Part shown: one piece after another, positions 1 to 64,000 of the stretch
Layout of the letters: the number at the start of each line of letters is the position of its first letter
Numbering within the stretch: the first letter of the stretch is position 1
Source: a virus
Virus record (IMG/VR): IMGVR_UViG_3300042691_042003
Location: 182,082-246,081 of that record
DNA: 64,000 nucleotides
Direction: 5' to 3' (one strand)
Program-made: the position numbers and the translations under genes
Notes under the pieces: model-generated
Seen by the model: only the letters and a program-made list of their open reading frames with translations
The model's database searches: none
What the model was told of the DNA's origin: nothing

Positions 1-1473
1 AATCTCAGACCTGGTCATATTGCTAAACCTCTTCGTATGCTCGATCCTTTAGCAACGACTATTCCTTCTGTTGCCGGTAATGGATATCCTGTTCCTCCTC
101 GTTCTCTTCCACAAAGAGCTCTTGTTGCTGAACAATCCGATATTTCAGGTGATATGAATTTCTTCGCTCTCGGATTTGGTGGTCAAATCGTAATGAGATC
201 TTCCGAATGGATTATGAATGGTCCTGGAACCGACTTTACTGTATTTGAAACTACATGGGGTGATCCTTCTTGTCGTCCTTCAAATTCCGAACAAGCTCTT
301 ATTGAGATTTCCGAAGATGGTGTTAATTGGATGACTCCTGGTTCTTTAAGTACAGGTCTTGGAGGTGCTTATAACTCTTGTTATAATGGTTCATTCGATA
401 TCACACCTCTTATGAAGATTCAATTTATACGTATTACTGATCGTACTAATCCTGATTGGAGAGTTCAAGGTGATGGCAATGATGGTTATGATGTAGATGG
501 TATCGTTGTAAATTATTCTCTTCCACCTACTGCATTTTCTGCTCCACAATCACCTATATGTGATTATCAGCAAGGAGTTGCTTCTCAATATGTAGGTGCT
601 GCAGGAAATTTCCCTGGTCGTGGAATTGTTTCGACTCGTAAGAATTTCTCTAAAGCTAATATTAATGAAGATGGATTCCCCACTGCTGCAATGACTAATC
701 CTGGTCTTCGTGATTCCGGTCCTGCTAGTGGATCTTATAATTTCTTCTCTCTCGGTTTTGGTGGTTGGGCTTGTCTTCAACTTCCTTATACTGTGTTTAA
801 TGGTCCTGGTCCTGAATTCTATTCATTCGAAACGACTTGGAATAATCAGCCTTGTCCTAATTATCCAGAAAGAGCTAATGTTTCGGTTTCGGTTGATGGA
901 ACAAATTGGTCTTCAACTGTACTAATTTGTAAAGATGCTCTTGGTATTGTTGGAACCTCTTCAGCTATTGATTTATCTTCATTCGGACCTGAATTCTCTA
1001 TGGTTAATTTTATTCGTTTTCAAGAAGCATCTAATCCTGCTGATTTTGGTGGAGGTGCTGATGGTTATGATATGGATAATATTGTTATTTCTCAGCTACC
1101 ACCTCCTACTCCAAGTGCTACACCAACTGGATTTTCTTGTGAAACGATTACCTCAAATCGTATTGCTATCGTAGAAGGTCAAAACACTTATATGGATGGT
1201 GGAATTCCTGAAGAGATGTTTCCTCTCGAAATCGTAGGAGGAAATGTAGTTACTGATAAGCTTTCTTTCTTTGCAACTATCGCTGAAGAAGGAACCTATC
1301 ATTACACTGTAAGAAGCTATCAAGGAACTTTTGTTTCTGAAGGTCTTCTTCAAGGATCTCTTTTCGAAACACCTACTACAGAAGTTGATGTTAGGAATTT
1401 TAGTAATGGAGTTTACTTCTTAACTCTCTCTTCTAATACAACTAAAGAAACCGTTAAGTTCGTAAAGAACTAA
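1..1473 (+). CDS. exported surface protein with T9SS-type sorting domain, 5' truncated
   Basis: The frame is open from base 1, so the gene starts outside the window; an internal ATG lies at 37. Two homologous modules follow one another (about residues 40-185 and 195-370 counted from that ATG). Each has an LGFGG motif, then FETTW with a nearby Cys, a DG.NW motif and a closing DGYD(V/M)D(G/N)IV motif. The last ~80 residues resemble a type A C-terminal sorting domain of the Bacteroidetes type IX secretion system, ending NGVYFLTLSSNTTKETVKFV plus a basic tail. In that family this domain directs passage across the outer membrane and attachment to the surface. The signal peptide would be in the missing part. 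A terminator follows directly. The role is inferred; it could also be a virion adhesin that has borrowed a host-like domain. Confidence 0.7.
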   Translation, partial: NLRPGHIAKPLRMLDPLATTIPSVAGNGYPVPPRSLPQRALVAEQSDISGDMNFFALGFGGQIVMRSSEWIMNGPGTDFTVFETTWGDPSCRPSNSEQALIEISEDGVNWMTPGSLSTGLGGAYNSCYNGSFDITPLMKIQFIRITDRTNPDWRVQGDGNDGYDVDGIVVNYSLPPTAFSAPQSPICDYQQGVASQYVGAAGNFPGRGIVSTRKNFSKANINEDGFPTAAMTNPGLRDSGPASGSYNFFSLGFGGWACLQLPYTVFNGPGPEFYSFETTWNNQPCPNYPERANVSVSVDGTNWSSTVLICKDALGIVGTSSAIDLSSFGPEFSMVNFIRFQEASNPADFGGGADGYDMDNIVISQLPPPTPSATPTGFSCETITSNRIAIVEGQNTYMDGGIPEEMFPLEIVGGNVVTDKLSFFATIAEEGTYHYTVRSYQGTFVSEGLLQGSLFETPTTEVDVRNFSNGVYFLTLSSNTTKETVKFVKN

Positions 1474-1488
1474 TCGTTTAAGTACTTA

Positions 1489-1519
1489 CACAAAGGGCTC
1501 GAAAGAGCCCTTTTTTGTG
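1489..1519 (+). terminator. intrinsic terminator
   Basis: A GGGCTC-GAAA-GAGCCC hairpin (stem extended by AAA/TTT) is followed by a T tract at 1511-1516. It ends the transcript of the surface protein gene. Confidence 0.85.
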
Positions 1520-1532
1520 CTTTACTTCATAT

Positions 1533-1542
1533 GATAAATATC
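1533..1542 (+). promoter_or_regulatory. late-promoter-like box
   Basis: GATAAATATC followed by TAGAAATA. The same GATAAATATCTA string occurs at 44210. It resembles the T4 late promoter TATAAATA and lies between a terminator and the first capsid-targeting-type gene. Confidence 0.5.
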
Positions 1543-1573
1543 TAGAAATAAATTTAAGAAAATACTTCATATA

Positions 1574-1831
1574 ATGAAAAATCTATTTACTTACGAAGAA
1601 TTTTTAAACGAAGGGTCTACTAAGGTTGATGGAATCAATATAATTGATACCAAATACGTAGTAGCTCATAATTTCAAAAAACCCAGTGGAAAGGGCGTTT
1701 GGAAATGGTCTTTTTATTCAGACGGAGGAGATTCAGTAAAGACTCCTATTATGGATTATGAAAAGGCTAAAAAATGGGCAGCTGATTGGGCTAAGTTTAA
1801 AAAAGAACCTTGGGTTTATTTATTACCTTAA
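1574..1831 (+). CDS. small protein with capsid-targeting-type leader
   Basis: 85 residues. The N-terminus MKNLFTYEEFLNE followed by G matches the leader shared by nine proteins here and resembles the T4 internal-protein capsid-targeting sequence (IPIII: MKTYQEFIAE). In T4 the prohead protease gp21 cuts after the Glu. The remaining ~72 residues are basic and Trp-rich (KGVWKWSFY, WAADWAKF) with no recognised fold. A late-promoter-like box lies 30 bases upstream. Packaging into the head is inferred from the leader. Confidence 0.6.
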   Translation: MKNLFTYEEFLNEGSTKVDGINIIDTKYVVAHNFKKPSGKGVWKWSFYSDGGDSVKTPIMDYEKAKKWAADWAKFKKEPWVYLLP

Positions 1832-1846
1832 AAAAAAATTAATTTT

Positions 1847-2815
1847 ATGAAAAGAATTTTTTATCTCATTGGAGCTCTCTTCCTTTTTTCTTCTTGTCGC
1901 AGAGAAGACATGGAAATCAAAAACCCGGAAACCTCTCCATCGGTTGAAGTAAGACAATGTGCTTCTATGGATGTTCTTCAAAAACAACTACAAGAAGATC
2001 CTCAACTTCAATCTCGTATGGATGAAATCGAAACCAATCTTGAAAAGAATCAAAATCTTATGAAGATGGGTCGATTAGTAAATGGTGTTTATGAAATTCC
2101 TGTTTGGGTTAATGTTCTTTATAGAACATCTGCTGAAAATATTTCTCAAACTCAAATTCAATCTCAGATTGATGTACTTAACGAAGATTTCGGAGGAACA
2201 AATACAGATAATGTTTTAGTCCCTTCTACTTTTTCAACATTGAAAGCCGGAAATTGTAATATCCGTTTTGTTCTACAAGGTGTTACTCGTAAATCAACTA
2301 CGAAAACTTCTTGGAGGACTGATAATTCTATGAAGATTTCTTCTAAGGGAGGAATTAATCCTACTTCGCCTACGATATATTTAAATCTATGGGTCTGCAC
2401 TCTCGCTAATGGTATTCTAGGTTATGCTCAATTTCCAGGAGGATCTTCATCAACTGATGGTGTTGTTATTCTAAATACTGCCTTTGGTAGAACAGGAACT
2501 GCTACAGCTCCTTTCAATAAAGGTCGAACTGCTACTCATGAAGTTGGTCATTGGTTAAACCTTCGTCATATTTGGGGTGATGCTACTTGTGGTTCTGATT
2601 TAGTTAACGATACACCAACTCATAATACTGCTAATTACGGTTGTCCAGCAGCTGGTCATCGTTCAACTTGTACTGGAACTCCAATTGAAATGTGGATGAA
2701 TTACATGGATTACACTGACGATGCTTGTATGTATATGTTTTCTACTGGTCAAAAATCTAGAATGTTAGCTACTTTTGCTTCAGGAGGTGGAAGAACATCG
2801 TTTGCTCAACCTTAA
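1847..2815 (+). CDS. lipoprotein metalloprotease, M43 (cytophagalysin/pappalysin) family
   Basis: 322 residues. The N-terminus is a lipoprotein signal (hydrophobic stretch, then lipobox LFSSC with Cys17). The C-terminal half has the extended zinc motif HEVGHWLNLRH (HExxHxxGxxH), then Gly-Asp, Cys-rich loops (DATCGSDLVNDTP, YGCPA, CTGTP) and a Met-turn MNYMDY, in the order typical of M43 peptidases. These are usually secreted proteases of Bacteroidetes. It would sit on the host envelope or be released. It lies between two genes with capsid-targeting-type leaders but lacks that leader itself. Catalytic residues look intact. Confidence 0.88.
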   Translation: MKRIFYLIGALFLFSSCRREDMEIKNPETSPSVEVRQCASMDVLQKQLQEDPQLQSRMDEIETNLEKNQNLMKMGRLVNGVYEIPVWVNVLYRTSAENISQTQIQSQIDVLNEDFGGTNTDNVLVPSTFSTLKAGNCNIRFVLQGVTRKSTTKTSWRTDNSMKISSKGGINPTSPTIYLNLWVCTLANGILGYAQFPGGSSSTDGVVILNTAFGRTGTATAPFNKGRTATHEVGHWLNLRHIWGDATCGSDLVNDTPTHNTANYGCPAAGHRSTCTGTPIEMWMNYMDYTDDACMYMFSTGQKSRMLATFASGGGRTSFAQP

Positions 2816-2823
2816 TTATATTC

Positions 2824-3021
2824 ATGAAATTTTACACATATCGAGAATTTTTAAGAGAAACAGCATATAAAGAAGGAAGTAGAAAACCTACGGCTGAAGA
2901 AAGAAAAATGTGTAAATCACCTGAAGGATTTAATCAGATAAATCATTGTAAAGCTTTAGGACTTATTCCTAGAGCAGATGGAACTAAAAAAGTAAGTGCT
3001 AAATACGGAGGAGATGAGTAA
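2824..3021 (+). CDS. 65-aa protein with capsid-targeting-type leader
   Basis: Starts MKFYTYREFLRE followed by T, a variant of the shared leader with the predicted cut after Glu12. The rest is a short basic segment with two Cys (MCKSPEGFNQINHC). No function is recognised. It overlaps the next gene by 8 bases. Confidence 0.55.
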   Translation: MKFYTYREFLRETAYKEGSRKPTAEERKMCKSPEGFNQINHCKALGLIPRADGTKKVSAKYGGDE

Positions 3022-3742
3022 TGAAAAAGATATACAAAGACTAGAAGATTCTTTAAGAGGAAAAAAGGTCTTACTAATAACGACCTCAAATCGTTGGTCA
3101 GGACATGATGAAAAACCTAAATCGTCTAGACTTGCTGAAGATCTGGCTAGTAGAATAGGTGCTACAATAATCGATGCTTCAAAATTGAAGATTTATCCTT
3201 GCGAAGGAAATGTTTCTACCGTTAACGGAAATAATTGCGGAACCGTAGATTCGGTTTTAAAAGATAAGACGAAGAATCCTACAGGTCATCATCGTTGCTG
3301 GGTTAATATTAATAATCCTGACGACGAACTTTGGAAAATAAGCAAAGAGATATTTGAAGCTGATTCGGTTATATTTTTCGCTTCAGTGAGATGGGGTCAA
3401 ACCAATTCTATATATCAGAAACTAATTGAACGCTTGAATTGGCTAGAGAATCGCTGGGCAACTTTGAATGAGAGTAATATATTATCTAATAAGGAGGCAG
3501 GCATTGTCCTAGTTGGCCACAATTGGAACGGAGTAGCTGTTTTAGAAACACAAAAGCAGGTTCTACAATTTTATGGATTTAAAGTTCCTACCGAGCTATC
3601 GTTTAATTGGCAATGGACTACCGATCCTTTTGATGAATCCGAAGAAGGATATATTCAAGATCCTAAAGATTTTAAAGAAGATTTCGATCTTGGATCTAAT
3701 GCATTGAAAGAATCATTCAAAAACTTCTTTAAAAGACAATGA
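3014..3742 (+). CDS. flavodoxin-fold NAD(P)H-dependent oxidoreductase-like protein
   Basis: About 242 residues from the ATG at 3014; an in-frame ATG at 2996 lies deeper inside the upstream gene and is less likely. The start of the core, KKVLLITTSNRWSG, followed by a strand-loop pattern (DSVIFFASVRWGQTNSIYQKLIERLNW, given in parts: VIFFASVRWGQ then KLIERLNW) and GIVLVGHNWNG, fits the NADPH-dependent FMN reductase/flavodoxin fold. Redox activity is inferred. It lies inside the cluster of genes with head-targeting leaders but has no such leader. Confidence 0.6.
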   Translation: MSNEKDIQRLEDSLRGKKVLLITTSNRWSGHDEKPKSSRLAEDLASRIGATIIDASKLKIYPCEGNVSTVNGNNCGTVDSVLKDKTKNPTGHHRCWVNINNPDDELWKISKEIFEADSVIFFASVRWGQTNSIYQKLIERLNWLENRWATLNESNILSNKEAGIVLVGHNWNGVAVLETQKQVLQFYGFKVPTELSFNWQWTTDPFDESEEGYIQDPKDFKEDFDLGSNALKESFKNFFKRQ

Positions 3743-4536
3743 AAAACTTAAAAACTTACGATAGCTGGTTAAACGAATCAACAGTTAATCCTATTGTTGA
3801 GGATCTACTTACTCGAGCAGAACCTACTATTCAACAGATGGTTAATAAATCTAGAGAGGCTTATGTAAAACAATACGAGCGTGAATGGACTAAATACGAT
3901 GAAACGATTACTAGATTAATCATAATCTCTAATATGGTTCGATCTTTTGAAATTTACACGAAACATAATGATAGACTCGTTAACTTTACAGTAAAAGGAT
4001 CTCCAAAAGGATCTATGGTTATCTCTTCACAAATTGATAGAGATGATGTACCTCATTATTTAGATACTGAGGTAATTTATGCAGGAGGTTATAATATACA
4101 GGCTCTTCATTATCGTTATATTACGAAAACTAATCTAACTAAAACTGGAGCTGATACTAAAACCAAAGAGATAGGAGAAAAAATCAAGAAGCTTTCTAAA
4201 CTAGAAAAGATCAATAAAGAAATCGAAGGTTATCAAGTCAGAATAAAGGATAATGAAGAGAATATTGCTAAAAATTCGGTTTTATCTGACGAAGAAATAA
4301 AGGATATTCTTCGAAAGGGAGAGTATGGTAGTACTATTGATACTACATGGGAGGATGTTGTTCGGAACAAAGGACATTACGATAGCAGAGAAGAATTTGA
4401 AACTTCTCAAAAGCAATACATCGCTGATAAGATAGTATTTTGGAAAAGGGTAAATATTGAATGGAAAATTGAGAATAATACAGCTCTCAAAAAGAATATT
4501 GACAAATTAAATAAGAAGTTAGAGACACTAATATGA
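3739..4536 (+). CDS. coiled-coil protein with capsid-targeting-type leader
   Basis: 265 residues, start overlapping the previous stop (ATGA). The leader MKNLKTYDSWLNE followed by S is identical in its first 14 residues to the next gene product. The mature part has a middle region rich in beta-type residues and a lysine/glutamate-rich coiled-coil C-terminal half (about 140-265). No catalytic motif is seen. The matching leader on two unrelated proteins implies a transferable targeting tag. Confidence 0.6.
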   Translation: MKNLKTYDSWLNESTVNPIVEDLLTRAEPTIQQMVNKSREAYVKQYEREWTKYDETITRLIIISNMVRSFEIYTKHNDRLVNFTVKGSPKGSMVISSQIDRDDVPHYLDTEVIYAGGYNIQALHYRYITKTNLTKTGADTKTKEIGEKIKKLSKLEKINKEIEGYQVRIKDNEENIAKNSVLSDEEIKDILRKGEYGSTIDTTWEDVVRNKGHYDSREEFETSQKQYIADKIVFWKRVNIEWKIENNTALKKNIDKLNKKLETLI

Positions 4537-5129
4537 AAAATTTAAAAACCTACGATAGCTGGTTGAATGAATCTTCAGGAGATTTACTTAAACCGAGAAG
4601 AGGAAAACCTTTACATTTCGATCATCGTAGATATCCAGAGCTAGCAGGTGAGCTATTCAATCTTATTACTATTGCATATTCGGAAATAGGAGGTCATGCT
4701 AAAATAAAATCTCCAGAAGATATATTCTCTGATCCTGATTGGAATTTCTGGGAAGGTACTGATATTCACGGATCTCAAGATTTTGATATTGTCATATTTG
4801 GACAGAAGACTAAATTTGGTGTTAAATTTTCCGGGGTAGGACATGATGGAGCAAAAGATTCTAAGAAAGAGTATCTAGACGATCTAGGATCAGATCTTAA
4901 GAATTTAGGTTATTACATCGAATCTTCTGGAAAATTTGCTGAGATTCTTATGAATAAGTACGGATGTCCTGTTATAGAAGACGAAGAAACTGTTGTTAAA
5001 GTTCTTGGTAAACAAGTTCAATGGATAGGTAAATCTTCAAATCCAGAACATACAGGTAATGGATGGTACATACGTAATATTGGAGGACATCCTCATGAAA
5101 AGATTTTAATAGGTCGACCAAAAAGTTAA
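4533..5129 (+). CDS. GNAT-like acetyltransferase with capsid-targeting-type leader
   Basis: 198 residues; ATG overlaps the upstream stop. Leader MKNLKTYDSWLNE, predicted cut before Ser14. The remainder has patterns I associate with GNAT-type proteins of large phages: YPELAGELFNLITIAYSEIGG, in two parts YPELAGELFNLIT and IAYSEIGGH, then KIKSPEDI, FDIVIFG, GVKFSGVGHDGAKDSKKEYL and GWYIRNIGG. If correct, this would be an acetyltransferase delivered from the virion, analogous in logic to T4 Alt. The fold assignment comes from recall and is tentative. Confidence 0.5.
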   Translation: MKNLKTYDSWLNESSGDLLKPRRGKPLHFDHRRYPELAGELFNLITIAYSEIGGHAKIKSPEDIFSDPDWNFWEGTDIHGSQDFDIVIFGQKTKFGVKFSGVGHDGAKDSKKEYLDDLGSDLKNLGYYIESSGKFAEILMNKYGCPVIEDEETVVKVLGKQVQWIGKSSNPEHTGNGWYIRNIGGHPHEKILIGRPKS

Positions 5130-5180
5130 AATAAATTTTTTTCTTTACGATATTTGTTTTATATTAGCAATACAAAAATA
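5130..5180 (+). promoter_or_regulatory. class A promoter (short form)
   Basis: AAATTTTTTTCTTT, then TTGTTTTATATTAGC about 10 bases later, upstream of ATG 5186. This is the first copy of the dispersed promoter block. Confidence 0.6.
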
Positions 5181-5185
5181 AACAT

Positions 5186-6262
5186 ATGAAAGTAGCATTT
5201 TTTCACGGACTCGAATCTTCCCCAAAATCTGATAAGAATGATTCTCTTCGAAGCAGATTCGATTTTGTTTACGATCCTCCTATGTCTTATTCGGATCCCG
5301 GTCTATTTGAAAAAGTTCTTTCAGAGGTAAAGAAAAATAAAATCGATCTTCTTATAGGGTCATCTATGGGTGGTTGGTTCGCTTATTGCATTTCAACTCT
5401 GACAGGAATTCCCACACTCCTTTTTAATCCTGCAGTTCATAGTCGTCCTACGGAACCTAAAGTTAGGATAGGAAATAGAAAAGCAAAGCACACTCTAGTC
5501 TTAGGAATCAGTGATAAAGTTATTATTCCTATGCTTACTCAAAATTGGGTTGCAAAAGAAGGAATCGGTTCTTTTAAAATTTATTTTGAATCTAACGAAC
5601 ATAGGACCCCTATCGATATTTTTGATAAATGGTTAGATATTGAATCTAATAAGCTTAATGAAGAATGGTCAACCGAATCTCCTGGTAATTTACCTGATTG
5701 GTCATTTTTACCAGTTGAAGCTGTACAAACTCTCGTTCCTAATTTTCTAACTAAACGCCCTCCAGTTGGTAATCTCGTAATTGAAGATGATTCGGAAGTT
5801 GAAGATGTTAGAAGAGCACAAAGAAACCTTTCTGATGATGATATTCGTTTTATTAAAGATGCACATGATTCTCCTCCTCAGATTTTCTATCAATGGTTAG
5901 TTCTTAGAGGTGAAAGGCCAAAAATGTCCGATATTAAATCTTATTGGGAATCGAAGAAAAATCTTGATATGATTGGATTTCTAAAGAAAGCAACGAAGAG
6001 ACCGAGACCTTATCAGAAATACGATGATGTAAAAATTCCTACGGATATTGAAACTGAAGATTACTCATTTCCTTCAGGACATTCATATGGTGCTTATTTT
6101 ATAGCATCAAAACTTTCTCAAAAATATCCTCATCTCGTCGATGGACTTTTTTTACTTGCTGATCGAATTGCTAGAAGTCGTATACAAGCAGGAGTTCATT
6201 ATCCTTCTGATGTAGAAGCAGGTAAAATGCTTGCCCTAAAAATGTCACAAAAAGATTTCTAA
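5186..6262 (+). CDS. fusion of YqiA-like alpha/beta hydrolase and soluble PAP2 phosphatase
   Basis: 358 residues, two enzyme-like domains. Residues 1-155 look like a YqiA/UPF0227-type alpha/beta hydrolase: HGLESSP near the start and nucleophile motif GSSMGG (Ser60). Residues 260-358 carry the full PAP2 acid phosphatase signature: K267-x6-R274-P275, PSGH 296-299, and SR-x5-H-x3-D at 331-342. No membrane segment is present, so the PAP2 part resembles soluble class A acid phosphatases. An Asp/Glu-rich linker joins the two. I know of no standard protein with this arrangement. The substrate is unknown; nucleotides or lipid phosphates are possible. Confidence 0.75.
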   Translation: MKVAFFHGLESSPKSDKNDSLRSRFDFVYDPPMSYSDPGLFEKVLSEVKKNKIDLLIGSSMGGWFAYCISTLTGIPTLLFNPAVHSRPTEPKVRIGNRKAKHTLVLGISDKVIIPMLTQNWVAKEGIGSFKIYFESNEHRTPIDIFDKWLDIESNKLNEEWSTESPGNLPDWSFLPVEAVQTLVPNFLTKRPPVGNLVIEDDSEVEDVRRAQRNLSDDDIRFIKDAHDSPPQIFYQWLVLRGERPKMSDIKSYWESKKNLDMIGFLKKATKRPRPYQKYDDVKIPTDIETEDYSFPSGHSYGAYFIASKLSQKYPHLVDGLFLLADRIARSRIQAGVHYPSDVEAGKMLALKMSQKDF

Positions 6263-6263
6263 T

Positions 6264-6533
6264 ATGCCTTATCGTCCACAACAAACACTTACTTTCAAAA
6301 TTGAAAGAGTTAAGCCGGAGAAGAAATATGCAGGAGCTTATAAAAAGATATTCGATATTCTTAATAGAGAAAGGACCTTCTCAGAAGTATATGAAACCGA
6401 TGATAGTGTAGGATTCGTAAATGGAACCTATTGGTTAACTATTTCTGAAACTCCTGATTGGAATGATCTCGAAGCTATACTAAAAATTCCTAACGTTAGC
6501 ATAGCTAAGGAGACCGAGATTCCTAAGATGTAA
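6264..6533 (+). CDS. hypothetical protein, 89 aa
   Basis: Not recognised. Basic N-terminus and WLTISETPDW motif; predicted mixed alpha/beta. One base after the previous stop, so co-transcribed. Its last codons ATG-TAA lie inside the dispersed promoter repeat. Confidence 0.6.
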   Translation: MPYRPQQTLTFKIERVKPEKKYAGAYKKIFDILNRERTFSEVYETDDSVGFVNGTYWLTISETPDWNDLEAILKIPNVSIAKETEIPKM

Positions 6534-6619
6534 TATCCGTGTACCTTTTTCAGAAAAATAGATTTTTTTCTGAAAGAAAAATGTATTATATTAGCTTTAT
6601 CAAATTAAATAATACATTT
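6528..6619 (+). promoter_or_regulatory. class A promoter block, full form
   Basis: Begins ATGTAATATCCGTGTACC, continues with a T tract and TTTTTTTCTG, then ATGTATTATATTAGC and TTTATCAAATTAAATAAT. Drives the gene at 6620. Confidence 0.7.
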
Positions 6620-6883
6620 ATGAACAACGTTTCAAAACTTAAGCCTGGCAAATACATGAAGTCCTATGCTGTACTTCATATGCTCTATCAAATCTATCAA
6701 AAACCAGATCTTGCGGAAACCATAGAAAAGGTTTGTCCAATTCATAAAGGTGAATTCGGTGAATATTTCTCAATCGAAGATCTAAAATCTGTAGATCCAG
6801 AATTTTATAAGAATTTCTTACATAACGAAATCGTTACACATATCATCTTATCCGAAGAAGAAAAACTTAAAGCTTGGATCTAA
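6620..6883 (+). CDS. hypothetical protein, 87 aa
   Basis: Start placed at 6620 because the upstream in-frame codons fall in the promoter block. Not recognised. Contains a short CPIHKGEFGEYF segment and an acidic C-terminus. First gene of a small early-type operon with the next two. Confidence 0.6.
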   Translation: MNNVSKLKPGKYMKSYAVLHMLYQIYQKPDLAETIEKVCPIHKGEFGEYFSIEDLKSVDPEFYKNFLHNEIVTHIILSEEEKLKAWI

Positions 6884-6884
6884 T

Positions 6885-7124
6885 ATGCAAAACGAACTTT
6901 TAAAAGAAGCCTGCAAAAAAGCAGTTAATCATCAGATTCACCTCGGAATCCAAAATGGATGGAGCAAAGAAACTGGAAATCTTTATCAAGCTCTAAGAGA
7001 GCATGCGATTCCTAATTCGGGAATTTGTAGAGATCTCGGTCGTTGTTACTATGCTCATTCATTTGATGTACGAATCGAAGATAAAGTTTACGTAGTTACT
7101 TATTCTGTAGATTCTAGCGATTAA
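6885..7124 (+). CDS. hypothetical protein, 79 aa
   Basis: Not recognised. Contains a Cys/Tyr-rich segment (CRDLGRCYYAHSF) followed by beta-type VYVVTYSV. Its stop overlaps the next start. Confidence 0.6.
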   Translation: MQNELLKEACKKAVNHQIHLGIQNGWSKETGNLYQALREHAIPNSGICRDLGRCYYAHSFDVRIEDKVYVVTYSVDSSD

Positions 7125-7519
7125 TGCCGAAACTTCTTAGAAATCGAACAACGGCTCTTCTTGCTCTAGAATGGTGCAAGAAAAAATGGAAGAAAAGTCG
7201 TTATCATTCAGATTATCCAAAAATTCGAATTCTAAATCGATCAGCAAGAGATCTTTATGGTTGGTACGACGAGGAAAAGAATCTCATCACCATCAATATG
7301 CATCTTAATCGTAGAGTTATTGATATCATTGATACAGTAATTCACGAATACACTCATTACACACAAGATTGTAAGAATCTCTATGATAAGCTATGGGAAG
7401 AGAATGCTCATCGTCCTTATCGAGAACATCCACTCGAAAGAGAAGCTTATCGAAGACAAGAGAAATACGGTAAAATCTGTAAATCTGAAATTGAATCTTG
7501 GTATGTAATATCCGTGTAA
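7124..7519 (+). CDS. small zinc metallopeptidase-like protein (HExxH)
   Basis: 131 residues. VIHEYTHYTQ provides an HExxH zinc motif, and EREAYRRQEKY downstream gives a candidate third ligand (Glu), as in minimal gluzincin/SprT-like proteins. ITINMHLN before the helix fits the usual active-site strand. No signal peptide, so probably cytoplasmic. Its final codons (VISV) are read from inside the next promoter repeat. Confidence 0.65.
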   Translation: MPKLLRNRTTALLALEWCKKKWKKSRYHSDYPKIRILNRSARDLYGWYDEEKNLITINMHLNRRVIDIIDTVIHEYTHYTQDCKNLYDKLWEENAHRPYREHPLEREAYRRQEKYGKICKSEIESWYVISV

Positions 7520-7594
7520 TAAAATTGTTAAAAAAGAATTTTTTCTTTCAAGTATTTATATTATATTAGCTATATCAAATTACAATAAAAACTT
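7503..7594 (+). promoter_or_regulatory. class A promoter block, full form
   Basis: ATGTAATATCCGTGTAATAA, then GAATTTTTTCTTT and TTATATTATATTAGC, CTATATCAAATTACAATAA. Unlike most copies, its left end is coding: the metallopeptidase reads through it to the TAA at 7517-7519. Confidence 0.7.
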
Positions 7595-7687
7595 ATGATA
7601 CTTTTAATCGCAACAGAACTTACACTTCTTTCAACGTTTGGTTCACTCTACATCATCGATCGTCTTAAAAGAAACAACGGCAAGTAA
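7595..7687 (+). CDS. 30-aa single-span membrane peptide
   Basis: ATG at 7595 is the first start after the promoter. The peptide begins MILLIATELTLLSTFGSLYI, a membrane-spanning stretch, and ends in a basic tail (DRLKRNNGK). Phage micro-membrane proteins often act on host functions; nothing more can be said. Confidence 0.45.
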   Translation: MILLIATELTLLSTFGSLYIIDRLKRNNGK

Positions 7688-7697
7688 AATCAATCTT

Positions 7698-7925
7698 ATG
7701 AAACAACAAGAAAAAATCTGGATTCTCTCTCTTCCTACTGAAATGAAGCTTATGATTCTTCAAGAAGCATATGTTCAAAACTTCGCTCATTTTATGCAAC
7801 TTTCTAAGTTGTTCCTTGATACACCAATCACTGATGGTGGACTCGCTACCGAAACAATCGATTCTGTCCTAACTAAGGTTCGTACAAATCCTTCTTCTTT
7901 CGTAAAATCTCAACAACCTATCTAA
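7698..7925 (+). CDS. hypothetical protein, 75 aa
   Basis: Start at 7698 chosen because the longer frame overlaps the 30-aa gene. Helical protein with MKQQEKIWILSLPTEMK at its N-terminus. Not recognised. Confidence 0.6.
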   Translation: MKQQEKIWILSLPTEMKLMILQEAYVQNFAHFMQLSKLFLDTPITDGGLATETIDSVLTKVRTNPSSFVKSQQPI

Positions 7926-7929
7926 TCCG

Positions 7930-8238
7930 ATGATTATCACATCTGAACAACTTCGTCAAGTAAATACGATTCAAACAATCGTCTCTCGAGTAACCGGAAT
8001 TAAAATGCTCGATATTTGTCAAAACTCTCGTAAAGCCGAAATCGTACAAGCAAGACATCTATCAATGTACTTCTGCCGATTCTATACTCGGATTACTACG
8101 AAAGAAATTGCAAAAGCTCATGGTAAGGATAATCATGCTACGGTTCTACATGCTTGCAAAATGATTGAAAATGATATTCATCGTAATCGTAAACTTCAAG
8201 AGATAATTCAAAAAATCAAGTCCGAACTAGGAGTATAA
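7930..8238 (+). CDS. standalone DnaA domain IV-like DNA-binding protein
   Basis: 102 residues corresponding to the C-terminal DNA-binding domain of DnaA: SRKAEIVQARHLSMYFCRFY (basic helix) and KDNHATVLHACKMI (counterpart of the DnaA RDHTTV-xHA-x-K signature). The AAA+ domain is absent. In cells this domain binds DnaA boxes. A phage copy could mark a phage origin, compete with host DnaA or regulate transcription. Function is inferred from the domain only. Confidence 0.8.
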   Translation: MIITSEQLRQVNTIQTIVSRVTGIKMLDICQNSRKAEIVQARHLSMYFCRFYTRITTKEIAKAHGKDNHATVLHACKMIENDIHRNRKLQEIIQKIKSELGV

Positions 8239-8245
8239 ATAACTT

Positions 8246-8680
8246 ATGAAAAAGTTATTACTCCTTCTCTCATTCTTTCTTCTCACATCTGTTCCTTCTT
8301 ACTCACAAACGGTAGGAAGGAATGTGTGTAAGATTTTTCTAGAATCTTACGATTCTAAAGAAGATGATGGTGAACTCGTATTTGAAATCGATTGTCGAAT
8401 GGTAGATTGTCTTCTAGAAATGGAGATATCTAATGATGAACGAAGAAAGAAAAAAGTCTTTCAATATTGGATATATGAAAGAAACTATTATCTTAACGAA
8501 GATTCTCTTATTATTATGAGAATGAATTTAGGGAATATGAAATCTCTAATGGACGATCATCAATCTATCCTAATGACTGTTACGATTTACAGTATGTCAT
8601 CATATCCTGTTTTTCGTAGATTAATGCCTTTTGACAGACCTCTTCTAATCCGAACCTATCAAGTAAACAAACATGAATAA
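8246..8680 (+). CDS. exported protein, 144 aa
   Basis: Clear signal peptide (MKKLLLLLSFFLLTSVPSYS, cut before Gln). The mature part is acidic with several Cys and no family I recognise. TATAAATA at 8234-8241 lies just before the start. Overlaps the next, membrane-protein gene by 8 bases, suggesting a joint envelope role. Confidence 0.65.
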   Translation: MKKLLLLLSFFLLTSVPSYSQTVGRNVCKIFLESYDSKEDDGELVFEIDCRMVDCLLEMEISNDERRKKKVFQYWIYERNYYLNEDSLIIMRMNLGNMKSLMDDHQSILMTVTIYSMSSYPVFRRLMPFDRPLLIRTYQVNKHE

Positions 8681-9020
8681 AGACATCCTTATTGGAATCC
8701 TATACGTAACTGTAGGACAGATTGGAGTGTGGGTACAAAATAACTCTCAATTTATTTGGCCTGAAACAATCAAATATCGACTTCCTATAGCTATCATCGG
8801 AGGATCAATACTATCATACATATTTATGGTAGGGATAAGTTATATTGTAAAAGGATATGATGGCCTTATATGGCCATCTAGGATTATCCCTGGAGCTCTT
8901 GGATTAATTCTATTCTCTTTACTTACTTGGTTTTTTGCTAATGAAGGAATAAATACTAAGACCGGTGTTTGTATTTTTCTATCCATCTTAATTTTACTAA
9001 TACAATTTTATGCAAAATGA
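8673..9020 (+). CDS. small integral membrane protein, 115 aa
   Basis: About three to four hydrophobic segments (near residues 5-20, 34-55, 65-90, 95-112). No catalytic motif. Paired with the exported protein upstream, just ahead of the endolysin, so a holin-like or spanin-like role is possible but unproven. Confidence 0.6.
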   Translation: MNKDILIGILYVTVGQIGVWVQNNSQFIWPETIKYRLPIAIIGGSILSYIFMVGISYIVKGYDGLIWPSRIIPGALGLILFSLLTWFFANEGINTKTGVCIFLSILILLIQFYAK

Positions 9021-9117
9021 AACTAACTGGTCAAAAAAGTCATATAACCATTACAAGGGTTTCAAGGTAAAAGGAATACAGTAGTCACAGTTCAGTGATA
9101 AAATAAAATTAAAGAAT

Positions 9118-9588
9118 ATGAAGATATCTGAGCATCTCTCGCTTTCTGAGGTAACTAACTCAATGACAGCAAAACGTTTAGGGATTAAAAATGAACCTAC
9201 TCCTGAACATTTAGCTAATCTAAAACTCTTAGCTGAAAAGGTTTTCGAACCTATCCGTAATCATTTTGGAAAACCGATTAAGGTTTCTTCTGGATATAGA
9301 AGCAAAGAACTTAATGCAGCTGTTCCTGGATCTTCTTCTACTTCTCAACATTGCAGTGGGGAGGCTTTAGATCTAGATCAAGATACAGCTAATACTGGAA
9401 TCACTAACAAACAGGTTTTTGATTTCATTAAAGATAATCTTGAGTTCGATCAGCTGATTTGGGAATACGGTACCGATCAAAATCCTGATTGGGTACATGT
9501 TTCTTACGAATCAAAAGGTAAACAACGTAAGCAAATCCTTCGTTGTAAGAGAGTAAACGGAAGACCTTCTTATACGAAATTCAAGTAA
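9118..9588 (+). CDS. endolysin, M15 peptidase family
   Basis: 156 residues. GYRSKELN and QHCSGEALDLD (zinc ligands His and Asp), then WVHVSY (second His ligand) are diagnostic of M15 DD-carboxypeptidase/endolysin domains. It would cut peptide links in peptidoglycan. No signal peptide, so release needs a holin; the two preceding genes encode exported and membrane proteins. A second M15 enzyme lies at 19536. Confidence 0.85.
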   Translation: MKISEHLSLSEVTNSMTAKRLGIKNEPTPEHLANLKLLAEKVFEPIRNHFGKPIKVSSGYRSKELNAAVPGSSSTSQHCSGEALDLDQDTANTGITNKQVFDFIKDNLEFDQLIWEYGTDQNPDWVHVSYESKGKQRKQILRCKRVNGRPSYTKFK

Positions 9589-9605
9589 TTTCATGAGTCT
9601 TCTAA

Positions 9606-9989
9606 ATGCAACAAAAGGTACTATATAAATGGAATAATCTGAATCTGAAATGGAGCGAAGTCTTCATGATTTGGGCTGATGTATTCTATTTAATAGAAAT
9701 CGGAGAAGCTTTAGGAGGAGGATTCCCAGGTTTTGCAGGGCCTGGTTTCGGGATAAAACCACATGAATATAAGCAACCTGCAGAACTTGTAAAATCTAAA
9801 CTTCGACCCGATCAATACAACGTATTTATTAAGGTTCTTTGTAAGGTAAATGGGTTAACAACCGAAGAAATTAAGAAAAGAAGAGTAACTAATAAACCTG
9901 AAATAACCATAACAGAAATAGATCGAGTTATGAATGAGGTTTTCCGTCCTATAGTGAAGTTAAAAGGAGTTTTTAGGAATGATATATAA
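9606..9989 (+). CDS. hypothetical protein, 127 aa
   Basis: Not recognised. Has a Gly/Pro-rich loop (GGGFPGFAGPGFGIKP) then a helical region. Lies just upstream of the fibre module and a late-promoter-like box, so probably late; possibly structural. Confidence 0.55.
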   Translation: MQQKVLYKWNNLNLKWSEVFMIWADVFYLIEIGEALGGGFPGFAGPGFGIKPHEYKQPAELVKSKLRPDQYNVFIKVLCKVNGLTTEEIKKRRVTNKPEITITEIDRVMNEVFRPIVKLKGVFRNDI

Positions 9990-9996
9990 AAAAATA
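9981..9996 (+). promoter_or_regulatory. late-promoter-like box
   Basis: GATATATAAAAAAATA, 9 bases before ATG 10006. Nearly the same string precedes the genes at 16211 and 57877. Resembles an extended T4 late box. Confidence 0.55.
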
Positions 9997-10005
9997 CAGC
10001 AATAA

Positions 10006-13596
<3,591 letters not shown>

Positions 13597-13597
<1 letters not shown>

Positions 13598-16164
13598 TGG
13601 CAGTTTTATTTTCAGTACAATCAGGAAATTTTACAGATTCTAATAGCTGGAAAGTAGTTAATTCGACTTCTTATTCTAATACAGAAACGGCTGCAAATAC
13701 TCTAACTACATCATTTGTTTCATCTAGCACTTTTACTCCTGGTGCTATAACAGTAGAAGGTATTGCTGTTAAATGTTATTTCCGAGCAGTGACTCCTAGT
13801 GGAACTATGAGTGTTAGACTTTTTAATTCTACCGGAGCAGCGGCAGTTGCCGGAACTACGGTTACTATAAATGTTAGTGATTTACCTCAATTCCCTTCAA
13901 CTGTCGGTTTAGGTGGATATTGGACTTACTTTAAATTTAGTAGTCCAGTAACTCTTTTAGCAGCTACTTTATATACGATTCAAGCAACTACATCCGTAGC
14001 AACTCAAGTTTCTTTATCCTATAATGGTGCTCCAATAACAAACTGGAATAGATGTTTAGTAACATCTACAAACGGAACACCTGCAGCTACGGATACATTA
14101 ATAGTAGCAGGAGAACATACTTCAGCAGGAACTGGAGTAGATTATACGATTACTTTTAATGGTACAGGTGCTACAATTTTTGGTGGTGGTGCTGCTACTT
14201 TACCTGCTTTAGAAATAGGAAGAAGAGGATCTGTTGAATTTGGAACTACTGCTAGTACGTCTTATCAATTTATTTGTAACGGAGATATAAGAGTTGGAGG
14301 AGGAGGAACTTTTTCTATAGGAACTTCGGCAAATTCTATGCCTGCTTCTTCTTCGGCTTATATACAATTTAATTCGGTATCAGCAAATCAATGGGGAATA
14401 AGATTAAGACCTTTTAATAATTTTATTACTTGCGGTGCTTCGAAAACCGGAAGAGAAACTCTTGCTGCTAATGCTATCGTAGGAGCTACTACAATTACTA
14501 CCACAACTAGTACTGGATGGCTTTCAGGAGATGAAATAGCTATCGCTCCTACTACGGTAAGTACTACGGCATTTGACCGAAGGACTCTTTCTTCAAATGC
14601 CGTTGGAGCTACAGTTACTATAACTTCAGGATTAACAAATGCAAAGACTATTCACGCTGGAACTGAAGTAGAGATAATTAATGTAACTAGAAACGTAAGA
14701 ATAAGAGGAGGAGGGGCATCTGGTACTGCTACTTTCTATTCTCAACATTCTTATGCCGGCCAAACCAATTTAAGTGTACAAAATACTGAATTTGACGTAG
14801 GAGGATGGAATAATTTAACAGAAGATACTACTTCTACTTCTACTATATCATTTACCGGTTGCTCATTTACAGATGTATCTTCAACTATAACTGTGTGGAC
14901 CGACACTTCTATTCCTTCAGGGGGTTCTGCAACCTGGTCAGATTGTGTTTTTCTTAATATTATAAATTTTAATTCTTTAGCTACTAATGCCGCATTAAAT
15001 CCTGCCAATATATTAATTGAAGATTGTTGGTTTATGTCTATGTCTACTGGAGGTGTAGTTCAACAAAATGGAACTTCATGTTTAACCATAAATAGATGTA
15101 GATTTATAGCATCTGCTGCAGGTGTCTCTTTTGGAAATAATCAAAATTATAATAATCCAATTGTAATTACTAATTCAATTTTTAAATGTTGTACTAACGG
15201 ATTGAGTTTTTCTATAGGTTATACAAGATCCTCTACAAATAATATTTCAGGAAATAAGATATATCTGAATACAAATGGATTAAATCTTAATTCGGTTATA
15301 GGATGGATAATTGATTCTTTTGAAGCTTTTTCTAATAATGGAGCATCAGTATCAGTTACTACAACAGCTAATACAATAATTAGAAATGGAACAATTACAA
15401 GAGGAGCAGCAGCGGTTCCTTCTACTGTAGGTATAAGCTTAACAAGCACTTCAGGCAATGGAATAATTTTTGAAAATTGTATTATAGGACCTACACATAC
15501 TAGTGACGTATCTAATGTAAATGCAGTAAATTCATATACGGCTAGATTTAGAAATTGTTCTATGCTATCCGGTACTGAAGTAGGCAATCAAAGCACTATG
15601 AGTCCTGCATCGATAATTACTTCGGCTAGACATGATCAATCCGATGGAAATCATTATAGATGGAGCATTTACGGAACACAAAGATCCGATGATGGTATTT
15701 TTAGATCTTCTCCTTTATCTATAAGACTAACTCCTCTCTCTACTACTTTTAAGCTTGAATCTTCTTCCTTTTTAGTTCCAGTAAAAGATGGACAATCGTT
15801 AACTATTGGAGTTTGGGTTAGAAGATCTGTAGCAGGAGATGGAGCTGTTTATAATGGAGCTCTCCCTAGATTAATTCTTAAATATAATCCATCAGTTTTT
15901 ACTGGAAGTTCAGATGTAGTTTTAGCAACTGCAACAGCTGCATCTTCTGGTGCTTGGGAATATATTAGTGGAACAACCCCTTCAGCTATTGATAATTCAG
16001 CTTTTGAAATAGTGATTGATTGTGATGGTAATCTAGGATTTGTTAATTTCGACGATTTTTTTGTTTCTTCACAAAACTCTACTAGAAGTCTTAAATATTA
16101 TTTTGAAGGAGCTCCAGTTTCTTTATTAAATTCTAATAATGGATCATCTATAGTACTTCTTTAG
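13597..16164 (+). CDS. tail spike with G8-like domain and parallel beta-helix
   Basis: 855 residues. The N-terminal ~190 residues resemble a beta-sandwich. Around residues 300-375, GWLSGDEIAIAPTT ... HAGTEVEIINVTRNVRIRG matches the G8-domain pattern. Residues 375-640 have repeated short Asn/Cys-rich turns (DCVFLNI, DCWFMSM, RCRFIAS, NSIFKC, GNKIYLNTNGLNL), the signature of a right-handed beta-helix. The C-terminal ~180 residues look like a carbohydrate-binding beta-sandwich. Such spikes often cleave surface glycans; no catalytic residues can be assigned. Confidence 0.75.
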
Positions 16165-16184
16165 ATCATTTTTATGATTTTCTT

Positions 16185-16200
16185 AATATATAAAAAAATA
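16185..16200 (+). promoter_or_regulatory. late-promoter-like box
   Basis: AATATATAAAAAAATA, 10 bases before ATG 16211, matching the boxes at 9981 and 57852. Confidence 0.5.
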
Positions 16201-16210
16201 GATTATAAAA

Positions 16211-16543
16211 ATGAAATGCCTAGAGAGTGTTATTAGAGACAGTTTAAGTGAAGCTTATACCGAAGAGAAAATAGATGAAATCATTGAACTTCTCTATTTA
16301 GATCTAGATGCATTCATTGGAGAGAAAATCGAAGATACAAAATCCGATTGTGAATCAGAAAAGGATTTTATTATTAAAGATTTAGAAGACGAATTAGGAG
16401 ATTTAAAAATGAACATAATAGAATTAGAAGACGAGTTGTCCGAAATCCGTAAGTACGTTCCTTATGAATCTTTACAAGATTATATGAAGTTAGAATGGAT
16501 TCGTAAGAATTGGGATACGATTCCGACTGCTAATTTTTATTAA
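16211..16543 (+). CDS. acidic coiled-coil protein, 110 aa
   Basis: Heptad-like acidic helix (residues 30-85, rich in DLEDELGDLK). No recognised family. It has its own late-type box and is followed by a class A promoter, so it is the last gene of the fibre block. Confidence 0.6.
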   Translation: MKCLESVIRDSLSEAYTEEKIDEIIELLYLDLDAFIGEKIEDTKSDCESEKDFIIKDLEDELGDLKMNIIELEDELSEIRKYVPYESLQDYMKLEWIRKNWDTIPTANFY

Positions 16544-16545
16544 CA

Positions 16546-16610
16546 TTTTTCACTTTTATTTTTTTATTTGCGAAATTTGTTTTATATTTGTATAAATCAA
16601 TTAAAAGATT
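16546..16610 (+). promoter_or_regulatory. class A promoter (short form)
   Basis: TTTTTTTATTTGC, then TTGTTTTATATTTGTATAAATC before ATG 16611. The TATATTTG element fits the Bacteroidetes -7 consensus TAnnTTTG. Confidence 0.6.
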
Positions 16611-16910
16611 ATGACTTATAAAACAATTAAGGACATCAAATTCGAAGAACATCCTAATCCTTCGCATATCGGATTACAAGGAGTATTGGATTTCGAAAAT
16701 GGTTATGGGGTAAGCGTTATTACTACGATCCCTAGAGATGGAAAACCTTTCGGTGGATCCTACGGTGGAAATGCCGGTCTATGGGAAATAGGTCTTAGAA
16801 AACACGGTTCATTTCATAACGAATCTATTGGTAAATTCGAATCAGGAATTATCGGATGGTGCAACGATTCTGATGTTACCGAAGCAATGATTTTTCTTCA
16901 ATCTCTTTAA
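16611..16910 (+). CDS. conserved phage-type protein, 99 aa
   Basis: Contains GYGVSVITTIPRDGKPFGGS and GGNAGLWEIGLRKHGSF. Proteins with this FENGYG...YGG...YEIA pattern are common in phages as hypotheticals; function unknown. Three bases separate it from the photolyase gene. Confidence 0.6.
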   Translation: MTYKTIKDIKFEEHPNPSHIGLQGVLDFENGYGVSVITTIPRDGKPFGGSYGGNAGLWEIGLRKHGSFHNESIGKFESGIIGWCNDSDVTEAMIFLQSL

Positions 16911-16913
16911 AAT

Positions 16914-18125
16914 ATGAAAACACTTATTTGGATTACTAATTCTTTCCGAAAAGACTCTCGTCTAACTAACGGAATTTCCGATCTTTGTACATTCGTTTAT
17001 TATTCACCTTACTACTTTGCTGGTGCTCGTGAACGTAACATTTACGAAAAATGTTCTCAACAAAATCTCGATGCTTTTTATCATTCTCTTCATTCATTTG
17101 ATACCGAACTAAAACATAAAGGTTTTCAAGGTCTTCTCGTATTTAAGGAATCGGATCCTATCGAACATATCAATCAACTCTGTGAAAAATGGAATTTCGA
17201 TAAAATCGTAATCGATCAACCACTTTTTGCAATGTGGCATTCGATAGATTTACTTCGTCTAAAAGTTCCTTATGAAATTATTGATTCAACTCTTATCGAC
17301 GATACATGTTTTAAAATGACTGCAAAATCTCGATGGATGTCTCATGTTAAACGAGTTCAAACCGAAAAGCCTTATCAATGGAACGAATCTATCGCACCTT
17401 ATTTCATTAAGGAAAATTCTCGTTCATATCCAATTCCTAAATCGGTAAGTCCTTTCCTTGATATTGAAGAAGTAATCGAACGTGCTAAAGCAATTGCACC
17501 TACATACGGTTCGACTCGAGATTCTCATAACGGTCAAACTCGTCTTTCAACTGCAATTCAAAACGGTATGGTCGATCCTCATAATCTGTTCTTCGAAATA
17601 GCTAAACAATTTCAAGAATCAGGTTCAGATCTTACCGTAAACGAAGGTGCTCATGCTGCAATGCTTCGTCAATTTGGTTTTCGTGAAATCAATATTATTT
17701 CTGCTCGTCGAAACGATCTTACAATGGAAAATTCTCCTCTAGAATGGGCAAAATGTATAATGCATCATAAGGCATTCGATAATATGATTTCATCTACACC
17801 AAAATCCGATTCGAAACTTACTATTGATGCAATCCGAAATGCAAACACAGGAATCGAAGAATTAGATAAAATTCTTTTCTCTTTCGTTCGAACTGGAATT
17901 ATGCCAAATCGTGCTCGAATGTATTTTGCAGGTAAGATTTTTTATGAATCAAAATCAGGCATCGAAGCTCTTAATTTGCTTATCGATACATTCGACCTAA
18001 TAGGTCTCGATGGTCAATCACCAAATAATTACATGCAATGCATTTCTTCTTTAGGTTTATCCTACGGTAAAGTTATGCTTATGTCATCTAAACGTACATT
18101 CGAATTGCTTAACTATCCAATGTAA
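16914..18125 (+). CDS. DNA photolyase/cryptochrome family protein
   Basis: 403 residues. N-terminal Rossmann-type domain opens ITNSFRKDSRLT, the counterpart of the photolyase start. The C-terminal helical part contains LDKILFSFVRTGIMPNRARM and a following helix, equivalent to the photolyase pattern ...GWMHNRxRM of the FAD-binding domain. Expected role: light-driven repair of UV lesions in phage DNA. It is divergent, and the usual Trp-rich C-terminus is reduced. Its last codons are embedded in the following promoter repeat. UvdE and a HhH glycosylase elsewhere support a repair theme. Confidence 0.75.
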   Translation: MKTLIWITNSFRKDSRLTNGISDLCTFVYYSPYYFAGARERNIYEKCSQQNLDAFYHSLHSFDTELKHKGFQGLLVFKESDPIEHINQLCEKWNFDKIVIDQPLFAMWHSIDLLRLKVPYEIIDSTLIDDTCFKMTAKSRWMSHVKRVQTEKPYQWNESIAPYFIKENSRSYPIPKSVSPFLDIEEVIERAKAIAPTYGSTRDSHNGQTRLSTAIQNGMVDPHNLFFEIAKQFQESGSDLTVNEGAHAAMLRQFGFREINIISARRNDLTMENSPLEWAKCIMHHKAFDNMISSTPKSDSKLTIDAIRNANTGIEELDKILFSFVRTGIMPNRARMYFAGKIFYESKSGIEALNLLIDTFDLIGLDGQSPNNYMQCISSLGLSYGKVMLMSSKRTFELLNYPM

Positions 18126-18209
18126 TATTGATGTACCTTTTTTCAAAAAGTTGATTTTTTTCTTGTAGATATTTGTATTATATTAGCTATATCAAATTAA
18201 ATAATATTT
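18120..18209 (+). promoter_or_regulatory. class A promoter block, full form
   Basis: ATGTAATATTGATGTACC, T tracts, then TTGTATTATATTAGC and CTATATCAAATTAAATAAT before ATG 18210. Confidence 0.75.
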
Positions 18210-18578
18210 ATGAATCTATCAACTAAATACAAGCACTCAGAAAACGTAATCGACATACGAGATAAGAACCTCGTTATTTGGAATTCCAAACGGAAATTTT
18301 TCATCACTGAACAATCTTACCTAGACGCTTTAGGAATCTCTGCTCGATACACTGCTACAAGAAATTCTTCAGGAAGTTTTTCGAAAATGATTTATCTTTG
18401 GTCCGAAAAATTTGAAACCACAATTCCTTACACAAGAACTTCAGTAGTATCTGATCTAGATGATACAAATCAATTAGAAATCTACAAACCAGTAAGTTAC
18501 TTCGGTTCAAATCAATCGAAAATTCTAGAAGCTTACTTAAATGCTCAAGGAACAGAATTACATATTATCAATAGTTAA
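18210..18578 (+). CDS. hypothetical protein, 122 aa
   Basis: Not recognised; mixed beta-type composition (NLVIWNSKRKFFITEQSYL). Promoter-proximal gene, likely early. Confidence 0.6.
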   Translation: MNLSTKYKHSENVIDIRDKNLVIWNSKRKFFITEQSYLDALGISARYTATRNSSGSFSKMIYLWSEKFETTIPYTRTSVVSDLDDTNQLEIYKPVSYFGSNQSKILEAYLNAQGTELHIINS

Positions 18579-18582
18579 TCAT

Positions 18583-19005
18583 ATGACAACAGAAATGGAA
18601 AATTACGAAATCAAGGTAGACGCTATATGTCCAATGCCTTCAGATCTCTACTCATCTGGCTTTATAAGTCTGATGAAAGATATCATCATCGAAGAAAAGA
18701 AGAAAATCGATTCCGAATACGAAGATCTAGATCACGACAAAGCACTTTACAAAGGTCGACGATTTGGTGATAACGACCATCTTACTCGAGTTGCACTCGG
18801 TGCTATTCATTATTCGATATTCAGACATATCCGTAAAATGAATGAGCTATCTTGGGAAGAAGCAGAATCTAAAACATCTACTGCCGTAAATGAATGGATC
18901 GTTAATCAATCTGAAGTTTCAGAATTACGTAGAATAGCAAAAGATACAATCCTCTATTCTATGTCATCTGATCATTGGTACGCTTTCGAAAAAGATTGGG
19001 GTTAA
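18583..19005 (+). CDS. conserved phage-type protein, 140 aa
   Basis: Start at 18583 leaves no overlap with the previous gene; the longer frame starts inside it. Helical protein with a central HLTRVALGAIHYSIFRHIRK segment. Function unknown. Confidence 0.6.
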   Translation: MTTEMENYEIKVDAICPMPSDLYSSGFISLMKDIIIEEKKKIDSEYEDLDHDKALYKGRRFGDNDHLTRVALGAIHYSIFRHIRKMNELSWEEAESKTSTAVNEWIVNQSEVSELRRIAKDTILYSMSSDHWYAFEKDWG

Positions 19006-19021
19006 TAAAAAAAACAAATAT

Positions 19022-19234
19022 ATGCATACAGAAGCAGGAACATCGTCCGTAGGATTTACTACACTCTTATTTTTACTCTTTTTAGGACTTAAGCTAACCG
19101 GACATATTGATTGGTCTTGGTGGTGGGTCACTTCACCTCTTTGGATTCCAGCTGCAGTAATTATTATACTTGCAGTTATCGTCGGTATTTCGGTTTTAGT
19201 CATTAAAGGAATCATACAAGCTTTTATCAAATAA
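19022..19234 (+). CDS. two-span membrane protein, Fragile-X-F-like
   Basis: 70 residues with two hydrophobic helices and the core LKLTGHIDWSWWWVTSPLWI, which matches small phage membrane proteins annotated as 'transmembrane Fragile-X-F'. Function unknown. Confidence 0.7.
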   Translation: MHTEAGTSSVGFTTLLFLLFLGLKLTGHIDWSWWWVTSPLWIPAAVIIILAVIVGISVLVIKGIIQAFIK

Positions 19235-19241
19235 ATATATT

Positions 19242-19523
19242 ATGATACTGAAATGGATATACAAACCTTCGGGTAATTGTCCGGTACAAGCCGAAGGTCA
19301 CTTCTTAGGTTATTATTTTTATTTCAGATCTCGTTGGGATTCTGCTAGAATAGAATTTTCAAAAACTGCAGAGGATTGGGAAGAAAACCGAATAATCCGA
19401 AGGTACTATTTAGGTAGTTTTCCTGCAGCCGAAGCCGGTTGGATATCCACTAAGCTAGCTATTCGATTAATATACAAAGGTCTTCTTCTATTTCTTATTA
19501 GATGGCCTAGTGATAGCAAATAA
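19242..19523 (+). CDS. hypothetical protein, 93 aa
   Basis: Aromatic- and Arg-rich, with a hydrophobic C-terminal stretch (LIYKGLLLFLIRWP) that may touch the membrane. Not recognised. Confidence 0.55.
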   Translation: MILKWIYKPSGNCPVQAEGHFLGYYFYFRSRWDSARIEFSKTAEDWEENRIIRRYYLGSFPAAEAGWISTKLAIRLIYKGLLLFLIRWPSDSK

Positions 19524-19535
19524 AATCTTTTAAAT

Positions 19536-19985
19536 ATGTTAACCTCGAAACAATGTCTCGGAAAATACGGAGAACCTTCTAAAACAAATCCATGTATGAC
19601 TCTTTGGGATGTACCTTCTGATTTAGAAATTGGAATGATACCGAAGAAAATTTATTGTAATAAAGATCTTGTAAATCCTCTCGCAAAAGCTTTCAAAAAT
19701 CTAATAGACCGAGGTCACGTTAATGAAATTGTTACTTTTGATGGTTGCTTTAATATCCGTAAAAAGAGAGGATTAACTTCTATGTCTTTGCATTCATGGG
19801 GAGTAGCAGTAGATTTTAATGCATTTGCAAATCCTTTAGGTCTCTCTCGTCAGCAATGTATTGCTAAAGGTTTAAAACCATTTACCGAAGAATTTGTAAA
19901 ATGTTTTACCGATGCCGGATTTGATTGGGGAGGTAATTGGAATCGACCTGACGGAATGCATTTCCAATTGAAAAGTATTATGTAA
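19536..19985 (+). CDS. second M15 peptidase (L-Ala-D-Glu endopeptidase-like)
   Basis: 149 residues. SLHSWGVAVDFN supplies zinc ligands His and Asp, and DWGGNWNRPDGMHFQ gives the third ligand His, the M15C pattern. Distinct from the M15 enzyme at 9118. It lies in an early-type operon rather than beside fibres. Its last codons ATG-TAA are part of the promoter repeat. Confidence 0.85.
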   Translation: MLTSKQCLGKYGEPSKTNPCMTLWDVPSDLEIGMIPKKIYCNKDLVNPLAKAFKNLIDRGHVNEIVTFDGCFNIRKKRGLTSMSLHSWGVAVDFNAFANPLGLSRQQCIAKGLKPFTEEFVKCFTDAGFDWGGNWNRPDGMHFQLKSIM

Positions 19986-20070
19986 TATCTATGTACCTTT
20001 TTTGATCATTTTGAATTTTTTCTTTGCGATATTTGTATTATATTAGCTTTATCAAATTAATAATACATTT
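19980..20070 (+). promoter_or_regulatory. class A promoter block, full form
   Basis: ATGTAATATCTATGTACC, T tracts, TTGTATTATATTAGC, TTTATCAAATTAATAATAC before ATG 20071. Confidence 0.75.
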
Positions 20071-20487
20071 ATGAACAATCCTATCGCAAACACTCAAGAG
20101 TACAAGCAATACTACAATCAGTTCCGGACTAATCTCCTGAAATATCAACCGAGAGTAAAATGGTATTTCAAAAATATCGAAAAGGGAATCGGCTTCAACG
20201 ATATCATAACACTCGAAGAAATGAAACGGATGGCCGAATCGGTTTCTCCAATAGGTCCTAAAGTTCCAATCAACGAAATAGAAGATATAACACCTTCTTA
20301 CAACGAGCTATGTGATAAATTTCATTCTAAGTTCGGTTACTCTTATTCGGATTATCAGAAATGGATTTCTCAGCAAAAAGACGTCTTTTACTATTCAAGA
20401 GAAAAAGTAGATTTCTCGGTTAACGAAGGTTATCGAATCGCTTCGGAACTAGGTTATCGTAAAGTAATCATGGAAAACTTATCCTAA
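20071..20487 (+). CDS. hypothetical protein, 138 aa
   Basis: Basic helical protein with YSDYQKWISQQ. Not recognised. First gene of a five-gene operon. Confidence 0.6.
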   Translation: MNNPIANTQEYKQYYNQFRTNLLKYQPRVKWYFKNIEKGIGFNDIITLEEMKRMAESVSPIGPKVPINEIEDITPSYNELCDKFHSKFGYSYSDYQKWISQQKDVFYYSREKVDFSVNEGYRIASELGYRKVIMENLS

Positions 20488-20488
20488 T

Positions 20489-20875
20489 ATGAAAAAATTA
20501 TTTTTAGACGATATCAGAATTCCTAAGGATTGTGTAAATGGATTGGTCCCTTCCCATTTAAATCAATTTTACTGGGGTTCTGATTGGGATATTGTTCGTT
20601 CTTTCGAAGAATTTATAAATTGGATAACAAAAAACGGTTTACCTGATTTTATTTCATTCGATCACGATTTGGCCGATATTCATTACGAAATGGATTTTAA
20701 TAAAAAATACGACGAATCTACGATAGAAAGGACCGGCTTAGATTGTGCAAAATGGTTAGTTGAATATTGTATGGAAAAAGGAAATACACTTCCTCAATAT
20801 ATCGTACATTCTCAAAATCCTGTAGGGAAAGAAAACATTCGGAAATACTTTATTTTTGCTGAAAAACATTTATGA
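20489..20875 (+). CDS. cyclic-phosphate-processing receiver-domain (cREC-like) protein
   Basis: 128 residues. KKLFLDDIRIP at the start (acidic pair), PDFISFDHDLAD in the middle and YIVHSQNPVG near the end match a receiver-like family found in phages and bacteria and linked to cyclic nucleotide-phosphate processing. The conserved Asp and His residues are present. A role against cyclic-nucleotide signalling in host defence is possible but not shown. Confidence 0.7.
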   Translation: MKKLFLDDIRIPKDCVNGLVPSHLNQFYWGSDWDIVRSFEEFINWITKNGLPDFISFDHDLADIHYEMDFNKKYDESTIERTGLDCAKWLVEYCMEKGNTLPQYIVHSQNPVGKENIRKYFIFAEKHL

Positions 20876-21069
20876 AATACACAGAAGAACGTAAAAAAAT
20901 AATCCGTACATTTCTCAACGACATGTTAGATCAAGCACACGATGCTAAGTATCGTCAATTAGCCGAGAACATCGGATCACCTTCGAAGAAAGGATCTGAA
21001 CTTTACGAAATGCACAAAAACGAATTTGAAGTTATCAGAAAGCTATATCATCAAGTAAATTCACTCTAA
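20872..21069 (+). CDS. hypothetical protein, 65 aa
   Basis: Charged helical protein; ATGA overlap upstream and TAATG overlap downstream. Not recognised. Confidence 0.55.
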   Translation: MKYTEERKKIIRTFLNDMLDQAHDAKYRQLAENIGSPSKKGSELYEMHKNEFEVIRKLYHQVNSL

Positions 21070-21281
21070 TGGAAAATCAACCTATCAAAGCCGAATACTC
21101 TTTGCATAATATCGTTGAATGTATGTTACTTTGCGAAGACATGAGAAACCCAAATAATGGATTCATTGTTAATTCCGCATATAAATGGATTCGAGAAAAG
21201 ATTGAAAGAAATGGAGAGCTGACTACTGAAGATAGAGAAAACTTCATTCGAAAATTCTATCATCAAGGGAAGAACATGTAA
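21069..21281 (+). CDS. hypothetical protein, paralogue of gene at 23453
   Basis: 70 residues starting MENQPIKAEYSLHNIVECM. About two thirds identical to the product of 23453 (shared CEDMRNPNN.FIVNSAY). Member of a duplicated three-gene set. Ends in ATG-TAA inside the promoter repeat. Confidence 0.65.
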   Translation: MENQPIKAEYSLHNIVECMLLCEDMRNPNNGFIVNSAYKWIREKIERNGELTTEDRENFIRKFYHQGKNM

Positions 21282-21365
21282 TATCCGTGTACCTTTTTTC
21301 AAAAAATAGATTTTTTTCTTGAAAGCTTTTGTATTATATTAGCTATATCAAATTAAATAATCTTT
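21276..21365 (+). promoter_or_regulatory. class A promoter block, full form
   Basis: ATGTAATATCCGTGTACC, T tracts, TTGTATTATATTAGC, CTATATCAAATTAAATAAT before ATG 21366. Confidence 0.75.
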
Positions 21366-21635
21366 ATGAACAACAACATTCTTTTCTCACTTCTACACGG
21401 TGCAAGCATTACCGGTACATTCATCGAAGGTTACCATTACGTCGAAGAAATGCTTCCGATTAATAAATCCGAAGAAGCTTTCAAATTCTGTAAATGGATC
21501 GATGAAAAAATCGGTGGTGCTGGAACCGGCAATATTCATATGCTTTACAAAGCTTTCAAAAATCCAAACGACGAAAATCTTCAAAAAGAAACAAACGAAT
21601 TAAGAAACAAAATTGCTTACCTTAGATCTCTTTAA
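21366..21635 (+). CDS. hypothetical protein, paralogue of gene at 23182
   Basis: 89 residues; GTFIEGYHYVEEMLPINKSE matches GTFVEGYHYVEETLPVNKSE in the 23182 product. Both copies follow a class A promoter directly. Function unknown. Confidence 0.65.
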   Translation: MNNNILFSLLHGASITGTFIEGYHYVEEMLPINKSEEAFKFCKWIDEKIGGAGTGNIHMLYKAFKNPNDENLQKETNELRNKIAYLRSL

Positions 21636-21637
21636 TC

Positions 21638-21877
21638 ATGACAAAAGCATATCAAGTTTTCAAAGGAGAAGATCATTTAGGATTTACCTATTATGAACAC
21701 CAAGCTACTTACTTTAATCAAGATCAGGCTCTCGAACATTGCAAAAGAATAGTTGAATCTGATGAATTTAAAGATGAACAAATAGCAGAATACACGGTCG
21801 GAAATAAGAAACTATGGAATGCTCATGGATGGGAAATCTTAACTGTCTGTAAATTGGAAGAAATCGAAATTATCTAA
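21638..21877 (+). CDS. hypothetical protein, paralogue of gene at 23667
   Basis: 79 residues, opening AYQVF.GE as in the 23667 product; ATYF and AFEHC/ALEHC are also shared. Function unknown. Confidence 0.6.
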   Translation: MTKAYQVFKGEDHLGFTYYEHQATYFNQDQALEHCKRIVESDEFKDEQIAEYTVGNKKLWNAHGWEILTVCKLEEIEII

Positions 21878-21878
21878 C

Positions 21879-22166
21879 ATGGAAATACACATCAAAATCA
21901 AAGCACAGCGTTTCAAGAATGCTAATGAACTTTCAAATCCGAAGAAGAATTGGAAATCCGATGGGATACAGAAGTTCAAACTCTTCATTGATAAAGATAA
22001 GCTAATCGAAGATACTGAACGTTGCGTAATCACATTCAAGAAAATGCTCGATGGTATATCAAACGATAATCGAAAGTATCAATACATCGATTATGAGATT
22101 ATGGATCCGGTATCTATGTCTAGAGAAGAATTTGAACGTATTTACGAGATGCTTTCTTCAAATTGA
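21879..22166 (+). CDS. hypothetical protein, 95 aa
   Basis: Charged alpha/beta protein (MEIHIKIKAQRF at start). One base after the previous gene. Not recognised and not duplicated in the second copy of the set. Confidence 0.55.
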   Translation: MEIHIKIKAQRFKNANELSNPKKNWKSDGIQKFKLFIDKDKLIEDTERCVITFKKMLDGISNDNRKYQYIDYEIMDPVSMSREEFERIYEMLSSN

Positions 22167-22221
22167 TAATCTGTAAAACGATTCTTTACTAATCTGTAAA
22201 ATAGAAAACTTCATTCATTCA

Positions 22222-22233
22222 TTTACATATAAT
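22222..22233 (+). promoter_or_regulatory. class B promoter box TTTACATATAAT
   Basis: The TATAAT hexamer ends 7 bases before ATG 22241, so the transcript would be leaderless or nearly so. Same box at 33327, 49957, 52986 and (ATACATATAAT) 57443. Confidence 0.6.
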
Positions 22234-22240
22234 TAATATC

Positions 22241-22462
22241 ATGAAAATATTAACAACTGATTTTTTAATTTTCTTTTCTGTAATTTGTGTTATTGGATTA
22301 GTTGTTTTACTCCTTACTTCTAATCCAATAGGAAGAAAAGCAAAAACAGATTCTTCGGCTTATTTTCGAATCGTAAAAATCGAAGGACGAGAATATATCC
22401 TTTCACATAAGCCGTTAACTCCTCTTCATTCGTGTTCTTGTAAATGCGATTCTGTTAAATAA
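22241..22462 (+). CDS. single-span membrane protein, 73 aa
   Basis: N-terminal membrane helix (about residues 6-27), then a basic soluble part ending in a Cys-rich HSCSCKCDSVK. Possibly metal-binding or disulfide-bonded. Not recognised. Confidence 0.6.
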   Translation: MKILTTDFLIFFSVICVIGLVVLLLTSNPIGRKAKTDSSAYFRIVKIEGREYILSHKPLTPLHSCSCKCDSVK

Positions 22463-22468
22463 AAACAA

Positions 22469-22545
22469 GGGCTCTTAGCTCATTAGGTTAGAGCAACTGA
22501 CTCATAATCAGTAGGTGGCTGGTTCGATCCCAGCAGGGCCCACCA
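22469..22545 (+). tRNA. tRNA with CAT anticodon (Met or Ile2)
   Basis: Canonical cloverleaf: acceptor GGGCTCT pairs with AGGGCCC, anticodon loop CTCATAA (anticodon 22503-22505), T-arm CTGG-TTCGATC-CCAG, and encoded CCA. A CAT anticodon reads Met, or Ile AUA if lysidine-modified; which is not decidable here. Confidence 0.92.
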
Positions 22546-22556
22546 ATAAACCTAAT

Positions 22557-23087
22557 ATGAAAAAGAAGTACAAGTTTCCTCCGGTAGAATTAAGTGATAT
22601 TTGGGCTGCTCTATTTCCAGCAGATTTCCATCAGAAGTATCGATATCTAGGATCTGTTCCTTGGAATGAAGGTGGAGATATTCACGAAGCAATGGAACCT
22701 CTGGTTATCTTTATGGATTACAAAGCTCGTCCTTGGTGGTGTCCTCGTTTTGTTCTTCGTCTTCTTCATCTTTTTGGAGACGATAATTCCGTTGCTCGTT
22801 GCAGGAATTGGCATCTTAGTCAGCTTAAGCGTCGTCTTACTAAAGGGATTGGAATCTGGGATTACAAGACTAAATGGACAGATTACGATTTGCGAATCTC
22901 TATCTCAGGAGATGATCAGATGTATAATCTATCTGATGCTATAGAATCTCACTTCTATAAACGAGGATATAGAGAAGATCTTGCTGAGCAAATCAAAGAG
23001 ATTGATCCTGAAACAAAATTCACTAAAAACAATAACATTGAATCTCTTAAGGAAGAGCTTGAACGTCTAGACAGCGAAGAATCATAA
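22557..23087 (+). CDS. hypothetical protein, 176 aa
   Basis: Start at 22557 chosen because the longer frame runs into the tRNA. Has an aromatic-rich core (PWNEGGDIHEAMEPLVIFMD, RPWWCPRFVLRLLHLFGDD) and an acidic coiled-coil tail. Seen as a conserved phage type but not identified. Confidence 0.6.
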   Translation: MKKKYKFPPVELSDIWAALFPADFHQKYRYLGSVPWNEGGDIHEAMEPLVIFMDYKARPWWCPRFVLRLLHLFGDDNSVARCRNWHLSQLKRRLTKGIGIWDYKTKWTDYDLRISISGDDQMYNLSDAIESHFYKRGYREDLAEQIKEIDPETKFTKNNNIESLKEELERLDSEES

Positions 23088-23091
23088 GATC

Positions 23092-23181
23092 ATGTAATAT
23101 TGATGTACCTTTTTTTGATACTTTGATTTTTTTCAGAAGATAATTTGTATTATATTTACATTATCAAATTAAATAATCAAT
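23092..23181 (+). promoter_or_regulatory. class A promoter block, full form
   Basis: ATGTAATATTGATGTACC, T tracts, TTGTATTATATTTAC, ATTATCAAATTAAATAAT before ATG 23182. Here the left end lies just outside the upstream gene. Confidence 0.72.
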
Positions 23182-23451
23182 ATGAACAATATCATCTTTC
23201 ATTCTCTCGTTCTCGGAGCAAACGTTACAGGAACTTTCGTTGAAGGCTATCACTACGTAGAAGAAACTCTTCCGGTTAACAAATCCGAAGAAGCTCTCGA
23301 ATTTTGCAAATGGATCGATGAAAGCATTGGTGGCGCTTCAATTCGTAATATCGGCATCCTTTACAAAGCTTTCAAAAATCCTACAGACGAAGAGCTTTGC
23401 AAATACACAAACGAATTGAAAGAACGAATCTCATATATCAAATCTCTTTAA
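23182..23451 (+). CDS. hypothetical protein, paralogue of gene at 21366
   Basis: 89 residues, about 60 percent identical by eye to the 21366 product with no length change. Second copy of the duplicated set. Confidence 0.65.
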   Translation: MNNIIFHSLVLGANVTGTFVEGYHYVEETLPVNKSEEALEFCKWIDESIGGASIRNIGILYKAFKNPTDEELCKYTNELKERISYIKSL

Positions 23452-23452
23452 T

Positions 23453-23665
23453 ATGGAAAATCAACCGATTAAAGCTGAATATACTCTCGCAAACGTCGTA
23501 GAATGCATGAGTCTCTGCGAAGATATGCGAAATCCAAATAACTCATTTATCGTAAATTCTGCTTATCGATGGATTCGAGAAAAACTCAAAAGAAATGGAG
23601 AACTAACTACTTCCGATCGTGAAAGATTTATGGAAAAGTTTTATCATCAAGCTAAAAATCTTTAA
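23453..23665 (+). CDS. hypothetical protein, paralogue of gene at 21069
   Basis: 70 residues starting MENQPIKAEYTLANVVECM. In this copy it follows, rather than precedes, the 89-aa gene, so the set has been reordered. Confidence 0.65.
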   Translation: MENQPIKAEYTLANVVECMSLCEDMRNPNNSFIVNSAYRWIREKLKRNGELTTSDRERFMEKFYHQAKNL

Positions 23666-23666
23666 T

Positions 23667-23918
23667 ATGACTCTAGCATATCAAGTCTTTTCAGGCGAAG
23701 AAAACAAGCATGGATTTCAGGAATACGAACTGAAAGCTACTTATTTCGATAAGCAAAAAGCTTTCGAACATTGCGAAAGAATAGCCGAAGAAACTCCTCT
23801 TTATGGAGATATTCTAGAATTTGATGGATGGTATGGTGATGGTAAATATTGCAGTTGGTCAGCTGTTGGATGGAACCGAGTCACTATCAGTAGAATGGAA
23901 CAAATCGAAATACAATAA
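23667..23918 (+). CDS. hypothetical protein, paralogue of gene at 21638
   Basis: Start at 23667 follows the upstream stop. Shares AYQVF.GE, ATYF and FEHCERIAEE with the other copy but diverges in its C-terminal half. Stop overlaps the next start. Confidence 0.6.
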   Translation: MTLAYQVFSGEENKHGFQEYELKATYFDKQKAFEHCERIAEETPLYGDILEFDGWYGDGKYCSWSAVGWNRVTISRMEQIEIQ

Positions 23919-24295
23919 TGATGGACAGAATACAAATCAACGGAGTCTGGTACGTTCGTGAAGACTTCAATTACGTTCGAGAAAAGGAAAGAGAAATGAA
24001 TCTTACGTTCTCACAGACCTGCACGTACGAAACTGATGATTATTGCTGGGAAGCTACTCGTCTATATAAAGACAAAGAAACTTTCTATCCTGACATCGAT
24101 ATCAAATTCACAGATAAATCTTGGACCAAGCCATGGCAAGAAGAATACTGGGATAATAATGCCTGGATGAAAGGAGTTCTTGAAGAAGATCCTGAATCCA
24201 TATTTGAAGCTAAAAATAATATGAACGACGAAGGTATTGCAGATTTCCGAGCATTCCTTAAAAAACTTGTTGAACTCGAATGGTTAACGAAATAA
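23918..24295 (+). CDS. hypothetical protein, 125 aa
   Basis: Trp/Tyr-rich acidic protein (VWYVREDFNYVREKE near the start). ATG overlaps the previous TAA. Not recognised. Confidence 0.6.
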   Translation: MMDRIQINGVWYVREDFNYVREKEREMNLTFSQTCTYETDDYCWEATRLYKDKETFYPDIDIKFTDKSWTKPWQEEYWDNNAWMKGVLEEDPESIFEAKNNMNDEGIADFRAFLKKLVELEWLTK

Positions 24296-24537
24296 TAACT
24301 CCTGAAGAAAAAAGCGAATTGATTCTAAATAAATTTATTGAAATCATTACGCAAACCCCTGTTAAAAAAGGATCATCAATTGCCGTTGAAGAATATATGA
24401 CAGCAAAAGAATGTGCAGAAGCATGTGTTGATTTTATCTACGATTTTATGAAAGATGACGACGATTTACACGAATGCGGACATTTTGCAAATTCGAGATG
24501 GGTTGATTATTACGTAAAAGTTAAAAAAGCTTTATAG
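24280..24537 (+). CDS. hypothetical protein, 85 aa
   Basis: Overlaps the previous gene by 16 bases. Acidic helical protein with YMTAKECAEACVDFIYDFMK. Not recognised. Confidence 0.55.
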   Translation: MVNEIITPEEKSELILNKFIEIITQTPVKKGSSIAVEEYMTAKECAEACVDFIYDFMKDDDDLHECGHFANSRWVDYYVKVKKAL

Positions 24538-24543
24538 AAGATT

Positions 24544-24783
24544 ATGAACATATATCATTTAGATGTCATCACCGGCTACAGTGATTACTCCGGTCTAGCC
24601 AAGTACGAGATCAAGGCCGATGGCTACGAGGCCTACAATTCAGGTTACTATTCCTTTTGGGTCAGGAAGTCTCGACCAGGAAAAACCAGATACGAAGATG
24701 AGGTCGTAGATTACATGGAAACCGTTGCCTCGTTTCCGATTGGCAGGACAATCATTACAAGCATAGAATACAGAGAATCATAA
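24544..24783 (+). CDS. hypothetical protein with atypical composition, 79 aa
   Basis: The coding sequence is visibly richer in G+C than its neighbours (codons GGC, GCC, AAG, GAG, ATC are frequent), unlike the A/T-ending codons elsewhere. This suggests recent acquisition. Product is an acidic, Tyr-rich small protein; not recognised. Confidence 0.55.
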   Translation: MNIYHLDVITGYSDYSGLAKYEIKADGYEAYNSGYYSFWVRKSRPGKTRYEDEVVDYMETVASFPIGRTIITSIEYRES

Positions 24784-24798
24784 CAAACACATAGGATT

Positions 24799-25047
24799 AT
24801 GATAGGACGATTACATAAACGCGAACATGATGAATGGGTCGTTACTTACACTGAAGTTAACGAAACAATCGATCTACAACTTCATCCAGATGATATAAAT
24901 AATCTTGTCGAATTAGATAGAATATTTGATAATCTAGAAGCAAGGATTGCATCTCAACCAAATGTCGAATTTGAAATAGTTAATCATCAGAAATTAACAG
25001 GATCGATAAAATACGCAAAATTGAAATATAATGATAAAGCTAATTAA
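24799..25047 (+). CDS. hypothetical protein, 82 aa
   Basis: Acidic alpha/beta protein (ETIDLQLHPDDINNLVELDR in part). Overlaps the next gene by 17 bases. Not recognised. Confidence 0.55.
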   Translation: MIGRLHKREHDEWVVTYTEVNETIDLQLHPDDINNLVELDRIFDNLEARIASQPNVEFEIVNHQKLTGSIKYAKLKYNDKAN

Positions 25048-25294
25048 AGAATTCTTTCTTTCAGGTATAGAAGCAAACAAATCAATTACAGAAGCGATGA
25101 ATGCTTCTACTAAATCTCATAACAAATCTCTTGAATGGTACGATGTTGTTATAACCAAGGAGATCAACAATCTCAATCTTCAATTTCAAAACAATACAAC
25201 TAATTTAGTTAGATTCTCAGATATGTGTTCTTGTAATCCTAAAAATGGTGGCAACGGAATATGCCATTGCACTGTTGGTGATAGATTAGTTTAA
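25031..25294 (+). CDS. hypothetical protein with C-terminal Cys cluster, 87 aa
   Basis: Helical N-terminal part, then MCSCNPKNGGNGICHC near the end, four Cys plus His that could bind zinc. Not recognised. Confidence 0.55.
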   Translation: MIKLIKEFFLSGIEANKSITEAMNASTKSHNKSLEWYDVVITKEINNLNLQFQNNTTNLVRFSDMCSCNPKNGGNGICHCTVGDRLV

Positions 25295-25299
25295 ATTAT

Positions 25300-25671
25300 A
25301 TGAATAAAGAATTCGTTCCGTACGAACAAGCGGTAGCACTCAAAGAACTAGGTTTTGATGAGCCTTGTTTAGGTTACTATCTAGCAAATACTTTATTTAT
25401 ATCTAATGATAATGTTTATAATTCAACAGACATTCCTGTAATAAAGGCTCCTTTGTATTCACAAGCATTTAGATGGTTTAGAGAGAAGTACGAATTGCAT
25501 TCTCACATATATTCAGACTTCTCTTGGAACATAAGTGGCGGGATCTGGGATTTAAACGGGTATGTTGATTCAAGATATGATTGGGATTCTGAACCTTCCA
25601 AAACATTCGAAGAAGCAGAACTCGATTGTCTCTCTAAGCTAATTGAAATCGTAAAAGAAAACAACAAATAA
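25300..25671 (+). CDS. conserved phage/Bacteroidetes hypothetical, 123 aa
   Basis: FVPYEQAVALKELGFDEPCL and QAFRWFREKY with a terminal TFEEAELDCLSKLIEIVKE segment are the signature of a widespread hypothetical family in phages of Bacteroidetes. Function unknown; supports the host assignment. Confidence 0.7.
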   Translation: MNKEFVPYEQAVALKELGFDEPCLGYYLANTLFISNDNVYNSTDIPVIKAPLYSQAFRWFREKYELHSHIYSDFSWNISGGIWDLNGYVDSRYDWDSEPSKTFEEAELDCLSKLIEIVKENNK

Positions 25672-25673
25672 AA

Positions 25674-25856
25674 ATGGAAATACTACAAGCACTCATAACT
25701 CTCGCCGTACTGCTAGGGTTTTACTTTGCACCAACTCTACTAGCTGGTCATCTGAAACATCGTCAATTTACAGGAATTCTTCTGCTAAATGTCTTTCTCG
25801 GATGGACATTCATCGGTTGGGTTGCTGCTTTAGTTTGGGCAGCACTAAAAGATTAA
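25674..25856 (+). CDS. superinfection immunity protein, T4 Imm-like
   Basis: 60 residues with two membrane helices. The pattern HRQFTGILLLNVFLGWT then IGWVAALVWA matches the superinfection-immunity family that includes T4 Imm, which blocks DNA entry of a second phage. Length is close to T4 Imm (83 aa), slightly shorter. Confidence 0.75.
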   Translation: MEILQALITLAVLLGFYFAPTLLAGHLKHRQFTGILLLNVFLGWTFIGWVAALVWAALKD

Positions 25857-25888
25857 ATCAAAGTATTCAAATTAACATATAATAATAT

Positions 25889-26131
25889 ATGAAAGCAAAA
25901 TTAGAATTTAATTTAGAAGATCCGGACGATTCAATGGCTTTTGATAGAGCTTCAAAATCTCTAGATCTTTGTTTAGCTCTTTGGGATTTTAATTCAAGGA
26001 TTAGAAGTCTTCTCAAATATCCTGCGGAAGGAATTTCGGATGAAGTCTATTCAACTCTTGAAACGATTCAAGACGAATTCCAAACTTGTCTAAGCGATCA
26101 TGGAATTGTTTTAGATAGATTGATTAGGTAA
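25889..26131 (+). CDS. conserved phage hypothetical, 80 aa
   Basis: KLEFNLEDPDDSMAFDRA and ALWDFNSRIRSLLKY then EGISDEVYSTLETIQDEF form a pattern common in phage hypotheticals. Cytoplasmic, helical. Function unknown. Confidence 0.65.
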   Translation: MKAKLEFNLEDPDDSMAFDRASKSLDLCLALWDFNSRIRSLLKYPAEGISDEVYSTLETIQDEFQTCLSDHGIVLDRLIR

Positions 26132-26140
26132 ATAAAAAAT

Positions 26141-26223
26141 GCTCGGGTGTTGTAATGGTAGCCAAGAAGGTCTTAAAAACCTTTGGGAAATTTCCCGTGC
26201 CGGTTCGAGTCCGGCCTCGAGTA
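26141..26223 (+). tRNA. tRNA-Leu (TAA)
   Basis: Class II cloverleaf: acceptor GCTCGGG/CTCGAGT (two G-T wobbles), D-arm TTG...CAA, anticodon stem AAGGT/ACCTT with loop CTTAAAA (anticodon 26174-26176), long variable arm GGGAAATTTCCC, T-arm GCCGG-TTCGAGT-CCGGC, discriminator A. CCA not encoded. Confidence 0.88.
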
Positions 26224-26229
26224 CTTCTG

Positions 26230-26258
26230 GCCAAGTATATATAATAAAAATACTTGGC
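26230..26258 (+). promoter_or_regulatory. inverted repeat around late-promoter-like box, upstream of homing endonuclease
   Basis: GCCAAGTAT (26230-26238) and ATACTTGGC (26250-26258) form a perfect 9-bp stem. The AT-rich spacer ATATAATAAAA completes a late-type box. The right arm lies directly before ATG 26263. Confidence 0.5.
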
Positions 26259-26262
26259 AAAA

Positions 26263-26934
26263 ATGGATTCTTCAAAAGAAATTAAAAAGAGAATACAATT
26301 CGTTTATAAAACTACAAATTTATTAAACGGAACCTATTATATAGGAGTTCATTCTACTTGGAATATTGATGATGGATATCTCGGATCGGGAAAACGTTTA
26401 ATTAGATCGATAAAAAAATACGGGAAAGAAAATTTCAAAAGAGAAATACTTAAAGTTTTTAGTAATTATCAAGATGCTCTCAATTATGAATCATATTTAG
26501 TAAACGAATCTTTATTAGAAGATGAATTGTGTTTAAATTTAAAACCTGGAGGATCTGGAGGATTTTGTAATAATGAGCATAAAGAAAAATTTATAGAATC
26601 TCTTAAAAATTCACAAGAATATGCATCAAAAAAAGGTAGAGAAAAAATTTTATGGCTATTAGAAAATGACATCGAATGGAAAACTAAATATTCTAATAAC
26701 ATAAAAGAAGGTCTTAAAAAATCTAATTTCGATTTTTGCACATTTAAAGGAAAGAAACATACTGAGGAATCAAAACAAAAAATTAGAGAATCTATGAAAG
26801 GGAAAGGCTCTTCTGAATCTAATTCCCAATTTGGTACTCGATGGATAACTAATGGAATTCAAAATAAGAAAATTAATAAAGAAGAATCTATTCCTGAAGG
26901 TTGGATTTTAGGAAGAAAATTAAATTTCACTTAA
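26263..26934 (+). CDS. GIY-YIG homing endonuclease
   Basis: About 223 residues from ATG 26263 (a TTG three codons upstream lies in the hairpin). GIY-YIG core at the N-terminus: FVYKTTN then TYYIGVHS, GYLGSGK, YGKENFKREIL with the catalytic Arg, and YESYLV with Glu. C-terminal NUMOD-type DNA-binding motif GKKHTEESKQKIRESMKG. Like T4 Seg proteins it is freestanding; it sits directly after tRNA-Leu. Expected to spread itself by cutting related phages lacking the gene. Confidence 0.88.
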   Translation: MDSSKEIKKRIQFVYKTTNLLNGTYYIGVHSTWNIDDGYLGSGKRLIRSIKKYGKENFKREILKVFSNYQDALNYESYLVNESLLEDELCLNLKPGGSGGFCNNEHKEKFIESLKNSQEYASKKGREKILWLLENDIEWKTKYSNNIKEGLKKSNFDFCTFKGKKHTEESKQKIRESMKGKGSSESNSQFGTRWITNGIQNKKINKEESIPEGWILGRKLNFT

Positions 26935-26968
26935 ACTGAAACATATAAAGGAAAAAATATTAAAAATA

Positions 26969-27054
26969 AATAATCTCTGGGTGACTGTGGCACATACCTT
27001 AGCCTTAAACCTCGAACCTGGGACCGAGATGGTTGGTAGCAATTTGAGATTATT
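26969..27054 (+). ncRNA. tRNA-sized element closed by a perfect 9-bp stem
   Basis: AATAATCTC (26969-26977) pairs with GAGATTATT (27046-27054). The 86-base span is tRNA-sized, with a D-arm-like segment and a CTTAAAC string resembling a Leu(TAA) loop, but no normal T-arm. It could be a degenerate tRNA or another structured RNA. Confidence 0.35.
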
Positions 27055-27056
27055 AC

Positions 27057-27146
27057 AGTCAGGTAGCAGAATAGGAAAATGCTATACTTAAGCAGAGCAA
27101 GCTGGGTAATTGCTCTTTACAGGTTCGAATCCTGTCCTGACTACCA
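27057..27146 (+). ncRNA. tRNA-like element 1 (non-canonical middle)
   Basis: Acceptor AGTCAGG pairs with CCTGACT; T-arm ACAGG-TTCGAAT-CCTGT; discriminator A and encoded CCA. Length is normal for class II (87 plus CCA). The D-arm GCA...TGC is plausible, but the next 17 bases do not form an anticodon stem; instead AGAGCAA and TTGCTCT make a 7-bp stem around GCTGGGTAA. Anticodon not assignable. Confidence 0.55.
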
Positions 27147-27150
27147 TATT

Positions 27151-27291
27151 ATGAGAAGCAAAACTTTTCAACGAATTCTAGATAAAATGGAAAGAGATCC
27201 GTGGTATATCAAGCTCAAAAGGTCTTTTGTTGTTGAATTGTTTGTTATTCGTAGATTAGGAATTATTAAATATATCAAACATAGAATATAG
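27151..27291 (+). CDS. basic hypothetical protein, 46 aa
   Basis: ATG 27151 is the first start after the tRNA-like element. Product is Lys/Arg-rich with an ERDPWYIKLKRSFVVELFVI core. Enclosed between two tRNA-like elements. Not recognised. Confidence 0.5.
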   Translation: MRSKTFQRILDKMERDPWYIKLKRSFVVELFVIRRLGIIKYIKHRI

Positions 27292-27401
27292 TCAGGATGC
27301 GTAATGGTATACGCTAGTAACATATGGCATTGGTCTACGTAGTACTCTAACTATGTGCATATGAAGAATAGAAAATGCAGGTTCGAATCCTGTCCTGACT
27401 A
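27290..27401 (+). ncRNA. tRNA-like element 2 (112 bases)
   Basis: Same acceptor pair AGTCAGG/CCTGACT, T-arm GCAGG-TTCGAAT-CCTGT and a good D-arm GCGT-AATGGTAT-ACGC. Between D-arm and T-arm there are about 60 bases instead of 22-40, with nested stems CATATG/CATATG and ACGTAG/CTATGT. It ends one base into, and overlaps, the preceding gene. No anticodon assignable. Confidence 0.5.
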
Positions 27402-27415
27402 CAAAAAATAAATTT

Positions 27416-27554
27416 ATGGAAGAAGATGAACGATGTCCAAATTGTGGTGAGTGTGAAAACATTCATACAAATTTTGATTGGAGTGAACCTTGATAGACCT
27501 GTAGAGGAATATCTGTGTAATGAATGTGGAATTTATTTTTTACCAAAACAATAA
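27416..27554 (+). pseudogene. small zinc-ribbon gene interrupted by a frameshift
   Basis: The first frame gives MEEDERCPNCGECENI... and stops at TGA 27491-27493 after 25 codons. Another frame continues DRPVEEYLCNECGIYFLPKQ to TAA 27552-27554. Together they give a CxxC...CxxC zinc-ribbon of about 45 residues. No obvious slippery heptamer. Could be a broken gene, a sequencing error or a recoding event. Confidence 0.5.
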
Positions 27555-27557
27555 AAT

Positions 27558-27677
27558 AGTCAGGTGGCGGAATTGGTTAGACGCTACTGTGGGGCGATAC
27601 CACTCTGTTAAAAACAGCATAAGTTTTTACAATGAGGTACCAGTTGTAAAATGCAGGTTCGAGTCCTGTCCTGACTA
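27558..27677 (+). ncRNA. tRNA-like element 3 (120 bases, Leu-type D-arm)
   Basis: Acceptor AGTCAGG/CCTGACT, Leu-like D-arm GGCGGAATTGGTTAGACGC, T-arm GCAGG-TTCGAGT-CCTGT. The middle is about 35 bases too long. CTGT and ACAG could form the anticodon stem, closing a 24-base loop ending TTAAAA like a Leu(TAA) loop; the variable arm is long (TTTTACAA/TTGTAAAA). Confidence 0.5.
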
Positions 27678-27685
27678 CTAAAATC
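27664..27685 (+). repeat. 22-bp direct repeat, left copy
   Basis: The 3' end of tRNA-like element 3 plus flank, TCCTGTCCTGACTACTAAAA followed by TC, recurs exactly at 27938-27959. The two copies flank the 77-aa gene. Confidence 0.85.
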
Positions 27686-27692
27686 TAAAATT

Positions 27693-27926
27693 ATGAAAAA
27701 ACAAGAAACTCTTGAAGAGGCATCTTGGAAATATAATCCATTAAAAAAACTTGATGGTGAGTTTATAAGAGAGGCTTTCATTAAAGGTGCTCAATGGCAA
27801 TCTGAAAGAATGTATACTTATTATGAACTAAGACAGATTGCATATAATGCTTATTGTAAAGGTCATTTAGATAATCCTACAGAAAATGAATTTAATCTTT
27901 GGGTACAACAATATAAAAAGAAATAA
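27693..27926 (+). CDS. conserved phage-type hypothetical, 77 aa
   Basis: EAFIKGAQWQSERMYTYYEL is a motif common in small phage proteins (FxxGAxWQ). Flanked by exact 22-bp repeats derived from a tRNA 3' end, suggesting insertion as a unit. Function unknown. Confidence 0.6.
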   Translation: MKKQETLEEASWKYNPLKKLDGEFIREAFIKGAQWQSERMYTYYELRQIAYNAYCKGHLDNPTENEFNLWVQQYKKK

Positions 27927-27937
27927 ATAGAAAAGAA

Positions 27938-27959
27938 TCCTGTCCTGACTACTAAAATC
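27938..27959 (+). repeat. 22-bp direct repeat, right copy (orphan tRNA 3' end)
   Basis: Exact copy of 27664-27685, consisting of part of a T-arm and an acceptor strand with no 5' part upstream. The next gene starts at the base after it. Confidence 0.85.
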
Positions 27960-29270
27960 ATGAAGAATCATCTATCAATAAGTCCTATAGACGGCAGATA
28001 TCACGACCAAACTCAATTTTTACACAAGTACTTTTCTGAATATGCTTTAGTTAAAAACCGAGTAAGAGTAGAAGTTGAATATCTCATTAAGCTCGTAGAT
28101 AAGATTCTTCCTAATCGATTAACTAATGTAGACAGGAATTATCTAAGACTTATATATAAAAATTTTAGTGAAGAAGATTTTCAAAGAATCAAGAGAATCG
28201 AAAACGAAATTAAACACGACGTAAAAGCAGTAGAAATATTTCTAAGAGAAAGAGTTTTCGAAGATCTTAAATGTTATGTTCATTTCGGTTTAACTTCACA
28301 AGATGTAAATAGTATTTCTTATTCTCTGGCTTTAAGAGAATGGTATAGTGAAAGTGGATTTACAGAAATCTACAATTTGAAAGAGCAAATCGAATCTCTT
28401 TCTGAACGTTGGTGGAATATTCCAATGGTTTCTAGAACTCATGGTCAGCTTGCTTCTCCTACTCGTTTAGGTAAAGAAATGAAAGTTTTCTCTTATCGAT
28501 TAGAACGAAAAGAAGAAATCATATTCACATTTGCAAAGTTCGGTGGAGCCGTTGGAAATGCAAATGCTCACTATGCAGCTTTTCCTAATGTCGATTGGGA
28601 AGAATTCTTCGAGCAATTTGTAAATTCATTCAATCTAGAAAGATCCGAATGGACAACACAAATCGATTCATATGATAGCTATGCAGAAAGATTCAATCGT
28701 CTTTCAGAAATTTGCACTATCCTTCTCGACTTTTCTAGAGACATTTGGCAGTATATTTCTTTAGATTATCTAAAGCTTAGAGTCGAAGAACATGAGGTCG
28801 GATCTTCAACGATGCCCCATAAAGTAAATCCAATTAACTTTGAAAATGCAGAAGGAAATCTAGGAATTGCAATTGCTCTGTTCCGACATTTTTCCGAAAA
28901 GCTTCCTGTAAGTAGACTACAAAGAGATCTATCGGATTCAACAGTTCTACGAAATATAGGAGTTCCTATCGCACATATGCAAATAGCTATCAATCAACTT
29001 TCTGAAGGACTTGAAAAGCTAGAAGCTAATGAAGAGAAGATTCGTTTAGATCTGTATTCTGATTGGTCGATCATTACTGAAGGTATTCAAACAATTCTTA
29101 GAATTCACGGATTTGATGATGCTTATGATCGATTGAAGACTTTCTCTAGAGGCAAGAGTCCTCTTTCTCTTTATGATGTTCATAAATTTATTGATTCTTT
29201 AGAAATTCCAGAGCATATAAATAAAGAACTTAAATTAATTACTCCTGAAAATTATATCGGTCGTAATTAA
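27960..29270 (+). CDS. purB: adenylosuccinate lyase
   Basis: 436 residues, near full length for the family. Opens with LSISPIDGRY, typical of PurB. HFGLTSQDVNS and RTHGQLASPTRLGKE are the two family helices, and SSTMPHKVNPINFENAEGN is the fumarase/aspartase-superfamily signature loop. It converts adenylosuccinate to AMP and SAICAR to AICAR in purine synthesis. Inside the tRNA region with no other purine gene visible here; a metabolic gene that may raise ATP/dATP supply. Confidence 0.93.
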   Translation: MKNHLSISPIDGRYHDQTQFLHKYFSEYALVKNRVRVEVEYLIKLVDKILPNRLTNVDRNYLRLIYKNFSEEDFQRIKRIENEIKHDVKAVEIFLRERVFEDLKCYVHFGLTSQDVNSISYSLALREWYSESGFTEIYNLKEQIESLSERWWNIPMVSRTHGQLASPTRLGKEMKVFSYRLERKEEIIFTFAKFGGAVGNANAHYAAFPNVDWEEFFEQFVNSFNLERSEWTTQIDSYDSYAERFNRLSEICTILLDFSRDIWQYISLDYLKLRVEEHEVGSSTMPHKVNPINFENAEGNLGIAIALFRHFSEKLPVSRLQRDLSDSTVLRNIGVPIAHMQIAINQLSEGLEKLEANEEKIRLDLYSDWSIITEGIQTILRIHGFDDAYDRLKTFSRGKSPLSLYDVHKFIDSLEIPEHINKELKLITPENYIGRN

Positions 29271-29275
29271 CACAT

Positions 29276-29344
29276 GCGAGGTAAGGAAATGGTATCCGCT
29301 AGGGCTCATAACCCTTGATTCTCAGTTCGAATCTGAGCCTCGCT
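29276..29344 (+). tRNA. tRNA with CAT anticodon (Met or Ile2), second copy
   Basis: Acceptor GCGAGGT/GCCTCGC, D-arm GGA...TCC, anticodon stem AGGG/CCCT with loop CTCATAA (anticodon 29307-29309), T-arm CTCAG-TTCGAAT-CTGAG. One T-T mismatch at the base of the anticodon stem. CCA not encoded. Differs in sequence from the copy at 22469, so the two may have different identities. Confidence 0.82.
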
Positions 29345-29347
29345 ACT

Positions 29348-29438
29348 AGTCAGGTGGCGGAATTGGTTAGACGCAAAAATAGAATTAGTAAGGTCGTAAC
29401 CCCTTTACAATTTACAGGTTCGAATCCTGTCCTGACTG
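29348..29438 (+). ncRNA. tRNA-like element 4 (91 bases)
   Basis: Acceptor AGTCAGG/CCTGACT and the same Leu-type D-arm as element 3, T-arm ACAGG-TTCGAAT-CCTGT. The expected anticodon stem does not pair; AAGG/CCTT closes an 8-base loop TCGTAACC further 3'. Starts three bases after the tRNA-Met, so co-transcribed. Confidence 0.5.
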
Positions 29439-29440
29439 CT

Positions 29441-29540
29441 GATCAGTTTTCTGGTGGTAACGGTCGAAAGACTTCTGTAATCAAAATCCAAGAATTGCTC
29501 CTCTGGTTCTTGGGCTAAATGAGGAAAGAAAACCAGAACT
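29441..29540 (+). other. structured spacer without a gene
   Basis: TTCTGGT (29449-29455) pairs with ACCAGAA (29532-29538), enclosing GTC-GAAA-GAC and CCAAGAA/TTCTTGG hairpins. No coding sequence and no tRNA arms. May be an RNA of its own or a tRNA-processing spacer. Confidence 0.3.
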
Positions 29541-29613
29541 ACGCTGTTAGTTTAATTGCATAAAACCCGGCCCTTCTAAGGCTGATTTACAGGTTGGAGT
29601 CCTGTACGGCGTA
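29541..29613 (+). tRNA. tRNA-Arg (TCT)
   Basis: Acceptor ACGCTGT/ACGGCGT, D-arm GTTT/AAAC, anticodon stem CGGCC/GGCTG with loop CTTCTAA (anticodon 29575-29577), T-arm ACAGG-TTGGAGT-CCTGT. The T-loop has G where C56 is expected. AGA is a favoured Arg codon in this AT-rich genome. Confidence 0.85.
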
Positions 29614-29668
29614 CTAATCGAACTTTTATTTTAATAAAATTAGAATATATAATAAAATAAAGGTTCGA

Positions 29669-30490
29669 ATGGAAAAATTAGATATAAGCGTTTATAATTG
29701 GAAATATATCCAAGAAAAACATAATAATGGAGCTTTCCTAAAAGATTTAGGTGTTACAAGGAAAGCTATAGAACAAGCTATAGAAAAAGGTCTTTTTGTA
29801 AAAATAAAAAATACAAGGAAGTGGTCAGAAGAAGAAAAAATAGAAATTTCAAAAAGACGAAAAAAATGGCTATCGGAAAATCCTGAAAAACATCCTTGGA
29901 AAAAAAATACTAAATTTAAATCTATTCCTTGTGAATTTTTAAAAAATAATCTTAAAGAATTAAACATAGAATTTTTTGAAGAAGTAACTATTAGTAAAGA
30001 AAAAAATTATTCAGCAGATATATTAATACCTTCAAAAAATTTAATAATTGAAGTTAACGGAAATCAACATTATGATAAATTAGGAAAACTTATACCATAT
30101 TATCAAGAAAGGCATGATTTTATTTCTGCTTTAGGATGGAAGATCTTAGAAATTCATTATTCATTAGCATTTAATATAGATTTTTGTAAAACTTTAATAA
30201 TTAAAGAACCGGAAAAATCCGAAATTTTACCATTTTATAAAAAAGAAAAAAGAAAAAATGTTAAATATGGTAATCGAGAAGATTACTTAAATGCTAAAAG
30301 ATTAGAATATGAAGAAAAAAATAAAGAAAAGATAATTTTAATACAAAATTCAAATATTGAATTTTCTAATTTTGGATGGGTTTCTAAAGTTTCTAAAATT
30401 TTAAATATAAAAACTCAGAAAGTTTCATTATGGATGAAAACTTTCATGCCGGATTTTTATGAAAATCAATGTTTTAAAAAGAAAAAATAA
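29669..30490 (+). CDS. Vsr/EDxHD-type homing endonuclease-like protein
   Basis: 273 residues. Helix-turn-helix-like N-terminus (KDLGVTRKAIEQAIEKG) and a central nuclease-like core: SADILIPSKNLIIEVNGNQH, then YYQERHDFI and GWKILEIHYS, the pattern of the Vsr/PD-(D/E)xK branch that includes EDxHD homing enzymes. A basic C-terminus with SKVSKILNIKTQKVSLWMK is a likely second DNA reader. Its ATG lies within GGTTCGAATGG, a T-loop-like remnant, and a tRNA-like hairpin follows its stop, so it probably inserted in tRNA DNA. Confidence 0.7.
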   Translation: MEKLDISVYNWKYIQEKHNNGAFLKDLGVTRKAIEQAIEKGLFVKIKNTRKWSEEEKIEISKRRKKWLSENPEKHPWKKNTKFKSIPCEFLKNNLKELNIEFFEEVTISKEKNYSADILIPSKNLIIEVNGNQHYDKLGKLIPYYQERHDFISALGWKILEIHYSLAFNIDFCKTLIIKEPEKSEILPFYKKEKRKNVKYGNREDYLNAKRLEYEEKNKEKIILIQNSNIEFSNFGWVSKVSKILNIKTQKVSLWMKTFMPDFYENQCFKKKK

Positions 30491-30491
30491 A

Positions 30492-30524
30492 TACTTCTAT
30501 TTGGTTCGACTCCAAATGGAAGTA
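30492..30524 (+). ncRNA. tRNA acceptor/T-arm minihelix
   Basis: A 13-bp hairpin, TACTTCTATTTGG paired with CCAAATGGAAGTA (one T-G wobble) around a canonical T-loop TTCGACT. It equals a tRNA acceptor plus T-arm with no D or anticodon arm. Located between the endonuclease and the synthetase-like gene. Confidence 0.5.
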
Positions 30525-30548
30525 CTAAGGATAAATAAAATAAATTCC

Positions 30549-31391
30549 ATGTACAAAACAAAAACCTATCACGTACTTGTTCAAAAGATGCGTGAATTTT
30601 TTTTATCTAAAGGTTTTATTGAGGTACCTACGCAATCAAGACTTTCTATACTTGCTGCTTGCGAAAATCCTCATTCAATCACAACTTTCAATTATCAAGG
30701 AGAAGTTTGGCCTCTTCCACAAACTGGACAAATGTGGTTAGAATATGAACTTCTCAAAAATCCAGAATGGCCAGGTTGCTTCTGTATTTCTACATCTTAC
30801 CGTCAAGAGAAGAATCCAATTCCTGGTCGTCATGAACTTATTTTTCCAATGTTCGAATTTGAATCTCGAGGAACAATGGAAGATATGTTACTTTTAGAAG
30901 AGGAGCTGTTAAATCATTTAGGATTTGATGCTCCTTTTGAAGCAAAATACGACGACCTTTGTCAAGAATATGGAGGAGTTCCTATTCTTGAAAACGAACA
31001 CGAGCAAAGAATGTGGGATGAAAAGGGTTCAGTAGTTTCTCTTCAACATTTCCCTCTAAGAACAAATCCTTTTTGGAATATGAAGCATAACGATAACGGA
31101 ATCTTCAATAAGGTAGATGTTATCCTCTATGGTCAAGAAACTATCGGTTCTGCCGAACGTAGTTGTGACGTAGAAAAGATGAGAGAAATGTTTTACACAA
31201 TTGAAGGAGGTAAATATTGTGAAAAACTTTTCGAACTTTTCGGTAAAGACCGAGTTGAAGCCGAACTTGAAGAATTCTTCAAACATGATTTTTTCCCTCG
31301 TTTCGGTGGAGGAATTGGAATGACTCGTCTTGCAAGAGCATATGAGCATCTTAAGAAAGATGTGCTAGTTGCTGATGCACTAACAGCTTAA
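30549..31391 (+). CDS. class II aminoacyl-tRNA-synthetase-like core (AsxRS/AsnA-like)
   Basis: 280 residues; start at 30549 because upstream frame runs through the minihelix. Only the class II catalytic core is present: motif 2 region CISTSYRQEKNPIPGRHELI then FPMFEFES, and motif 3 GGGIGMTRLARA. No N-terminal anticodon-binding domain. This matches paralogues of Asp/Asn-tRNA synthetases, some of which make asparagine (archaeal AsnA) and others of which are of unknown use. Could charge a tRNA-like RNA or make a free amino acid product. Confidence 0.82.
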   Translation: MYKTKTYHVLVQKMREFFLSKGFIEVPTQSRLSILAACENPHSITTFNYQGEVWPLPQTGQMWLEYELLKNPEWPGCFCISTSYRQEKNPIPGRHELIFPMFEFESRGTMEDMLLLEEELLNHLGFDAPFEAKYDDLCQEYGGVPILENEHEQRMWDEKGSVVSLQHFPLRTNPFWNMKHNDNGIFNKVDVILYGQETIGSAERSCDVEKMREMFYTIEGGKYCEKLFELFGKDRVEAELEEFFKHDFFPRFGGGIGMTRLARAYEHLKKDVLVADALTA

Positions 31392-31409
31392 TCGAAATCT
31401 TTTCGATTG

Positions 31410-31446
31410 AAAGGTACATGATGTAATATTCATGTACCTTTTTTTT
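31410..31446 (+). terminator. terminator, overlapping a class A promoter block
   Basis: AAAGGTACATGA and TCATGTACCTTT form a perfect 12-bp stem with an 8-base loop, followed by Ts. The right half is the conserved ATGTACC element of the promoter block; only this copy has a matching left arm. Confidence 0.75.
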
Positions 31447-31509
31447 ATTTATTGAATTTTTTCTTTCGAGAATTCGTATTATATTAGCTATATCAAATTA
31501 ATAATAAAT
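31421..31509 (+). promoter_or_regulatory. class A promoter block, full form
   Basis: ATGTAATATTCATGTACC, T tract, TTCGTATTATATTAGC and CTATATCAAATTAATAATAA before ATG 31510. Confidence 0.75.
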
Positions 31510-31710
31510 ATGAATCTCGAAAAAATCAATCAACACTTCTACGAAGGAAATCTCACAAACACCGAGAAAACTCTTTATCGTACCGGGTACAATTTCATCC
31601 TCGAAAACAAAGGAACCCCAGAAGAAGCACACCAATACGGTCTCAAACAAATCGAGAAAATCTTCAAACTTCGTAAACTTGCAAAATCTGGTCAAATCCT
31701 TACATACTAA
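31510..31710 (+). CDS. hypothetical protein, 66 aa
   Basis: Charged helical protein; promoter-proximal and so likely early. Not recognised. Confidence 0.6.
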   Translation: MNLEKINQHFYEGNLTNTEKTLYRTGYNFILENKGTPEEAHQYGLKQIEKIFKLRKLAKSGQILTY

Positions 31711-31713
31711 TTT

Positions 31714-31956
31714 ATGACAGAATCCGAAAAAAATTCTCTTCAATTTCCTGTAAAAGGACTTTCCGTTTGGTTCAATAACCGTAAAATGTTCGGTGTTCGA
31801 ACTCTTATGGAACGAAGACATCCCAATCGAGATCACCTATCACATTACGAAGTGTATACTCTTCTCGTAGATCGAGTAGGAATTCTCACTGAAACTCTCG
31901 GTTACATTCAGACTCTCGAAAGTGATTGTGCCTCTGGTAAACTTTCTCGGATGTAA
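31714..31956 (+). CDS. hypothetical protein, 80 aa
   Basis: Basic N-terminal half, acidic C-terminus. Ends Arg-Met-stop with the ATG-TAA being the left end of the next promoter block. Not recognised. Confidence 0.6.
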   Translation: MTESEKNSLQFPVKGLSVWFNNRKMFGVRTLMERRHPNRDHLSHYEVYTLLVDRVGILTETLGYIQTLESDCASGKLSRM

Positions 31957-32048
31957 TATTGATGTAATAAAATTATAAAAAAAGATTTTTTCTTGTCAAT
32001 CTTTTGTTTTATATTAGCTATATCAAATTACAATAAAAACTAAAAATT
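31951..32048 (+). promoter_or_regulatory. class A promoter block, full form
   Basis: ATGTAATATTGATGTAATAA, GATTTTTTCTTG, TTGTTTTATATTAGC, CTATATCAAATTACAATAA before ATG 32049. Uses the TGTAATAA variant also seen at 7503. Confidence 0.72.
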
Positions 32049-32264
32049 ATGAATCATTTCGAAAAGCAACAAATCATCCTCAATCAATTCGAATCTACCA
32101 TCCGTAAAGAATCGAAACGAGAAGAACCCACCTTCCTCGAAAATCTCATCGACAAATCCCGTCAACGTAAAGAAGCTTGGGAACAACGTCTTCAAAGAGA
32201 AAAGAAAGAAGAAATTCGGTATACTCACTACCGTCCAACTCATTACAAAACTCAAATTCTTTAA
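32049..32264 (+). CDS. charged helical protein, 71 aa
   Basis: Almost entirely charged helix (RQRKEAWEQRLQREKKEEIR), probably a coiled coil or nucleic-acid-binding. Not recognised. Confidence 0.6.
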   Translation: MNHFEKQQIILNQFESTIRKESKREEPTFLENLIDKSRQRKEAWEQRLQREKKEEIRYTHYRPTHYKTQIL

Positions 32265-32296
32265 TCAAATCCGTAAACAATCTTAATTACAATCAT

Positions 32297-32752
32297 ATGG
32301 CAATTCAACGTTTAATGCGTCAAAAAATCAATGTTTCTCCGATTATGCTCTTCGAATGGAAGCGTAACATGGATTTCAACCTTCGGAATTTGATAAATAA
32401 ACATCTACTGACGGTAAATGATTATAACACAACGTTTAATCATCAGGATCGTACATTCACAATCATCGGAATGACCGAATCGGAAAATGTAATTCTTTCC
32501 GAAGAAATCGACGGTGAACTTTACTATTGGGAATGCACATCTTGTTTCGTTCAATTGAAACTTAATCGTTTTTACGTAGAGTGGAAAAAAATAAATGGAA
32601 TAAGGGTTCCTTTCCCTATGGTCTATGAAGATCGTAAACTTTATCTCGCTAACAACCGAGTTTACAAAAAGAAGAAAGAGGAAACAACCGAAGAAGAACC
32701 AGTCATGGAATCTTATGTTGAAGACACTTATTCCGAAGAAGAAAGCCTATGA
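32297..32752 (+). CDS. hypothetical protein, 151 aa
   Basis: Start at 32297 avoids the overlap that the longer frame has with the previous gene. Beta-type middle region (DRTFTIIGMTESENVILSEE) and a long acidic tail. Overlaps the transglycosylase gene by 4 bases. Confidence 0.6.
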   Translation: MAIQRLMRQKINVSPIMLFEWKRNMDFNLRNLINKHLLTVNDYNTTFNHQDRTFTIIGMTESENVILSEEIDGELYYWECTSCFVQLKLNRFYVEWKKINGIRVPFPMVYEDRKLYLANNRVYKKKKEETTEEEPVMESYVEDTYSEEESL

Positions 32753-33312
32753 TTAGAAGAAGAAAATTAAAAACAATCCAATACACAAAAGCCGCTATTA
32801 TACTTGCAATCGGCTTTACTTTTGGTAGACTCACTGCTTCTACTGAAGAAAAAGCTACTAAGCAAATCGAAACTCAAGTAGAAGATACTCTTCTTGCAAA
32901 AGAAAAAGTTACTCAAAAGGATCCTCCTTGCATACAAATGTATCATTACATTGAAAAGTATTCTCGTCAATACAAAATTCCTAGAAAGTATGCATATGGA
33001 ATAGCTTACAAAGAAACAACCTACTTAGGTCCTGATCATTTAAGCTATAATCCTTATCAAAAATCTTCTGCCGGTGCTTTAGGTCCTATGCAAATTATGC
33101 CAACTACGGCGGAACTCGTAAATGGCAAAAGACCTACATCTACTAAGCTTAAAAAGGATATTGAATTCAACGTTAAAACTTCGATGAAAATCCTTCGTAA
33201 GCTAAAAGATAAGCACAAAAATTGGAAAGTTGTATTCGGTGCTTATAATACTGGCCGGCCAATTGTTAATCGATATGCCGAAGAAGTTTATTGTTTTGTT
33301 CCTAATTGGTAA
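32749..33312 (+). CDS. membrane-anchored lytic transglycosylase (SLT/GH23)
   Basis: 187 residues. N-terminal membrane anchor (TKAAIILAIGFTFGRLTAS), linker, then an SLT domain: IAYKETTY with the catalytic Glu, SAGALGPMQIMPTTA and VFGAYNTGRP. It would cleave peptidoglycan glycan strands from the inner-membrane side. Third cell-wall enzyme in the window; not adjacent to virion genes, so more likely a lysis or takeover factor than a tail lysin. Confidence 0.88.
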   Translation: MIRRRKLKTIQYTKAAIILAIGFTFGRLTASTEEKATKQIETQVEDTLLAKEKVTQKDPPCIQMYHYIEKYSRQYKIPRKYAYGIAYKETTYLGPDHLSYNPYQKSSAGALGPMQIMPTTAELVNGKRPTSTKLKKDIEFNVKTSMKILRKLKDKHKNWKVVFGAYNTGRPIVNRYAEEVYCFVPNW

Positions 33313-33326
33313 TCTTAAATTCAATC

Positions 33327-33338
33327 TTTACATATAAT
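33327..33338 (+). promoter_or_regulatory. class B promoter box TTTACATATAAT
   Basis: Exact match; 23 bases before ATG 33362, the longest spacing of the class. Confidence 0.55.
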
Positions 33339-33361
33339 TCACAAATCAAATTTTTTTAATT

Positions 33362-33538
33362 ATGAATAATTTTTGGAAATTCATTCGTCAGTGGGGTCAT
33401 TTTGGATTCCTTGGTTTCGGTTCTCTCTACATGTATAACGGAGATTACGGTATGGCTTCAATGATGTTCGTTCTTTTTATCATCGATGAAGCTGCAAATC
33501 ACATCGAAGAAAAAATGAAGAACAATGGAAAGAGTTAA
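33362..33538 (+). CDS. small membrane-associated protein, 58 aa
   Basis: Complete frame of 58 codons. Begins MNNFWKFIRQWGHFGFLGFG and continues with a hydrophobic MASMMFVLFII segment and charged tail. Overlaps the next start by 14 bases. Not recognised. Confidence 0.55.
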   Translation: MNNFWKFIRQWGHFGFLGFGSLYMYNGDYGMASMMFVLFIIDEAANHIEEKMKNNGKS

Positions 33539-33797
33539 GCTTATCTGCTCTTTCATGGAATGGGACTGTTCTATGTTTAATGAAAGAGAAATAGACTTAA
33601 ATCATTTTTGTAAAGCATGGAACGTAGGAATCTCTACGTTCCTTTGCTCGGATTTAAGTAATGATGATGCAGCTTCTCTTTATTTTCGTTTGAAAAATAC
33701 GAGTCCTATTTTTACAATTGAAGGAAAAATCAATATTCTTACAGATATTATCGAATATCTTATGAATAGAAATATTAAGCCTAACCCATCAACATAG
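33525..33797 (+). CDS. hypothetical protein, 90 aa
   Basis: Several Cys and Trp (CSFMEWDCSMFNE, HFCKAWNVG). Not recognised. Confidence 0.55.
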   Translation: MERVKLICSFMEWDCSMFNEREIDLNHFCKAWNVGISTFLCSDLSNDDAASLYFRLKNTSPIFTIEGKINILTDIIEYLMNRNIKPNPST

Positions 33798-33842
33798 ATT
33801 CAATCTAGTGCATCGAAGAATTACCGATAAGGATAATCATTT

Positions 33843-34607
33843 ATGAAAAAAATACTTTCAATAGGGGACATTCATGGATCAAATGCATGGAAGAGGAATT
33901 TTTTAGAAAAAGAAGGAAAAGTTGTTCTACAAGGACCTTCGATCGATAAGGTTATTTTTGTAGGTGATTATGTAGATTCTTTCTCTTATACTGATGAAGA
34001 AATTCGAGAAAATCTTCTTGAAATTATTGATTTCAAGCAAAGATATCCTGATCGAGTAATCCTTCTTATTGGAAATCATGATATACAATACATGAATCCT
34101 AGCTATAAAAGAAAATATTCTGGATATCGTTCTTCGATGATGCATGATCTGTATGATATTTTTAAGACTCATCGAAGCCTTTTTCAATTTTCTCATTTCG
34201 AAGAAGATATTGAAGGAGATCGAATTCTTTGGACTCATGCAGGTGTTACTAATAATTGGTATGGAGAACTTTTAATGGATGTAAGGCATGAAAATTATCG
34301 ATTTAGAGATCTATTCGAAGAAATTCTTAATAGAGATCATCGAATTGATGAGGTTCTTAATTTAGCTTTAGAAGTTAATCTTGATTTGATTTATAATGTA
34401 GATCAGGATTCAGGAGGAATTGATCTTAATGCTAGTCCTATTTGGGTAAGACCTGAAACTTTAATGAAAGATCCTATATTAAGTTACGATCAAGTAGTTG
34501 GTCACACTCCAATGAAAGATATCGAAGTTCGTCTTTCTAAATTAGAAACTGTTTACTTTATCGATACTCAAGAATACGGAAATAAATCTATTTTAATTTT
34601 ACCATAA
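33843..34607 (+). CDS. calcineurin-like metallophosphoesterase
   Basis: 254 residues with all family motifs in order: GDIHG, GDYVDS, GNHD, THAG and VVGHTP. Belongs to the PPP-like branch related to protein phosphatases and diadenosine tetraphosphatases; phage lambda and others carry similar enzymes. Substrate unknown. TAATG overlap with the next gene. Confidence 0.9.
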   Translation: MKKILSIGDIHGSNAWKRNFLEKEGKVVLQGPSIDKVIFVGDYVDSFSYTDEEIRENLLEIIDFKQRYPDRVILLIGNHDIQYMNPSYKRKYSGYRSSMMHDLYDIFKTHRSLFQFSHFEEDIEGDRILWTHAGVTNNWYGELLMDVRHENYRFRDLFEEILNRDHRIDEVLNLALEVNLDLIYNVDQDSGGIDLNASPIWVRPETLMKDPILSYDQVVGHTPMKDIEVRLSKLETVYFIDTQEYGNKSILILP

Positions 34608-34726
34608 TGGAAAATCAAGGAAGGAATGAAGAAAATCTAAAATTTTCTAGAATGATGACAGCTGCTACAGGCTTCGGATTCTTTTTAATTTTAATCTTAA
34701 TTTTTGTTGCTAATTATTTCAAATGA
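34607..34726 (+). CDS. 39-aa single-span membrane peptide
   Basis: Starts in the TAATG overlap and ends in an ATGA overlap with the next gene. Charged N-terminus, then a hydrophobic helix ending FLILILIFVANYFK. Too short for most gene finders. Confidence 0.5.
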   Translation: MENQGRNEENLKFSRMMTAATGFGFFLILILIFVANYFK

Positions 34727-35229
34727 ACTTTTTTACTGAAGCAAGGTATTTATATCGTAACACAATATTAGGGATTCGAAATCTGAAAGAATGGTTTCCT
34801 ATTATGTGGAAAGATCGAGATTGGGATAAAGATTATATTATGGACATTCTTATTTTTAAGTTAAAGAAGAATAGAGATTATATGGTTCGTCTCGGACATA
34901 CTTCTAATGAAAATAGCATTAGAACTATGACAGAATGTATAGATCTTCTAGAAAAAATTCATAATGAATGGGAAAATTACGAAGAGCCGGCATACAAAAA
35001 ACACGAAGAAAAATGGGGTAAATCTGATTTTTATACAGAGCCTTATTCAGAAAATCCAAAACTTTACGTCCTAAAAGATAGAAATGATGAAAGATATAAT
35101 CCTCAAGAAATAGAAGAAAAAAGAAAGGATTTTCTACTTGCTTCTAAAATAGGAGGTCATAAAAGAAAAAGAGATTTTCAACATGCTATGGAAATATTCG
35201 TAAATGAATTTGATTCCTGGTGGGATTAA
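34723..35229 (+). CDS. conserved phage hypothetical, 168 aa
   Basis: GIRNLKEWFPIMWKDRDWD followed by ILIFKLKKN is a motif found in many phage hypotheticals. Charged C-terminal half. Function unknown. Confidence 0.65.
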   Translation: MNFFTEARYLYRNTILGIRNLKEWFPIMWKDRDWDKDYIMDILIFKLKKNRDYMVRLGHTSNENSIRTMTECIDLLEKIHNEWENYEEPAYKKHEEKWGKSDFYTEPYSENPKLYVLKDRNDERYNPQEIEEKRKDFLLASKIGGHKRKRDFQHAMEIFVNEFDSWWD

Positions 35230-35234
35230 ATTTC

Positions 35235-35244
35235 GAATATATAA
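35235..35244 (+). promoter_or_regulatory. late-promoter-like box
   Basis: GAATATATAA ends 3 bases before ATG 35248. It precedes the second fibre module. Confidence 0.4.
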
Positions 35245-35247
35245 CTT

Positions 35248-36114
35248 ATGGCATCTACTAATGATTTAGTCTATTTTGTAAATGGTCAATTTGTTGACCG
35301 AGCAGGGAGACCTATCAGTCTTTCTCGATATCTTAGTGGAATAGAAAGTGTTAGTAATACCCCTGGACCACAAGGAGAAATAGGACCCACTGGAAGAGTT
35401 GGAACTACTGGTGCTACAGGTGTTACTGGTGAAAAAGGAGAAAAGGGTGATCCTGGGATTCCTGGACCTCAAGGTCCCAGAGGAATTGCAGGAAGTATTA
35501 TAAATAATATTACAGTTATTGGAGGATCCGGAGGTTCTGGATCCATAGGTCCTACTGGACCTCAAGGTTTACAAGGACCTACAGGACCTGGTGGAGGTGG
35601 TTCAGGATCTCAAGGTGCAACTGGTCCTACCGGAATTCAAGGTTTAGATGGTGCAACTGGTCCTACCGGTCCTTTTATTAATGCAATATATACAGGATTT
35701 ACTGGTCAAACTTCGGTAACCGTATTTCATTACAGTGGATATTATCCAATAGTTCAAGTAATAGACGAAAATTCTGAGATTTTCTTCCCTGATTTAATTA
35801 AACATAATTCTTTATTTGATTATACTGTAGGATTTGATATTTCTTCTACTGGTACTATTATTACTGGAGGAGGAAATACAGGAGGAAGTATTTTTAATAT
35901 ATCAGGAGGTCCTACAGGGATAGGGATTCAAGGCGCAACAGGAAATACAGGACCTACCGGATTGGACGGTTCAACTGGTCCTACAGGAATAGGAATTCAA
36001 GGCTCAACTGGACCTACGGGAATAGGAATTCAAGGAGTAACAGGTCCTACTGGAACTGGAACAGGAACTGGATCTGATGTAGGAACTAATTTATACCTAT
36101 TCTTTAATTACTAA
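35248..36114 (+). CDS. collagen-like fibre protein
   Basis: 288 residues. N-terminal ~35 residues ([20 protein letters not shown]) probably attach to the virion. Gly-x-y repeats follow ([18 protein letters not shown], closer to classical collagen), then the shared module [12 protein letters not shown] (about 145-220), then GPTG repeats. Shorter than the fibre at 10617. Confidence 0.82.
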
Positions 36115-36120
36115 ATATCA

Positions 36121-36128
36121 TATAAATA
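36121..36128 (+). promoter_or_regulatory. T4-type late box TATAAATA
   Basis: Exact T4 late consensus, 3 bases before ATG 36132; a transcript from it would start at or within the gene, so it is leaderless or serves the next gene. Confidence 0.45.
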
Positions 36129-36131
36129 ACT

Positions 36132-36539
36132 ATGGCAACTTCACCACAATTCGCAGCTACAGTAAAAACTCCATCGGTAGTTTTAAATACAACATCTCTA
36201 GGAGTAAGAACCAATGGAGCTACTGCAACCTCTCTTCTTATCACAGGGGCTTCTAGCGGAACTAAAGTAACTCAAATATCGGCTAAAGCACAAACATCAA
36301 ATACGGCAACACAAATCTTAATATTTCTTACCGATACTACTGGATCTTCGGCTACTGGTAGATTATTCGATGAAATAACTATGACTGCAGTGAATACTAG
36401 TACAACCTCGGTATCTTCAAGAATTGTTAATACTTATACCGATTTACAATTAGCTTCTGGGCAATCTATATTTGTAAGTTCTACGGTATCTACAGGTACA
36501 ACTGCAATAAATGTTTGGGCTTCTGCTGGAGATTTTTAA
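36132..36539 (+). CDS. virion-type beta-rich protein, 135 aa
   Basis: Ser/Thr/Ala-rich beta protein typical of phage structural proteins; SGTKVTQISAKAQTSNTATQ is the central part. Lies between fibre genes. Exact role unknown. Confidence 0.6.
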   Translation: MATSPQFAATVKTPSVVLNTTSLGVRTNGATATSLLITGASSGTKVTQISAKAQTSNTATQILIFLTDTTGSSATGRLFDEITMTAVNTSTTSVSSRIVNTYTDLQLASGQSIFVSSTVSTGTTAINVWASAGDF

Positions 36540-36541
36540 TT

Positions 36542-37366
36542 ATGTTCGGAGGATTTACTACGAGAAATAATTTCGGGTCTACTTCAGGACATTTTCCTAC
36601 TAGACCTTTAGGACAATTAGGAAATGTTAATGATTTTGCTCCTAGATTTATTGCTGCGGCAGGAATAACAGATAATACACAGCAAGCTGCCATTAATAAA
36701 CTTTGTGTTGATTTAGTTGATTCTGGTCTCATGGATAAAATGTATGCAGTTTATCCATTTGTTGGAGGAAATTCGACAGCACATTCTTTTAACCTGAAAG
36801 ACCCTAGAGATGCGAATTCAGCTTATAGATTGACTTTTAGTGGAGGAATGACTCATAGTTCTACTGGTGTTCAATTTGGTGGAGTAAATGGTACCGCAAA
36901 CCCTTGGTTCAATCCTGTACATTTTGGTGTAAATAACAATTGCCATATGAGTTTTTATTCAAGAACACAAAATTCTACTACTGGATATGAATGGGGATAT
37001 AACAATGCTATAATTATTATTTGTAGTTATGCAGGACAAAATTCAGCATATGGAGGATTTGGTACTCTTATACCCGTGGCAAATACAAACACTAGAGGTT
37101 TATTTGTTAATAATTCTCTCACAAATGTCGCTCTTTTTAGAAATGGTTCTCAATTAAGCAATACAACTACTGCAACTATCAATCTTAATATTGTGTCTCA
37201 AGCTTACAATCTAACATTAGGTTCTGATAATAGAGGTTCTCCTATAGAGTTTTCAACAAAAGAATGTGCTTTTGCATCAATAGGTCAAGGATTAACTACA
37301 GCAGAACATCAAACATTCTATACAATAGTTCAAGCATATCAAACAGCATTAGGAAGACAAGTATGA
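36542..37366 (+). CDS. tail/fibre tip protein with lectin-like fold
   Basis: 274 residues; start at 36542 since the longer frame lies in the previous gene. N-terminal FPTRPLGQLGNV segment, then a beta-sandwich-like region. The C-terminus KECAFASIGQGLTTAEHQTF then QAYQTALGRQV is a pattern I recall from many phage tail/receptor proteins. Probable receptor-binding tip. Confidence 0.65.
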   Translation: MFGGFTTRNNFGSTSGHFPTRPLGQLGNVNDFAPRFIAAAGITDNTQQAAINKLCVDLVDSGLMDKMYAVYPFVGGNSTAHSFNLKDPRDANSAYRLTFSGGMTHSSTGVQFGGVNGTANPWFNPVHFGVNNNCHMSFYSRTQNSTTGYEWGYNNAIIIICSYAGQNSAYGGFGTLIPVANTNTRGLFVNNSLTNVALFRNGSQLSNTTTATINLNIVSQAYNLTLGSDNRGSPIEFSTKECAFASIGQGLTTAEHQTFYTIVQAYQTALGRQV

Positions 37367-37572
37367 TAGTATATCAATTAACAGAACAGCAAAAAAATGA
37401 ATTAGTAGGTCAATTCTTTGCACCAGCTTCTATGTTCAATCCAATCCAAGACGAAAATGGTATTTGGATAATATCTTCTCAAGAAGTAGAACAATGTATT
37501 GTAGAAGAATTTATGTGGATTAAAAATCTTCCTATGATAGAATATGTTCCAATTATAAATTCTTTCATATAA
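37363..37572 (+). CDS. small post-fibre protein, 69 aa
   Basis: ATGA overlap with the tip gene. Starts MIVYQLTEQQKNELVGQFF. Placement parallels the 64-aa gene at 13403; possible fibre assembly factor. Confidence 0.55.
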   Translation: MIVYQLTEQQKNELVGQFFAPASMFNPIQDENGIWIISSQEVEQCIVEEFMWIKNLPMIEYVPIINSFI

Positions 37573-37590
37573 TAATCAAATATATAATAT

Positions 37591-37821
37591 ATGGAAACAC
37601 AAATATACGATACTCTAGTTTTAGAGATTCAAAAAGAAGGAAAAGGTCTTGCTTCAATCTCAATCAGAGAGCAAGATTTAAAACATATTATCGAAACAAC
37701 CGAATATTCCGAAGGTGATATTTTAGAAGATATGTTATCTCAAATGGTTGAAGGCCTTTCCGAAAAAAATTCGGAAGAAGTTGAAGAACAAGTGGATAAT
37801 AAGGACACCTCTAATTCTTAG
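37591..37821 (+). CDS. acidic protein, 76 aa
   Basis: Strongly acidic C-terminal half. TATATAAT lies four bases before the start. Overlaps the next gene by 41 bases in another frame. Not recognised. Confidence 0.55.
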   Translation: METQIYDTLVLEIQKEGKGLASISIREQDLKHIIETTEYSEGDILEDMLSQMVEGLSEKNSEEVEEQVDNKDTSNS

Positions 37822-38035
37822 TCTTCTCATAATCACATCATGTTATAGTGATTGTAAGATGTGTGTTACTGAAGTGATTTTAGATGCTATGGATTTTCAT
37901 AGCACTGAATATCCTAAAAGAACATTAACACCTTTTGAATCATGTCATGGAGTAAGAGATTATACAACGATAGATACCATAGAATTATCAAATGGTTATC
38001 ATGTAGTTAAAACCATGAAGGTAACTTGTCCTTAA
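37781..38035 (+). CDS. lipoprotein with TTG start, 84 aa
   Basis: No ATG precedes the signal peptide in this frame. A TTG at 37781 gives MKNKWIIRTPLILSLLIITS followed by the lipobox Cys, a textbook lipoprotein signal; a further TTG at 37748 is possible. Mature part has CKMC and one more Cys pair. The first 41 bases are read in two frames. Confidence 0.55.
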   Translation: MKNKWIIRTPLILSLLIITSCYSDCKMCVTEVILDAMDFHSTEYPKRTLTPFESCHGVRDYTTIDTIELSNGYHVVKTMKVTCP

Positions 38036-38039
38036 TATG

Positions 38040-38107
38040 TTAATAACTTTCGCAAATAAATTTTTTTATTTGCGATTCTTTTTTTATATTAGCATAAAAT
38101 AAATTAT
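38040..38107 (+). promoter_or_regulatory. class A promoter (short form) with hairpin
   Basis: TCGCAAATAAA/TTTATTTGCGA (38050-38060 / 38065-38075) is an 11-bp hairpin containing the T tract, followed by TTTTTATATTAGC and ATG 38108. The hairpin may be an operator or terminator. Confidence 0.6.
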
Positions 38108-38593
38108 ATGGGTACAAATTATTATCGAATCCCTACTCACGAAGAAGTAGAAAACCGAAAAGCCGAACTTATCGAATCCGTCCAGAATCTTCCTATCGAT
38201 CCAGCAAGTATTGAACGAGGATTTTCCGAATATGAAGAAGGGTCTTGGGAATCTTATTCTCCTTGGACTAGATTTACAAAGGACTTAAGCATCCACTTAG
38301 GTAAACGTAGTTCAGGTTGGAGATTTTGTTGGAATTTTCATCATAACGAGTATTACTCTAATAAAGAAGAACTTCTTCAATTTATTCGAACCGGTAGAGT
38401 CGTTGATGAATATGGACAAGAAATTCCAATCGAAGAATTTATCGAGATGGCACTTAACTGGTGTCCAAATGGTTTAATCGGCAATAAAGAATATCATTTA
38501 AAAAATCCAAATTCATATTCATTCGTTACTGAATCAACTTACGATAGAGAAATAGAAGGTCTTAGAGTTTCATCAACATCAGAATTTTGCTAA
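38108..38593 (+). CDS. MGTNYY-family phage hypothetical, 161 aa
   Basis: Begins MGTNYYRIPTHEEVENRK and contains IHLGKRSSGWRFCWNFHHNE, both hallmarks of a widespread phage hypothetical family. Conserved His/Cys/Trp suggest metal binding, unproven. Confidence 0.65.
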   Translation: MGTNYYRIPTHEEVENRKAELIESVQNLPIDPASIERGFSEYEEGSWESYSPWTRFTKDLSIHLGKRSSGWRFCWNFHHNEYYSNKEELLQFIRTGRVVDEYGQEIPIEEFIEMALNWCPNGLIGNKEYHLKNPNSYSFVTESTYDREIEGLRVSSTSEFC

Positions 38594-38594
38594 T

Positions 38595-38804
38595 ATGTCA
38601 TTTAATAGAAGAACTTATACCGAATCGAATATTCGAAGAACTGCTAAAGATAGCACGTTTAAAGAATTTGAACGTTGGATGTGTAATGGTGACGCTGCTA
38701 CACTCGACGATACATTTGCATCCATGATACATGGTATGTTTTTTAAAGCAACAAATATCGAAAGAAAAGAAATTTACGAACAGATTAAGAACGACGAAAT
38801 ATGA
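38595..38804 (+). CDS. hypothetical protein, 69 aa
   Basis: Small charged protein; 4-base overlap with the exonuclease gene. Not recognised. Confidence 0.55.
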   Translation: MSFNRRTYTESNIRRTAKDSTFKEFERWMCNGDAATLDDTFASMIHGMFFKATNIERKEIYEQIKNDEI

Positions 38805-39571
38805 ATTTGAAAAAGCCAATTGTCTTCTTCGATATCGAAACTACCGGTCTAGATAAGAAAGAAGATCGAATAATCGAGATTTATCTTCTTAAGAAAAATC
38901 CTAACGGATCGGATGAAGAATTTTATTCTCGATTTAATCCTTATCCCGTTTTTGTTTCTCAAGGTGCTTATGAAGTTCATGGAATTTCTACTAAAGATCT
39001 AGAAAACGAACCTTCATTTTCAGAAAAGGCTAAAGAGATAATTGACTTTATAGGTGATTCAGATCTTGCAGGTTATAACATTTTATTCTTCGACATGCCA
39101 ATGATTTTCGAAGAGCTCTTCAGATGTAAAATTCTTTTTGATTGGAAGAAACGTAGAATTCTAGATTCTTATCGGATATGGACTCATTATGAATCAAGAT
39201 CTCTCGGTGGTGCAGTTAAGAAATTTCTAGGAAAAGAAATTCTAAATGCTCATCAAGCAAAAGCCGATGTAGAAGCAACTGCAGATATTTTCTTTAAACA
39301 AATGGAAATGTGGTTTCCTGAAGAAGATCTAAGTGAAGTTTCTGAATTGACTACCGAATTATCGTCTAGGGTAGATCTTTCGGGAAAACTTAAAAAAGAT
39401 TCAGAAGGCGATGTAATATTCACTTTCGGAAAACATAATAACAAAAAAGTATCTACTGTACTTACCGAGGATCCATCTTACTTAAGTTGGTTTATTTCTA
39501 ATTCCGATTTTCCTTCGGATTCTCGTTTTGAAGTAAGAAAAATTTATTTTAGTTTAACAAACAATGGATAA
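38801..39571 (+). CDS. DnaQ-family 3'-5' exonuclease with ExoX-like C-terminus
   Basis: 256 residues. Exonuclease motifs: FFDIETTGL (ExoI), GYNILFFDMPMI (ExoII) and HQAKADVEATADIF (ExoIII, DnaQ-H type). A separate C-terminal domain, FTFGKHNNKKVSTVLTEDPS then YLSWFI, is the short domain found at the end of exodeoxyribonuclease X. Likely proofreading or DNA processing. Confidence 0.9.
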   Translation: MNLKKPIVFFDIETTGLDKKEDRIIEIYLLKKNPNGSDEEFYSRFNPYPVFVSQGAYEVHGISTKDLENEPSFSEKAKEIIDFIGDSDLAGYNILFFDMPMIFEELFRCKILFDWKKRRILDSYRIWTHYESRSLGGAVKKFLGKEILNAHQAKADVEATADIFFKQMEMWFPEEDLSEVSELTTELSSRVDLSGKLKKDSEGDVIFTFGKHNNKKVSTVLTEDPSYLSWFISNSDFPSDSRFEVRKIYFSLTNNG

Positions 39572-39893
39572 TATAGAATTAGAAATGAGCAATACAGAAA
39601 GAATTGAAATGCCTAAACCTAAAGTAAAACCTGCTTTTTGCTATCGAGGCTCTTTCGGAGATGAGCCCTGGGGAATTACTATAGTTAATTCAGGATGGCA
39701 AGGAATGTATCACGTAATCTTAGAATTTGGAGATACTGAAGATTATAAGCATAAATTTATGGATCTTCATGAAATAGAAAGAGAATATGGTCTAAAAATA
39801 GAAGATATTGATATGAAGCAATTCTCTTATCGATATCCAAACGATCACGACTTCGGAAGGGCAATTAGAAATAAAATACATGGAATTATTTAA
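39564..39893 (+). CDS. hypothetical protein, 109 aa
   Basis: Overlaps both neighbours (8 and 14 bases). GDEPWGITIVNSGWQGMYHV suggests a beta domain. Not recognised. Confidence 0.55.
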   Translation: MDNIELEMSNTERIEMPKPKVKPAFCYRGSFGDEPWGITIVNSGWQGMYHVILEFGDTEDYKHKFMDLHEIEREYGLKIEDIDMKQFSYRYPNDHDFGRAIRNKIHGII

Positions 39894-40980
39894 AAGTATA
39901 CAATGTGCCGATACTCGATATCATTCTATCGAGCAATATTGGTGGATTCATAATGATACAGTCCCATGTATTTGGGAAGCTAATGATATATCAGTTCCTA
40001 GAAAAAAAATTGATAAATGGATCTTAGAGAATTTTGATGTAATTGCTGAATTTTCTTCATTTACTGATCCGAAAAAATTTATGGACGTAAATGAATTTTT
40101 TGCTTCTCCAAAAGAATTAAATCCTAGATTTAAAGGAAAAATCTTAGTTCGTTTTAGAAAAGATGGAGAAATAAATAAAGAAGATCTATACGATATTCGA
40201 TTCCTTTGGAACAATACGGATCCTAATATTGATTTATGTGCCAAAAAACATATTGAACAAGCCTCAAAGCTAATAACATATAAGGCTAATAAGTCTAAGC
40301 TTCATATGGTTATTGCCGATGATTCTGGTTTAGATTTACGACCTTTTGATATCAATGTCCCTGAATTGGATATCGAACTAAATTATGGAAAGGAATGGGC
40401 AGAAAAGCACGATTACCTAATTGAAGTTCTAAGTCGAGAAACGAAGAAAGGAATTGCTCTTCTTCATGGAATTCCAGGATCAGGTAAATCAATGTATATT
40501 CGATATCTGATTTCTTTACTTTCGAAGAAGAGAACTCTCGTTTACGTTCCTAATCAGCTTATCAATTCAATAACTGATCCTGCTTTTATTCCTCTTATGG
40601 CTGATTATCCTAATTCGATTCTGATTATTGAAGATGCTGAAGAAGCAATAAAATCGAGAAAACAAGGAGGAACAACCGTAGATAAGCTTCTAAATCTTTC
40701 GGATGGAATTATTTCGGATTTTCTAGGAACTCAAATCATTTGTACTTTTAATAATTCTCTTTCTGATATAGATGAAGCTCTTCTTCGTAGAGGAAGATTA
40801 ATTTTAAAGCATGAATTCGGTAAGCTTGAAGCAGAACAAGCTCAGAAGCTTTCTAATAAACTAGGATTTACTACAATCATAGATAAACCGATGACTCTTA
40901 CTGAAATATACAACCAAAACGATAAGTTTACAGAAGATAAAGAAGATAAAACAAGAATAGGATTTTATAAGACGAAATAA
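39880..40980 (+). CDS. AAA+ ATPase, BCS1-like
   Basis: 366 residues. Walker A GIPGSGKS, Walker B ILIIEDAEEA, sensor IICTFNN and arginine-finger region EALLRRGRL, the BCS1/FtsH-like AAA arrangement. The N-terminal ~190 residues have no recognised fold and may bind a substrate. Phages use similar remodelling ATPases; role unknown. Confidence 0.88.
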   Translation: MELFKSIQCADTRYHSIEQYWWIHNDTVPCIWEANDISVPRKKIDKWILENFDVIAEFSSFTDPKKFMDVNEFFASPKELNPRFKGKILVRFRKDGEINKEDLYDIRFLWNNTDPNIDLCAKKHIEQASKLITYKANKSKLHMVIADDSGLDLRPFDINVPELDIELNYGKEWAEKHDYLIEVLSRETKKGIALLHGIPGSGKSMYIRYLISLLSKKRTLVYVPNQLINSITDPAFIPLMADYPNSILIIEDAEEAIKSRKQGGTTVDKLLNLSDGIISDFLGTQIICTFNNSLSDIDEALLRRGRLILKHEFGKLEAEQAQKLSNKLGFTTIIDKPMTLTEIYNQNDKFTEDKEDKTRIGFYKTK

Positions 40981-41052
40981 TGTTAATAATTTAATCAAAT
41001 TAATTTTTTTCTTTTGAATTATTTTATTATATTTGTATAAATCTTATCAAAT
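40981..41052 (+). promoter_or_regulatory. class A promoter (short form)
   Basis: AATTTTTTTCTTT, then TTTTATTATATTTGTATAAATC before ATG 41053; TATATTTG fits the Bacteroidetes -7 box. Confidence 0.6.
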
Positions 41053-42018
41053 ATGGAAAAACCTCTTTCTTCACGTATCGGTTATCCTTGTATCAATCTA
41101 ACTCTACAAGAATCCGAAGGCATCTACACAAATCGTCACGTAATTAAACGAACCTATCAAGCTCAAAAGGAAACAAATCATGTCGTTTCTAAATTAGCTC
41201 TTGAAAATTGTAAGGATCTCGTAAAAATCATTCAATGGAACGAACGAAAAGGAATTAAATTCTTTCGTATCTCTTCAAATATGTTTCCTTGGATGTCCGA
41301 ATATGAAATTACCGATTTACCTGATTGGAAATTGATCAGCGCTAATCTAAAACTTGCAGGTAAGTTAGCAACCGAGTATGGTCAACGTCTAGAATTTCAT
41401 CCAGGTCCTTTTAATGTTATTGCTTCTCTAAACGGTTTTATTGTAAAGAAAACTGTTAAAGAACTTAATCAGCATGCACAAATTTTCGACGAAATGGGTC
41501 TCGAACCTTCTCATTGGAATCAAATTAATATTCACGTAAATACAACTCAAGGAGGTAAAGAAGAATCTGCAAAAAGATTCTGTAAAAATTTCCAAAAACT
41601 TTCTGATTCAGCTAAAGCTCGACTTGTTGTCGAAAATGACGATAAAGCTTCTCAATATTCTGTAGTCGATCTTTACGAAATGATTTATAAAGAAATTGGT
41701 GTTCCTATTACTTTCGATTCTCATCATCATAAATTCTGTAGTGGTAATCTTTCTCATGAAGAAGCTGCTAGGTTAGCTGCATCTACTTGGGGTAATATTC
41801 CTGCAGGGTTTCATTTCGCTTCTACAATTAATCACGAATCTCCTAAACAAATGGCTCGAGCACATGCAACTTGGGTTTACGATGAAATCTCTGATTATGG
41901 AACTGGTGCTTGGATTATGTGTGAATGTAAAGGTAAAGAACTCGCTATACTCGAATATCTCAATGAAGGAAAAAGAAATTCAGAATTTATCGAAAACTTT
42001 GAATTGGTTTTGTCATAA
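41053..42018 (+). CDS. uvdE: UV damage endonuclease UvdE
   Basis: 321 residues, near full family length. IGYPCINLTL at the start, FRISSNMFPW, LEFHPGPFNVI, INIHVNTTQGGKEE, LVVENDD, TFDSHHHKFC and HFASTIN are the successive TIM-barrel strands with metal-binding His/Glu/Asp residues of UVDE. The enzyme nicks 5' of cyclobutane dimers and 6-4 photoproducts. Complements the photolyase at 16914. Confidence 0.92.
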   Translation: MEKPLSSRIGYPCINLTLQESEGIYTNRHVIKRTYQAQKETNHVVSKLALENCKDLVKIIQWNERKGIKFFRISSNMFPWMSEYEITDLPDWKLISANLKLAGKLATEYGQRLEFHPGPFNVIASLNGFIVKKTVKELNQHAQIFDEMGLEPSHWNQINIHVNTTQGGKEESAKRFCKNFQKLSDSAKARLVVENDDKASQYSVVDLYEMIYKEIGVPITFDSHHHKFCSGNLSHEEAARLAASTWGNIPAGFHFASTINHESPKQMARAHATWVYDEISDYGTGAWIMCECKGKELAILEYLNEGKRNSEFIENFELVLS

Positions 42019-42025
42019 TATAAAT

Positions 42026-42205
42026 ATGGAAGAAAATATTGACATCCTCGAAGAATTAAATGTTGCCGAATCTATTTTAAAGATTGCTTCAAAGAATGGT
42101 TTAGAACCGGAAATATTTGTATTTGCTGTAAAAGCAATGAAAGAAAATCCTAATCTTTCTATAATTGAAGCAATGTACGAAGGATTTGATGAATGGATTA
42201 AATAA
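42026..42205 (+). CDS. acidic hypothetical protein, 59 aa
   Basis: Start at 42026 follows the UvdE stop. Acidic helical protein. TAATG overlap with the DHFR-like gene. Not recognised. Confidence 0.55.
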   Translation: MEENIDILEELNVAESILKIASKNGLEPEIFVFAVKAMKENPNLSIIEAMYEGFDEWIK

Positions 42206-42702
42206 TGTTACACGGTCAAAAAGTAATTTTCGTTTCGATTGTAGATAATCAATCGAAAACTGTTTCGAATCTACGATACAGAATATGGCATCATGAAGTT
42301 TTGGTTAAAGATATTCTTAATCGAAAAAATGCAATTATCGGTAGAAAAACATACGAAATGACTCGGTGGAAAGGACCTAAAACCTGGATTCTTACTAGAA
42401 ATAAAAATCTTAAGAAACCTGGAGTAGGAATAATTCACGACATAGATGATCTTCATCTACATACTGAAGGAGATATTTTTGTTTTAGGTGGTTCTTCTCT
42501 TTTTAAAATTTTCGAAGAATATGTAGATGAAATTCATATGTATGTTCTAAATAATAAAGAAGGAAAAGAAGATTGGATATCTCTTAAGATGTCTAATTGG
42601 TTACCTAGAAATTACACAAACGAATATATTTGGTCATATGCTCATCTTCAAAGAAGAGAAGAAATTGATCCAATTGAACTTATTAAAAATTTATTTGAAT
42701 GA
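42205..42702 (+). CDS. dihydrofolate reductase-like protein
   Basis: 165 residues. NAIIGRKTYE, KTWILTRN and DIFVLGGSSLFKIFEEYVDE correspond to the NADPH-binding and core strands of DHFR. The N-terminal substrate region is shortened and divergent. It would recycle tetrahydrofolate used by thymidylate-synthase-type enzymes such as the one at 49973. Confidence 0.75.
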   Translation: MLHGQKVIFVSIVDNQSKTVSNLRYRIWHHEVLVKDILNRKNAIIGRKTYEMTRWKGPKTWILTRNKNLKKPGVGIIHDIDDLHLHTEGDIFVLGGSSLFKIFEEYVDEIHMYVLNNKEGKEDWISLKMSNWLPRNYTNEYIWSYAHLQRREEIDPIELIKNLFE

Positions 42703-42956
42703 AAAAGAAAACAGAAAGAATTGAGTATAACTCTTCATCGGTAAATAGCTCTATTTATAATTTCGAAACAAAAGAGCTAATAATCTATTTCCAAACAAAA
42801 ACAGGATATAGCTACGAAAATGTTGAATTAGAAGATTACATCGGATTTTCTCAAGCAGAATCTATAGGAAAATCTTTTAATCAATTCATCAGAAATAAGT
42901 ATGAAACAAAAAAATTCGAAGGATATGAAGAACTCAAAGAAACTTTCTCCGTCTGA
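42699..42956 (+). CDS. KTSC-domain-like protein, 85 aa
   Basis: SSSVNSSIYNFETKELIIYF, YSYENVELEDYIGFSQAESI and GKSFNQFIRNKY match the KTSC domain pattern of small phage and bacterial proteins, suggested to interact with lysyl-tRNA-synthetase-like or RNA partners. Function unknown. Confidence 0.6.
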   Translation: MKKKTERIEYNSSSVNSSIYNFETKELIIYFQTKTGYSYENVELEDYIGFSQAESIGKSFNQFIRNKYETKKFEGYEELKETFSV

Positions 42957-43197
42957 AATAGAAAAAATTAAATCATTTATCTCTAAATATTCTAATCTAA
43001 ATGATAAAGTCCTTTCAGTAGAAAAAAGATTAAATTCATTAGAAGAAGAAAAAATAAAAATCATGAATGAAAGTAAAAGTCTACATGAAGAGATAAATAA
43101 AGTGAGAAAACAAGAAGATTCCTTTCGAAATAAGTTATTAACAAAGTATGGAGAATTCGAATTAAATCTTGAAACTTTTGAAATAAAACAATCATAA
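42925..43197 (+). CDS. coiled-coil protein, 90 aa
   Basis: Start at 42925 or 42901, both overlapping the previous gene. Long Lys/Glu coiled coil. Not recognised. Confidence 0.5.
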   Translation: MKNSKKLSPSEIEKIKSFISKYSNLNDKVLSVEKRLNSLEEEKIKIMNESKSLHEEINKVRKQEDSFRNKLLTKYGEFELNLETFEIKQS

Positions 43198-43225
43198 AAT
43201 AAACAAACAATTTAATAAAACAAAA

Positions 43226-43402
43226 ATGAAAAAATCTATTTTTATCCTCGCTCTCGTTTCGGTAATTGGTCTTTCATCTTGTACTAGTGAAAAGAAATGC
43301 GAAAATTGCACTACCGATTCAACTGCGGTAATCACTGATTCTACTTCTACCGATTCAACTTCTTGCTGCACGGATTCTTTATCTGTTGACAGTGTAAAAT
43401 AA
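43226..43402 (+). CDS. small Cys/Thr/Ser-rich lipoprotein, 58 aa
   Basis: Signal peptide MKKSIFILALVSVIGLSSC with lipobox LSSC, then a Thr/Ser/Asp-rich mature part with CENC and a CC pair. Lies 6 bases before the tmRNA. Not recognised. Confidence 0.6.
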   Translation: MKKSIFILALVSVIGLSSCTSEKKCENCTTDSTAVITDSTSTDSTSCCTDSLSVDSVK

Positions 43403-43408
43403 AAAACT

Positions 43409-43806
43409 GGGCCCGACTTGGAATTGATTTACGATACATTTTTTTCGTATGCAAGCAGAGTTAGTTGGAAACTCTTAAATAACCTAACAGAATTTTAAAT
43501 GGCGAATCTTTCGTTAATGCAGACGGCAAAGTGTTCTATATGGACACTACTGCTGTTTCTTATGATGAGCCTGTCTTAATGGCAGCCTAATCAGTCGTGC
43601 GGTAACAGCCGATCCTTAAAACAAAGTTACAACCTGCGGTTCCGTTAGAGGTGCTACCCATTTAAGTGAACCTCCCACAATTGCAAGTGACAATGGAAAA
43701 ATAGGAACTTGATATTTTGTTTATTTAGAAAAATAAACTAAGCTTGTGAATGAGTGCATTAAAATGATTGGGAAAGACATGGGTTCGAATCCCATCGGGT
43801 CCACCA
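43409..43806 (+). ncRNA. ssrA: transfer-messenger RNA (tmRNA)
   Basis: 398 bases. The tRNA-like domain is formed by 5' GGGCCCG and 3' CGGGTCC (one G-T pair), T-arm ATGGG-TTCGAAT-CCCAT, discriminator A and encoded CCA. The tag frame runs from GGC 43501 to TAA 43588-43590: 29 residues beginning GESFVNADGK and ending DEPVLMAA. The Gly-Glu start and hydrophobic-Ala-Ala end match bacterial degradation tags, but it is two to three times the usual length. Pseudoknot-like GC-rich stretches follow (43590-43700). tmRNA rescues stalled ribosomes with SmpB, which is not seen here. Confidence 0.9.
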
Positions 43807-43817
43807 AAATTTAAATT

Positions 43818-44192
43818 ATGGAATATTTAGGAATAATTATAGCTAGCTCTCTAGGAACTGCTCTAGTATTTATTTGTATTTATGCTTACATGCAATACAA
43901 AGAATTAAATGATAAGGTAGATATTCAAGATAACTTTCTTAGAAATCTAAGAAAAGATGTAGAAAATTTATATCTTCAACTTGAAAGAACTGAAGATGCT
44001 TTTCAAAACGATATCCGAAGACATATTGAAGATCTTAGAGAAGACTTTAATCATAAAGCCGACGATCTAAGTAATAAGAATATGTTTGATTATCTTAATC
44101 AGGCCTCTTCATTTTTTAATTCTTTTGTAGATAAAAGCGTTTCTTCTAAACCTAATAAAGGAAGGTCTAATAGAAATTCAGAAGAAGATTAA
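43818..44192 (+). CDS. membrane-anchored coiled-coil protein, 124 aa
   Basis: N-terminal membrane helix (residues 3-27), then a coiled coil (30-90) and a basic Ser/Asn tail. Not recognised. Confidence 0.6.
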   Translation: MEYLGIIIASSLGTALVFICIYAYMQYKELNDKVDIQDNFLRNLRKDVENLYLQLERTEDAFQNDIRRHIEDLREDFNHKADDLSNKNMFDYLNQASSFFNSFVDKSVSSKPNKGRSNRNSEED

Positions 44193-44196
44193 TATC

Positions 44197-44235
44197 ATTT
44201 ACTTCCTTTGATAAATATCTAAAAAGGAAGTAAAT
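44197..44235 (+). promoter_or_regulatory. 13-bp inverted repeat enclosing a late-promoter box and covering a start codon
   Basis: ATTTACTTCCTTT (44197-44209) and AAAGGAAGTAAAT (44223-44235) are perfectly complementary. The 13-base spacer GATAAATATCTAA holds the late-type box. The right arm contains the first two bases of ATG 44234. Confidence 0.65.
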
Positions 44236-45052
44236 GAATAACGCAGCTTTACGTATTTTCAGTGTTCTAATTGCTCTTGCTGGAAGTCTCTTCTTAGTTA
44301 GTTGGAAATTAAACGATGAACCTGATTATCAAGGTCCGCCAAAATTAAGAGTAAATCCTACTGAAACCTACGTAAATATAAGAGAAACTGCTAAATTTTT
44401 TGCTACTTGTAGACCGAAACAAAAATGGCAGGTTTCTAAAAATAACGGTTTAACTTGGGAATATATTTCTTCTGTTAGTCCTTATCGAATTTTTAAAGAT
44501 ACTCTTTTTATTGATACCGTTTCGATAGAATATGACGGATATCTTTATCGAATAGAATGTTGTATAAGAGATAATGAAAATAGAGAAGATAAACCAGGAA
44601 ATCCAAAGTATTGTGTTTGGTCTAATTCTGCTCGATTAAGTGTTTATCTTCCAATGCCTATCCGATGGATTAATTTTGATTTTGAAAGAACTACAAAATC
44701 TATTAAACTTAATTGGTATACTGAGGATGAATACTCTCGTATTTACATAGAAAGATTAGAAGGTAATCGTTGGAAATCTATTTCTAGTGTCCCTTATGAA
44801 TCCATCGGTTCTTATACTTACGAAGATAACGATCCAATAAACGGATATAATTATTATAGATTGAAAGGAATTTATGAAAATGGTAATTTTGAGTATTCTA
44901 AAATTGCAGTAGTTGCATATAATAAAAATACAAAGGATTATAAATACTTCGATATCTACGGTAAGGAACAAAAAATTCTAGAAGAAAATAGAATCTATTT
45001 TAGATCTACACCTGAAGGTAAACGAGAAAAGGTAATCATAATGCCAGATTAA
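44234..45052 (+). CDS. exported protein with Ig/Fn3-like domains and T9SS-like tail
   Basis: 272 residues. N-terminal signal or anchor (residues 5-24). An Ig-like region (about 38-140) with NNGLTWEYISS, then a fibronectin-III-like region (SIKLNWYTEDEYSRIYIERL). The end, YFDIYGKEQKI then ENRIYFRSTPEGKREKVIIM, resembles a C-terminal sorting domain of T9SS cargo. Start lies in a hairpin that also holds a late box. Confidence 0.6.
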   Translation: MNNAALRIFSVLIALAGSLFLVSWKLNDEPDYQGPPKLRVNPTETYVNIRETAKFFATCRPKQKWQVSKNNGLTWEYISSVSPYRIFKDTLFIDTVSIEYDGYLYRIECCIRDNENREDKPGNPKYCVWSNSARLSVYLPMPIRWINFDFERTTKSIKLNWYTEDEYSRIYIERLEGNRWKSISSVPYESIGSYTYEDNDPINGYNYYRLKGIYENGNFEYSKIAVVAYNKNTKDYKYFDIYGKEQKILEENRIYFRSTPEGKREKVIIMPD

Positions 45053-45079
45053 ATTTTCTTAAAATGTTAAAAACTTTTT

Positions 45080-45110
45080 AGCTCGATATTTTTTTATATC
45101 GAGCTTTTTT
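45080..45110 (+). terminator. terminator, fused to a class A promoter
   Basis: AGCTCGATAT and ATATCGAGCT form a 10-bp stem with a T6 loop, followed by T5. The T tract is shared with the promoter block that starts here. Confidence 0.8.
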
Positions 45111-45144
45111 ATTATATTAGCTTTATCAAATTTACAAAACAAAT
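45095..45144 (+). promoter_or_regulatory. class A promoter (short form)
   Basis: TTTTTTATTATATTAGC, TTTATCAAATTTACAAAAC before ATG 45145. Confidence 0.65.
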
Positions 45145-45669
45145 ATGCTAATTTGCACAAATTTCAAATCGGTTAAAAACACAAAACCGCTTTCGACATC
45201 ATCTCTTATCTCTGTTCTCGAAGAAATTCGTTCAGAAAAATACAAAAAACTTATCAATGATATCCGAAACGAAGAAAATCCAAGCAAATCTCGTCTTAAG
45301 GATAAGCTTCCTTGTTTCACTCCAACTGGTATTTTTTCTTATCGTTCTCTTGCAGGTCTCGAATCTTACAATGGTGTAATTTGCCTTGATATCGATTCCG
45401 TCGAAAATCCAGAAGAACTAAAGAAAAAATGCAAAAATCTACAATGGGTTCATGCTGCTTTCATTACTCCATCCGGTAAAGGTCTTAAGGTTATTGTAAA
45501 AACCGATGCAACTCGAGAAACCTACAAAGAAAAAGAGCTACAAATAGCAGAAGCATTCAATGAAGCAACCGGTTTCTCTCGAGATAATCATTGTAAAGAT
45601 ATTGCACGTATTCAATTCGTTTCTTACGATCCTTCTATTTATATCAACGAAAATTCATCTACTTTCTAA
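45145..45669 (+). CDS. VirE_N/BT4734-like primase-fold protein
   Basis: 174 residues. KLPCFTPTGIFSYRSLAGLE, GVICLDIDSVENPEELKKKC and AAFITPSGKGLKVIV match the VirE N-terminal domain, an archaeo-eukaryotic-primase-like fold common in Bacteroidetes mobile elements. Normally fused to a helicase or VirE C domain; here it stands alone. Probable replication role. Confidence 0.75.
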   Translation: MLICTNFKSVKNTKPLSTSSLISVLEEIRSEKYKKLINDIRNEENPSKSRLKDKLPCFTPTGIFSYRSLAGLESYNGVICLDIDSVENPEELKKKCKNLQWVHAAFITPSGKGLKVIVKTDATRETYKEKELQIAEAFNEATGFSRDNHCKDIARIQFVSYDPSIYINENSSTF

Positions 45670-45672
45670 TAT

Positions 45673-45969
45673 ATGTTCGATCAAATTAAATACTACACTG
45701 AATTCGTAGAAAATGCTTATCCGAATTTAAAAGATACCATCATCGGAGATCTTTCTACTGAAGATTATGTTCATATTATTCAACTTGCAGCTTCGGTTAT
45801 GATGCATCGAGATGATATTCGGCCTGGTGGTCACTTCGTACAAGCAATTTGTAATAATAATCTTAGAGATGCTGTAAATCGAGCAGATTTAACTGCTATC
45901 AAAGGTCTTAAATTTTTCGTTTATTGTTACAATAATCTCTATCCTTCTCATCAAAGCGTTACAGTATGA
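45673..45969 (+). CDS. hypothetical protein, 98 aa
   Basis: Helical, with HIIQLAASVMMHRDDIRPGG. Overlaps the next gene by 4 bases. Not recognised. Confidence 0.6.
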   Translation: MFDQIKYYTEFVENAYPNLKDTIIGDLSTEDYVHIIQLAASVMMHRDDIRPGGHFVQAICNNNLRDAVNRADLTAIKGLKFFVYCYNNLYPSHQSVTV

Positions 45970-46241
45970 ATTCGAAAGAAATTAAAACCGAATTAAGAGA
46001 TTTGATTGAATCAATTTTTTTAGAATCCGGAGGAATTCAAAAAATGATATTTGATCGAATCGAAGAAAAATCAAGTGATAAGGATGTATTAGAGATTAAC
46101 ATACAAAATGCAAGATCCTTACATCTCGTTTTTGACGATAGAGAAGATTCTGATAATCATGCTTATGATTTAGGATATCTTGAATGTCTTTATGAAATCC
46201 GTAGTAAATTAATAAGTCTAGAACAAAAAATTAAAGAATGA
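45966..46241 (+). CDS. acidic hypothetical protein, 91 aa
   Basis: Charged helices; 4-base overlaps on both sides. Not recognised. Confidence 0.55.
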   Translation: MNSKEIKTELRDLIESIFLESGGIQKMIFDRIEEKSSDKDVLEINIQNARSLHLVFDDREDSDNHAYDLGYLECLYEIRSKLISLEQKIKE

Positions 46242-46726
46242 AAATAATCATTTGTGGTAAATCCGGCTCAGGAAAAGATTTTCTTAGAAAGAAACTTCAA
46301 ACAAAAGGACTTCTTTATGCTACCCCTTATACAACTCGACCTATGAGAACCGGAGAAGTAAATGGTGTTGATTATTTCTTTGCTGATGAAGAATCATATC
46401 TAAAAAATAGAAATACAATTTTCGTTGAAGGAAATTTCTTCGGATGGTTTTATGGAATAGGAAAAGAACAATGGAGTTATTATGATTTATTTGTTCTACC
46501 TCCTTCTATGATAGAAAAAATACCGTCAGAACAGAAAAAAATCTGTTTTATTATTTACTTAGATATTGATAGAGAAACACGAAGAGAAAGACTCTTTTCT
46601 CGGAATGGAGTTAAAGGTGATAAAACTGAAGAAGGTGATTCTATTGAACGTCGATTAAATGCCGATGACAAAGATTTTGAAAATTTTACAAATTACGACT
46701 TAAGAATAACAAATCCAAATTTTTAA
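46238..46726 (+). CDS. guanylate kinase-like protein
   Basis: 162 residues. P-loop CGKSGSGKDFLRK, then the GMP-binding stretch ATPYTTRPMRTGEVNGVDYF and a C-terminal ERRLNADDKDF region as in guanylate kinases. Slightly shorter than the bacterial enzyme (about 205). Supplies (d)GDP. Confidence 0.82.
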   Translation: MKIIICGKSGSGKDFLRKKLQTKGLLYATPYTTRPMRTGEVNGVDYFFADEESYLKNRNTIFVEGNFFGWFYGIGKEQWSYYDLFVLPPSMIEKIPSEQKKICFIIYLDIDRETRRERLFSRNGVKGDKTEEGDSIERRLNADDKDFENFTNYDLRITNPNF

Positions 46727-46728
46727 TT

Positions 46729-47166
46729 ATGCAAAAGAAAAAACACGCAAAATGGGAATCTCTGCTATTCCGTCCTGAACTTCCGGAAGGTTGGTCATGT
46801 CAAGAACAAATCGATAGACCAGGAGAAAGTTATATTACTTTCGTATGTTGGGGAAAAATACATCATAATGCTGAACCTACTAAATTATACATCATCTTCA
46901 ACGAATTCGAAGAATTCGAAAAAGGAAAAAGATTTCTAGTTCGAGGAGGAAGGAATATTAAACCTGAAGAAGGATTTAAGTTCTTTAAAGATATTAAAAC
47001 AGCTACAAATTATATAGTGTATCTTGCCGAATCTACTAACCGATGGTTAAAAGAAATAAATGATCCTAAATATATTGCCTCTTATAATTCTCATATTGCT
47101 AAGCAAGTTCGTGCTCAAGAAGAATATGATCGTAGAATGAAAGAAGCCTTTGAATCTGTTAACTAA
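46729..47166 (+). CDS. hypothetical protein, 145 aa
   Basis: Basic at both ends, with a beta-type middle (ESYITFVCWGKIHHNAEPTK). TAATG overlap with the next gene. Not recognised. Confidence 0.6.
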   Translation: MQKKKHAKWESLLFRPELPEGWSCQEQIDRPGESYITFVCWGKIHHNAEPTKLYIIFNEFEEFEKGKRFLVRGGRNIKPEEGFKFFKDIKTATNYIVYLAESTNRWLKEINDPKYIASYNSHIAKQVRAQEEYDRRMKEAFESVN

Positions 47167-47630
47167 TGAAAATTGCAATTCTTACCGAATCGTCTAAAGA
47201 AGGAAAGAATCAAATATTAGCACAATTTTGCTCTATTTATTGTGATAGTGTACTTACTAAAGCAAAAATAGATATTTATAATTTTTCTGCTTTCGAAAAT
47301 GTTTGGATTAATCATTATGACTCATTTATAATGATCGTACCCGAATGGAATGGATCGTTTCCTTTTACCGTAAAGAAGCTAATTGACGATTCTGGATATC
47401 CTTCTTTATTTCAAGATAAAGATATTCTCCTTATAGGAACTTCAGCTTCTTCGATGTCTAATATTATTGGAATTGAACAGCTAAATTACATTCTTCAATT
47501 TGTAGGAGCGAATGTATATAAGAAGAAAGTTTATATTCCTAATATAAGCAAAGACATGGATGTAGATCTTGAAGTTAGGTTATGTAAAACTATAAAGAAT
47601 TTCTTCAAAAAAAATTTTAAAGAAATTTAA
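47166..47630 (+). CDS. NADPH-dependent FMN reductase-like flavoprotein
   Basis: 154 residues, flavodoxin fold. MKIAILTESSKEGKNQ phosphate-loop start, IMIVPEWNGSFPFTVKKLID is the family signature, and LLIGTSASSMSN follows. Second flavoprotein in the window; unlike that at 3014 it has the classic PEWNGS motif. Confidence 0.78.
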   Translation: MKIAILTESSKEGKNQILAQFCSIYCDSVLTKAKIDIYNFSAFENVWINHYDSFIMIVPEWNGSFPFTVKKLIDDSGYPSLFQDKDILLIGTSASSMSNIIGIEQLNYILQFVGANVYKKKVYIPNISKDMDVDLEVRLCKTIKNFFKKNFKEI

Positions 47631-47688
47631 AATAAATTTTTTTCTTTGAAGAATTTTTATTATATTAGCTATATCAAATTATAACTCT
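47631..47688 (+). promoter_or_regulatory. class A promoter (short form)
   Basis: AAATTTTTTTCTTT, TTTTTATTATATTAGC, CTATATCAAATTATAACTC before ATG 47689. Confidence 0.65.
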
Positions 47689-49578
47689 ATGTCTGAATTA
47701 GAAAATCTATACTTGAAAGCCAAACGAACCTACTACGAAGGAAATCCGATTATGTCTGATTCAAAATTCGACGAACTCGAAGAAAAACTTAGATTTATGA
47801 ATTCTAAAGTAATTGAAATCGTAGGTTCTGAAGAATTAGAAAAAGACATAAAGCATCTTTCTGCAATGCTTTCTCTTCAAAAAATTCAAGTAAACGATCT
47901 TTCTGATAAAACGATTCCTATAACCAAATTTAAATCTTGGATTAAGAAAACCGAAGAACGATTTAATCATCTAATAGCCGAACCGAAATTCGATGGATCT
48001 TCTTGTAATCTAATTTACGATAACGGTAAACTTATTTCAGCTGCAACTCGAGGAAATGGATTAGAAGGAACAAATATTACCGATAAAATTTCATTAATCG
48101 TTCCTAAAGAAATTCAAACCGATTATCCAGGTTTAATCGAAATTCGAGGTGAAGTAATTATTAAAACGAAAACCTTCGAAGAAAAATATTCGAAAATTTA
48201 CAAAAACCCTCGTAACTTCGTTGCTGGAATTCTCGGTCGAGATGATATTTCTAATTGTATTCAAGATTTTGAATTCATTGCATTCGAACATAAATTCTAT
48301 TACGATGATATGATGGAATTTGGAAACGATTCTTTCGAATTTCTTCAAAATCTAGGATTTACTGTTCCTTCTTTCTTCGTAAAATTTAATTATCAAGAAT
48401 TCGAAAAAACCTTCGATTCATTTCTAGATTTTAGAATCAATAAATCCGAATATGGTCTCGATGGATTTGTAATTAAATATCCTTCTGATCTACGTAAATC
48501 TATTGGTGAAACCGGTCATCATCCCAAGTGGGCAATGGCAATCAAATTTCCTCCAATGGAATCAATTACTTATATCAAAAAAATTCAATGGAATCTAGGT
48601 CAATCCGGTGAATTTAAACCAATTGGTGTACTCGAACCTATCGATCTCGATGGTACTACAGTATCCAATGTAGCTTTACATAATCTCGGTTCTATTCAAA
48701 AACTAGGTTTATTCCCAGGTGCTAAAGTAACAATCGTAAAATCAGGTGATATTATTCCTATCGTAAAAAATGTAATCCAACCTAATTACGAATCAGATAT
48801 AACTAAACACCTACCAAATCATTGTTCAAATGATTGCAAAATCGAAATCCAAGGAATTCATTTAGTTTGTAACAATCCAAATTGCCAAGAACAACTAATT
48901 AGTCGATTAGGAATCGGTATCGGAACATTCGGTCTAGAAAATATCGGTGGTGCAACAATTGTAAAACTTTATAATGCAGGAATTCGTAAAATTTCTGATC
49001 TTTTTGATAGAACAAAATTTAATAAAGAATCTCTGATTAAATCAGGCCAATTCAAGCAAGGTCGTTCCCTTGATATTATATTTGAATCTTTCGAAAAACG
49101 TAAACCTATTACAATGATTCGAATAATTAATTCACTTGCATTTAAGAATGTCGGTTGGTCTACTTCTAAAGAAATTGCAAAAATATTCGAAAACGAAAAA
49201 CCTAATTTCTCAGGAAAATCTTACGCTGCTTATTCTCCTTTTCTAAACGAAAAATCTTCTGAATATCATTCAGTTCTTTCTTTTATTCAAATTTTAAAAC
49301 AAAACGGTTTTAAAATTGAATCAGAAATCGAAAATAAGATAAGTGAAAATGCAATAACTTATGAACTTACCGGTTCTCCCAAAGAATTTGGTTTTAAGAC
49401 TAAAGAAGAATTTATAAATAAACTAAAAGATTATGGATATCATCATACCGATCTTAATAAAGGCACTAATTATCTTATCACCGATGATCTTGAATCCTCT
49501 TCATCAAAAATGGCAAAAGCAAAAAAGTTAAATGTAACGATAGTTACATATTCACAAATTTTGGAATTGCTAAAATAA
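47689..49578 (+). CDS. ligA: NAD+-dependent DNA ligase
   Basis: 629 residues. Adenylation domain with catalytic Lys100 in EPKFDGSS and GLDGFVIKY; OB region (GQSGEFKPIGVLEPIDLDGT in part); four-Cys zinc finger CSNDCKIEIQGIHLVCNNPNC; helix-hairpin-helix region; C-terminal BRCT-like domain from about 560. Slightly shorter than bacterial LigA (about 670), mainly at the N-terminal Ia domain. Joins nicks during phage replication. Confidence 0.94.
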   Translation: MSELENLYLKAKRTYYEGNPIMSDSKFDELEEKLRFMNSKVIEIVGSEELEKDIKHLSAMLSLQKIQVNDLSDKTIPITKFKSWIKKTEERFNHLIAEPKFDGSSCNLIYDNGKLISAATRGNGLEGTNITDKISLIVPKEIQTDYPGLIEIRGEVIIKTKTFEEKYSKIYKNPRNFVAGILGRDDISNCIQDFEFIAFEHKFYYDDMMEFGNDSFEFLQNLGFTVPSFFVKFNYQEFEKTFDSFLDFRINKSEYGLDGFVIKYPSDLRKSIGETGHHPKWAMAIKFPPMESITYIKKIQWNLGQSGEFKPIGVLEPIDLDGTTVSNVALHNLGSIQKLGLFPGAKVTIVKSGDIIPIVKNVIQPNYESDITKHLPNHCSNDCKIEIQGIHLVCNNPNCQEQLISRLGIGIGTFGLENIGGATIVKLYNAGIRKISDLFDRTKFNKESLIKSGQFKQGRSLDIIFESFEKRKPITMIRIINSLAFKNVGWSTSKEIAKIFENEKPNFSGKSYAAYSPFLNEKSSEYHSVLSFIQILKQNGFKIESEIENKISENAITYELTGSPKEFGFKTKEEFINKLKDYGYHHTDLNKGTNYLITDDLESSSSKMAKAKKLNVTIVTYSQILELLK

Positions 49579-49599
49579 ATATAAAAACACCTAATCTTA

Positions 49600-49944
49600 G
49601 TGAATACATTTAAGAAATTTTACGAATTTATCAACGAATCATTAGCATTTTTAACTCTCAATAAAACCATGAAAAACGAATTCATGAATAATATTGAGCT
49701 AAAAAACGATTTCGAAAATGCAAAAAGACAATTTTATATGAACGGCAATTTCCTTCTTACTCATATAGAAGGAGATAAATTCGAGTTAAGAACTAGATCT
49801 AATGTTCAATCCGAAGACTTAGACGGGATTATCGATTCTCATGTAAATACTACTACGGAAAGAATGAAATTTCGTAGAATAGGAAAACCGAAGACCGATA
49901 AAATTAAAGATAAAATTTGGATGGTTAAGGCAAAAATCGATTAA
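49600..49944 (+). CDS. protein with capsid-targeting-type leader, GTG start, 114 aa
   Basis: GTG start at 49600 gives MNTFKKFYEFINE followed by S, a clear member of the leader family. The next ATG would remove the leader, which supports GTG. Mature part is basic with a beta region (GNFLLTHIEGDKFELRTRS). Function unknown. Confidence 0.58.
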   Translation: MNTFKKFYEFINESLAFLTLNKTMKNEFMNNIELKNDFENAKRQFYMNGNFLLTHIEGDKFELRTRSNVQSEDLDGIIDSHVNTTTERMKFRRIGKPKTDKIKDKIWMVKAKID

Positions 49945-49956
49945 TTTATTTTAGAT

Positions 49957-49968
49957 TTTACATATAAT
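49957..49968 (+). promoter_or_regulatory. class B promoter box TTTACATATAAT
   Basis: Exact match, ending 4 bases before ATG 49973, so the operon for base/sugar enzymes should start with a leaderless transcript. Confidence 0.6.
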
Positions 49969-49972
49969 AAAT

Positions 49973-50665
49973 ATGGAAAAATACTCTACTTTCGAAGAAG
50001 CCTTCTATTACATAAATAAACAAATCATAAATTGGCCTACATTCATAACAACATCTCGTATAGGTGATGTTCATGAAATATGTTCTCTTACATATACAGT
50101 CGAAGATCTCGGTTCTTATAAATTTAAGGATGAATCTTTAGGAAGACTTGATTATGATTATGCTGATACTTTTTATCGTTGGATGATTGACGGTTGTACC
50201 GATTCTACAGAAATTCTAGAAAAATATCCTAATACTTCTAGATTCATGGAAAAACCAAAATCTCCTGATCTACCTTCTAATTTTAACACCTTTTACGGTC
50301 CTAGAATTTTACAACAACTCCCTCATATCATTAAAGAATTAACTGCTAATCCTGATTCTCGTCGAGCAGTTATTTCTATTCTTGATAAAGATGATTTACT
50401 CCTCCTTGATAAAGATGAAACCTTAGAATTTCCTTGTTGTGATTCTGCAACATTCTTTATTAGAGGAGGAAAATTACATGTCCATCTTCATATGCGTTCT
50501 CAGAATATGGGTCAAGTACTTAAGCTTGACATGTATTTATGGGGTAGATTTACATGTGAATTAGCTGAAAACCTAAATATTGAAACCGGAAATTTTTTCT
50601 CTTCTGTTGTTTCTGCTCATGTGTTTACTAAAGATTTTGATTACCTTTCCAATTTTATAGAATGA
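49973..50665 (+). CDS. thymidylate synthase-family enzyme, dCMP-type (candidate dCMP hydroxymethylase)
   Basis: 230 residues. DSRRAVIS (128-135), FPCC with catalytic Cys156, MRSQNMGQVLKLD (174-186) and SAHVF (His216) align without gaps to E. coli ThyA around Cys146, Arg166, Asn177 and His207. The position of ThyA Asn177, which selects dUMP, is Asp186 here, as in T4 dCMP hydroxymethylase. The His after the catalytic Cys is replaced by Asp. Predicted product: 5-hydroxymethyl- or methyl-dCMP. First gene of a tight operon with glycosyltransferases and sugar epimerases. Confidence 0.75.
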   Translation: MEKYSTFEEAFYYINKQIINWPTFITTSRIGDVHEICSLTYTVEDLGSYKFKDESLGRLDYDYADTFYRWMIDGCTDSTEILEKYPNTSRFMEKPKSPDLPSNFNTFYGPRILQQLPHIIKELTANPDSRRAVISILDKDDLLLLDKDETLEFPCCDSATFFIRGGKLHVHLHMRSQNMGQVLKLDMYLWGRFTCELAENLNIETGNFFSSVVSAHVFTKDFDYLSNFIE

Positions 50666-51960
50666 AAAAACCTCTAAACGTTTTTTATGCAGTACAAGTG
50701 TCTAATTTCACAACTAATGGAGATAAGTCCAAATGGTTGATTCGTAATGATGCTTGTATGAATATCTGTATCGGTATTGTCTCTTCAATACTTACCGAAT
50801 ATCCAAAAGATTTCCGATTTATTATTAAAGTTCCTCCTGTAGAAGATTGTGCAGATATTGATTCTCATAAGGATCTATTCGATGAAAAATATCTAGATAG
50901 AATTGAATTCTATGAAGATTTTATTCCTATTTCCCCTGTAATTAGTCGTTTTCATTTTGATATGAACACACATAAAGTTTTTGGTTCTAAAAAACTTGCT
51001 AATGTTGATGTTATGATTAACGATGAAAATACACATACTAAAAGCTGGAGAATATTCTTCGAAAATATCATTGGTAAAAGGATTCCAATGGTTTCGACTA
51101 ATTACTTTATGGATTCACCAATTTCTCCAAAATCGGATCCTAAGGTAAGATATTATGAAAGACAAATGGAATCACTTATATCTTCGGATATGTTTTCGTA
51201 TCCTGTAACTGCTGCTCTTAATGAAGCTCTCGAAGCTTATAATTTTCTATTTAAAGATGGAACGATCCTAGGAATTCCCACTGTTTGGAATATTGGTGCT
51301 TCTTTCGAAGAAATTAATAAGAAAAAAGTAACTAAGTCTCCAGGAAAGATTAAAATTTATTTTGGTAATCGAATTACCGATTCTGCTAATCGATACACTA
51401 ATTGGCATCTATTTGCTGAAGCTATCGGTAAACTTTCGGAAAGGATTGATCCTTCTCGCTTCACTGCAACGATTCTTAATCCTACAAAGAAAATTACTCC
51501 TGAACAACTCGACGAAATTTCAACTCTTTCTCGTGGATGTGTCGAAGTAGTTCCTAATTACAGTGATTTCAGTCGAGAAGATTATATCAATTTTATTAAC
51601 GAAGCACATATTTCTTGCAATCTATTTACTAATGAAGTACATGGTGGATTAACTCACGTAGAAGCTATGATGGCAGGTTGTATTCTTGTTGCTCCTAACG
51701 TTAATGATTATCTTTATAAATACGAAGATTCAGGAAAACTTTCAGATTATCCCTTTCTAATTGACACATATAATAAAAAGCTAGATATGGAATCTTTTGT
51801 AAGTAAACTCGAACTAGCCGTTAATACTGCTCAAAACAAGCAATCAATGGAAAAATATTCAGAAATGAATCGTGAACTTGCTTATAAATATGCATCATAT
51901 GAAATGTCTTCTCATATCATTGCAAAAGATCTTAAGAAACTAGCAAAGCTTTATAAATGA
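50662..51960 (+). CDS. GT-B glycosyltransferase (GT4-like)
   Basis: 432 residues. C-terminal half shows the GT-B donor-binding pattern: KIKIYFGNRITDS strand start, and NLFTNEVHGGLTHVEAMMAG then APNVNDY, the E-x7-E-like region of GT4 enzymes. N-terminal half is a divergent acceptor domain. ATGA overlaps with both neighbours. Acceptor could be modified DNA or a surface glycan. Confidence 0.75.
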   Translation: MKKPLNVFYAVQVSNFTTNGDKSKWLIRNDACMNICIGIVSSILTEYPKDFRFIIKVPPVEDCADIDSHKDLFDEKYLDRIEFYEDFIPISPVISRFHFDMNTHKVFGSKKLANVDVMINDENTHTKSWRIFFENIIGKRIPMVSTNYFMDSPISPKSDPKVRYYERQMESLISSDMFSYPVTAALNEALEAYNFLFKDGTILGIPTVWNIGASFEEINKKKVTKSPGKIKIYFGNRITDSANRYTNWHLFAEAIGKLSERIDPSRFTATILNPTKKITPEQLDEISTLSRGCVEVVPNYSDFSREDYINFINEAHISCNLFTNEVHGGLTHVEAMMAGCILVAPNVNDYLYKYEDSGKLSDYPFLIDTYNKKLDMESFVSKLELAVNTAQNKQSMEKYSEMNRELAYKYASYEMSSHIIAKDLKKLAKLYK

Positions 51961-52985
51961 ATATACTTGTAACAGGATCTGCAGGTTTCCTCGGTAATTT
52001 TGTCTGTAATTTCTTTCATGAAAAAGGACATAAGATTATAGGAATTGATAATTTATCTAGAAAAGGATCTCATCTTAATGCACAAAAACAGAAAGAAAAC
52101 TTTCTGTTTTTCTTTGGTGATATTTCTAATCCTTCTGATTTAAAATTTACTGAAGATCTAGATATTGATTGGATTATTGATTGTGCAGCTGAACCTTCTG
52201 TTCTTGCAGGAACCGACGGTCAATCTAAAGGTCTAATAGATAATAATCTCATTTCGACTATTAATCTTCTTGAAATTTGTGCCAAGAAAAAATGTGGATT
52301 TACTCTTATGAGCACTAGTAGAGTTTATTCGGTTAAACAACTTTCTAGTATTGAGATAATTAAGACTCCTACTAAATTCTTTTCTACCGTTCAAGTTGAT
52401 GAAGATTTTTCTACAAAACCTCCTGTTTCTCTTTATGGATCTACAAAGCTAACATCCGAATTATTAGCTTTAGAATATTCTAGTCTTTATCAATTCCCTG
52501 TATTTATTAATCGATGTGGTGTTATTGCAGGTGCAGGACAATTTGGTAAAATCGATCAAGGCGTTTTTTCGTATTGGATTTATTCTTGGATAAGAAAACA
52601 ACCTCTTAAATATTTTGGATTCGATGGAACCGGTCGACAAAGTCGAGATGTAATTCACCCTAAAGATATTTGTACAGTTTTAGAAAAACAAATTCAATTC
52701 GGTAAAATTGAAGAAGATCCTATTTATTGTTTGGGTGGTGGACATCAAAATTGTATGTCACTCTTAGAATTATCCCAATGGTGTAAAGAAAATATATCTT
52801 CTGATTATGAACCCGAATCAGTTCCAATCGACAGACCTTTTGATATTCCTGTATTTGTAATGGATACGAAAAAAGCTGAAAGGAGATGGAAATTTAAAAT
52901 TACGGTTTCAATAAAAGAAATTCTAAAAGAAATAAGAGATCATGCTAAAAATAACCCTGATTTTCTTGATTACCTTTATTCTTAA
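51957..52985 (+). CDS. NAD-dependent nucleotide-sugar epimerase (CDP-paratose 2-epimerase-like)
   Basis: 342 residues, extended SDR. TGSAGFLGNFVCNFF (NAD loop), STSRVYS, YGSTKLTSE (Tyr-x3-Lys) and NRCGVIAGAGQFGKIDQGVF plus GFDGTGRQSRDVIHPKDI. The last two resemble RfbE/tyvelose epimerases. Paralogue of the gene at 53572, but more divergent. Confidence 0.82.
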   Translation: MNILVTGSAGFLGNFVCNFFHEKGHKIIGIDNLSRKGSHLNAQKQKENFLFFFGDISNPSDLKFTEDLDIDWIIDCAAEPSVLAGTDGQSKGLIDNNLISTINLLEICAKKKCGFTLMSTSRVYSVKQLSSIEIIKTPTKFFSTVQVDEDFSTKPPVSLYGSTKLTSELLALEYSSLYQFPVFINRCGVIAGAGQFGKIDQGVFSYWIYSWIRKQPLKYFGFDGTGRQSRDVIHPKDICTVLEKQIQFGKIEEDPIYCLGGGHQNCMSLLELSQWCKENISSDYEPESVPIDRPFDIPVFVMDTKKAERRWKFKITVSIKEILKEIRDHAKNNPDFLDYLYS

Positions 52986-52997
52986 TTTACATATAAT
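52986..52997 (+). promoter_or_regulatory. class B promoter box TTTACATATAAT
   Basis: Exact match ending 5 bases before ATG 53003; internal promoter of the operon. Confidence 0.6.
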
Positions 52998-53002
52998 TAT
53001 AT

Positions 53003-53575
53003 ATGGCAAATCTAATTATACTCGAAGGTTTATCTAGAACCGGCAAATCGACCATTTGTAAATCTCTATCAGAAAAATTTAAACTACGAAATATTTCAAT
53101 AAAAAATAAAATGCCGGAAAACGTAAGTCTTCCGGATTTTTATCATGGAATTCATGTTGTTATGAATGAAATTTATCGTGAATTTCCTGAAGAAACTTTT
53201 ATTCTTGATCGTTCATTTCTTTCAGAATTGGTTTATTCAAAATTCTTCAATAGAACAACTCATCAAAAAGAAGATTCTATTATTTCTGATTTACTTTTCG
53301 ATAATAATTTTATTCTTGTTTATCTTAAGAATACTCATTCCGATTATCAAAACCGAGGACCTAAAGATAGAATTATTTATTCAAAAGAAGATTATGAAAA
53401 ACAAACTGATTTATTCGATTGGTTCTTTTCTACATATAAACAAAATATAGATACAGAATCTTGGCAAAATCGATTTATCGAATTAAATACATCGATAAAT
53501 TCTATTGAAGAATGCATCGAAAATATAGAACAAACAATGTCAAAAAATAATTTTTTAAAACAAATCGAAATATGA
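53003..53575 (+). CDS. deoxynucleoside monophosphate kinase-like P-loop protein
   Basis: 190 residues. P-loop LEGLSRTGKSTICKSL at the N-terminus, FILDRSFLSELVYSKF (the DR-x-x-x-S type motif of thymidylate/deoxynucleoside kinases) and a LIVYLKN-type strand (FILVYLKNTHSDY). In T4 the comparable enzyme gp1 phosphorylates 5-hydroxymethyl-dCMP. Substrate here unknown, but context agrees. Confidence 0.72.
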   Translation: MANLIILEGLSRTGKSTICKSLSEKFKLRNISIKNKMPENVSLPDFYHGIHVVMNEIYREFPEETFILDRSFLSELVYSKFFNRTTHQKEDSIISDLLFDNNFILVYLKNTHSDYQNRGPKDRIIYSKEDYEKQTDLFDWFFSTYKQNIDTESWQNRFIELNTSINSIEECIENIEQTMSKNNFLKQIEI

Positions 53576-54702
53576 AACAAAAAGTAGCAATTGTTACAGG
53601 ATCAAATGGACTTATCGGCTCTCAATCTGTTAAATTTCTTATTGAAAGGAATTATTTCGTTATCGGTATTGATAATGATATGCGATCTTATTTCTTCGGA
53701 CCTGAGGCTTCTACGAAGGAAAGTGAAGAAAAAATGGTAGAAGAATTTGGAAAATCTTTTAAGTCTTTTAACGTCGATATACGTGATGTTGAATCTCTTG
53801 AAGAAATTTTCGAAGCTTATGAAACCCCAGAATTCGATGTAGATCTTATTATCCATACTGCGGCACAACCTTCACATGATTGGGCTGCTAAAGAACCTCT
53901 TACTGATTTTACGGTAAATGCTCTAGGAACGGTTAATATGCTTGAATTAACTCGTCTTTATTTCCCTAAAGCTTCTTTTATTTTTACTTCAACAAACAAG
54001 GTTTACGGTGATACTCCCAACCGTTTGAATCTTATCGAAGAAGAAACTCGATATGACGCAGTTTCTAATCTCTCTCGTCGACCTATCGAAGTAGATGAAA
54101 CTATGTCCATCGATCATACCAAACATTCAATTTTTGGTGCTTCTAAGGTTGCAGCCGATGTTATGGTTCAAGAATATGGACGTTATTTTGGAATGAATAC
54201 CGTTGTTTTTCGAGGTGGATGTCTTACTGGTCCTAATCATGCAGGTGCCGAACTTCATGGATTTCTTTCTTATTTGATTAAATGTATTGTTAATCGTAAA
54301 CATTATAGGATCTTTGGATATAAAGGAAAACAAGTACGAGATAATATTCATTCATGGGATCTTGTAAATATGTTCTGGCATTATCATCTGAATCCTATCC
54401 CAGGTGCTGTCTATAATGCAGGTGGTGGAAGAGAAAATAGTACTTCTATTCTCGAAGCAATAGATACAGTTAATCGAATCCTTAAAGAAAAATTCCCTCA
54501 TAATTACGAAGATTGGAAAGATTATGAAATTCTAGATCAAAATCGTATAGGTGACCATCAATGGTATATTTCCGATCTTACTCAATTTAAGAAAGATTAT
54601 CCAGAGTGGCCTGGAATTACTATTTCTCTTGAAGAAACAATCAATCAAATTGTAGAATTTGAACTTCAAAAAAACGTAGAAACCGTTAATGAAAACAATT
54701 GA
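53572..54702 (+). CDS. CDP-paratose/tyvelose 2-epimerase-like enzyme
   Basis: 376 residues. TGSNGLIGSQSVKFL (NAD loop), GIDNDMRSYFFGPEAST, FTSTNKVYGDTPN, FGASKVAADV (Tyr replaced by Phe at the usual Tyr-x3-Lys if aligned here), RGGCLTGPNHAGAELHGFLS and GYKGKQVRDNIHSWD are the family's hallmarks. Converts a CDP-dideoxysugar or related nucleotide sugar. The apparent Phe in the YxxxK motif deserves a check. Confidence 0.85.
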   Translation: MKQKVAIVTGSNGLIGSQSVKFLIERNYFVIGIDNDMRSYFFGPEASTKESEEKMVEEFGKSFKSFNVDIRDVESLEEIFEAYETPEFDVDLIIHTAAQPSHDWAAKEPLTDFTVNALGTVNMLELTRLYFPKASFIFTSTNKVYGDTPNRLNLIEEETRYDAVSNLSRRPIEVDETMSIDHTKHSIFGASKVAADVMVQEYGRYFGMNTVVFRGGCLTGPNHAGAELHGFLSYLIKCIVNRKHYRIFGYKGKQVRDNIHSWDLVNMFWHYHLNPIPGAVYNAGGGRENSTSILEAIDTVNRILKEKFPHNYEDWKDYEILDQNRIGDHQWYISDLTQFKKDYPEWPGITISLEETINQIVEFELQKNVETVNENN

Positions 54703-55807
54703 TATAATTCAATTTACTCCTATTATTGGAGGTGAAACTACATTGACTAAAACCATGTCCGATTTTCTGTCGGACATGGGTTATTCTGTTAGAGTTATCC
54801 ATCCTTCGAAAAGTGGAAAGTGTATGAAGGATTGGTGCACTTTCGAAAGACAAAATTTTGTAAAGATTTCAGATTTTTCTGAATTTGTAAAAGATACAGA
54901 TATTCTTTTCTTTATTAATTCAATCCATCTTAAGAAACATAAAAAAGTAGAGGATCGTAATGAAGCTTTTGAGCAAGCTATTCCTATTTTTAGTTTCGAT
55001 AGTAAAAAAGTAATTTTCTATGAGCACGGAAGACATAGTAGTGACCTTTATGATTACCCTTCTATCTTTTCTATTTTATCAGAAAGAGGAAATAGAATCG
55101 TAGTTTTCACAAATACAAGAGATGTAATTCCTTATTATGAAAAGTTAGGTTATAACGCCTTTTTGATTAGACAACCTTTAGATCCTAAAAATTATCCTGA
55201 AATAAAGAGAGAAAAATCTGAAAAAGTTAAGCTTTCTTTTAATAGCAGATATACCTCAAATAAGAGACCTCAAAATATCCTTCCTTTCTTCAATAAATAT
55301 TTAGGAAAAGAAGAACCTTTTGAATTACATTTCAGAGGTAATGTTAGAGATAATGTTTCGGTTTGGTATAATCTATTTCATTACTTCGATGATCCAAAAA
55401 TTATTATGAATGGATATTTTGAACATTTCCATGAGATTTATAATAATATTGATTATTGTATTTATGGAGGATATACTACAAAATCCGAAAAAGGAAAGAT
55501 GGAATACTCTATGCTAGAACCTTTCTTTTATGGAATTCCTCTTATTGTAGAAAAAGAAGTAATTCAATATTTTAAATACGAAGAATATGGAATTTCTAAA
55601 GAAGATTTTCTAAAATCAGTTATTGTTTTGACTGAAGAAAATCTTGATAAGATAATTAAAGGAGAATTTGATTCTTCTTCTTTCGTAAAAAATGCAAAAT
55701 CTATTGTCGATGATTTTCTTCCTGAATCTATAAAAAGAAGGCTGGAAATAGGTCTAAATGGATTTGATTTACCTATAAAACCGAAAGAGATTTATACACT
55801 TTTTTAA
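54689..55807 (+). CDS. GT-B glycosyltransferase-like protein
   Basis: 372 residues. N-terminal IIQFTPIIGGETTLTKTMSD is the acceptor-loop start typical of GT4 enzymes; KLSFNSRYTSNKRPQNIL begins the donor domain and EYSMLEPFFYGIPLIVEKEV is the Glu-containing donor motif. Overlaps the epimerase gene by 14 bases. Confidence 0.72.
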   Translation: MKTIDIIQFTPIIGGETTLTKTMSDFLSDMGYSVRVIHPSKSGKCMKDWCTFERQNFVKISDFSEFVKDTDILFFINSIHLKKHKKVEDRNEAFEQAIPIFSFDSKKVIFYEHGRHSSDLYDYPSIFSILSERGNRIVVFTNTRDVIPYYEKLGYNAFLIRQPLDPKNYPEIKREKSEKVKLSFNSRYTSNKRPQNILPFFNKYLGKEEPFELHFRGNVRDNVSVWYNLFHYFDDPKIIMNGYFEHFHEIYNNIDYCIYGGYTTKSEKGKMEYSMLEPFFYGIPLIVEKEVIQYFKYEEYGISKEDFLKSVIVLTEENLDKIIKGEFDSSSFVKNAKSIVDDFLPESIKRRLEIGLNGFDLPIKPKEIYTLF

Positions 55808-55829
55808 GATAAATAAAAGAAAATCAGAA

Positions 55830-56732
55830 ATGTTTTTTAAGAAATTCGAAGAATTTGTTAATGAAAATGAAGAAAGCTATTCAATATTTTCATTTAATGA
55901 AGATGGTATTGTTGAAGCAAGTATGCCATTTCCCGTAGATGATAAAAAGGCAGATCATAAAATAGCTATCTACACATCAACCTACAACATCGGAGAGAAC
56001 ACTAGAGGAAGAGGTAATTATATTACTTATGAAAAGATGCTAGGTGACCTGATTGATTCCCTGAATGCTCAGAAGTATAAAAATTGGAAACTCTTTATTG
56101 TAGGGGATTGTTTTCAACCTGAGGAAGATCTTACAAAAATCCTTTCTGATAAGCTAGATAAGAAACAATATACATTTCATAATCTTTCTGAACCCGGTGA
56201 AAGAGGAAAAATCGATCCTCAATATCTAAGAAATTCAGGGGGAACAAAAGCGAGAAATAAAGCTATCTCACTTGCTAAATCTGAAGGATTCGAATATTTT
56301 GCAGCTATCGATCATGATGATGTTTGGAAGCCTGATCATCTTGAAAGTATGATGCAAGCTTTTCAGCAAGATCCAGATATTTCATTCGGATATCATAGAG
56401 CTTCTAGAGCTAGAGTAAAAGGAGGTAAATCAGGAGTTTATTATTGGGGTGCTGAAGGGAAAACACCTACACTTTTTTATGATGATGTTCCTGATAAAAT
56501 TATTGAAGCTCCTCATTCAGGTATCGTATGGCATGGTCCTTCATGTAAATGGCCTCAATATCGTACAGTTCCTCAAATGAGATCTGAAGCTCCTAAGAGA
56601 AATCGAATTATGGGAGCCGATGAGGATTTCATCAGACAAGCTACTGTTGGTTTAAGAGAAAATAAGAAGAAAGCCGTTTATGTTCCGAAATTAATAGTTA
56701 GACTTCGAAATGCCAAGGGTAAACTTCCTTAA
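55830..56732 (+). CDS. GT2 glycosyltransferase with capsid-targeting-type leader
   Basis: 300 residues. Leader MFFKKFEEFVNE followed by N, as in the head-cargo family. From residue ~45 a GT-A domain: KIAIYTSTYN, KNWKLFIVGD, GTKARNKAI and AAIDHDDVWKPDHL with the DxD-type motif DHDD. A His-rich C-terminal region follows. If packaged, it would modify a host or virion target on infection or during assembly. A terminator follows. Confidence 0.78.
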   Translation: MFFKKFEEFVNENEESYSIFSFNEDGIVEASMPFPVDDKKADHKIAIYTSTYNIGENTRGRGNYITYEKMLGDLIDSLNAQKYKNWKLFIVGDCFQPEEDLTKILSDKLDKKQYTFHNLSEPGERGKIDPQYLRNSGGTKARNKAISLAKSEGFEYFAAIDHDDVWKPDHLESMMQAFQQDPDISFGYHRASRARVKGGKSGVYYWGAEGKTPTLFYDDVPDKIIEAPHSGIVWHGPSCKWPQYRTVPQMRSEAPKRNRIMGADEDFIRQATVGLRENKKKAVYVPKLIVRLRNAKGKLP

Positions 56733-56753
56733 TTTTTAACAAATTTAATCTTC

Positions 56754-56783
56754 AAGGCTGAAATGTGAATTTCAGCCTTTTTT
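56754..56783 (+). terminator. intrinsic terminator
   Basis: AAGGCTGAAAT and ATTTCAGCCTT, an 11-bp stem with loop GTGA, followed by a T run. Ends the sugar-modification operon. Confidence 0.88.
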
Positions 56784-56784
56784 A

Positions 56785-56795
56785 TTACATATTAT
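56785..56795 (+). promoter_or_regulatory. class B-like promoter box
   Basis: TTACATATTAT, one base off TACATATAAT, shortly after the terminator and 15 bases before ATG 56811. Confidence 0.4.
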
Positions 56796-56810
56796 TTAAT
56801 ATTATTAAAT

Positions 56811-57443
56811 ATGAATATTTTCGTACTCCACAAAGATCCGGAAATAGCAGCAATGATGCATTGTGAAAGGCATATTCTTAAAATGCTTATCGAACATACT
56901 CAAATGCTTGCTACAGCCTATTACAGCACAATTGGAATTTCTCGAAAAAAGGAATTTCAAGGAAATGAAGAAAAAATTTCCGAACTTTTTAGAGGATGGC
57001 CTAGAAAAGATGAAAATGGAAATGATTGGCCTTATTCAGTAACTCATGTAAATCATCCTTGCACAATTTGGACTAGAGAATCTCTTTCAAATTTTAATTG
57101 GCTACTTGATTGCACAAAAGCTATGTGTAGAGAATATACTTATCGATACGGTAAAAAACATTCTATTGAATCCATTATAGATTGGATGTATCTGAATCCT
57201 CCTAAACTAAAGGATATTGGTCAAACACCTTTTGCTCAAGCTTTACCAGATTGCTTTAAAGATTCTGATCCAATAAAAGCTTATCGTCTTTATTATGCTT
57301 TCAAAACAACATATATGAAAGTTAATTGGAAATTAGAAGAAAGGATCCCTCAATGGTGGAATCGAGACTTAATTGAAGAATCAATTGATTTATATAGTCG
57401 ATCTAATCCTGATTGGTCTCCTAAAAAACTTGTACTTGCTTAA
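56811..57443 (+). CDS. conserved phage hypothetical, 210 aa
   Basis: MNIFVLHKDPEIAAMMHCER then HILKMLIEHTQMLATA, THVNHPCTIWTRESLSNFNW and CREYTYRYGKKH belong to a widespread phage family with invariant His, Cys and Trp. Function unknown to me. Placed between the modification operon and a DNA glycosylase, so DNA metabolism is possible. Confidence 0.68.
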   Translation: MNIFVLHKDPEIAAMMHCERHILKMLIEHTQMLATAYYSTIGISRKKEFQGNEEKISELFRGWPRKDENGNDWPYSVTHVNHPCTIWTRESLSNFNWLLDCTKAMCREYTYRYGKKHSIESIIDWMYLNPPKLKDIGQTPFAQALPDCFKDSDPIKAYRLYYAFKTTYMKVNWKLEERIPQWWNRDLIEESIDLYSRSNPDWSPKKLVLA

Positions 57444-57453
57444 TACATATAAT
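57443..57453 (+). promoter_or_regulatory. class B promoter box ATACATATAAT
   Basis: The box overlaps the end of the previous gene and ends 6 bases before ATG 57460. Confidence 0.55.
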
Positions 57454-57459
57454 TTATAT

Positions 57460-57849
57460 ATGGCTATTCTACAACAAGAATTTCAATACGATCAATATCG
57501 AATGCTTATAGCATGTATCATGTTAAATCAAACAAGCAATAAGAATGTTCGACAAGTAATTTATACATTTTTCGATCGATGGCCTACACCTCAATCCGTT
57601 ATCGAAGCCGATCCTTCTGAAATCCGAGAACATATACGTCCTTTAGGTTTCTATAACATCAGAACTAATCGAATTATCAGATTTACTCAAGATTATTTAA
57701 CGAAGAAATTTAATCGAGCTTCTGAATTATATGGCATCGGAAAATATGCCGATGATTCATATGAAATTTTTATTCGAGGAAATCTAAACGTAAATCCAAC
57801 CGATAAAATCCTTCGTAGATATTTAAACGGTGAATTCATAGATCAATAA
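57460..57849 (+). CDS. HhH-GPD DNA glycosylase, MBD4-like
   Basis: 129 residues, the compact form of the family. MLIACIMLNQTSNKNVRQVI, the repeat LGFYNIRTNRIIRFTQDY and the hairpin ELYGIGKYADDSYEIF, with catalytic Asp after the GIGKYA hairpin. Related enzymes remove T or U from G mismatches, or modified pyrimidines. In a phage with altered cytosines it could police deaminated or unmodified bases. Start at 57460 because the longer frame overlaps the previous gene. Confidence 0.85.
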   Translation: MAILQQEFQYDQYRMLIACIMLNQTSNKNVRQVIYTFFDRWPTPQSVIEADPSEIREHIRPLGFYNIRTNRIIRFTQDYLTKKFNRASELYGIGKYADDSYEIFIRGNLNVNPTDKILRRYLNGEFIDQ

Positions 57850-57851
57850 GT

Positions 57852-57869
57852 GATATATATAAAAAAATA
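57852..57869 (+). promoter_or_regulatory. late-promoter-like box
   Basis: GATATATATAAAAAAATA, 7 bases before ATG 57877; third example with 9981 and 16185. Confidence 0.55.
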
Positions 57870-57876
57870 GTTTAAA

Positions 57877-58272
57877 ATGCAAAAATTTACTGAATTTTTG
57901 GTTGAACATAAAGCTTCATTAGAAAATAAGAAGAAAGCAGAAGACGCTCATCGTTTTAATGAACTTTATGAAGCAAAGCTAAAAGAATTTGGAGTAGATT
58001 CTCCTGTTGAATTAAATGAAGAACAATCTAAAGAATTTTTCGAGTATCTAAAAGATCTTAAGAATTCTGCTTCAAAAATGCCTGTTAATGAAAAAGATGT
58101 TACTGATGAGAAATCTTTTCGTGAATACGCTTTAGAAGTTTTAAAGAAAGCACATCCCGATGATTTTGATCAGAAAATTGCTGATAAAGTTATTAGTGAT
58201 CTTGCTGCTAAAGTAAAAGATGATGATTGGGGTGCTGCTGTAGGAAGACTAACCTCCGGTTTAGGAAAATAA
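57877..58272 (+). CDS. head-type protein with capsid-targeting-type leader, 131 aa
   Basis: Short leader MQKFTEFLVE followed by H. Mature part is a Lys/Glu-rich helical protein (internal-protein-like) with VLKKAHPDDFDQKIADKVI. Looks like a prohead core or internal head protein. First of three consecutive leader-bearing genes after a late box. Confidence 0.6.
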   Translation: MQKFTEFLVEHKASLENKKKAEDAHRFNELYEAKLKEFGVDSPVELNEEQSKEFFEYLKDLKNSASKMPVNEKDVTDEKSFREYALEVLKKAHPDDFDQKIADKVISDLAAKVKDDDWGAAVGRLTSGLGK

Positions 58273-58282
58273 AAAAACGAAA

Positions 58283-58660
58283 ATGAAAAATTTAAAAACT
58301 TTTAGTGAATTCGTTAACGAATCAGCTCTTAACGAAAAAATGATTTCTGGCTCTATAGTAAAACAATTTGGAGACGTTTTAGGAAGTAGAGACTTAGCAA
58401 ATGTAGATCTTGAAATTGCTAAATTCTTAGGAGTTGGATCTAAAATGGCAGATGTAGCTCAATTTGACGAATATAGCGGAGAAGATTCTCCAAAAGCCGA
58501 TAAAATATATAATTATTTAGGATCTAATTTTAAGGCTACCGATAGCAAAACGGTTGATGATTATGAATTGTCATATGATTCTAAATTAAATGTAGTTAGA
58601 GCTACCGATGCAGGTGATGGTTTTGTTTCATATTACGTTGTAGCTACTTCTAATTTTTAA
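58283..58660 (+). CDS. protein with capsid-targeting-type leader, 125 aa
   Basis: MKNLKTFSEFVNE followed by SALNE, which offers a second possible protease site 5 residues on. Mature part is an acidic, beta-containing domain (VDDYELSYDSKLNVVRATDA). Upstream DNA ATGAAAAATTTAAAAACTTT is the same cassette as at 58674. Confidence 0.6.
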   Translation: MKNLKTFSEFVNESALNEKMISGSIVKQFGDVLGSRDLANVDLEIAKFLGVGSKMADVAQFDEYSGEDSPKADKIYNYLGSNFKATDSKTVDDYELSYDSKLNVVRATDAGDGFVSYYVVATSNF

Positions 58661-58673
58661 AAAAAAATTAAAA

Positions 58674-59186
58674 ATGAAAAATTTAAAAACTTTTAATGAA
58701 TTCGTTAATGAATCTAAATTGAACGAAGCTTTTGCTACATTAGAAGGAGATGATGTACTTTCTTCAACTTATAAAGATTATGAATCATCAGAAGATGAAG
58801 ATTTAGATCTTAAGGTTATGAAAAAAGGTTTCGAATCTATCGCTAAATTATTAGGAGGTAATATGAATAATGTTTCTTCTACAATGGAAGAAGGTGATTA
58901 TGAATTCAGTCGTTCATTGAATGTAGGACTTGATAAAAGATTTAATAATGCAGATCCTAATATTGAAAAGGTAGGACAAGTTAATATTAATTCCCCTTTT
59001 GATTCTTCTAATTCTTCTACTCCAGTTACTTGCTATCTTATAAAAGATGCTAATATTAAAGTAGCTACTTGGAATTATGGAGATGATTTCGCAACATTCG
59101 ATCACGTTGCTTATCTTACTAAAGATGCTAAAGCTCTTCTTAAATGGGTAAATTCTAATTTATCCGATGATGATATGCAATACTAA
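58674..59186 (+). CDS. protein with capsid-targeting-type leader, 170 aa
   Basis: MKNLKTFNEFVNE followed by SKLNE. Leader nearly identical to the previous gene; the rest diverges but keeps an acidic composition and a C-terminal beta region (VTCYLIKDANIKVATWNYG). Followed by a terminator. Confidence 0.6.
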   Translation: MKNLKTFNEFVNESKLNEAFATLEGDDVLSSTYKDYESSEDEDLDLKVMKKGFESIAKLLGGNMNNVSSTMEEGDYEFSRSLNVGLDKRFNNADPNIEKVGQVNINSPFDSSNSSTPVTCYLIKDANIKVATWNYGDDFATFDHVAYLTKDAKALLKWVNSNLSDDDMQY

Positions 59187-59207
59187 AATTTTATTTTTTA
59201 ATAATAC

Positions 59208-59234
59208 AAAGGAGAACAATTGTTCTCCTTTTTT
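59208..59234 (+). terminator. intrinsic terminator (perfect palindrome)
   Basis: AAAGGAGAACAA and TTGTTCTCCTTT form a perfect 12-bp palindrome followed by T3. Symmetrical, so it could act in both directions. Confidence 0.85.
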
Positions 59235-59236
59235 CA

Positions 59237-59244
59237 TATAAATA
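59237..59244 (+). promoter_or_regulatory. T4-type late box TATAAATA
   Basis: Exact consensus right after the terminator and only 2 bases before ATG 59247, implying a leaderless transcript or an internal start. Confidence 0.45.
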
Positions 59245-59246
59245 AA

Positions 59247-59714
59247 ATGAATAAAGAAAGAACTAATTTCAAAATAGATCGATTCGTTGAAATCCTTCAA
59301 ACCATCTCTAATCTCTCTAATGCTTCAACTAAAAAAGTTGCATGCATGGCTTTACATAAAAATTTTACCAAAATTGCTTCATTTGGCTACAACGGTTCTT
59401 ATATGAATGCACCTGTTAATGATTTAACAGGAACTGAAGAAGAATCTCTCGAACCAGGAGAATCTGGTTTTATTCATGCTGAAGTTAATATGATTGCTAA
59501 ATTTAGAGAATTCGATCCTGAAAATTATATTATTCTTCTTACCCTTTCACCTTGTAAAATGTGTACAAAAATTCTTGTTAATTCAGGTTTTCGATTCGTC
59601 TATTGGATTGAAGATTATAGAGAACAAGATCATCTTCATATTTTCGATGAATGTAATGTTTCTTACGGAAATGTAAAAAAATTAAAAGAAGATTATAAAC
59701 TTTTTTCGAATTAG
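59247..59714 (+). CDS. dCMP deaminase-like cytidine deaminase family protein
   Basis: 155 residues. FIHAEVNMIAKF (His-Ala-Glu) and LSPCKMCTKIL (PCxxC) give the full zinc site; SFGYNGSYMN precedes as in deoxycytidylate deaminases. It converts dCMP to dUMP and so competes with the TS-family enzyme at 49973 for substrate. Start at 59247; the longer frame includes the terminator. Confidence 0.85.
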   Translation: MNKERTNFKIDRFVEILQTISNLSNASTKKVACMALHKNFTKIASFGYNGSYMNAPVNDLTGTEEESLEPGESGFIHAEVNMIAKFREFDPENYIILLTLSPCKMCTKILVNSGFRFVYWIEDYREQDHLHIFDECNVSYGNVKKLKEDYKLFSN

Positions 59715-59730
59715 GTCATATATATAATAT

Positions 59731-59757
59731 AGCAATAAGGTCTTAGGAATTATTGCT
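59731..59757 (+). promoter_or_regulatory. inverted repeat in hsp20 leader
   Basis: AGCAATAA (59731-59738) and TTATTGCT (59750-59757) form a perfect 8-bp stem just after TATATATAATAT. Possible leader hairpin for temperature or late control of the Hsp20 gene. Confidence 0.45.
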
Positions 59758-59798
59758 AATTTGGTGGATCTAAGTATCATCAAAAAAATCGTAAAATT

Positions 59799-60275
59799 AT
59801 GGCAAATTTAAGAATCACTAGGCCTTTCTTCCCAGGCACAATGAGGGAAGAATTCGTAACACCATTCAGTCAGCTGTTCGACGATATTTTCGAACGCACT
59901 TTTCCTGAATTCAAATCTGAAACAGGAATTCAATTCACAAAAGGTTCTTTTCCTAAAGTTGATGTAATCGATCATACAGATTCGATTGAAATCATTGCTG
60001 AAATTCCAGGATGGAAGAAAGAAGATCTCACAATTAAATGTGAGAATGGAATTCTTACTCTATCAGGCAAAGCACAAGAAAAAGGAGAAGATAAATCTCA
60101 AAATTATATTATTAAAGAGCTAAAACGTTCTTCGTTTCAACGTTCATTTCAACTAACCGATAAGTTGAACGAAGAAAATATTCAAGCTAATTTCGATGAA
60201 GGACTTCTTCGAATTTCAGTGGGTAAAAAAGAAGTTAATTTACCTCCTCCTTCTCGAGTTATTGAAATAAAATAA
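59799..60275 (+). CDS. small heat shock protein, Hsp20/IbpA family
   Basis: 158 residues. Alpha-crystallin domain about 50-145: PKVDVIDHTDSIEIIAEIPG, LTIKCENGILTLSG and FDEGLLRISVGK, ending with a C-terminal I-x-I motif (VIEIK). Holds misfolded proteins, perhaps during capsid or fibre assembly. TGGTGGATC in its leader is complementary to GATCCACCA after its stop. Confidence 0.9.
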   Translation: MANLRITRPFFPGTMREEFVTPFSQLFDDIFERTFPEFKSETGIQFTKGSFPKVDVIDHTDSIEIIAEIPGWKKEDLTIKCENGILTLSGKAQEKGEDKSQNYIIKELKRSSFQRSFQLTDKLNEENIQANFDEGLLRISVGKKEVNLPPPSRVIEIK

Positions 60276-60297
60276 ACCAAAATTTACGATCCACCAC

Positions 60298-60330
60298 ATA
60301 AGCCAGGCCAAAAGCCTGGCTTATTTTTTT
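60298..60330 (+). terminator. intrinsic terminator
   Basis: ATAAGCCAGGC and GCCTGGCTTAT, an 11-bp stem with loop CAAAA, then T7. Confidence 0.9.
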
Positions 60331-60333
60331 GTA

Positions 60334-60349
60334 GATATATAAAATAAAT
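60334..60349 (+). promoter_or_regulatory. late-promoter-like box
   Basis: GATATATAAAATAAAT directly after the terminator and 9 bases before the GTG start at 60359. Confidence 0.5.
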
Positions 60350-60358
60350 CTATTCCTT

Positions 60359-60907
60359 GTGGACGGTCTTCTAATCAAAATAAATGACGATTTTATTAAA
60401 ACTCTTAATTCAAGAGGATTAGATATAGGATATATTAGAGTAAAATTCTTAATTAGAGATACGGTTACAGAAAGTAGCAGAAAAGGTTATCGATTTAAAA
60501 CTTTTAACGATTTATCTTCTTTTAATTCTTTTTTTGGTCCTATTCTTACAGTTAGAAATTATTTATGTTCTGCAGGGGATTTCCCTATTATAGAAAATAT
60601 AGAGTTAATAAACAGAAATCTTTCCTTCGAAAATTCATATAAATGGTATAATATTTCCGAAAATCGTAGTTTTGTTAAAAAAATAAAATACGATAGTTTT
60701 AGAAATGATATTTATATTTCTGAATCATTAAAATATGAATCTTTGATGAATTCTCTTCTAGATCAATATCTTAAAAATATCAGTAATTCTATAGACATTA
60801 GATTAAATTCTTATATGGATCCTTGTTATGTAGATGCTGGATATGTTTCACCTTATTCTGGAGAAGGAGATTATGTAAAATATAGGAATATTCGTACAAA
60901 TCAATAA
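60359..60907 (+). CDS. probable virion protein, GTG start, 182 aa
   Basis: No ATG fits; GTG at 60359 follows the late box. Basic protein with FFGPILTVRNYLCSAGDFP. First gene of the third fibre module. Not recognised. Confidence 0.55.
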   Translation: MDGLLIKINDDFIKTLNSRGLDIGYIRVKFLIRDTVTESSRKGYRFKTFNDLSSFNSFFGPILTVRNYLCSAGDFPIIENIELINRNLSFENSYKWYNISENRSFVKKIKYDSFRNDIYISESLKYESLMNSLLDQYLKNISNSIDIRLNSYMDPCYVDAGYVSPYSGEGDYVKYRNIRTNQ

Positions 60908-60913
60908 TATAAA

Positions 60914-62467
60914 GTGGGAAATTTTTCGAATAAATTAGATTTTAGAAATTTAAGAAAAAGGCCTCTCAGTTGGACTGAGATGGATAATATGTTTCAAAAA
61001 CCGAATGTTTGGCGTTCGGATGTTACATATGAACAAGGAATGGTTGTTTTATGGGATGATTCGGTTGCTCCGGTAGGAGATACAATAAATGGAGCTCTAT
61101 CTTTTTGGATTTGTCAACAAGATCACGTTTCATCTTTATCAAATATCCCTAGTGTTCCTAATCAATCTTATTGGAATCGAGTAGGAACTTCTACTTTAGT
61201 TAATAAAGGAGATACCGGACCAATGGGTCCTCAAGGTCCTACTGGAGCTACTGGTAGGACAGGACCTACTGGAATATCCATTACCGGACCTACTGGAGTT
61301 ACAGGGGGAACTGGTATGACTGGACCAACAGGAATTGCAGGACCACAAGGCCCTGCTGGTATAAAAGGAGATCAAGGTCTAAGAGGAGCTACAGGTGCTA
61401 CAATTGCAGGACCTACAGGATCTACTGGTGTTACAGGTGCTACTGGGGTTACTGGACCGATGGGGGTTACAGGGCCTTCAGGAGGACCTCTAGGACCTAC
61501 TGGTCCTACTGGAGTAACAGGTATTACTGGTGTTACAGGACCTACCTCACCCGGTCCTACTGGTGAGACAGGTCCTACTGGAGTAACTGGTCCTACCGGG
61601 ATACAAGGTGCTACTGGAGTAACAGGATTAAGAGGACCTACTGGTGGTATATCTTCTACTCCTGTTCAATTATTAGATATTTTTTCCGATATAGCCACTT
61701 CAGTTCCTCAAGCAGGAAACAGATATATGTGGTATAATTTATTATCTACAGGAGTAACTTCTTCCATATTTACTATAGATAATTCTCAAGGAGCAACCTT
61801 TGGAACTAGAATAACTTTCTTAAGAGAAGGAAAATATTATCTTTCTGCTAGAACTGCATTTTCAATAAATACTGGGGTCTTTACTACTATAAGGGGATAT
61901 TTTGGTTATGCAAATAGTACTGGGAATGAATTTGATTTCAAAGGTAATCCTTCTTATGGATTAGAAAATTATCTTTATTTAAGTCCTGGATCAAGAGATT
62001 CTTTTGAAGTATCTGGAGTTCTAGATGTAAATAGTTCATGGGTAACCGGACCTTCAGGACCTTATAAACTTTACGTTAAAATGGAGAATCAATCTCCTGG
62101 AGGAGCAAGTGCTGCTATAATCCCTTATGCTACCAGATTATCTATTATAAGTATGGATGGTGGTGTAGGTCCTGCAGGATCTAATAATTTTACAACATAT
62201 TTTTCTACAGGAACTACATATTCAGTACCTTCATTTAATTTTTCAAAATATATAGGAGTTTCAGGAACAACTTCGATATATTTACATAGTGGAGTTGATG
62301 GTGAAGCTTTAATTGTTAAAGATGAAAAGGGAATCGCATCCTCTTCGAATATTTTTTTGTATCCGGTTTTGGGAGAAGGAATTGAAGCTGGATCTAGCGC
62401 TGTAATAAATACCGATTATGGATCTCTTAATTTAGTAAGAAGAGGTTCTACTTGGTGGAAAATTTAA
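60914..62467 (+). CDS. collagen-like fibre protein
   Basis: 517 residues, GTG start. N-terminal attachment part ([30 protein letters not shown], residues 15-85) is shared with the next gene. Gly-x-y region rich in GPTG (about 95-245), then globular beta domains to the end. No TGA/TAA between attachment and tip. Confidence 0.82.
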
Positions 62468-62499
62468 AAGATAAATAAAAATAAAAGAAGAAGAAAATT

Positions 62500-64000
<1,501 letters not shown>

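Follow-up and report, generated by a model that had tools for sequence, protein, structure and literature searches.

Leaders resembling the T4 capsid-targeting sequence on 31 or more diverse proteins of a phage genome

Nine genes in the 64 kb stretch of viral DNA analyzed here (the window; bases 182082-246081, at the end of a virus record of 246,081 bases) begin with a short N-terminal leader that belongs to a larger set in the same record, and these leaders very probably represent a T4-type capsid-targeting system that has been greatly expanded. All of the features of a T4-type capsid-targeting sequence (CTS) that can be assessed from sequence are present here, and from them we infer packaging, cleavage and injection of the tagged proteins. 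The leaders probably define a general cargo system, with about 31-36 genes in this genome and about 50 in one relative, whose products would be packaged in the head.

Leader genes and the shape of the leader

A strict leader was defined as M-x(1-8)-[FYW]xx[FWY][LVI]xE and was sought in open reading frames from all six frames, with a minimum length of 40 or 50 aa; outside the window the record was read in 20 kb pieces, and c denotes a coordinate in the whole record. Hand-checking of 34 raw matches in the whole 246 kb record left 31 strict leader genes, so that the nine in the window, from which the preliminary description had started, are only part of the set; the three matches discarded were an internal scaffold site, one minus-strand match and c159993. 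Besides the nine, leader genes lie at c48337-49684, c56030-57688, c73653, c76861-79015, c91977-95669 (eight in a row), c140993, c150639 and c153000. About five variant leaders in which the middle is changed or lengthened bring the total to ~31-36 genes (c47981, SYSDLLNE/A; c87756, FDQFVLNE/A; c89234, IEEYLGE/A; c147514, NDFVNLILE/S; c151214, KDFVSNFTFINE/A; the slash follows the leader Glu), and a relaxed search of the genome returned mostly noise. Markov-shuffled versions of the genome (order-2 and order-3) contain 0-1 strict matches each, versus 31 in the real one; the leader set is therefore not due to chance. The T4 late promoter TATAAATA was found upstream of 0/28 leader genes, with no enrichment.

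All nine window genes, each on the + strand, were recovered with the leaders originally assigned to them. The first four are 1574..1831 (85 aa; MKNLFTYEEFLNE/G), 2824..3021 (65 aa; MKFYTYREFLRE/T, atypical in its weaker end LRE-T), 3739..4536 (265 aa; MKNLKTYDSWLNE/S; no family match) and 4533..5129 (198 aa; again MKNLKTYDSWLNE/S). They are followed by 49600..49944 (114 aa; GTG start; MNTFKKFYEFINE/S), 55830..56732 (300 aa; MFFKKFEEFVNE/N), 57877..58272 (131 aa; the short MQKFTEFLVE/H, atypical in the His after Glu, and MQKFSEFVNE/Q in a relative), 58283..58660 (125 aa; MKNLKTFSEFVNE/S; a second LNE soon after, and a weak match, E=0.01, to the PHROG family 'internal head protein') and 58674..59186 (170 aa; MKNLKTFNEFVNE/S; a second site, KLNE/A). 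Homologues carry the leader in 3/3 relatives for both 4533 and 49600, and in two relatives for 58674. Comparison of 32 mature parts detected no mutual similarity other than that of window 1574 to its paralogue, leader gene c95430 (40% identity); with only this one similar pair, the nine window proteins are indeed unrelated to each other. Megablast of window positions 50000-62500 against known phages gave no match.

Leaders are 10-14 residues long up to Glu, typically 13 with the form MKN-x-x-[ST]-F-x-E-F-L-N-E. When the 31 are aligned on Glu (column 0, E in 31/31), F or Y occupies column -6, mostly E column -4, F, W or Y column -3, L, I or V column -2, and N column -1 in 24/31; the residue at +1 is S (15), N (5), G (4) or A (3) in most. 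Information content is 4.3 bits at Glu, 2.0 at +1, 1.1 at +2 and about 0.5-0.8 further on, so that conservation ends sharply at Glu plus one small residue; a large or charged residue follows Glu in a few leaders (57877, c49352, c140993). Because the strict motif is also the rule by which leader sets were selected, the informative features are those outside the rule, namely Asn at -1, a small residue directly after Glu (+1) and the abruptness with which conservation stops. The same column pattern is seen in 132 leaders from relatives, and when 95 leader proteins from relatives are aligned, Glu is the single invariant column, with M1 and the aromatic residue at -3 near-invariant. The consensus first proposed for the nine genes is thus present, but the real one is tighter than had been stated, and 57877 and 2824 are atypical. 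Further LxE sites just past the leader are enriched in two genomes and not in the others examined, and are for this reason a weak argument.

In the T4 CTS, residues 4 and 7 are the main determinants of targeting, and residues 8 and 10 those of processing (PMC9026906); these four residues correspond, at the same spacing, to the conserved columns -6, -3, -2 and 0 here. The likeness to the T4 leader pointed out in the preliminary description is correct: the same regular expression applied to T4 recovers IPII and IPIII (MKTYQEFIAE-A).

Relatives, cargo proteins and history of the leader

For the major capsid protein the viral collection contains 536 relatives; cultured ones include Tenacibaculum and Sphingomonas phages, and Lak phages are known from metagenomes. 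Leaders were counted across genomes by regular expression with the start at most 60 codons from the previous stop. By this count there are 32 in the present genome and 35 in G001 (254 kb), 30 in G002 (144 kb), 31 in G003 (167 kb), 18 in G007 (94 kb), 50 in G008 (294 kb), 14 in G009 (110 kb) and 19 in G004 (400 kb read), so that related phages have 14-50 each, whereas other T4-like phages have 0-5: T4 4 (including IPII and IPIII), KVP40 5, P-SSM2 4, Aeromonas phage 65 2, PAU 0, PTm1 2 and MA9V-2 5. Searched for as a strict DNA pattern, the leader turned up in 43 viral stretches, and 264 Gb of bacterial and archaeal genomes yielded no match. A tblastn search of known phages with the conserved leader protein c73653 gave no match, and thus no cultured phage with this leader set was found.

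Most of the cargo has no recognizable family. The preliminary description had predicted a GT2 glycosyltransferase, which is confirmed at 55830 by a match to PF00535 (E=2.2e-13); a PDB sequence search with this protein gave no match. The GNAT-like enzyme that it also predicted fared less well: such a fold is weakly supported for 4533 by top Foldseek matches that are mostly GNAT acetyltransferases, to a low-confidence model. Leader genes outside the window encode a nucleotidyltransferase with a HIGH motif (c150639), a KTSC protein (c49352) and a DUF5856 protein (c153000), the last of which is probably, though tentatively, Dps-like, with weak Dps matches by sequence and by fold; the variant leader at c87756 is on a RimK-like ATP-grasp protein. 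Mean pLDDT is 54.5 for the model of window 4533 and 64.9 for that of c153000, and with models of such low confidence both the GNAT and the Dps assignments are tentative. In c150639, whose leader ends at 13, residue 19 of the query is paired with residue 3 of solved enzymes; in the Dps-like c153000, whose leader ends at 12, residue 25 is paired with residue 9. In both of the proteins so tested the known fold therefore begins a few residues past the proposed cut, which indicates that the leader is an added piece. Leader proteins of relatives match RimK (one), an ATP-dependent zinc protease family (one), leucine-rich repeats (4), cytidylyltransferase-like, PAP2 and DUF2201 metallopeptidase/VWA families, as well as HNH endonuclease, polynucleotide kinase and ParB-like nuclease.

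The cargo offers an indirect link to virions through the ATP-grasp protein, whose homologue in Yersinia phage YerA41 is annotated 'structural protein' and has no clear leader of the present type; the homologue in Pelagibacter phage Mosig starts MQVQPFKNYLEE/A, in the same leader pattern. LC-MS/MS identified 63 proteins in YerA41 particles, among them enzymes for which injection is expected by the authors of that study (PMC7354516).

In relatives, cargo homologues mostly retain the leader or a variant of it, and some have no strict leader. The leader sequence shifts while its pattern is kept, as in MKNLKTYDSWLNE here and MTTFKKYEEYVNE on a 66% identical protein in G008. Domains have also been recombined behind one leader, to judge by the KTSC domain, which here is a separate leader protein (c49352) and in G001 forms the later part of a leader protein that also matches c48337. 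The likeness of some leaders at the DNA level, noted at the outset, is real, and it is local: identity is 68.5% for leaders less than 3 kb apart, versus 62.6% for distant leaders of the same genome and 60.6% between genomes, a likeness of neighbors that was equaled in 0/1000 permutations. That neighboring leaders are closer in DNA than distant ones fits local copying.

Prohead protease, proposed mechanism and alternatives

The preliminary description had named the absence of any prohead protease gene from the genome among the findings that would refute its proposal, but such a gene is found beside the portal and capsid genes. The sequence checks that it had suggested all favor the proposal: further leaders elsewhere in the genome, a gp21-like protease and numerous leaders in related phages. 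The 614-aa protein encoded at c81957-83801 has an N-terminal S77 (Pfam) prohead protease domain (E=7.7e-14, above the curated cut-off) in which the catalytic blocks GE-x-x-HP, S-x-R and Asp align to those of T4 gp21; its long C-terminal part is scaffold-like, making it a protease-scaffold fusion. The gene sits between those for the portal (c80298, named from its position and from comparison with PAU and PTm1) and the major capsid protein (c83895), and an S77 match is present in 21/21 distinct genomes or records searched. Among the 313 gene calls, enrichment for [LI]xE[ASG] is highest in the fusion (13 sites; Poisson P=6.6e-8), and the runner-up, c74470, also lies in this head region. In the major capsid protein, which does not have T4's FLTE/A, a candidate site LxE followed by N or S, with Glu near residue 43-46, occurs in 18/22 aligned sequences, including those of all close relatives, and is plausible as the cut of a propeptide.

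On the preferred reading, each protein would dock by its leader, during head assembly, on a prohead core in which scaffold and S77 protease form one fusion; cleavage by this protease would then take place after the leader Glu, and probably also in the scaffold and the major capsid protein. Once freed, the mature proteins would stay inside the head alongside the DNA, and some of them at least would be injected into the next host. The leader itself would have spread by local copying and by swapping onto new proteins and domains. In its broadest form, which seems fairly probable, this reading extends to a clade of uncultured T4-like jumbo phages, each virion of which delivers 30-50 different proteins by means of one tag that can be read from sequence, with cargo that is swapped modularly and includes enzymes acting on sugars, nucleotides and proteins as well as a DNA-protection-like protein.

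A different fate of the same proteins is rather unlikely, namely that the leader targets the prohead core and is cut, but that most tagged proteins are core or assembly factors which are digested or retained in the capsid, few being injected. The leader genes at c73653-79015 would suit such a role, since, in the manner of the T4 core genes gp67 and gp68, they lie on either side of the portal, protease and capsid genes and are also conserved among relatives, and several of their products carry additional [LI]xE[ASG] sites. Most leader genes, however, are far from the head genes and vary between relatives, and several leader proteins are enzymes with no role in assembly.

Two further explanations do without the capsid. 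That the leader directs proteins elsewhere in the infected cell (to the membrane, the replication compartment or a host protein) would suit a tag that is short and N-terminal, and is nevertheless very improbable given the agreement with the T4 CTS at all of its functionally mapped columns and a genome that supplies the matching protease and scaffold. Scarcely to be credited is a leader that acts as a cassette for translation start or expression, or as a mobile 5' end, recombining between genes with no role at the protein level. The greater DNA likeness of neighboring leaders is what such an element would leave, but synonymous codons differ at the conserved residues, which shows that conservation acts on the protein, and it stops abruptly after E and one small residue; the same cut motif, moreover, recurs in the scaffold and the capsid protein.

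Comparison with known systems

Phage proteins that enter the host with the DNA are usually known only through virion proteomics. Should the tag hold, sequence alone would be enough to read off the injected protein set of a whole phage clade; that set would include dozens of proteins of unknown function acting at the start of infection, where anti-defense proteins are expected, and the leaders would provide new tags with which proteins could be directed into large phage heads. In the literature searched, with incomplete coverage, no phage was found to have been described before as carrying T4-type tags by the dozen.

In the Dar system of phage P1 (PMC9024508) the injected antirestriction protein DarB is likewise targeted N-terminally to the capsid, but few proteins are involved, and P1 is not known to use the present motif. 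In SPN3US and phiKZ (PMC5694885), as would be the case here on the preferred reading, many head proteins are cleaved by a protease of the gp21 type and pass into the host as ejection proteins; unlike the leaders of 10-14 residues with a shared motif described here, their propeptides are mostly ~80-160 residues, often >100, with no shared short tag. PTm1, PAU and the Prevotella Lak phages have related major capsid proteins and an S77 protease, and in Tenacibaculum phage PTm1 the same fusion is annotated 'prohead core scaffolding protein and protease'; however, Sphingomonas phage PAU and PTm1 have only 0-2 leader matches. The closest counterpart is T4 itself, where the CTS of IPI, IPII and IPIII and the Alt propeptide (Mullaney and Black; PMC9026906) have the aromatic, aromatic, aliphatic and Glu residues at equal spacing, precede unrelated mature proteins and go together with an S77 protease for which [LI]xE specificity is expected. 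The tag is 10 residues in T4 and usually 13 here, and the protease is fused to the scaffold here, unlike in T4. The novelty of the present system is the scale and breadth of T4-type tagging: a handful of proteins are tagged in T4, versus 31-36 here and up to about 50 in a relative, with a broad enzymatic cargo.

Flanks of the first leader gene and the host

The first of the genes whose products begin with the T4-like, probably capsid-targeting leader (window 1574) is adjoined by genes for two further proteins: a protein at window 37-1473 carrying an F5/8-type match and a match to the type IX secretion C-terminal sorting domain PF18962 (weak, at E=8e-5, and under the curated cut-off), and an M43 metallopeptidase at window 1847-2815 with a lipoprotein-like N-terminus. 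Shine-Dalgarno sites are scarce in this phage (7% of genes, versus 61% in T4). Together, these sequence features suggest a Bacteroidota host.

Other genes of the window

Immediately after the leader cluster, window 5186-6262 encodes a UPF0227 domain fused to a PAP2 phosphatase domain; a leader-bearing PAP2 protein is present in one relative. Window 49973-54702, between leader genes, holds a run of genes resembling those for thymidylate synthase, nucleotide-sugar epimerase (two genes) and thymidylate kinase, possibly with a role in sugar-modified DNA bases or surface sugars. The phage also encodes a tmRNA (window 43409-43806), the tag of which is GESFVNADGKVFYMDTTAVSYDEPVLMAA.

A variant leader and a further leader match in T4

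Outside the window, at position 147514 of the whole record (c147514), a 429-aa protein has a variant leader; a Pfam search with this protein gave no match, and the stretch EKTDG within it resembles motif I of nucleic-acid ligases. In a pattern scan of T4, the leader pattern was found in the internal head proteins IPII and IPIII and likewise in gp61.1, a hypothetical protein (gene 61.1, T4 18966-19130) with the N-terminus MKTFKEFIKE-D.

What the first reader, a model, noticed from the sequence alone, without database searches (positions are those of the whole stretch)
26969..30524. Family of tRNA-like elements with normal acceptor and T-arm but abnormal middles
Four elements (27057, 27290, 27558, 29348) share AGTCAGG/CCTGACT and an ACAGG-TTCGAAT-CCTGT-type T-arm, yet are 87-120 bases long, and none has a canonical anticodon arm. 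Element 3 keeps TTAAAA at the end of an oversized loop, as if sequence were inserted in the anticodon loop. They alternate with tiny genes. They could be intron-bearing tRNAs, degenerate decoys or a new tRNA-derived RNA class.
Basis: seen in the sequence. Interest (0 to 1): 0.75.

Follow-up and report, generated by a model that had tools for sequence, protein, structure and literature searches.

The report
Phage tRNA-framed RNAs with swappable cores
Hundreds of phages, probably of Bacteroidota bacteria, carry genes that look like the top half of a transfer RNA with the decoding arm replaced by one of hundreds of different folded RNA inserts; related phages swap these inserts at the same site, which suggests an unrecognised RNA toolkit used in the contest with their hosts.

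Summary
Four elements (27057, 27290, 27558, 29348) share a tRNA-Leu-like frame (7-bp acceptor, D-arm, T-arm) but no anticodon arm. IMG/VR holds well over 100 contigs with this frame; 413 distinct copies fall into 270 unrelated classes of middle (Chao1 about 785). In 84,980 cellular species genomes the gapped frame occurs on only three small contigs. Middles carry 33 compensatory base pairs against 14±3 expected; acceptor and variable-arm stems covary too. Of 131 classes with a clean D-arm, none has a canonical or intron-compatible anticodon arm. Related phages with about 80-99% identical flanks carry unrelated middles in the same, never empty, slot.

The intron and degenerate-tRNA readings fail; a new tRNA-derived RNA class is supported. 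Best guess: the tRNA top half is a processing and stability scaffold, and the hypervariable core is an effector or decoy under arms-race selection. Structure and swapping are shown from sequence; expression, target and function are not. T4's orphan rnaC (perfect T-arm, no anticodon arm) is the nearest annotated analogue. No description was found in the papers searched.

The parts
27057..27146 (+). Element 1 (class C). Acceptor 27057-27063/27136-27142, D-stem 27066-27068/27080-27082, middle 27083-27118 with hairpin 27095-27100/27110-27115 around loop GCTGGGTAA, T-arm 27119-27135, followed by ACCA.
   Evidence: 14 further distinct sequences with the same core, hairpin re-paired in the window copy (GAGCAA/TTGCTC vs GTTGAA/TTCAAC)
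27290..27401 (+). Element 2. Acceptor 27290-27296/27394-27400, D-arm 27299-27314, middle 27315-27376 with no relative found, T-arm 27377-27393.
   Evidence: not called by ARAGORN or Rfam
27558..27677 (+). Element 3 (class B). Leu-type D-arm; conserved motif 27589-27603; long variable arm 27625-27632/27644-27651; T-arm 27653-27669; acceptor 3' strand 27670-27676.
   Evidence: 99.5% of cells paired, 7 of 8 variable-arm pairs doubly compensated, acceptor replaced with pairing kept in L222 (ATTTAGA/TCTAAAT)
29348..29438 (+). Element 4 (class D). Same 27-nt 5' part as element 3; middle 29375-29413 with hairpin 29390-29393/29402-29405; T-arm 29414-29430; acceptor 3' strand 29431-29437; discriminator G.
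27934..27959 (+). Orphan 3' end of an element (AATCCTGTCCTGACTAC + TAAAATC); its last 22 nt repeat 27664-27685, so the 77-aa gene 27693-27926 is flanked by a 22-nt direct repeat.
27151..27291 (+). 46-aa gene (MRSKTFQRILDKMERDPW...) directly after element 1; homologues follow elements of different core classes in other phages.
27693..27926 (+). 77-aa gene directly after element 3.

Best explanation
What it is (shown by sequence, about 0.9): a family of virus-specific, tRNA-Leu/Ser-derived, non-decoding RNA genes. The tRNA top half (acceptor, T-arm, D-arm, tertiary-contact nucleotides U8-A14, A15-U48, G18, T-loop) is nearly constant. The anticodon arm, and in about 6% of cases also the D-loop, is replaced by one of several hundred unrelated structured modules that recombine with frames and with each other and are swapped allelically at fixed genomic slots. 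How it works (inferred, about 0.4): the gene is transcribed from its own or the operon's promoter; the frame is matured by host RNase P and 3' processing and protects the RNA as a tRNA-like particle; the core is an effector RNA that binds or decoys a host factor, most likely a defence component. Diversifying selection by varying hosts would explain the turnover of cores while the frame stays fixed. The confidence given is for the whole statement including mechanism.
For: Elbow nucleotides conserved outside the search pattern: T8 .96, A14 .87, A15 .84, T48 .82, G18 .87, C74 .98. Generic finder: 310 non-canonical tRNA-like hits vs 0 on complemented DNA. 270 core classes in 413 elements. Covariation in frame and core. 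Allelic swaps: one slot with 5 or more alleles and 1-3 RNAs, six further slots with 2-3 alleles. Same core in a different (Ser-like) frame, L257. D-loop modules shared across cores. Co-directional with genes, 1080 vs 147. Bacteroidota -7 box TAnnTTTG enriched 10-20 nt upstream, 15 vs about 2-3 per bin. U(-1) 83%, and C74 as in these phages' ordinary tRNA genes.
Against: No expression data. No target found: no antisense signal to the local DNA (35 vs 34 at 11 nt), no dedicated partner gene. Folding energy of cores is only modestly low (mean z -0.77 vs -0.34 for downstream DNA; not different from the reverse complement, p=0.10). The near-constant frame could partly reflect recent horizontal spread and gene conversion. 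'Arms race' is inferred from diversity and swapping only.
Confidence: 0.45

Rival explanations
1. Processing punctuation: the elements are cut out by RNase P and 3' nucleases to separate mRNAs of the small genes between them; the core is filler.
For: They fit tightly between genes (often 4-12 nt after a stop, 14-31 nt before a start), are co-directional and carry U(-1)/C74.
Against: Filler would not be conserved in unrelated phages, covary or be swapped as intact modules. In the tail-module slot the promoter sits directly in front of the element.
Confidence: 0.12
2. Aminoacyl carriers: LeuRS or SerRS, which do not read the anticodon, charge these RNAs, and the amino acid is used outside the ribosome or sequestered.
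For: Leu-type D-arm, A15-U48, A73 in 88%, and a Ser-like frame in L257: both parents are class II tRNAs whose synthetases do not need the anticodon (established knowledge).
Against: Does not explain the hypervariable cores; some members have other D-arms or discriminator G, as element 4 does; no transferase partner gene found.
Confidence: 0.12
3. DNA-level cassette or recombination sites (attC-like): conserved ends with a variable middle, alternating with small genes.
For: Orphan 3' fragment giving a 22-nt direct repeat around a small gene; swapping at slots; module shuffling.
Against: RNA features beyond the ends (elbow contacts, T-loop, C74, covarying stems, promoter) are maintained; no shared recombinase gene next to the elements; acceptors are replaced with pairing kept.
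Confidence: 0.1
4. Degenerate tRNA genes drifting after duplication.
For: Phage tRNA arrays do accumulate odd genes; ordinary tRNAs lie nearby in 110 of 264 loci.
Against: Frame almost invariant while cores are unrelated; cores recur and covary; no empty slot among related phages.
Confidence: 0.04
5. tRNAs interrupted by an intron in the anticodon loop.
For: Class B keeps TAA-like letters before ACAGC; frames come from class II tRNAs.
Against: 0 of 131 classes intron-compatible, U33 at background, positions 27-31 pair no more often than shuffled; no intron family in Rfam.
Confidence: 0.02

Closest known systems
Bacterial tRNA-Leu / tRNA-Ser (class II tRNA, Rfam RF00005)
   Same: Acceptor, T-arm, D-arm (TGGCGGAATTGGTTAGACGC), elbow contacts, A73/C74, U(-1), sometimes a long variable arm.
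   Different: No anticodon stem-loop; core of variable length, unrelated between classes; virus-specific acceptor.
T4 rnaC / rnaD (species 1 and 2 stable RNAs)
   Same: rnaC: phage RNA beside a tRNA cluster, perfect T-arm CCGGG-TTCGAAT-CCCGG, arm-like hairpin before it, no anticodon arm; function unknown (PMC9697503).
   Different: rnaC's acceptor pairs imperfectly and no D-arm was seen; rnaD has no T-loop; not known as a hypervariable swapped family.
tmRNA tRNA-like domain
   Same: tRNA head with the anticodon arm replaced by another RNA domain.
   Different: No tag reading frame, no G3-U70 pair, about a quarter of the length; the window encodes a separate true tmRNA (43409-43806).
tRNA-like modules of bacterial Y RNAs (YrlA) and viral tRNA-like structures
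   Same: tRNA mimicry used for something other than decoding (recalled, not tested).
   Different: Those are single RNAs or genome ends, not a modular gene family.

Membership tests
Decoding tRNA (RF00005) | 7-bp acceptor and 5-bp T-arm with TTCRANN loop | tested here: met
Decoding tRNA (RF00005) | D-arm and elbow contacts (8-14, 15-48, G18) | tested here: met
Decoding tRNA (RF00005) | 5-bp anticodon stem with 7-nt loop and U33 | tested here: not met
   0 of 131 classes; the Rfam model skips the arm. A few members outside that set do have one (e.g. a Lys-like copy in L136)
Intron-bearing tRNA | anticodon arm restored by removing one internal stretch | tested here: not met
tmRNA | G3-U70 acceptor pair and tag reading frame | tested here: not met
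   pair 3-70 is U-A in almost all; only the separate gene at 43409 matches RF00023
T4 rnaC-like stable RNA | canonical T-arm without anticodon arm | tested here: met
T4 rnaC-like stable RNA | shared sequence or acceptor frame | tested here: not met
   rnaC's acceptor only partly pairs and has different letters
Integron attC site | integrase gene with the array | tested here: inconclusive
   no recurrent recombinase within 3 kb; whole genomes not checked
Known Rfam RNA family for the core | core reaches a family's gathering score | tested here: not met
   only tRNA and tmRNA hits

The most novel reading that the evidence does not exclude
A natural library of tRNA-scaffolded effector RNAs: phages display hundreds of interchangeable structured RNA modules on a constant tRNA top half, each countering a different host factor, and trade them as alleles. 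This would be an RNA counterpart of variable anti-defence protein loci.
Probability: 0.4. Interest if true: 0.95.

Novelty: categorically new. Interest (0 to 1): 0.86.

Why it matters
tRNA genes in phages are normally read as codon-usage helpers or as resistant to anticodon nucleases. Here genes that annotation programs call tRNA-Leu or 'undetermined' are something else: a large, swappable, structured RNA family without anticodons. It gives a concrete route to a decades-old loose end (stable non-tRNA RNAs in phage tRNA clusters, T4 rnaC/rnaD) and, if the cores act on hosts, a rich source of natural RNA inhibitors and a natural precedent for the tRNA-scaffold trick used in biotechnology.

Tried and rejected
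Intron model: tested and rejected. Antisense guide to nearby genes: no excess. Dedicated partner gene or type III toxin-antitoxin-like pair: the same small gene follows elements of different classes. Universal motif in cores: no strong one, only weak enrichments such as GTTCGA. Host RNA being mimicked: a class C pattern gave one chance hit in 395 Bacteroidia genomes, without the hairpin. Empty slots showing insertion of whole elements: none found, smallest gap 75 nt. Known RNA families: none. GenBank phages: no good copy of the frame. AsnRS-like protein lacking an anticodon domain (30549-31391) as charging enzyme: its GenBank relatives are in cyanophages and huge uncultured phages, no link to the elements seen, not pursued. 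My first element-finder script had an indexing bug and found nothing; corrected. Literature searches found no description; most subscription papers are outside that library.

Full report
THE OBSERVATION. The window (G000:C1:182082-246081, the last 64 kb of a 246-kb virus record) encodes tail fibres, an NAD-dependent ligase, PurB, a tmRNA and four ordinary tRNAs called by ARAGORN. Between 27057 and 29438 four elements share AGTCAGG/CCTGACT and a T-arm. Rfam's tRNA model reaches three of them but leaves out the anticodon arm, replacing 13-17 model positions by 27-58 unaligned bases. Element 2 is called by neither ARAGORN nor Rfam.

IT IS A LARGE VIRAL FAMILY. The exact 27-nt 5' part of elements 3 and 4 occurs in 104 stretches of IMG/VR, and what follows it differs wildly until the same T-arm and acceptor return. 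In each of those three genomes all copies sit on one small contig, as expected of misbinned phage DNA. In 394 other Bacteroidia genomes the T-arm/acceptor sequence is absent, so it is not a host tRNA. Elements of one genome lie on one strand, up to 14 per genome. No GenBank phage record matched the frame well. The sample was chosen by the AGTCAGG acceptor; a generic finder shows the same architecture with other acceptors too, 310 non-canonical hits against none in complemented DNA.

CONSTANT TOP, VARIABLE BOTTOM. In 371 distinct elements the information content is near 2 bits through the acceptor and T-arm and falls to about zero in the middle. Positions not in the search pattern carry the marks of a real tRNA elbow: T8 .96, A14 .87, A15 .84 with T48 .82, G18 .87. 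A73 (.88) and C74 (.98) follow, and position -1 is T in 83%; the phages' own canonical tRNAs show the same C74 and mostly T(-1). The commonest D-arm is that of tRNA-Leu; one copy of a core sits in a Ser-like frame (L257). In 131 core classes with a clean D-arm there is no canonical anticodon arm and none that a single excision would restore; the position of U33 is T in 25%, the background. A few members, such as a Lys-like copy in L136, do have a normal anticodon arm, so frames seem to be exchanged with real tRNA genes.

THE CORES ARE STRUCTURED MODULES. The 413 elements fall into 270 core classes, 203 seen once (Chao1 about 785). Classes recur nearly unchanged in unrelated flanks, e.g. class C of element 1 in 15 distinct sequences. 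Over 28 classes with enough variation, stems contain 33 compensatory pairs against 14.1 +/- 3.0 expected, maximum 21 in 60 simulations. In class B (element 3) 7 of 8 variable-arm pairs are doubly compensated, and one copy has replaced its acceptor with pairing kept. Class D (element 4) shows the same on a smaller scale. Class K6 supports two helices that cross, an H-type pseudoknot (six sequences, so the second helix is provisional). Single-sequence folding energies are only modestly low. The D-loop is a second variable site in 12 of 209 elements, and D-loop inserts are shared between different cores.

ALLELIC SWAPPING. Comparing 400-bp flanks, 83 slots were found in two or more loci; seven of them hold two to five unrelated cores although flanks are about 80-99% identical, and no slot is empty. 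The clearest lies in a tail-gene module: nine contigs share an upstream gene, a Bacteroidota-type -7 box (TATATTTG) starting 12 bases before the element, and a downstream gene starting 31 bases after the last element, yet carry seven different core classes in arrays of one to three RNAs. Short shared ends could in principle mislead assemblers, but alleles recur in independent contigs and each contig has its own flank variants. The same small gene (46 aa in the window, 27151-27291) follows elements of at least five classes in different phages.

HOW IT MOST LIKELY WORKS. Shown from sequence: gene family, frame, missing anticodon arm, covarying cores, swapping, promoter motif. Inferred: the tRNA top half gives 5' and 3' processing and stability; the core is the working part. 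Diversity without drift, recurrence, and allele replacement in an always-filled slot are what one expects if varying hosts select the core. I therefore favour an effector or decoy RNA aimed at host factors, probably defence, at about 0.4; the class itself I hold at about 0.9. A search for complementarity to neighbouring DNA and for partner genes found nothing, so the target is unknown.

COMPARISON. T4 encodes two stable RNAs of unknown function beside its tRNA cluster. I find that rnaC ends in a perfect T-arm preceded by an arm-like hairpin and has no anticodon arm, while its acceptor pairs only partly and rnaD has no T-loop. T4 RNAC and RNAD are late RNAs validated by northern blot, function unknown (PMC9697503), and a convergent change in rnaD arose when a T4-like phage adapted to a semi-permissive host (PMC12685909). 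These are analogues, not shown to be homologues. tmRNA shares the head-plus-other-domain plan but not G3-U70, tag or size. No paper in the held library describes this family; that is weak evidence of novelty.

LIMITS.

Noticed in passing
window 30492-30524: A bare minihelix ACTTCTA-TTTGG-TTCGACT-CCAAA-TGGAAGT followed by ACT: acceptor and T-arm fused with no D or anticodon arm, right after an endonuclease-like gene (29669-30490) and before an AsnRS-like gene.
   Followed up: partly
window 26969-27054: An element closed by a perfect 9-bp stem AATAATCTC/GAGATTATT, without T-arm, directly before element 1; no relative in fetched loci and no Rfam match.
   Followed up: partly
window 27664-27685 and 27938-27959: A 22-nt direct repeat (element 3' end plus TAAAATC) brackets a 77-aa gene, as if the gene was brought in by recombination at the element's 3' end.
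   Followed up: partly
L051 about 4146-4413 (-), also L205, L223, L242: A conserved RNA-like stretch of about 215 nt (ATGAGTAAGAGATACTCA ... CTCAAGGTGGGG) between tRNA-like elements in four phages; no Rfam family.
   Followed up: partly
window 30549-31391: AsnRS-like catalytic core (PF00152) without an anticodon-binding domain; nearest GenBank relatives are Prochlorococcus phage 'tRNA ligase' genes at about 55% identity.
   Followed up: partly
window 43409-43806; L152 5724-6218: Phage-encoded tmRNA genes (RF00023) in genomes that also carry the elements.
   Followed up: no
L011 505-608, L034 5883-5985, L112 842-945 (-): A recurrent 103-104-nt tRNA-like gene with acceptor CCATTCT/AGAATGG or a variant and a greatly lengthened anticodon arm; a different frame from the AGTCAGG family.
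   Followed up: no
L131 5303-5469, L159 836-991, L015 3170-3319: 150-167-nt tRNA-like genes with acceptor TGTAAGG or similar and a shared core piece (GGGTTGACCACAAAGCCGGC or a variant).
   Followed up: no
L221 (Tenacibaculum phage pT24) 7286-8243: A cultured Bacteroidota phage annotated with tRNA-Sup and two tRNA-Undet genes, with further unexplained stretches between them; possible laboratory model.
   Followed up: partly
L268 1109-1247 (-), T4 rnaC: T4's orphan stable RNA rnaC ends in a perfect tRNA T-arm with an arm-like hairpin before it and no anticodon arm.
   Followed up: partly

Follow-up and report, generated by a model that had tools for sequence, protein, structure and literature searches.

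Phages that carry a tmRNA gene are a known kind, and examples among isolated phages are the mycobacteriophages Bxz1 and Wildcat and Bacillus phage G, whose hosts differ from the one suggested below. The Wildcat tmRNA is reported to be the top-expressed lytic gene of that phage (PMC7474061). The tag of Bacillus phage G, AKLNITNNELQVA, has 13 residues, against 29 for the tmRNA analysed here, and no SmpB was found in that phage, as in our record. Joint carriage of tmRNA and SmpB has been reported for huge phages (PMC7162821). Among phages with a related terminase, LR756500, LR756504 and Prevotella phage Lak-B1 each have a tmRNA above the Rfam cut-off, as our record does, with tags of 10 residues (GNNAEMRMAA), 24 residues (DNVNSFEQSILNELFAPVEMAVAA, read by eye) and 10 residues (DDEIEFRMAA, read by eye), respectively, against our 29; long tags are therefore not universal in huge phages. 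The cellular counterpart is the one-piece ssrA RNA of Bacteroidota (RF00023). The more interesting result of the present analysis concerns the long tags, which run through a whole viral lineage.

The tmRNA gene lies in the window, the 64,000-nt stretch analysed here, which spans positions 182082–246081 of a 246,081-bp virus contig. The sequence-only reading had called this DNA phage, and the record bears it out: tail fibres and an NAD-dependent DNA ligase are encoded in the window, and a terminase elsewhere in the contig. This terminase is 29–44% identical to those of huge, Tenacibaculum, Chryseobacterium and Prevotella phages, a kinship that suggests, without proof, a Bacteroidota host for this jumbo phage. 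Genes for UvdE, DHFR, KTSC and BT4734-like proteins lie near the tmRNA. Relatives of the DNA ligase were sought in viral contigs and none was found, and near and distant BLAST searches of 50,697 phage records, with the tmRNA and the DNA around it as queries, gave no useful match. Five tRNA genes were called by ARAGORN at window positions 22469–29614 and none in positions 1–191,000 of the record; a 120-nt Rfam tRNA match at 27558–27677, which ARAGORN did not call, is a tRNA-like gene in which an insert or the variable arm is long. The features of the tmRNA locus, in window coordinates, are as follows.

43226..43402, + strand: upstream open reading frame encoding a 58-residue lipoprotein-like protein with an LSSC lipobox (translation); its stop lies 6 nt before the tmRNA
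43409..43806, + strand: tmRNA (ssrA) gene, 398 nt with CCA (ARAGORN; Rfam RF00023)
43409..43415, + strand: 5′ acceptor strand GGGCCCG, G3 at 43411 (sequence; 7/7 pairs with 43796–43802)
43457..43488, + strand: pseudoknot PK1, stem S1 AGAGTT/AACTCT and stem S2 GTT/AAC plus GG/CC (scan; compensatory changes in viral relatives)
43501..43590, + strand: tag frame, 29 codons plus TAA, GESFVNADGKVFYMDTTAVSYDEPVLMAA* (ARAGORN; translation; host-like resume context)
43648..43696, + strand: second predicted pseudoknot, GAGGT/ACCTC with CCATT/AATGG (scan of a single sequence)
43725..43753, + strand: viral-lineage signature TTNGAAAAANNNACTAAGCNTGTGAANGA (comparison of viral and bacterial loci)
43779..43795, + strand: T-arm ATGGG-TTCGAAT-CCCAT (sequence; Rfam alignment)
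43796..43806, + strand: 3′ acceptor strand CGGGTCC with U70 at 43800, discriminator A, and CCA at 43804–43806 (sequence)
43818..44192, + strand: downstream open reading frame of 124 residues (ORF list); its ATG lies 11 nt past the CCA

ARAGORN and Rfam concur on the identity, coordinates and strand of the tmRNA exactly as they had been read from the letters. The covariance-model search that the sequence-only reading had proposed gave a full-length match to RF00023 (model positions 1–374) at 70.1 bits, over a cut-off of 47, with E = 3.2e-25, a low score relative to those of host tmRNAs. Both ends, the T-arm and the CCA are intact, as had been described, and the tRNA-like domain holds the determinants of an alanine acceptor: the G–T pair noted earlier at 3–70 is present in the folded acceptor as G43411 opposite T43800. 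In PK1, upstream of the resume codon, each stem shows compensatory changes among viral relatives, in which the GTT/AAC of S2 is replaced by GTAT/ATAC, GAT/ATC or GCTT/AAGT; an alternative register, GTTGG/CTAAC, was scored as well in the scan. Resolution is poor downstream of the tag. When PK2–PK4 were sought there, one further pseudoknot was predicted, from this single sequence, with a score no better than those of the best shuffles.

The tag frame had been read as 29 residues that start with Gly-Glu and end in Met-Ala-Ala, and both ARAGORN and translation of 43501–43590 give exactly this peptide. An open run of 29 codons is by itself weak evidence for a tag. The resume context, TTTTAAATGGCGAA (more fully, TTTTAAATGGCGAATC), is nearly identical to those of Bacteroidota hosts, for example TTTTTAAATGGCGAAAAT in the bacterial locus L142, and this match identifies GGC-GAA as a host-type tag start. 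The base at position −4 of the resume codon is A, which is required and frame-setting in Escherichia coli tmRNA (PMC2481249). The A(−4) rule alone also allows the +1 frame, which, read by eye, has 25 codons and ends in Ser without Ala-Ala; the GGC frame is therefore favoured by its host-like context and its Ala-Ala end. The window tmRNA thus shares with Bacteroidota ssrA the tRNA-like domain with G3–U70, PK1, the TTTAAATGGCGAA resume context, the Ala-Ala-stop tag end and a similar overall length. It differs in its tag (29 versus 9–10 residues), in its conserved ends (at most 65% identical) and in the bases after ACTAAGC, which are TGTGAA in the viral and TGTAGA in the bacterial molecules. Because the tag is longer and the total length similar, less sequence lies outside the tag than in Bacteroidota ssrA. 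Downstream of ACTAAGCNTGT, bacterial tmRNAs have AGN in 115/117 cases, and viral tmRNAs mostly have GAA (46), otherwise AGT, AGA, GAG, AAA or AAG.

To place the 29-residue tag among others, a single DNA pattern was scanned on viral contigs and, for bacteria and archaea, on a set with one genome for each species; both sets are samples. At least 119 viral stretches matched the tmRNA pattern, which does not bear out the earlier statement that phage tmRNAs are rare. As read by ARAGORN among the matches listed, 46/83 viral tags had at least 21 residues, as did few bacterial ones. However, ARAGORN missed 36 of the 119 viral loci of the first scan and shortened several tags, again among the matches listed, so annotation pipelines, and the gene finders they use, under-report long-tag viral tmRNAs. 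Such misses and shortenings were seen across viral loci L013–L131; at L013, ARAGORN gives AEYAVAA for the 23-residue tag DEKSTFTFEDAMAFVGAEYAVAA. We used a custom parser, applied equally to viral and bacterial sets and preferring Ala-Ala-ending frames in both. Among the matches listed, it assigned tags of at least 18 residues to 54/64 viral and 2/85 bacterial loci (Fisher p = 1e-27, a value that is too strong because the records are not independent), and the long viral tags ranged from 21 to 38 residues. These viral tags form 11 long-tag groups and one short-tag group. Compared by cluster at 50% identity, the counts among the matches listed were 11/12 viral versus 2/3 bacterial (p = 0.37), an uninformative result because clustering this coarse lumps the short tags into a single cluster.

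In Bacteroidota, nearly all tags have 9–10 residues; in a separate draw from the phylum, of best-scoring rather than random tmRNAs, this length was found in 29/29 tags read by ARAGORN. The window tag, at 29 residues, is about three times as long and unlike every host tag seen in the comparison that the sequence-only reading had advised. That reading's description of the tag as unusually long holds against Bacteroidota but not among viral tmRNAs, where long tags span 21–38 residues and the window's own lineage has 23–29.

This lineage is recognized independently of the tag. Its signature, TTNGAAAAANNNACTAAGCNTGTGAANGA, which does not draw on the tag, was found in 72 viral stretches and in 0/147 bacterial loci. 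The 77 loci that bear it include the window and overlapping loci; 48 of them could be parsed and yielded 25 distinct tags, all of 23–29 residues, although the 29 unparsed loci could hide other lengths. The conserved ends of the window tmRNA are 75% identical to those of the viral loci L040, L033 and L105, and its 25 best end matches are all viral, the best bacterial one reaching 65%. In a tree of 155 tmRNAs, the window tmRNA groups only with the viral loci L040 and L045 (support 94/82); deeper branches are weak and the viruses do not form a single clade. L040, L105 and L382, on IMG/VR viral contigs of 154–434 kb, share the signature and long tags that begin with Gly, and L105 has a hairpin before ACTAAGC that is nearly identical to that of the window. 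They differ from it in their tags (for example, GKTNVWEAINSFGAPVSQVEFAVAA) and in encoding SmpB within the record. By sequence, the window tmRNA thus belongs to a virus-specific lineage whose tags are, as a rule, long. Five of these long-tag tmRNAs had no BLAST match in 50,697 GenBank phage records. A terminase match was found in 13/18 large records of the lineage. Among 14 terminase-bearing viral fragments, mostly short contigs, none had a tmRNA above the cut-off, and one contig that matched the long-tag pattern contained no tmRNA. Overlong terminase matches in L268 (1001–3509) and LR756500 (193362–195687) suggest an intron or intein, and L276, in the terminase relative G003, has a tRNA with anticodon CTA at 1744–1815 (labelled tRNA-Pyl), a possible amber suppressor.

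Among tag families that have multiple members, the interior of the tag (leaving out two codons at its start and five at its end) has a pN/pS of 0.335 over 15 non-overlapping pairs. Of 128 interior differences, 58 are synonymous, giving p = 5e-9 by plain site counts and p = 3e-4 when 30% of sites are counted as synonymous. The low interior ratio indicates that long tags are conserved as peptides; the measurement is on relatives, because the exact window tag occurs in no close relative. Such conservation speaks for the tag having a role of its own. Tag and backbone also seem to be inherited separately. L119 and L362 share 86% of their tag DNA but only 64, 48 and 59% of their 5′, middle and 3′ parts, whereas L050 and L017 have ends that are 84 and 82% identical around tags that are 52% identical. 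The first pair has in effect one tag on two backbones and the second two tags on one backbone, which suggests tag exchange between tmRNA backbones.

The conservation of the interior weighs against the strongest alternative, in which the RNA serves the phage by recycling ribosomes and it makes little difference how long the tag is or what it encodes. In E. coli, the λ-immP22 hybrid phage can grow only if tmRNA is charged and ribosomes are released, whereas proteolysis directed by the tag is needed little or not at all (PMC2862035; PMC2481249), so a role in rescue only is possible, and the 10-residue tags of LR756500 and Lak-B1 (the latter read by eye) agree with it. A neutral tag, however, predicts neither an interior conserved as peptide nor the recurrence of long tags across several viral lineages, and that long tags are conserved speaks for a contribution of the peptide too. 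We regard a rescue-only role as rather unlikely.

No SmpB and no ClpP were found in the window's own record, which may be incomplete, so the tmRNA would rely on host partners; each of the two Bacteroidota genomes examined has an SmpB. The absence of a detected SmpB would also suit a decoy that competes with host tmRNA and keeps the host from trans-translation or tagging, as is described for the tmRNA-like RNA of phage DS6A, which extends barely beyond the tRNA-like domain and inhibits endogenous tmRNA (PMC4131195; PMC11915505). Yet a decoy has no use for a tag frame, whereas this tmRNA retains an unbroken frame with its stop and resume context, and selection acts on related tags. SmpB is encoded in 7/18 large records of the lineage, among them G035 (L040), G027 (L105), G333 (L382), G334 and G335, which hold the window's near tmRNA relatives; these genes suit an active system and count in favour of a working tmRNA. 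A decoy is improbable on these grounds. Still less likely is a bacterial tmRNA fused to phage sequence by capture, at a prophage boundary or through misassembly, which we reject: although integration at tmRNA genes is common (PMC11915505) and the tree puts a small number of viral loci with short tags (L020, L021) among bacterial tmRNAs, the window gene lies between co-directional phage open reading frames, with about 20 kb separating it from the end of the record, its tag is none of the host tags seen and its nearest kin are viral.

We therefore favour, as the probable reading, a working tmRNA of a jumbo phage, probably with a Bacteroidota host, that belongs to a virus-specific lineage and combines ribosome rescue through host SmpB with a phage-specified tag. 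Promoters and terminators around the gene scored at chance level only, and neither flanking open reading frame had a Pfam match; with no promoter or terminator standing out, the tmRNA is probably cut from a longer phage transcript. A host synthetase would charge it with alanine through G3–U70, host SmpB would bind it, and during infection it would enter ribosomes that have stalled on mRNA that is broken or lacks a stop codon. Such a ribosome would then switch to the GGC resume codon, add Ala and the 29-residue tag, and stop at TAA. The ribosome would be recycled and the unfinished protein left with a phage-specified C terminus ending in Leu-Met-Ala-Ala, which a host protease would probably still recognize. 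Both roles proposed earlier, to sustain ribosome cycling or to attach a different tag, are reasonable candidates.

A larger reading, which we consider possible but less likely than not, is that tmRNA lineages specific to phages have evolved in which long tags act as an exchangeable, selected protein-fate signal that gives proteins left unfinished during infection another fate than the short host ssrA tag does, whether through another protease or adaptor or through protection. Phage tmRNAs are known; no report was found, in the literature searched, of tmRNA lineages of uncultured viruses with long, peptide-conserved tags. The apparent swaps of tag modules provide ready-made test pairs. If the tags act, phages would decide anew, during infection, what becomes of stalled proteins.
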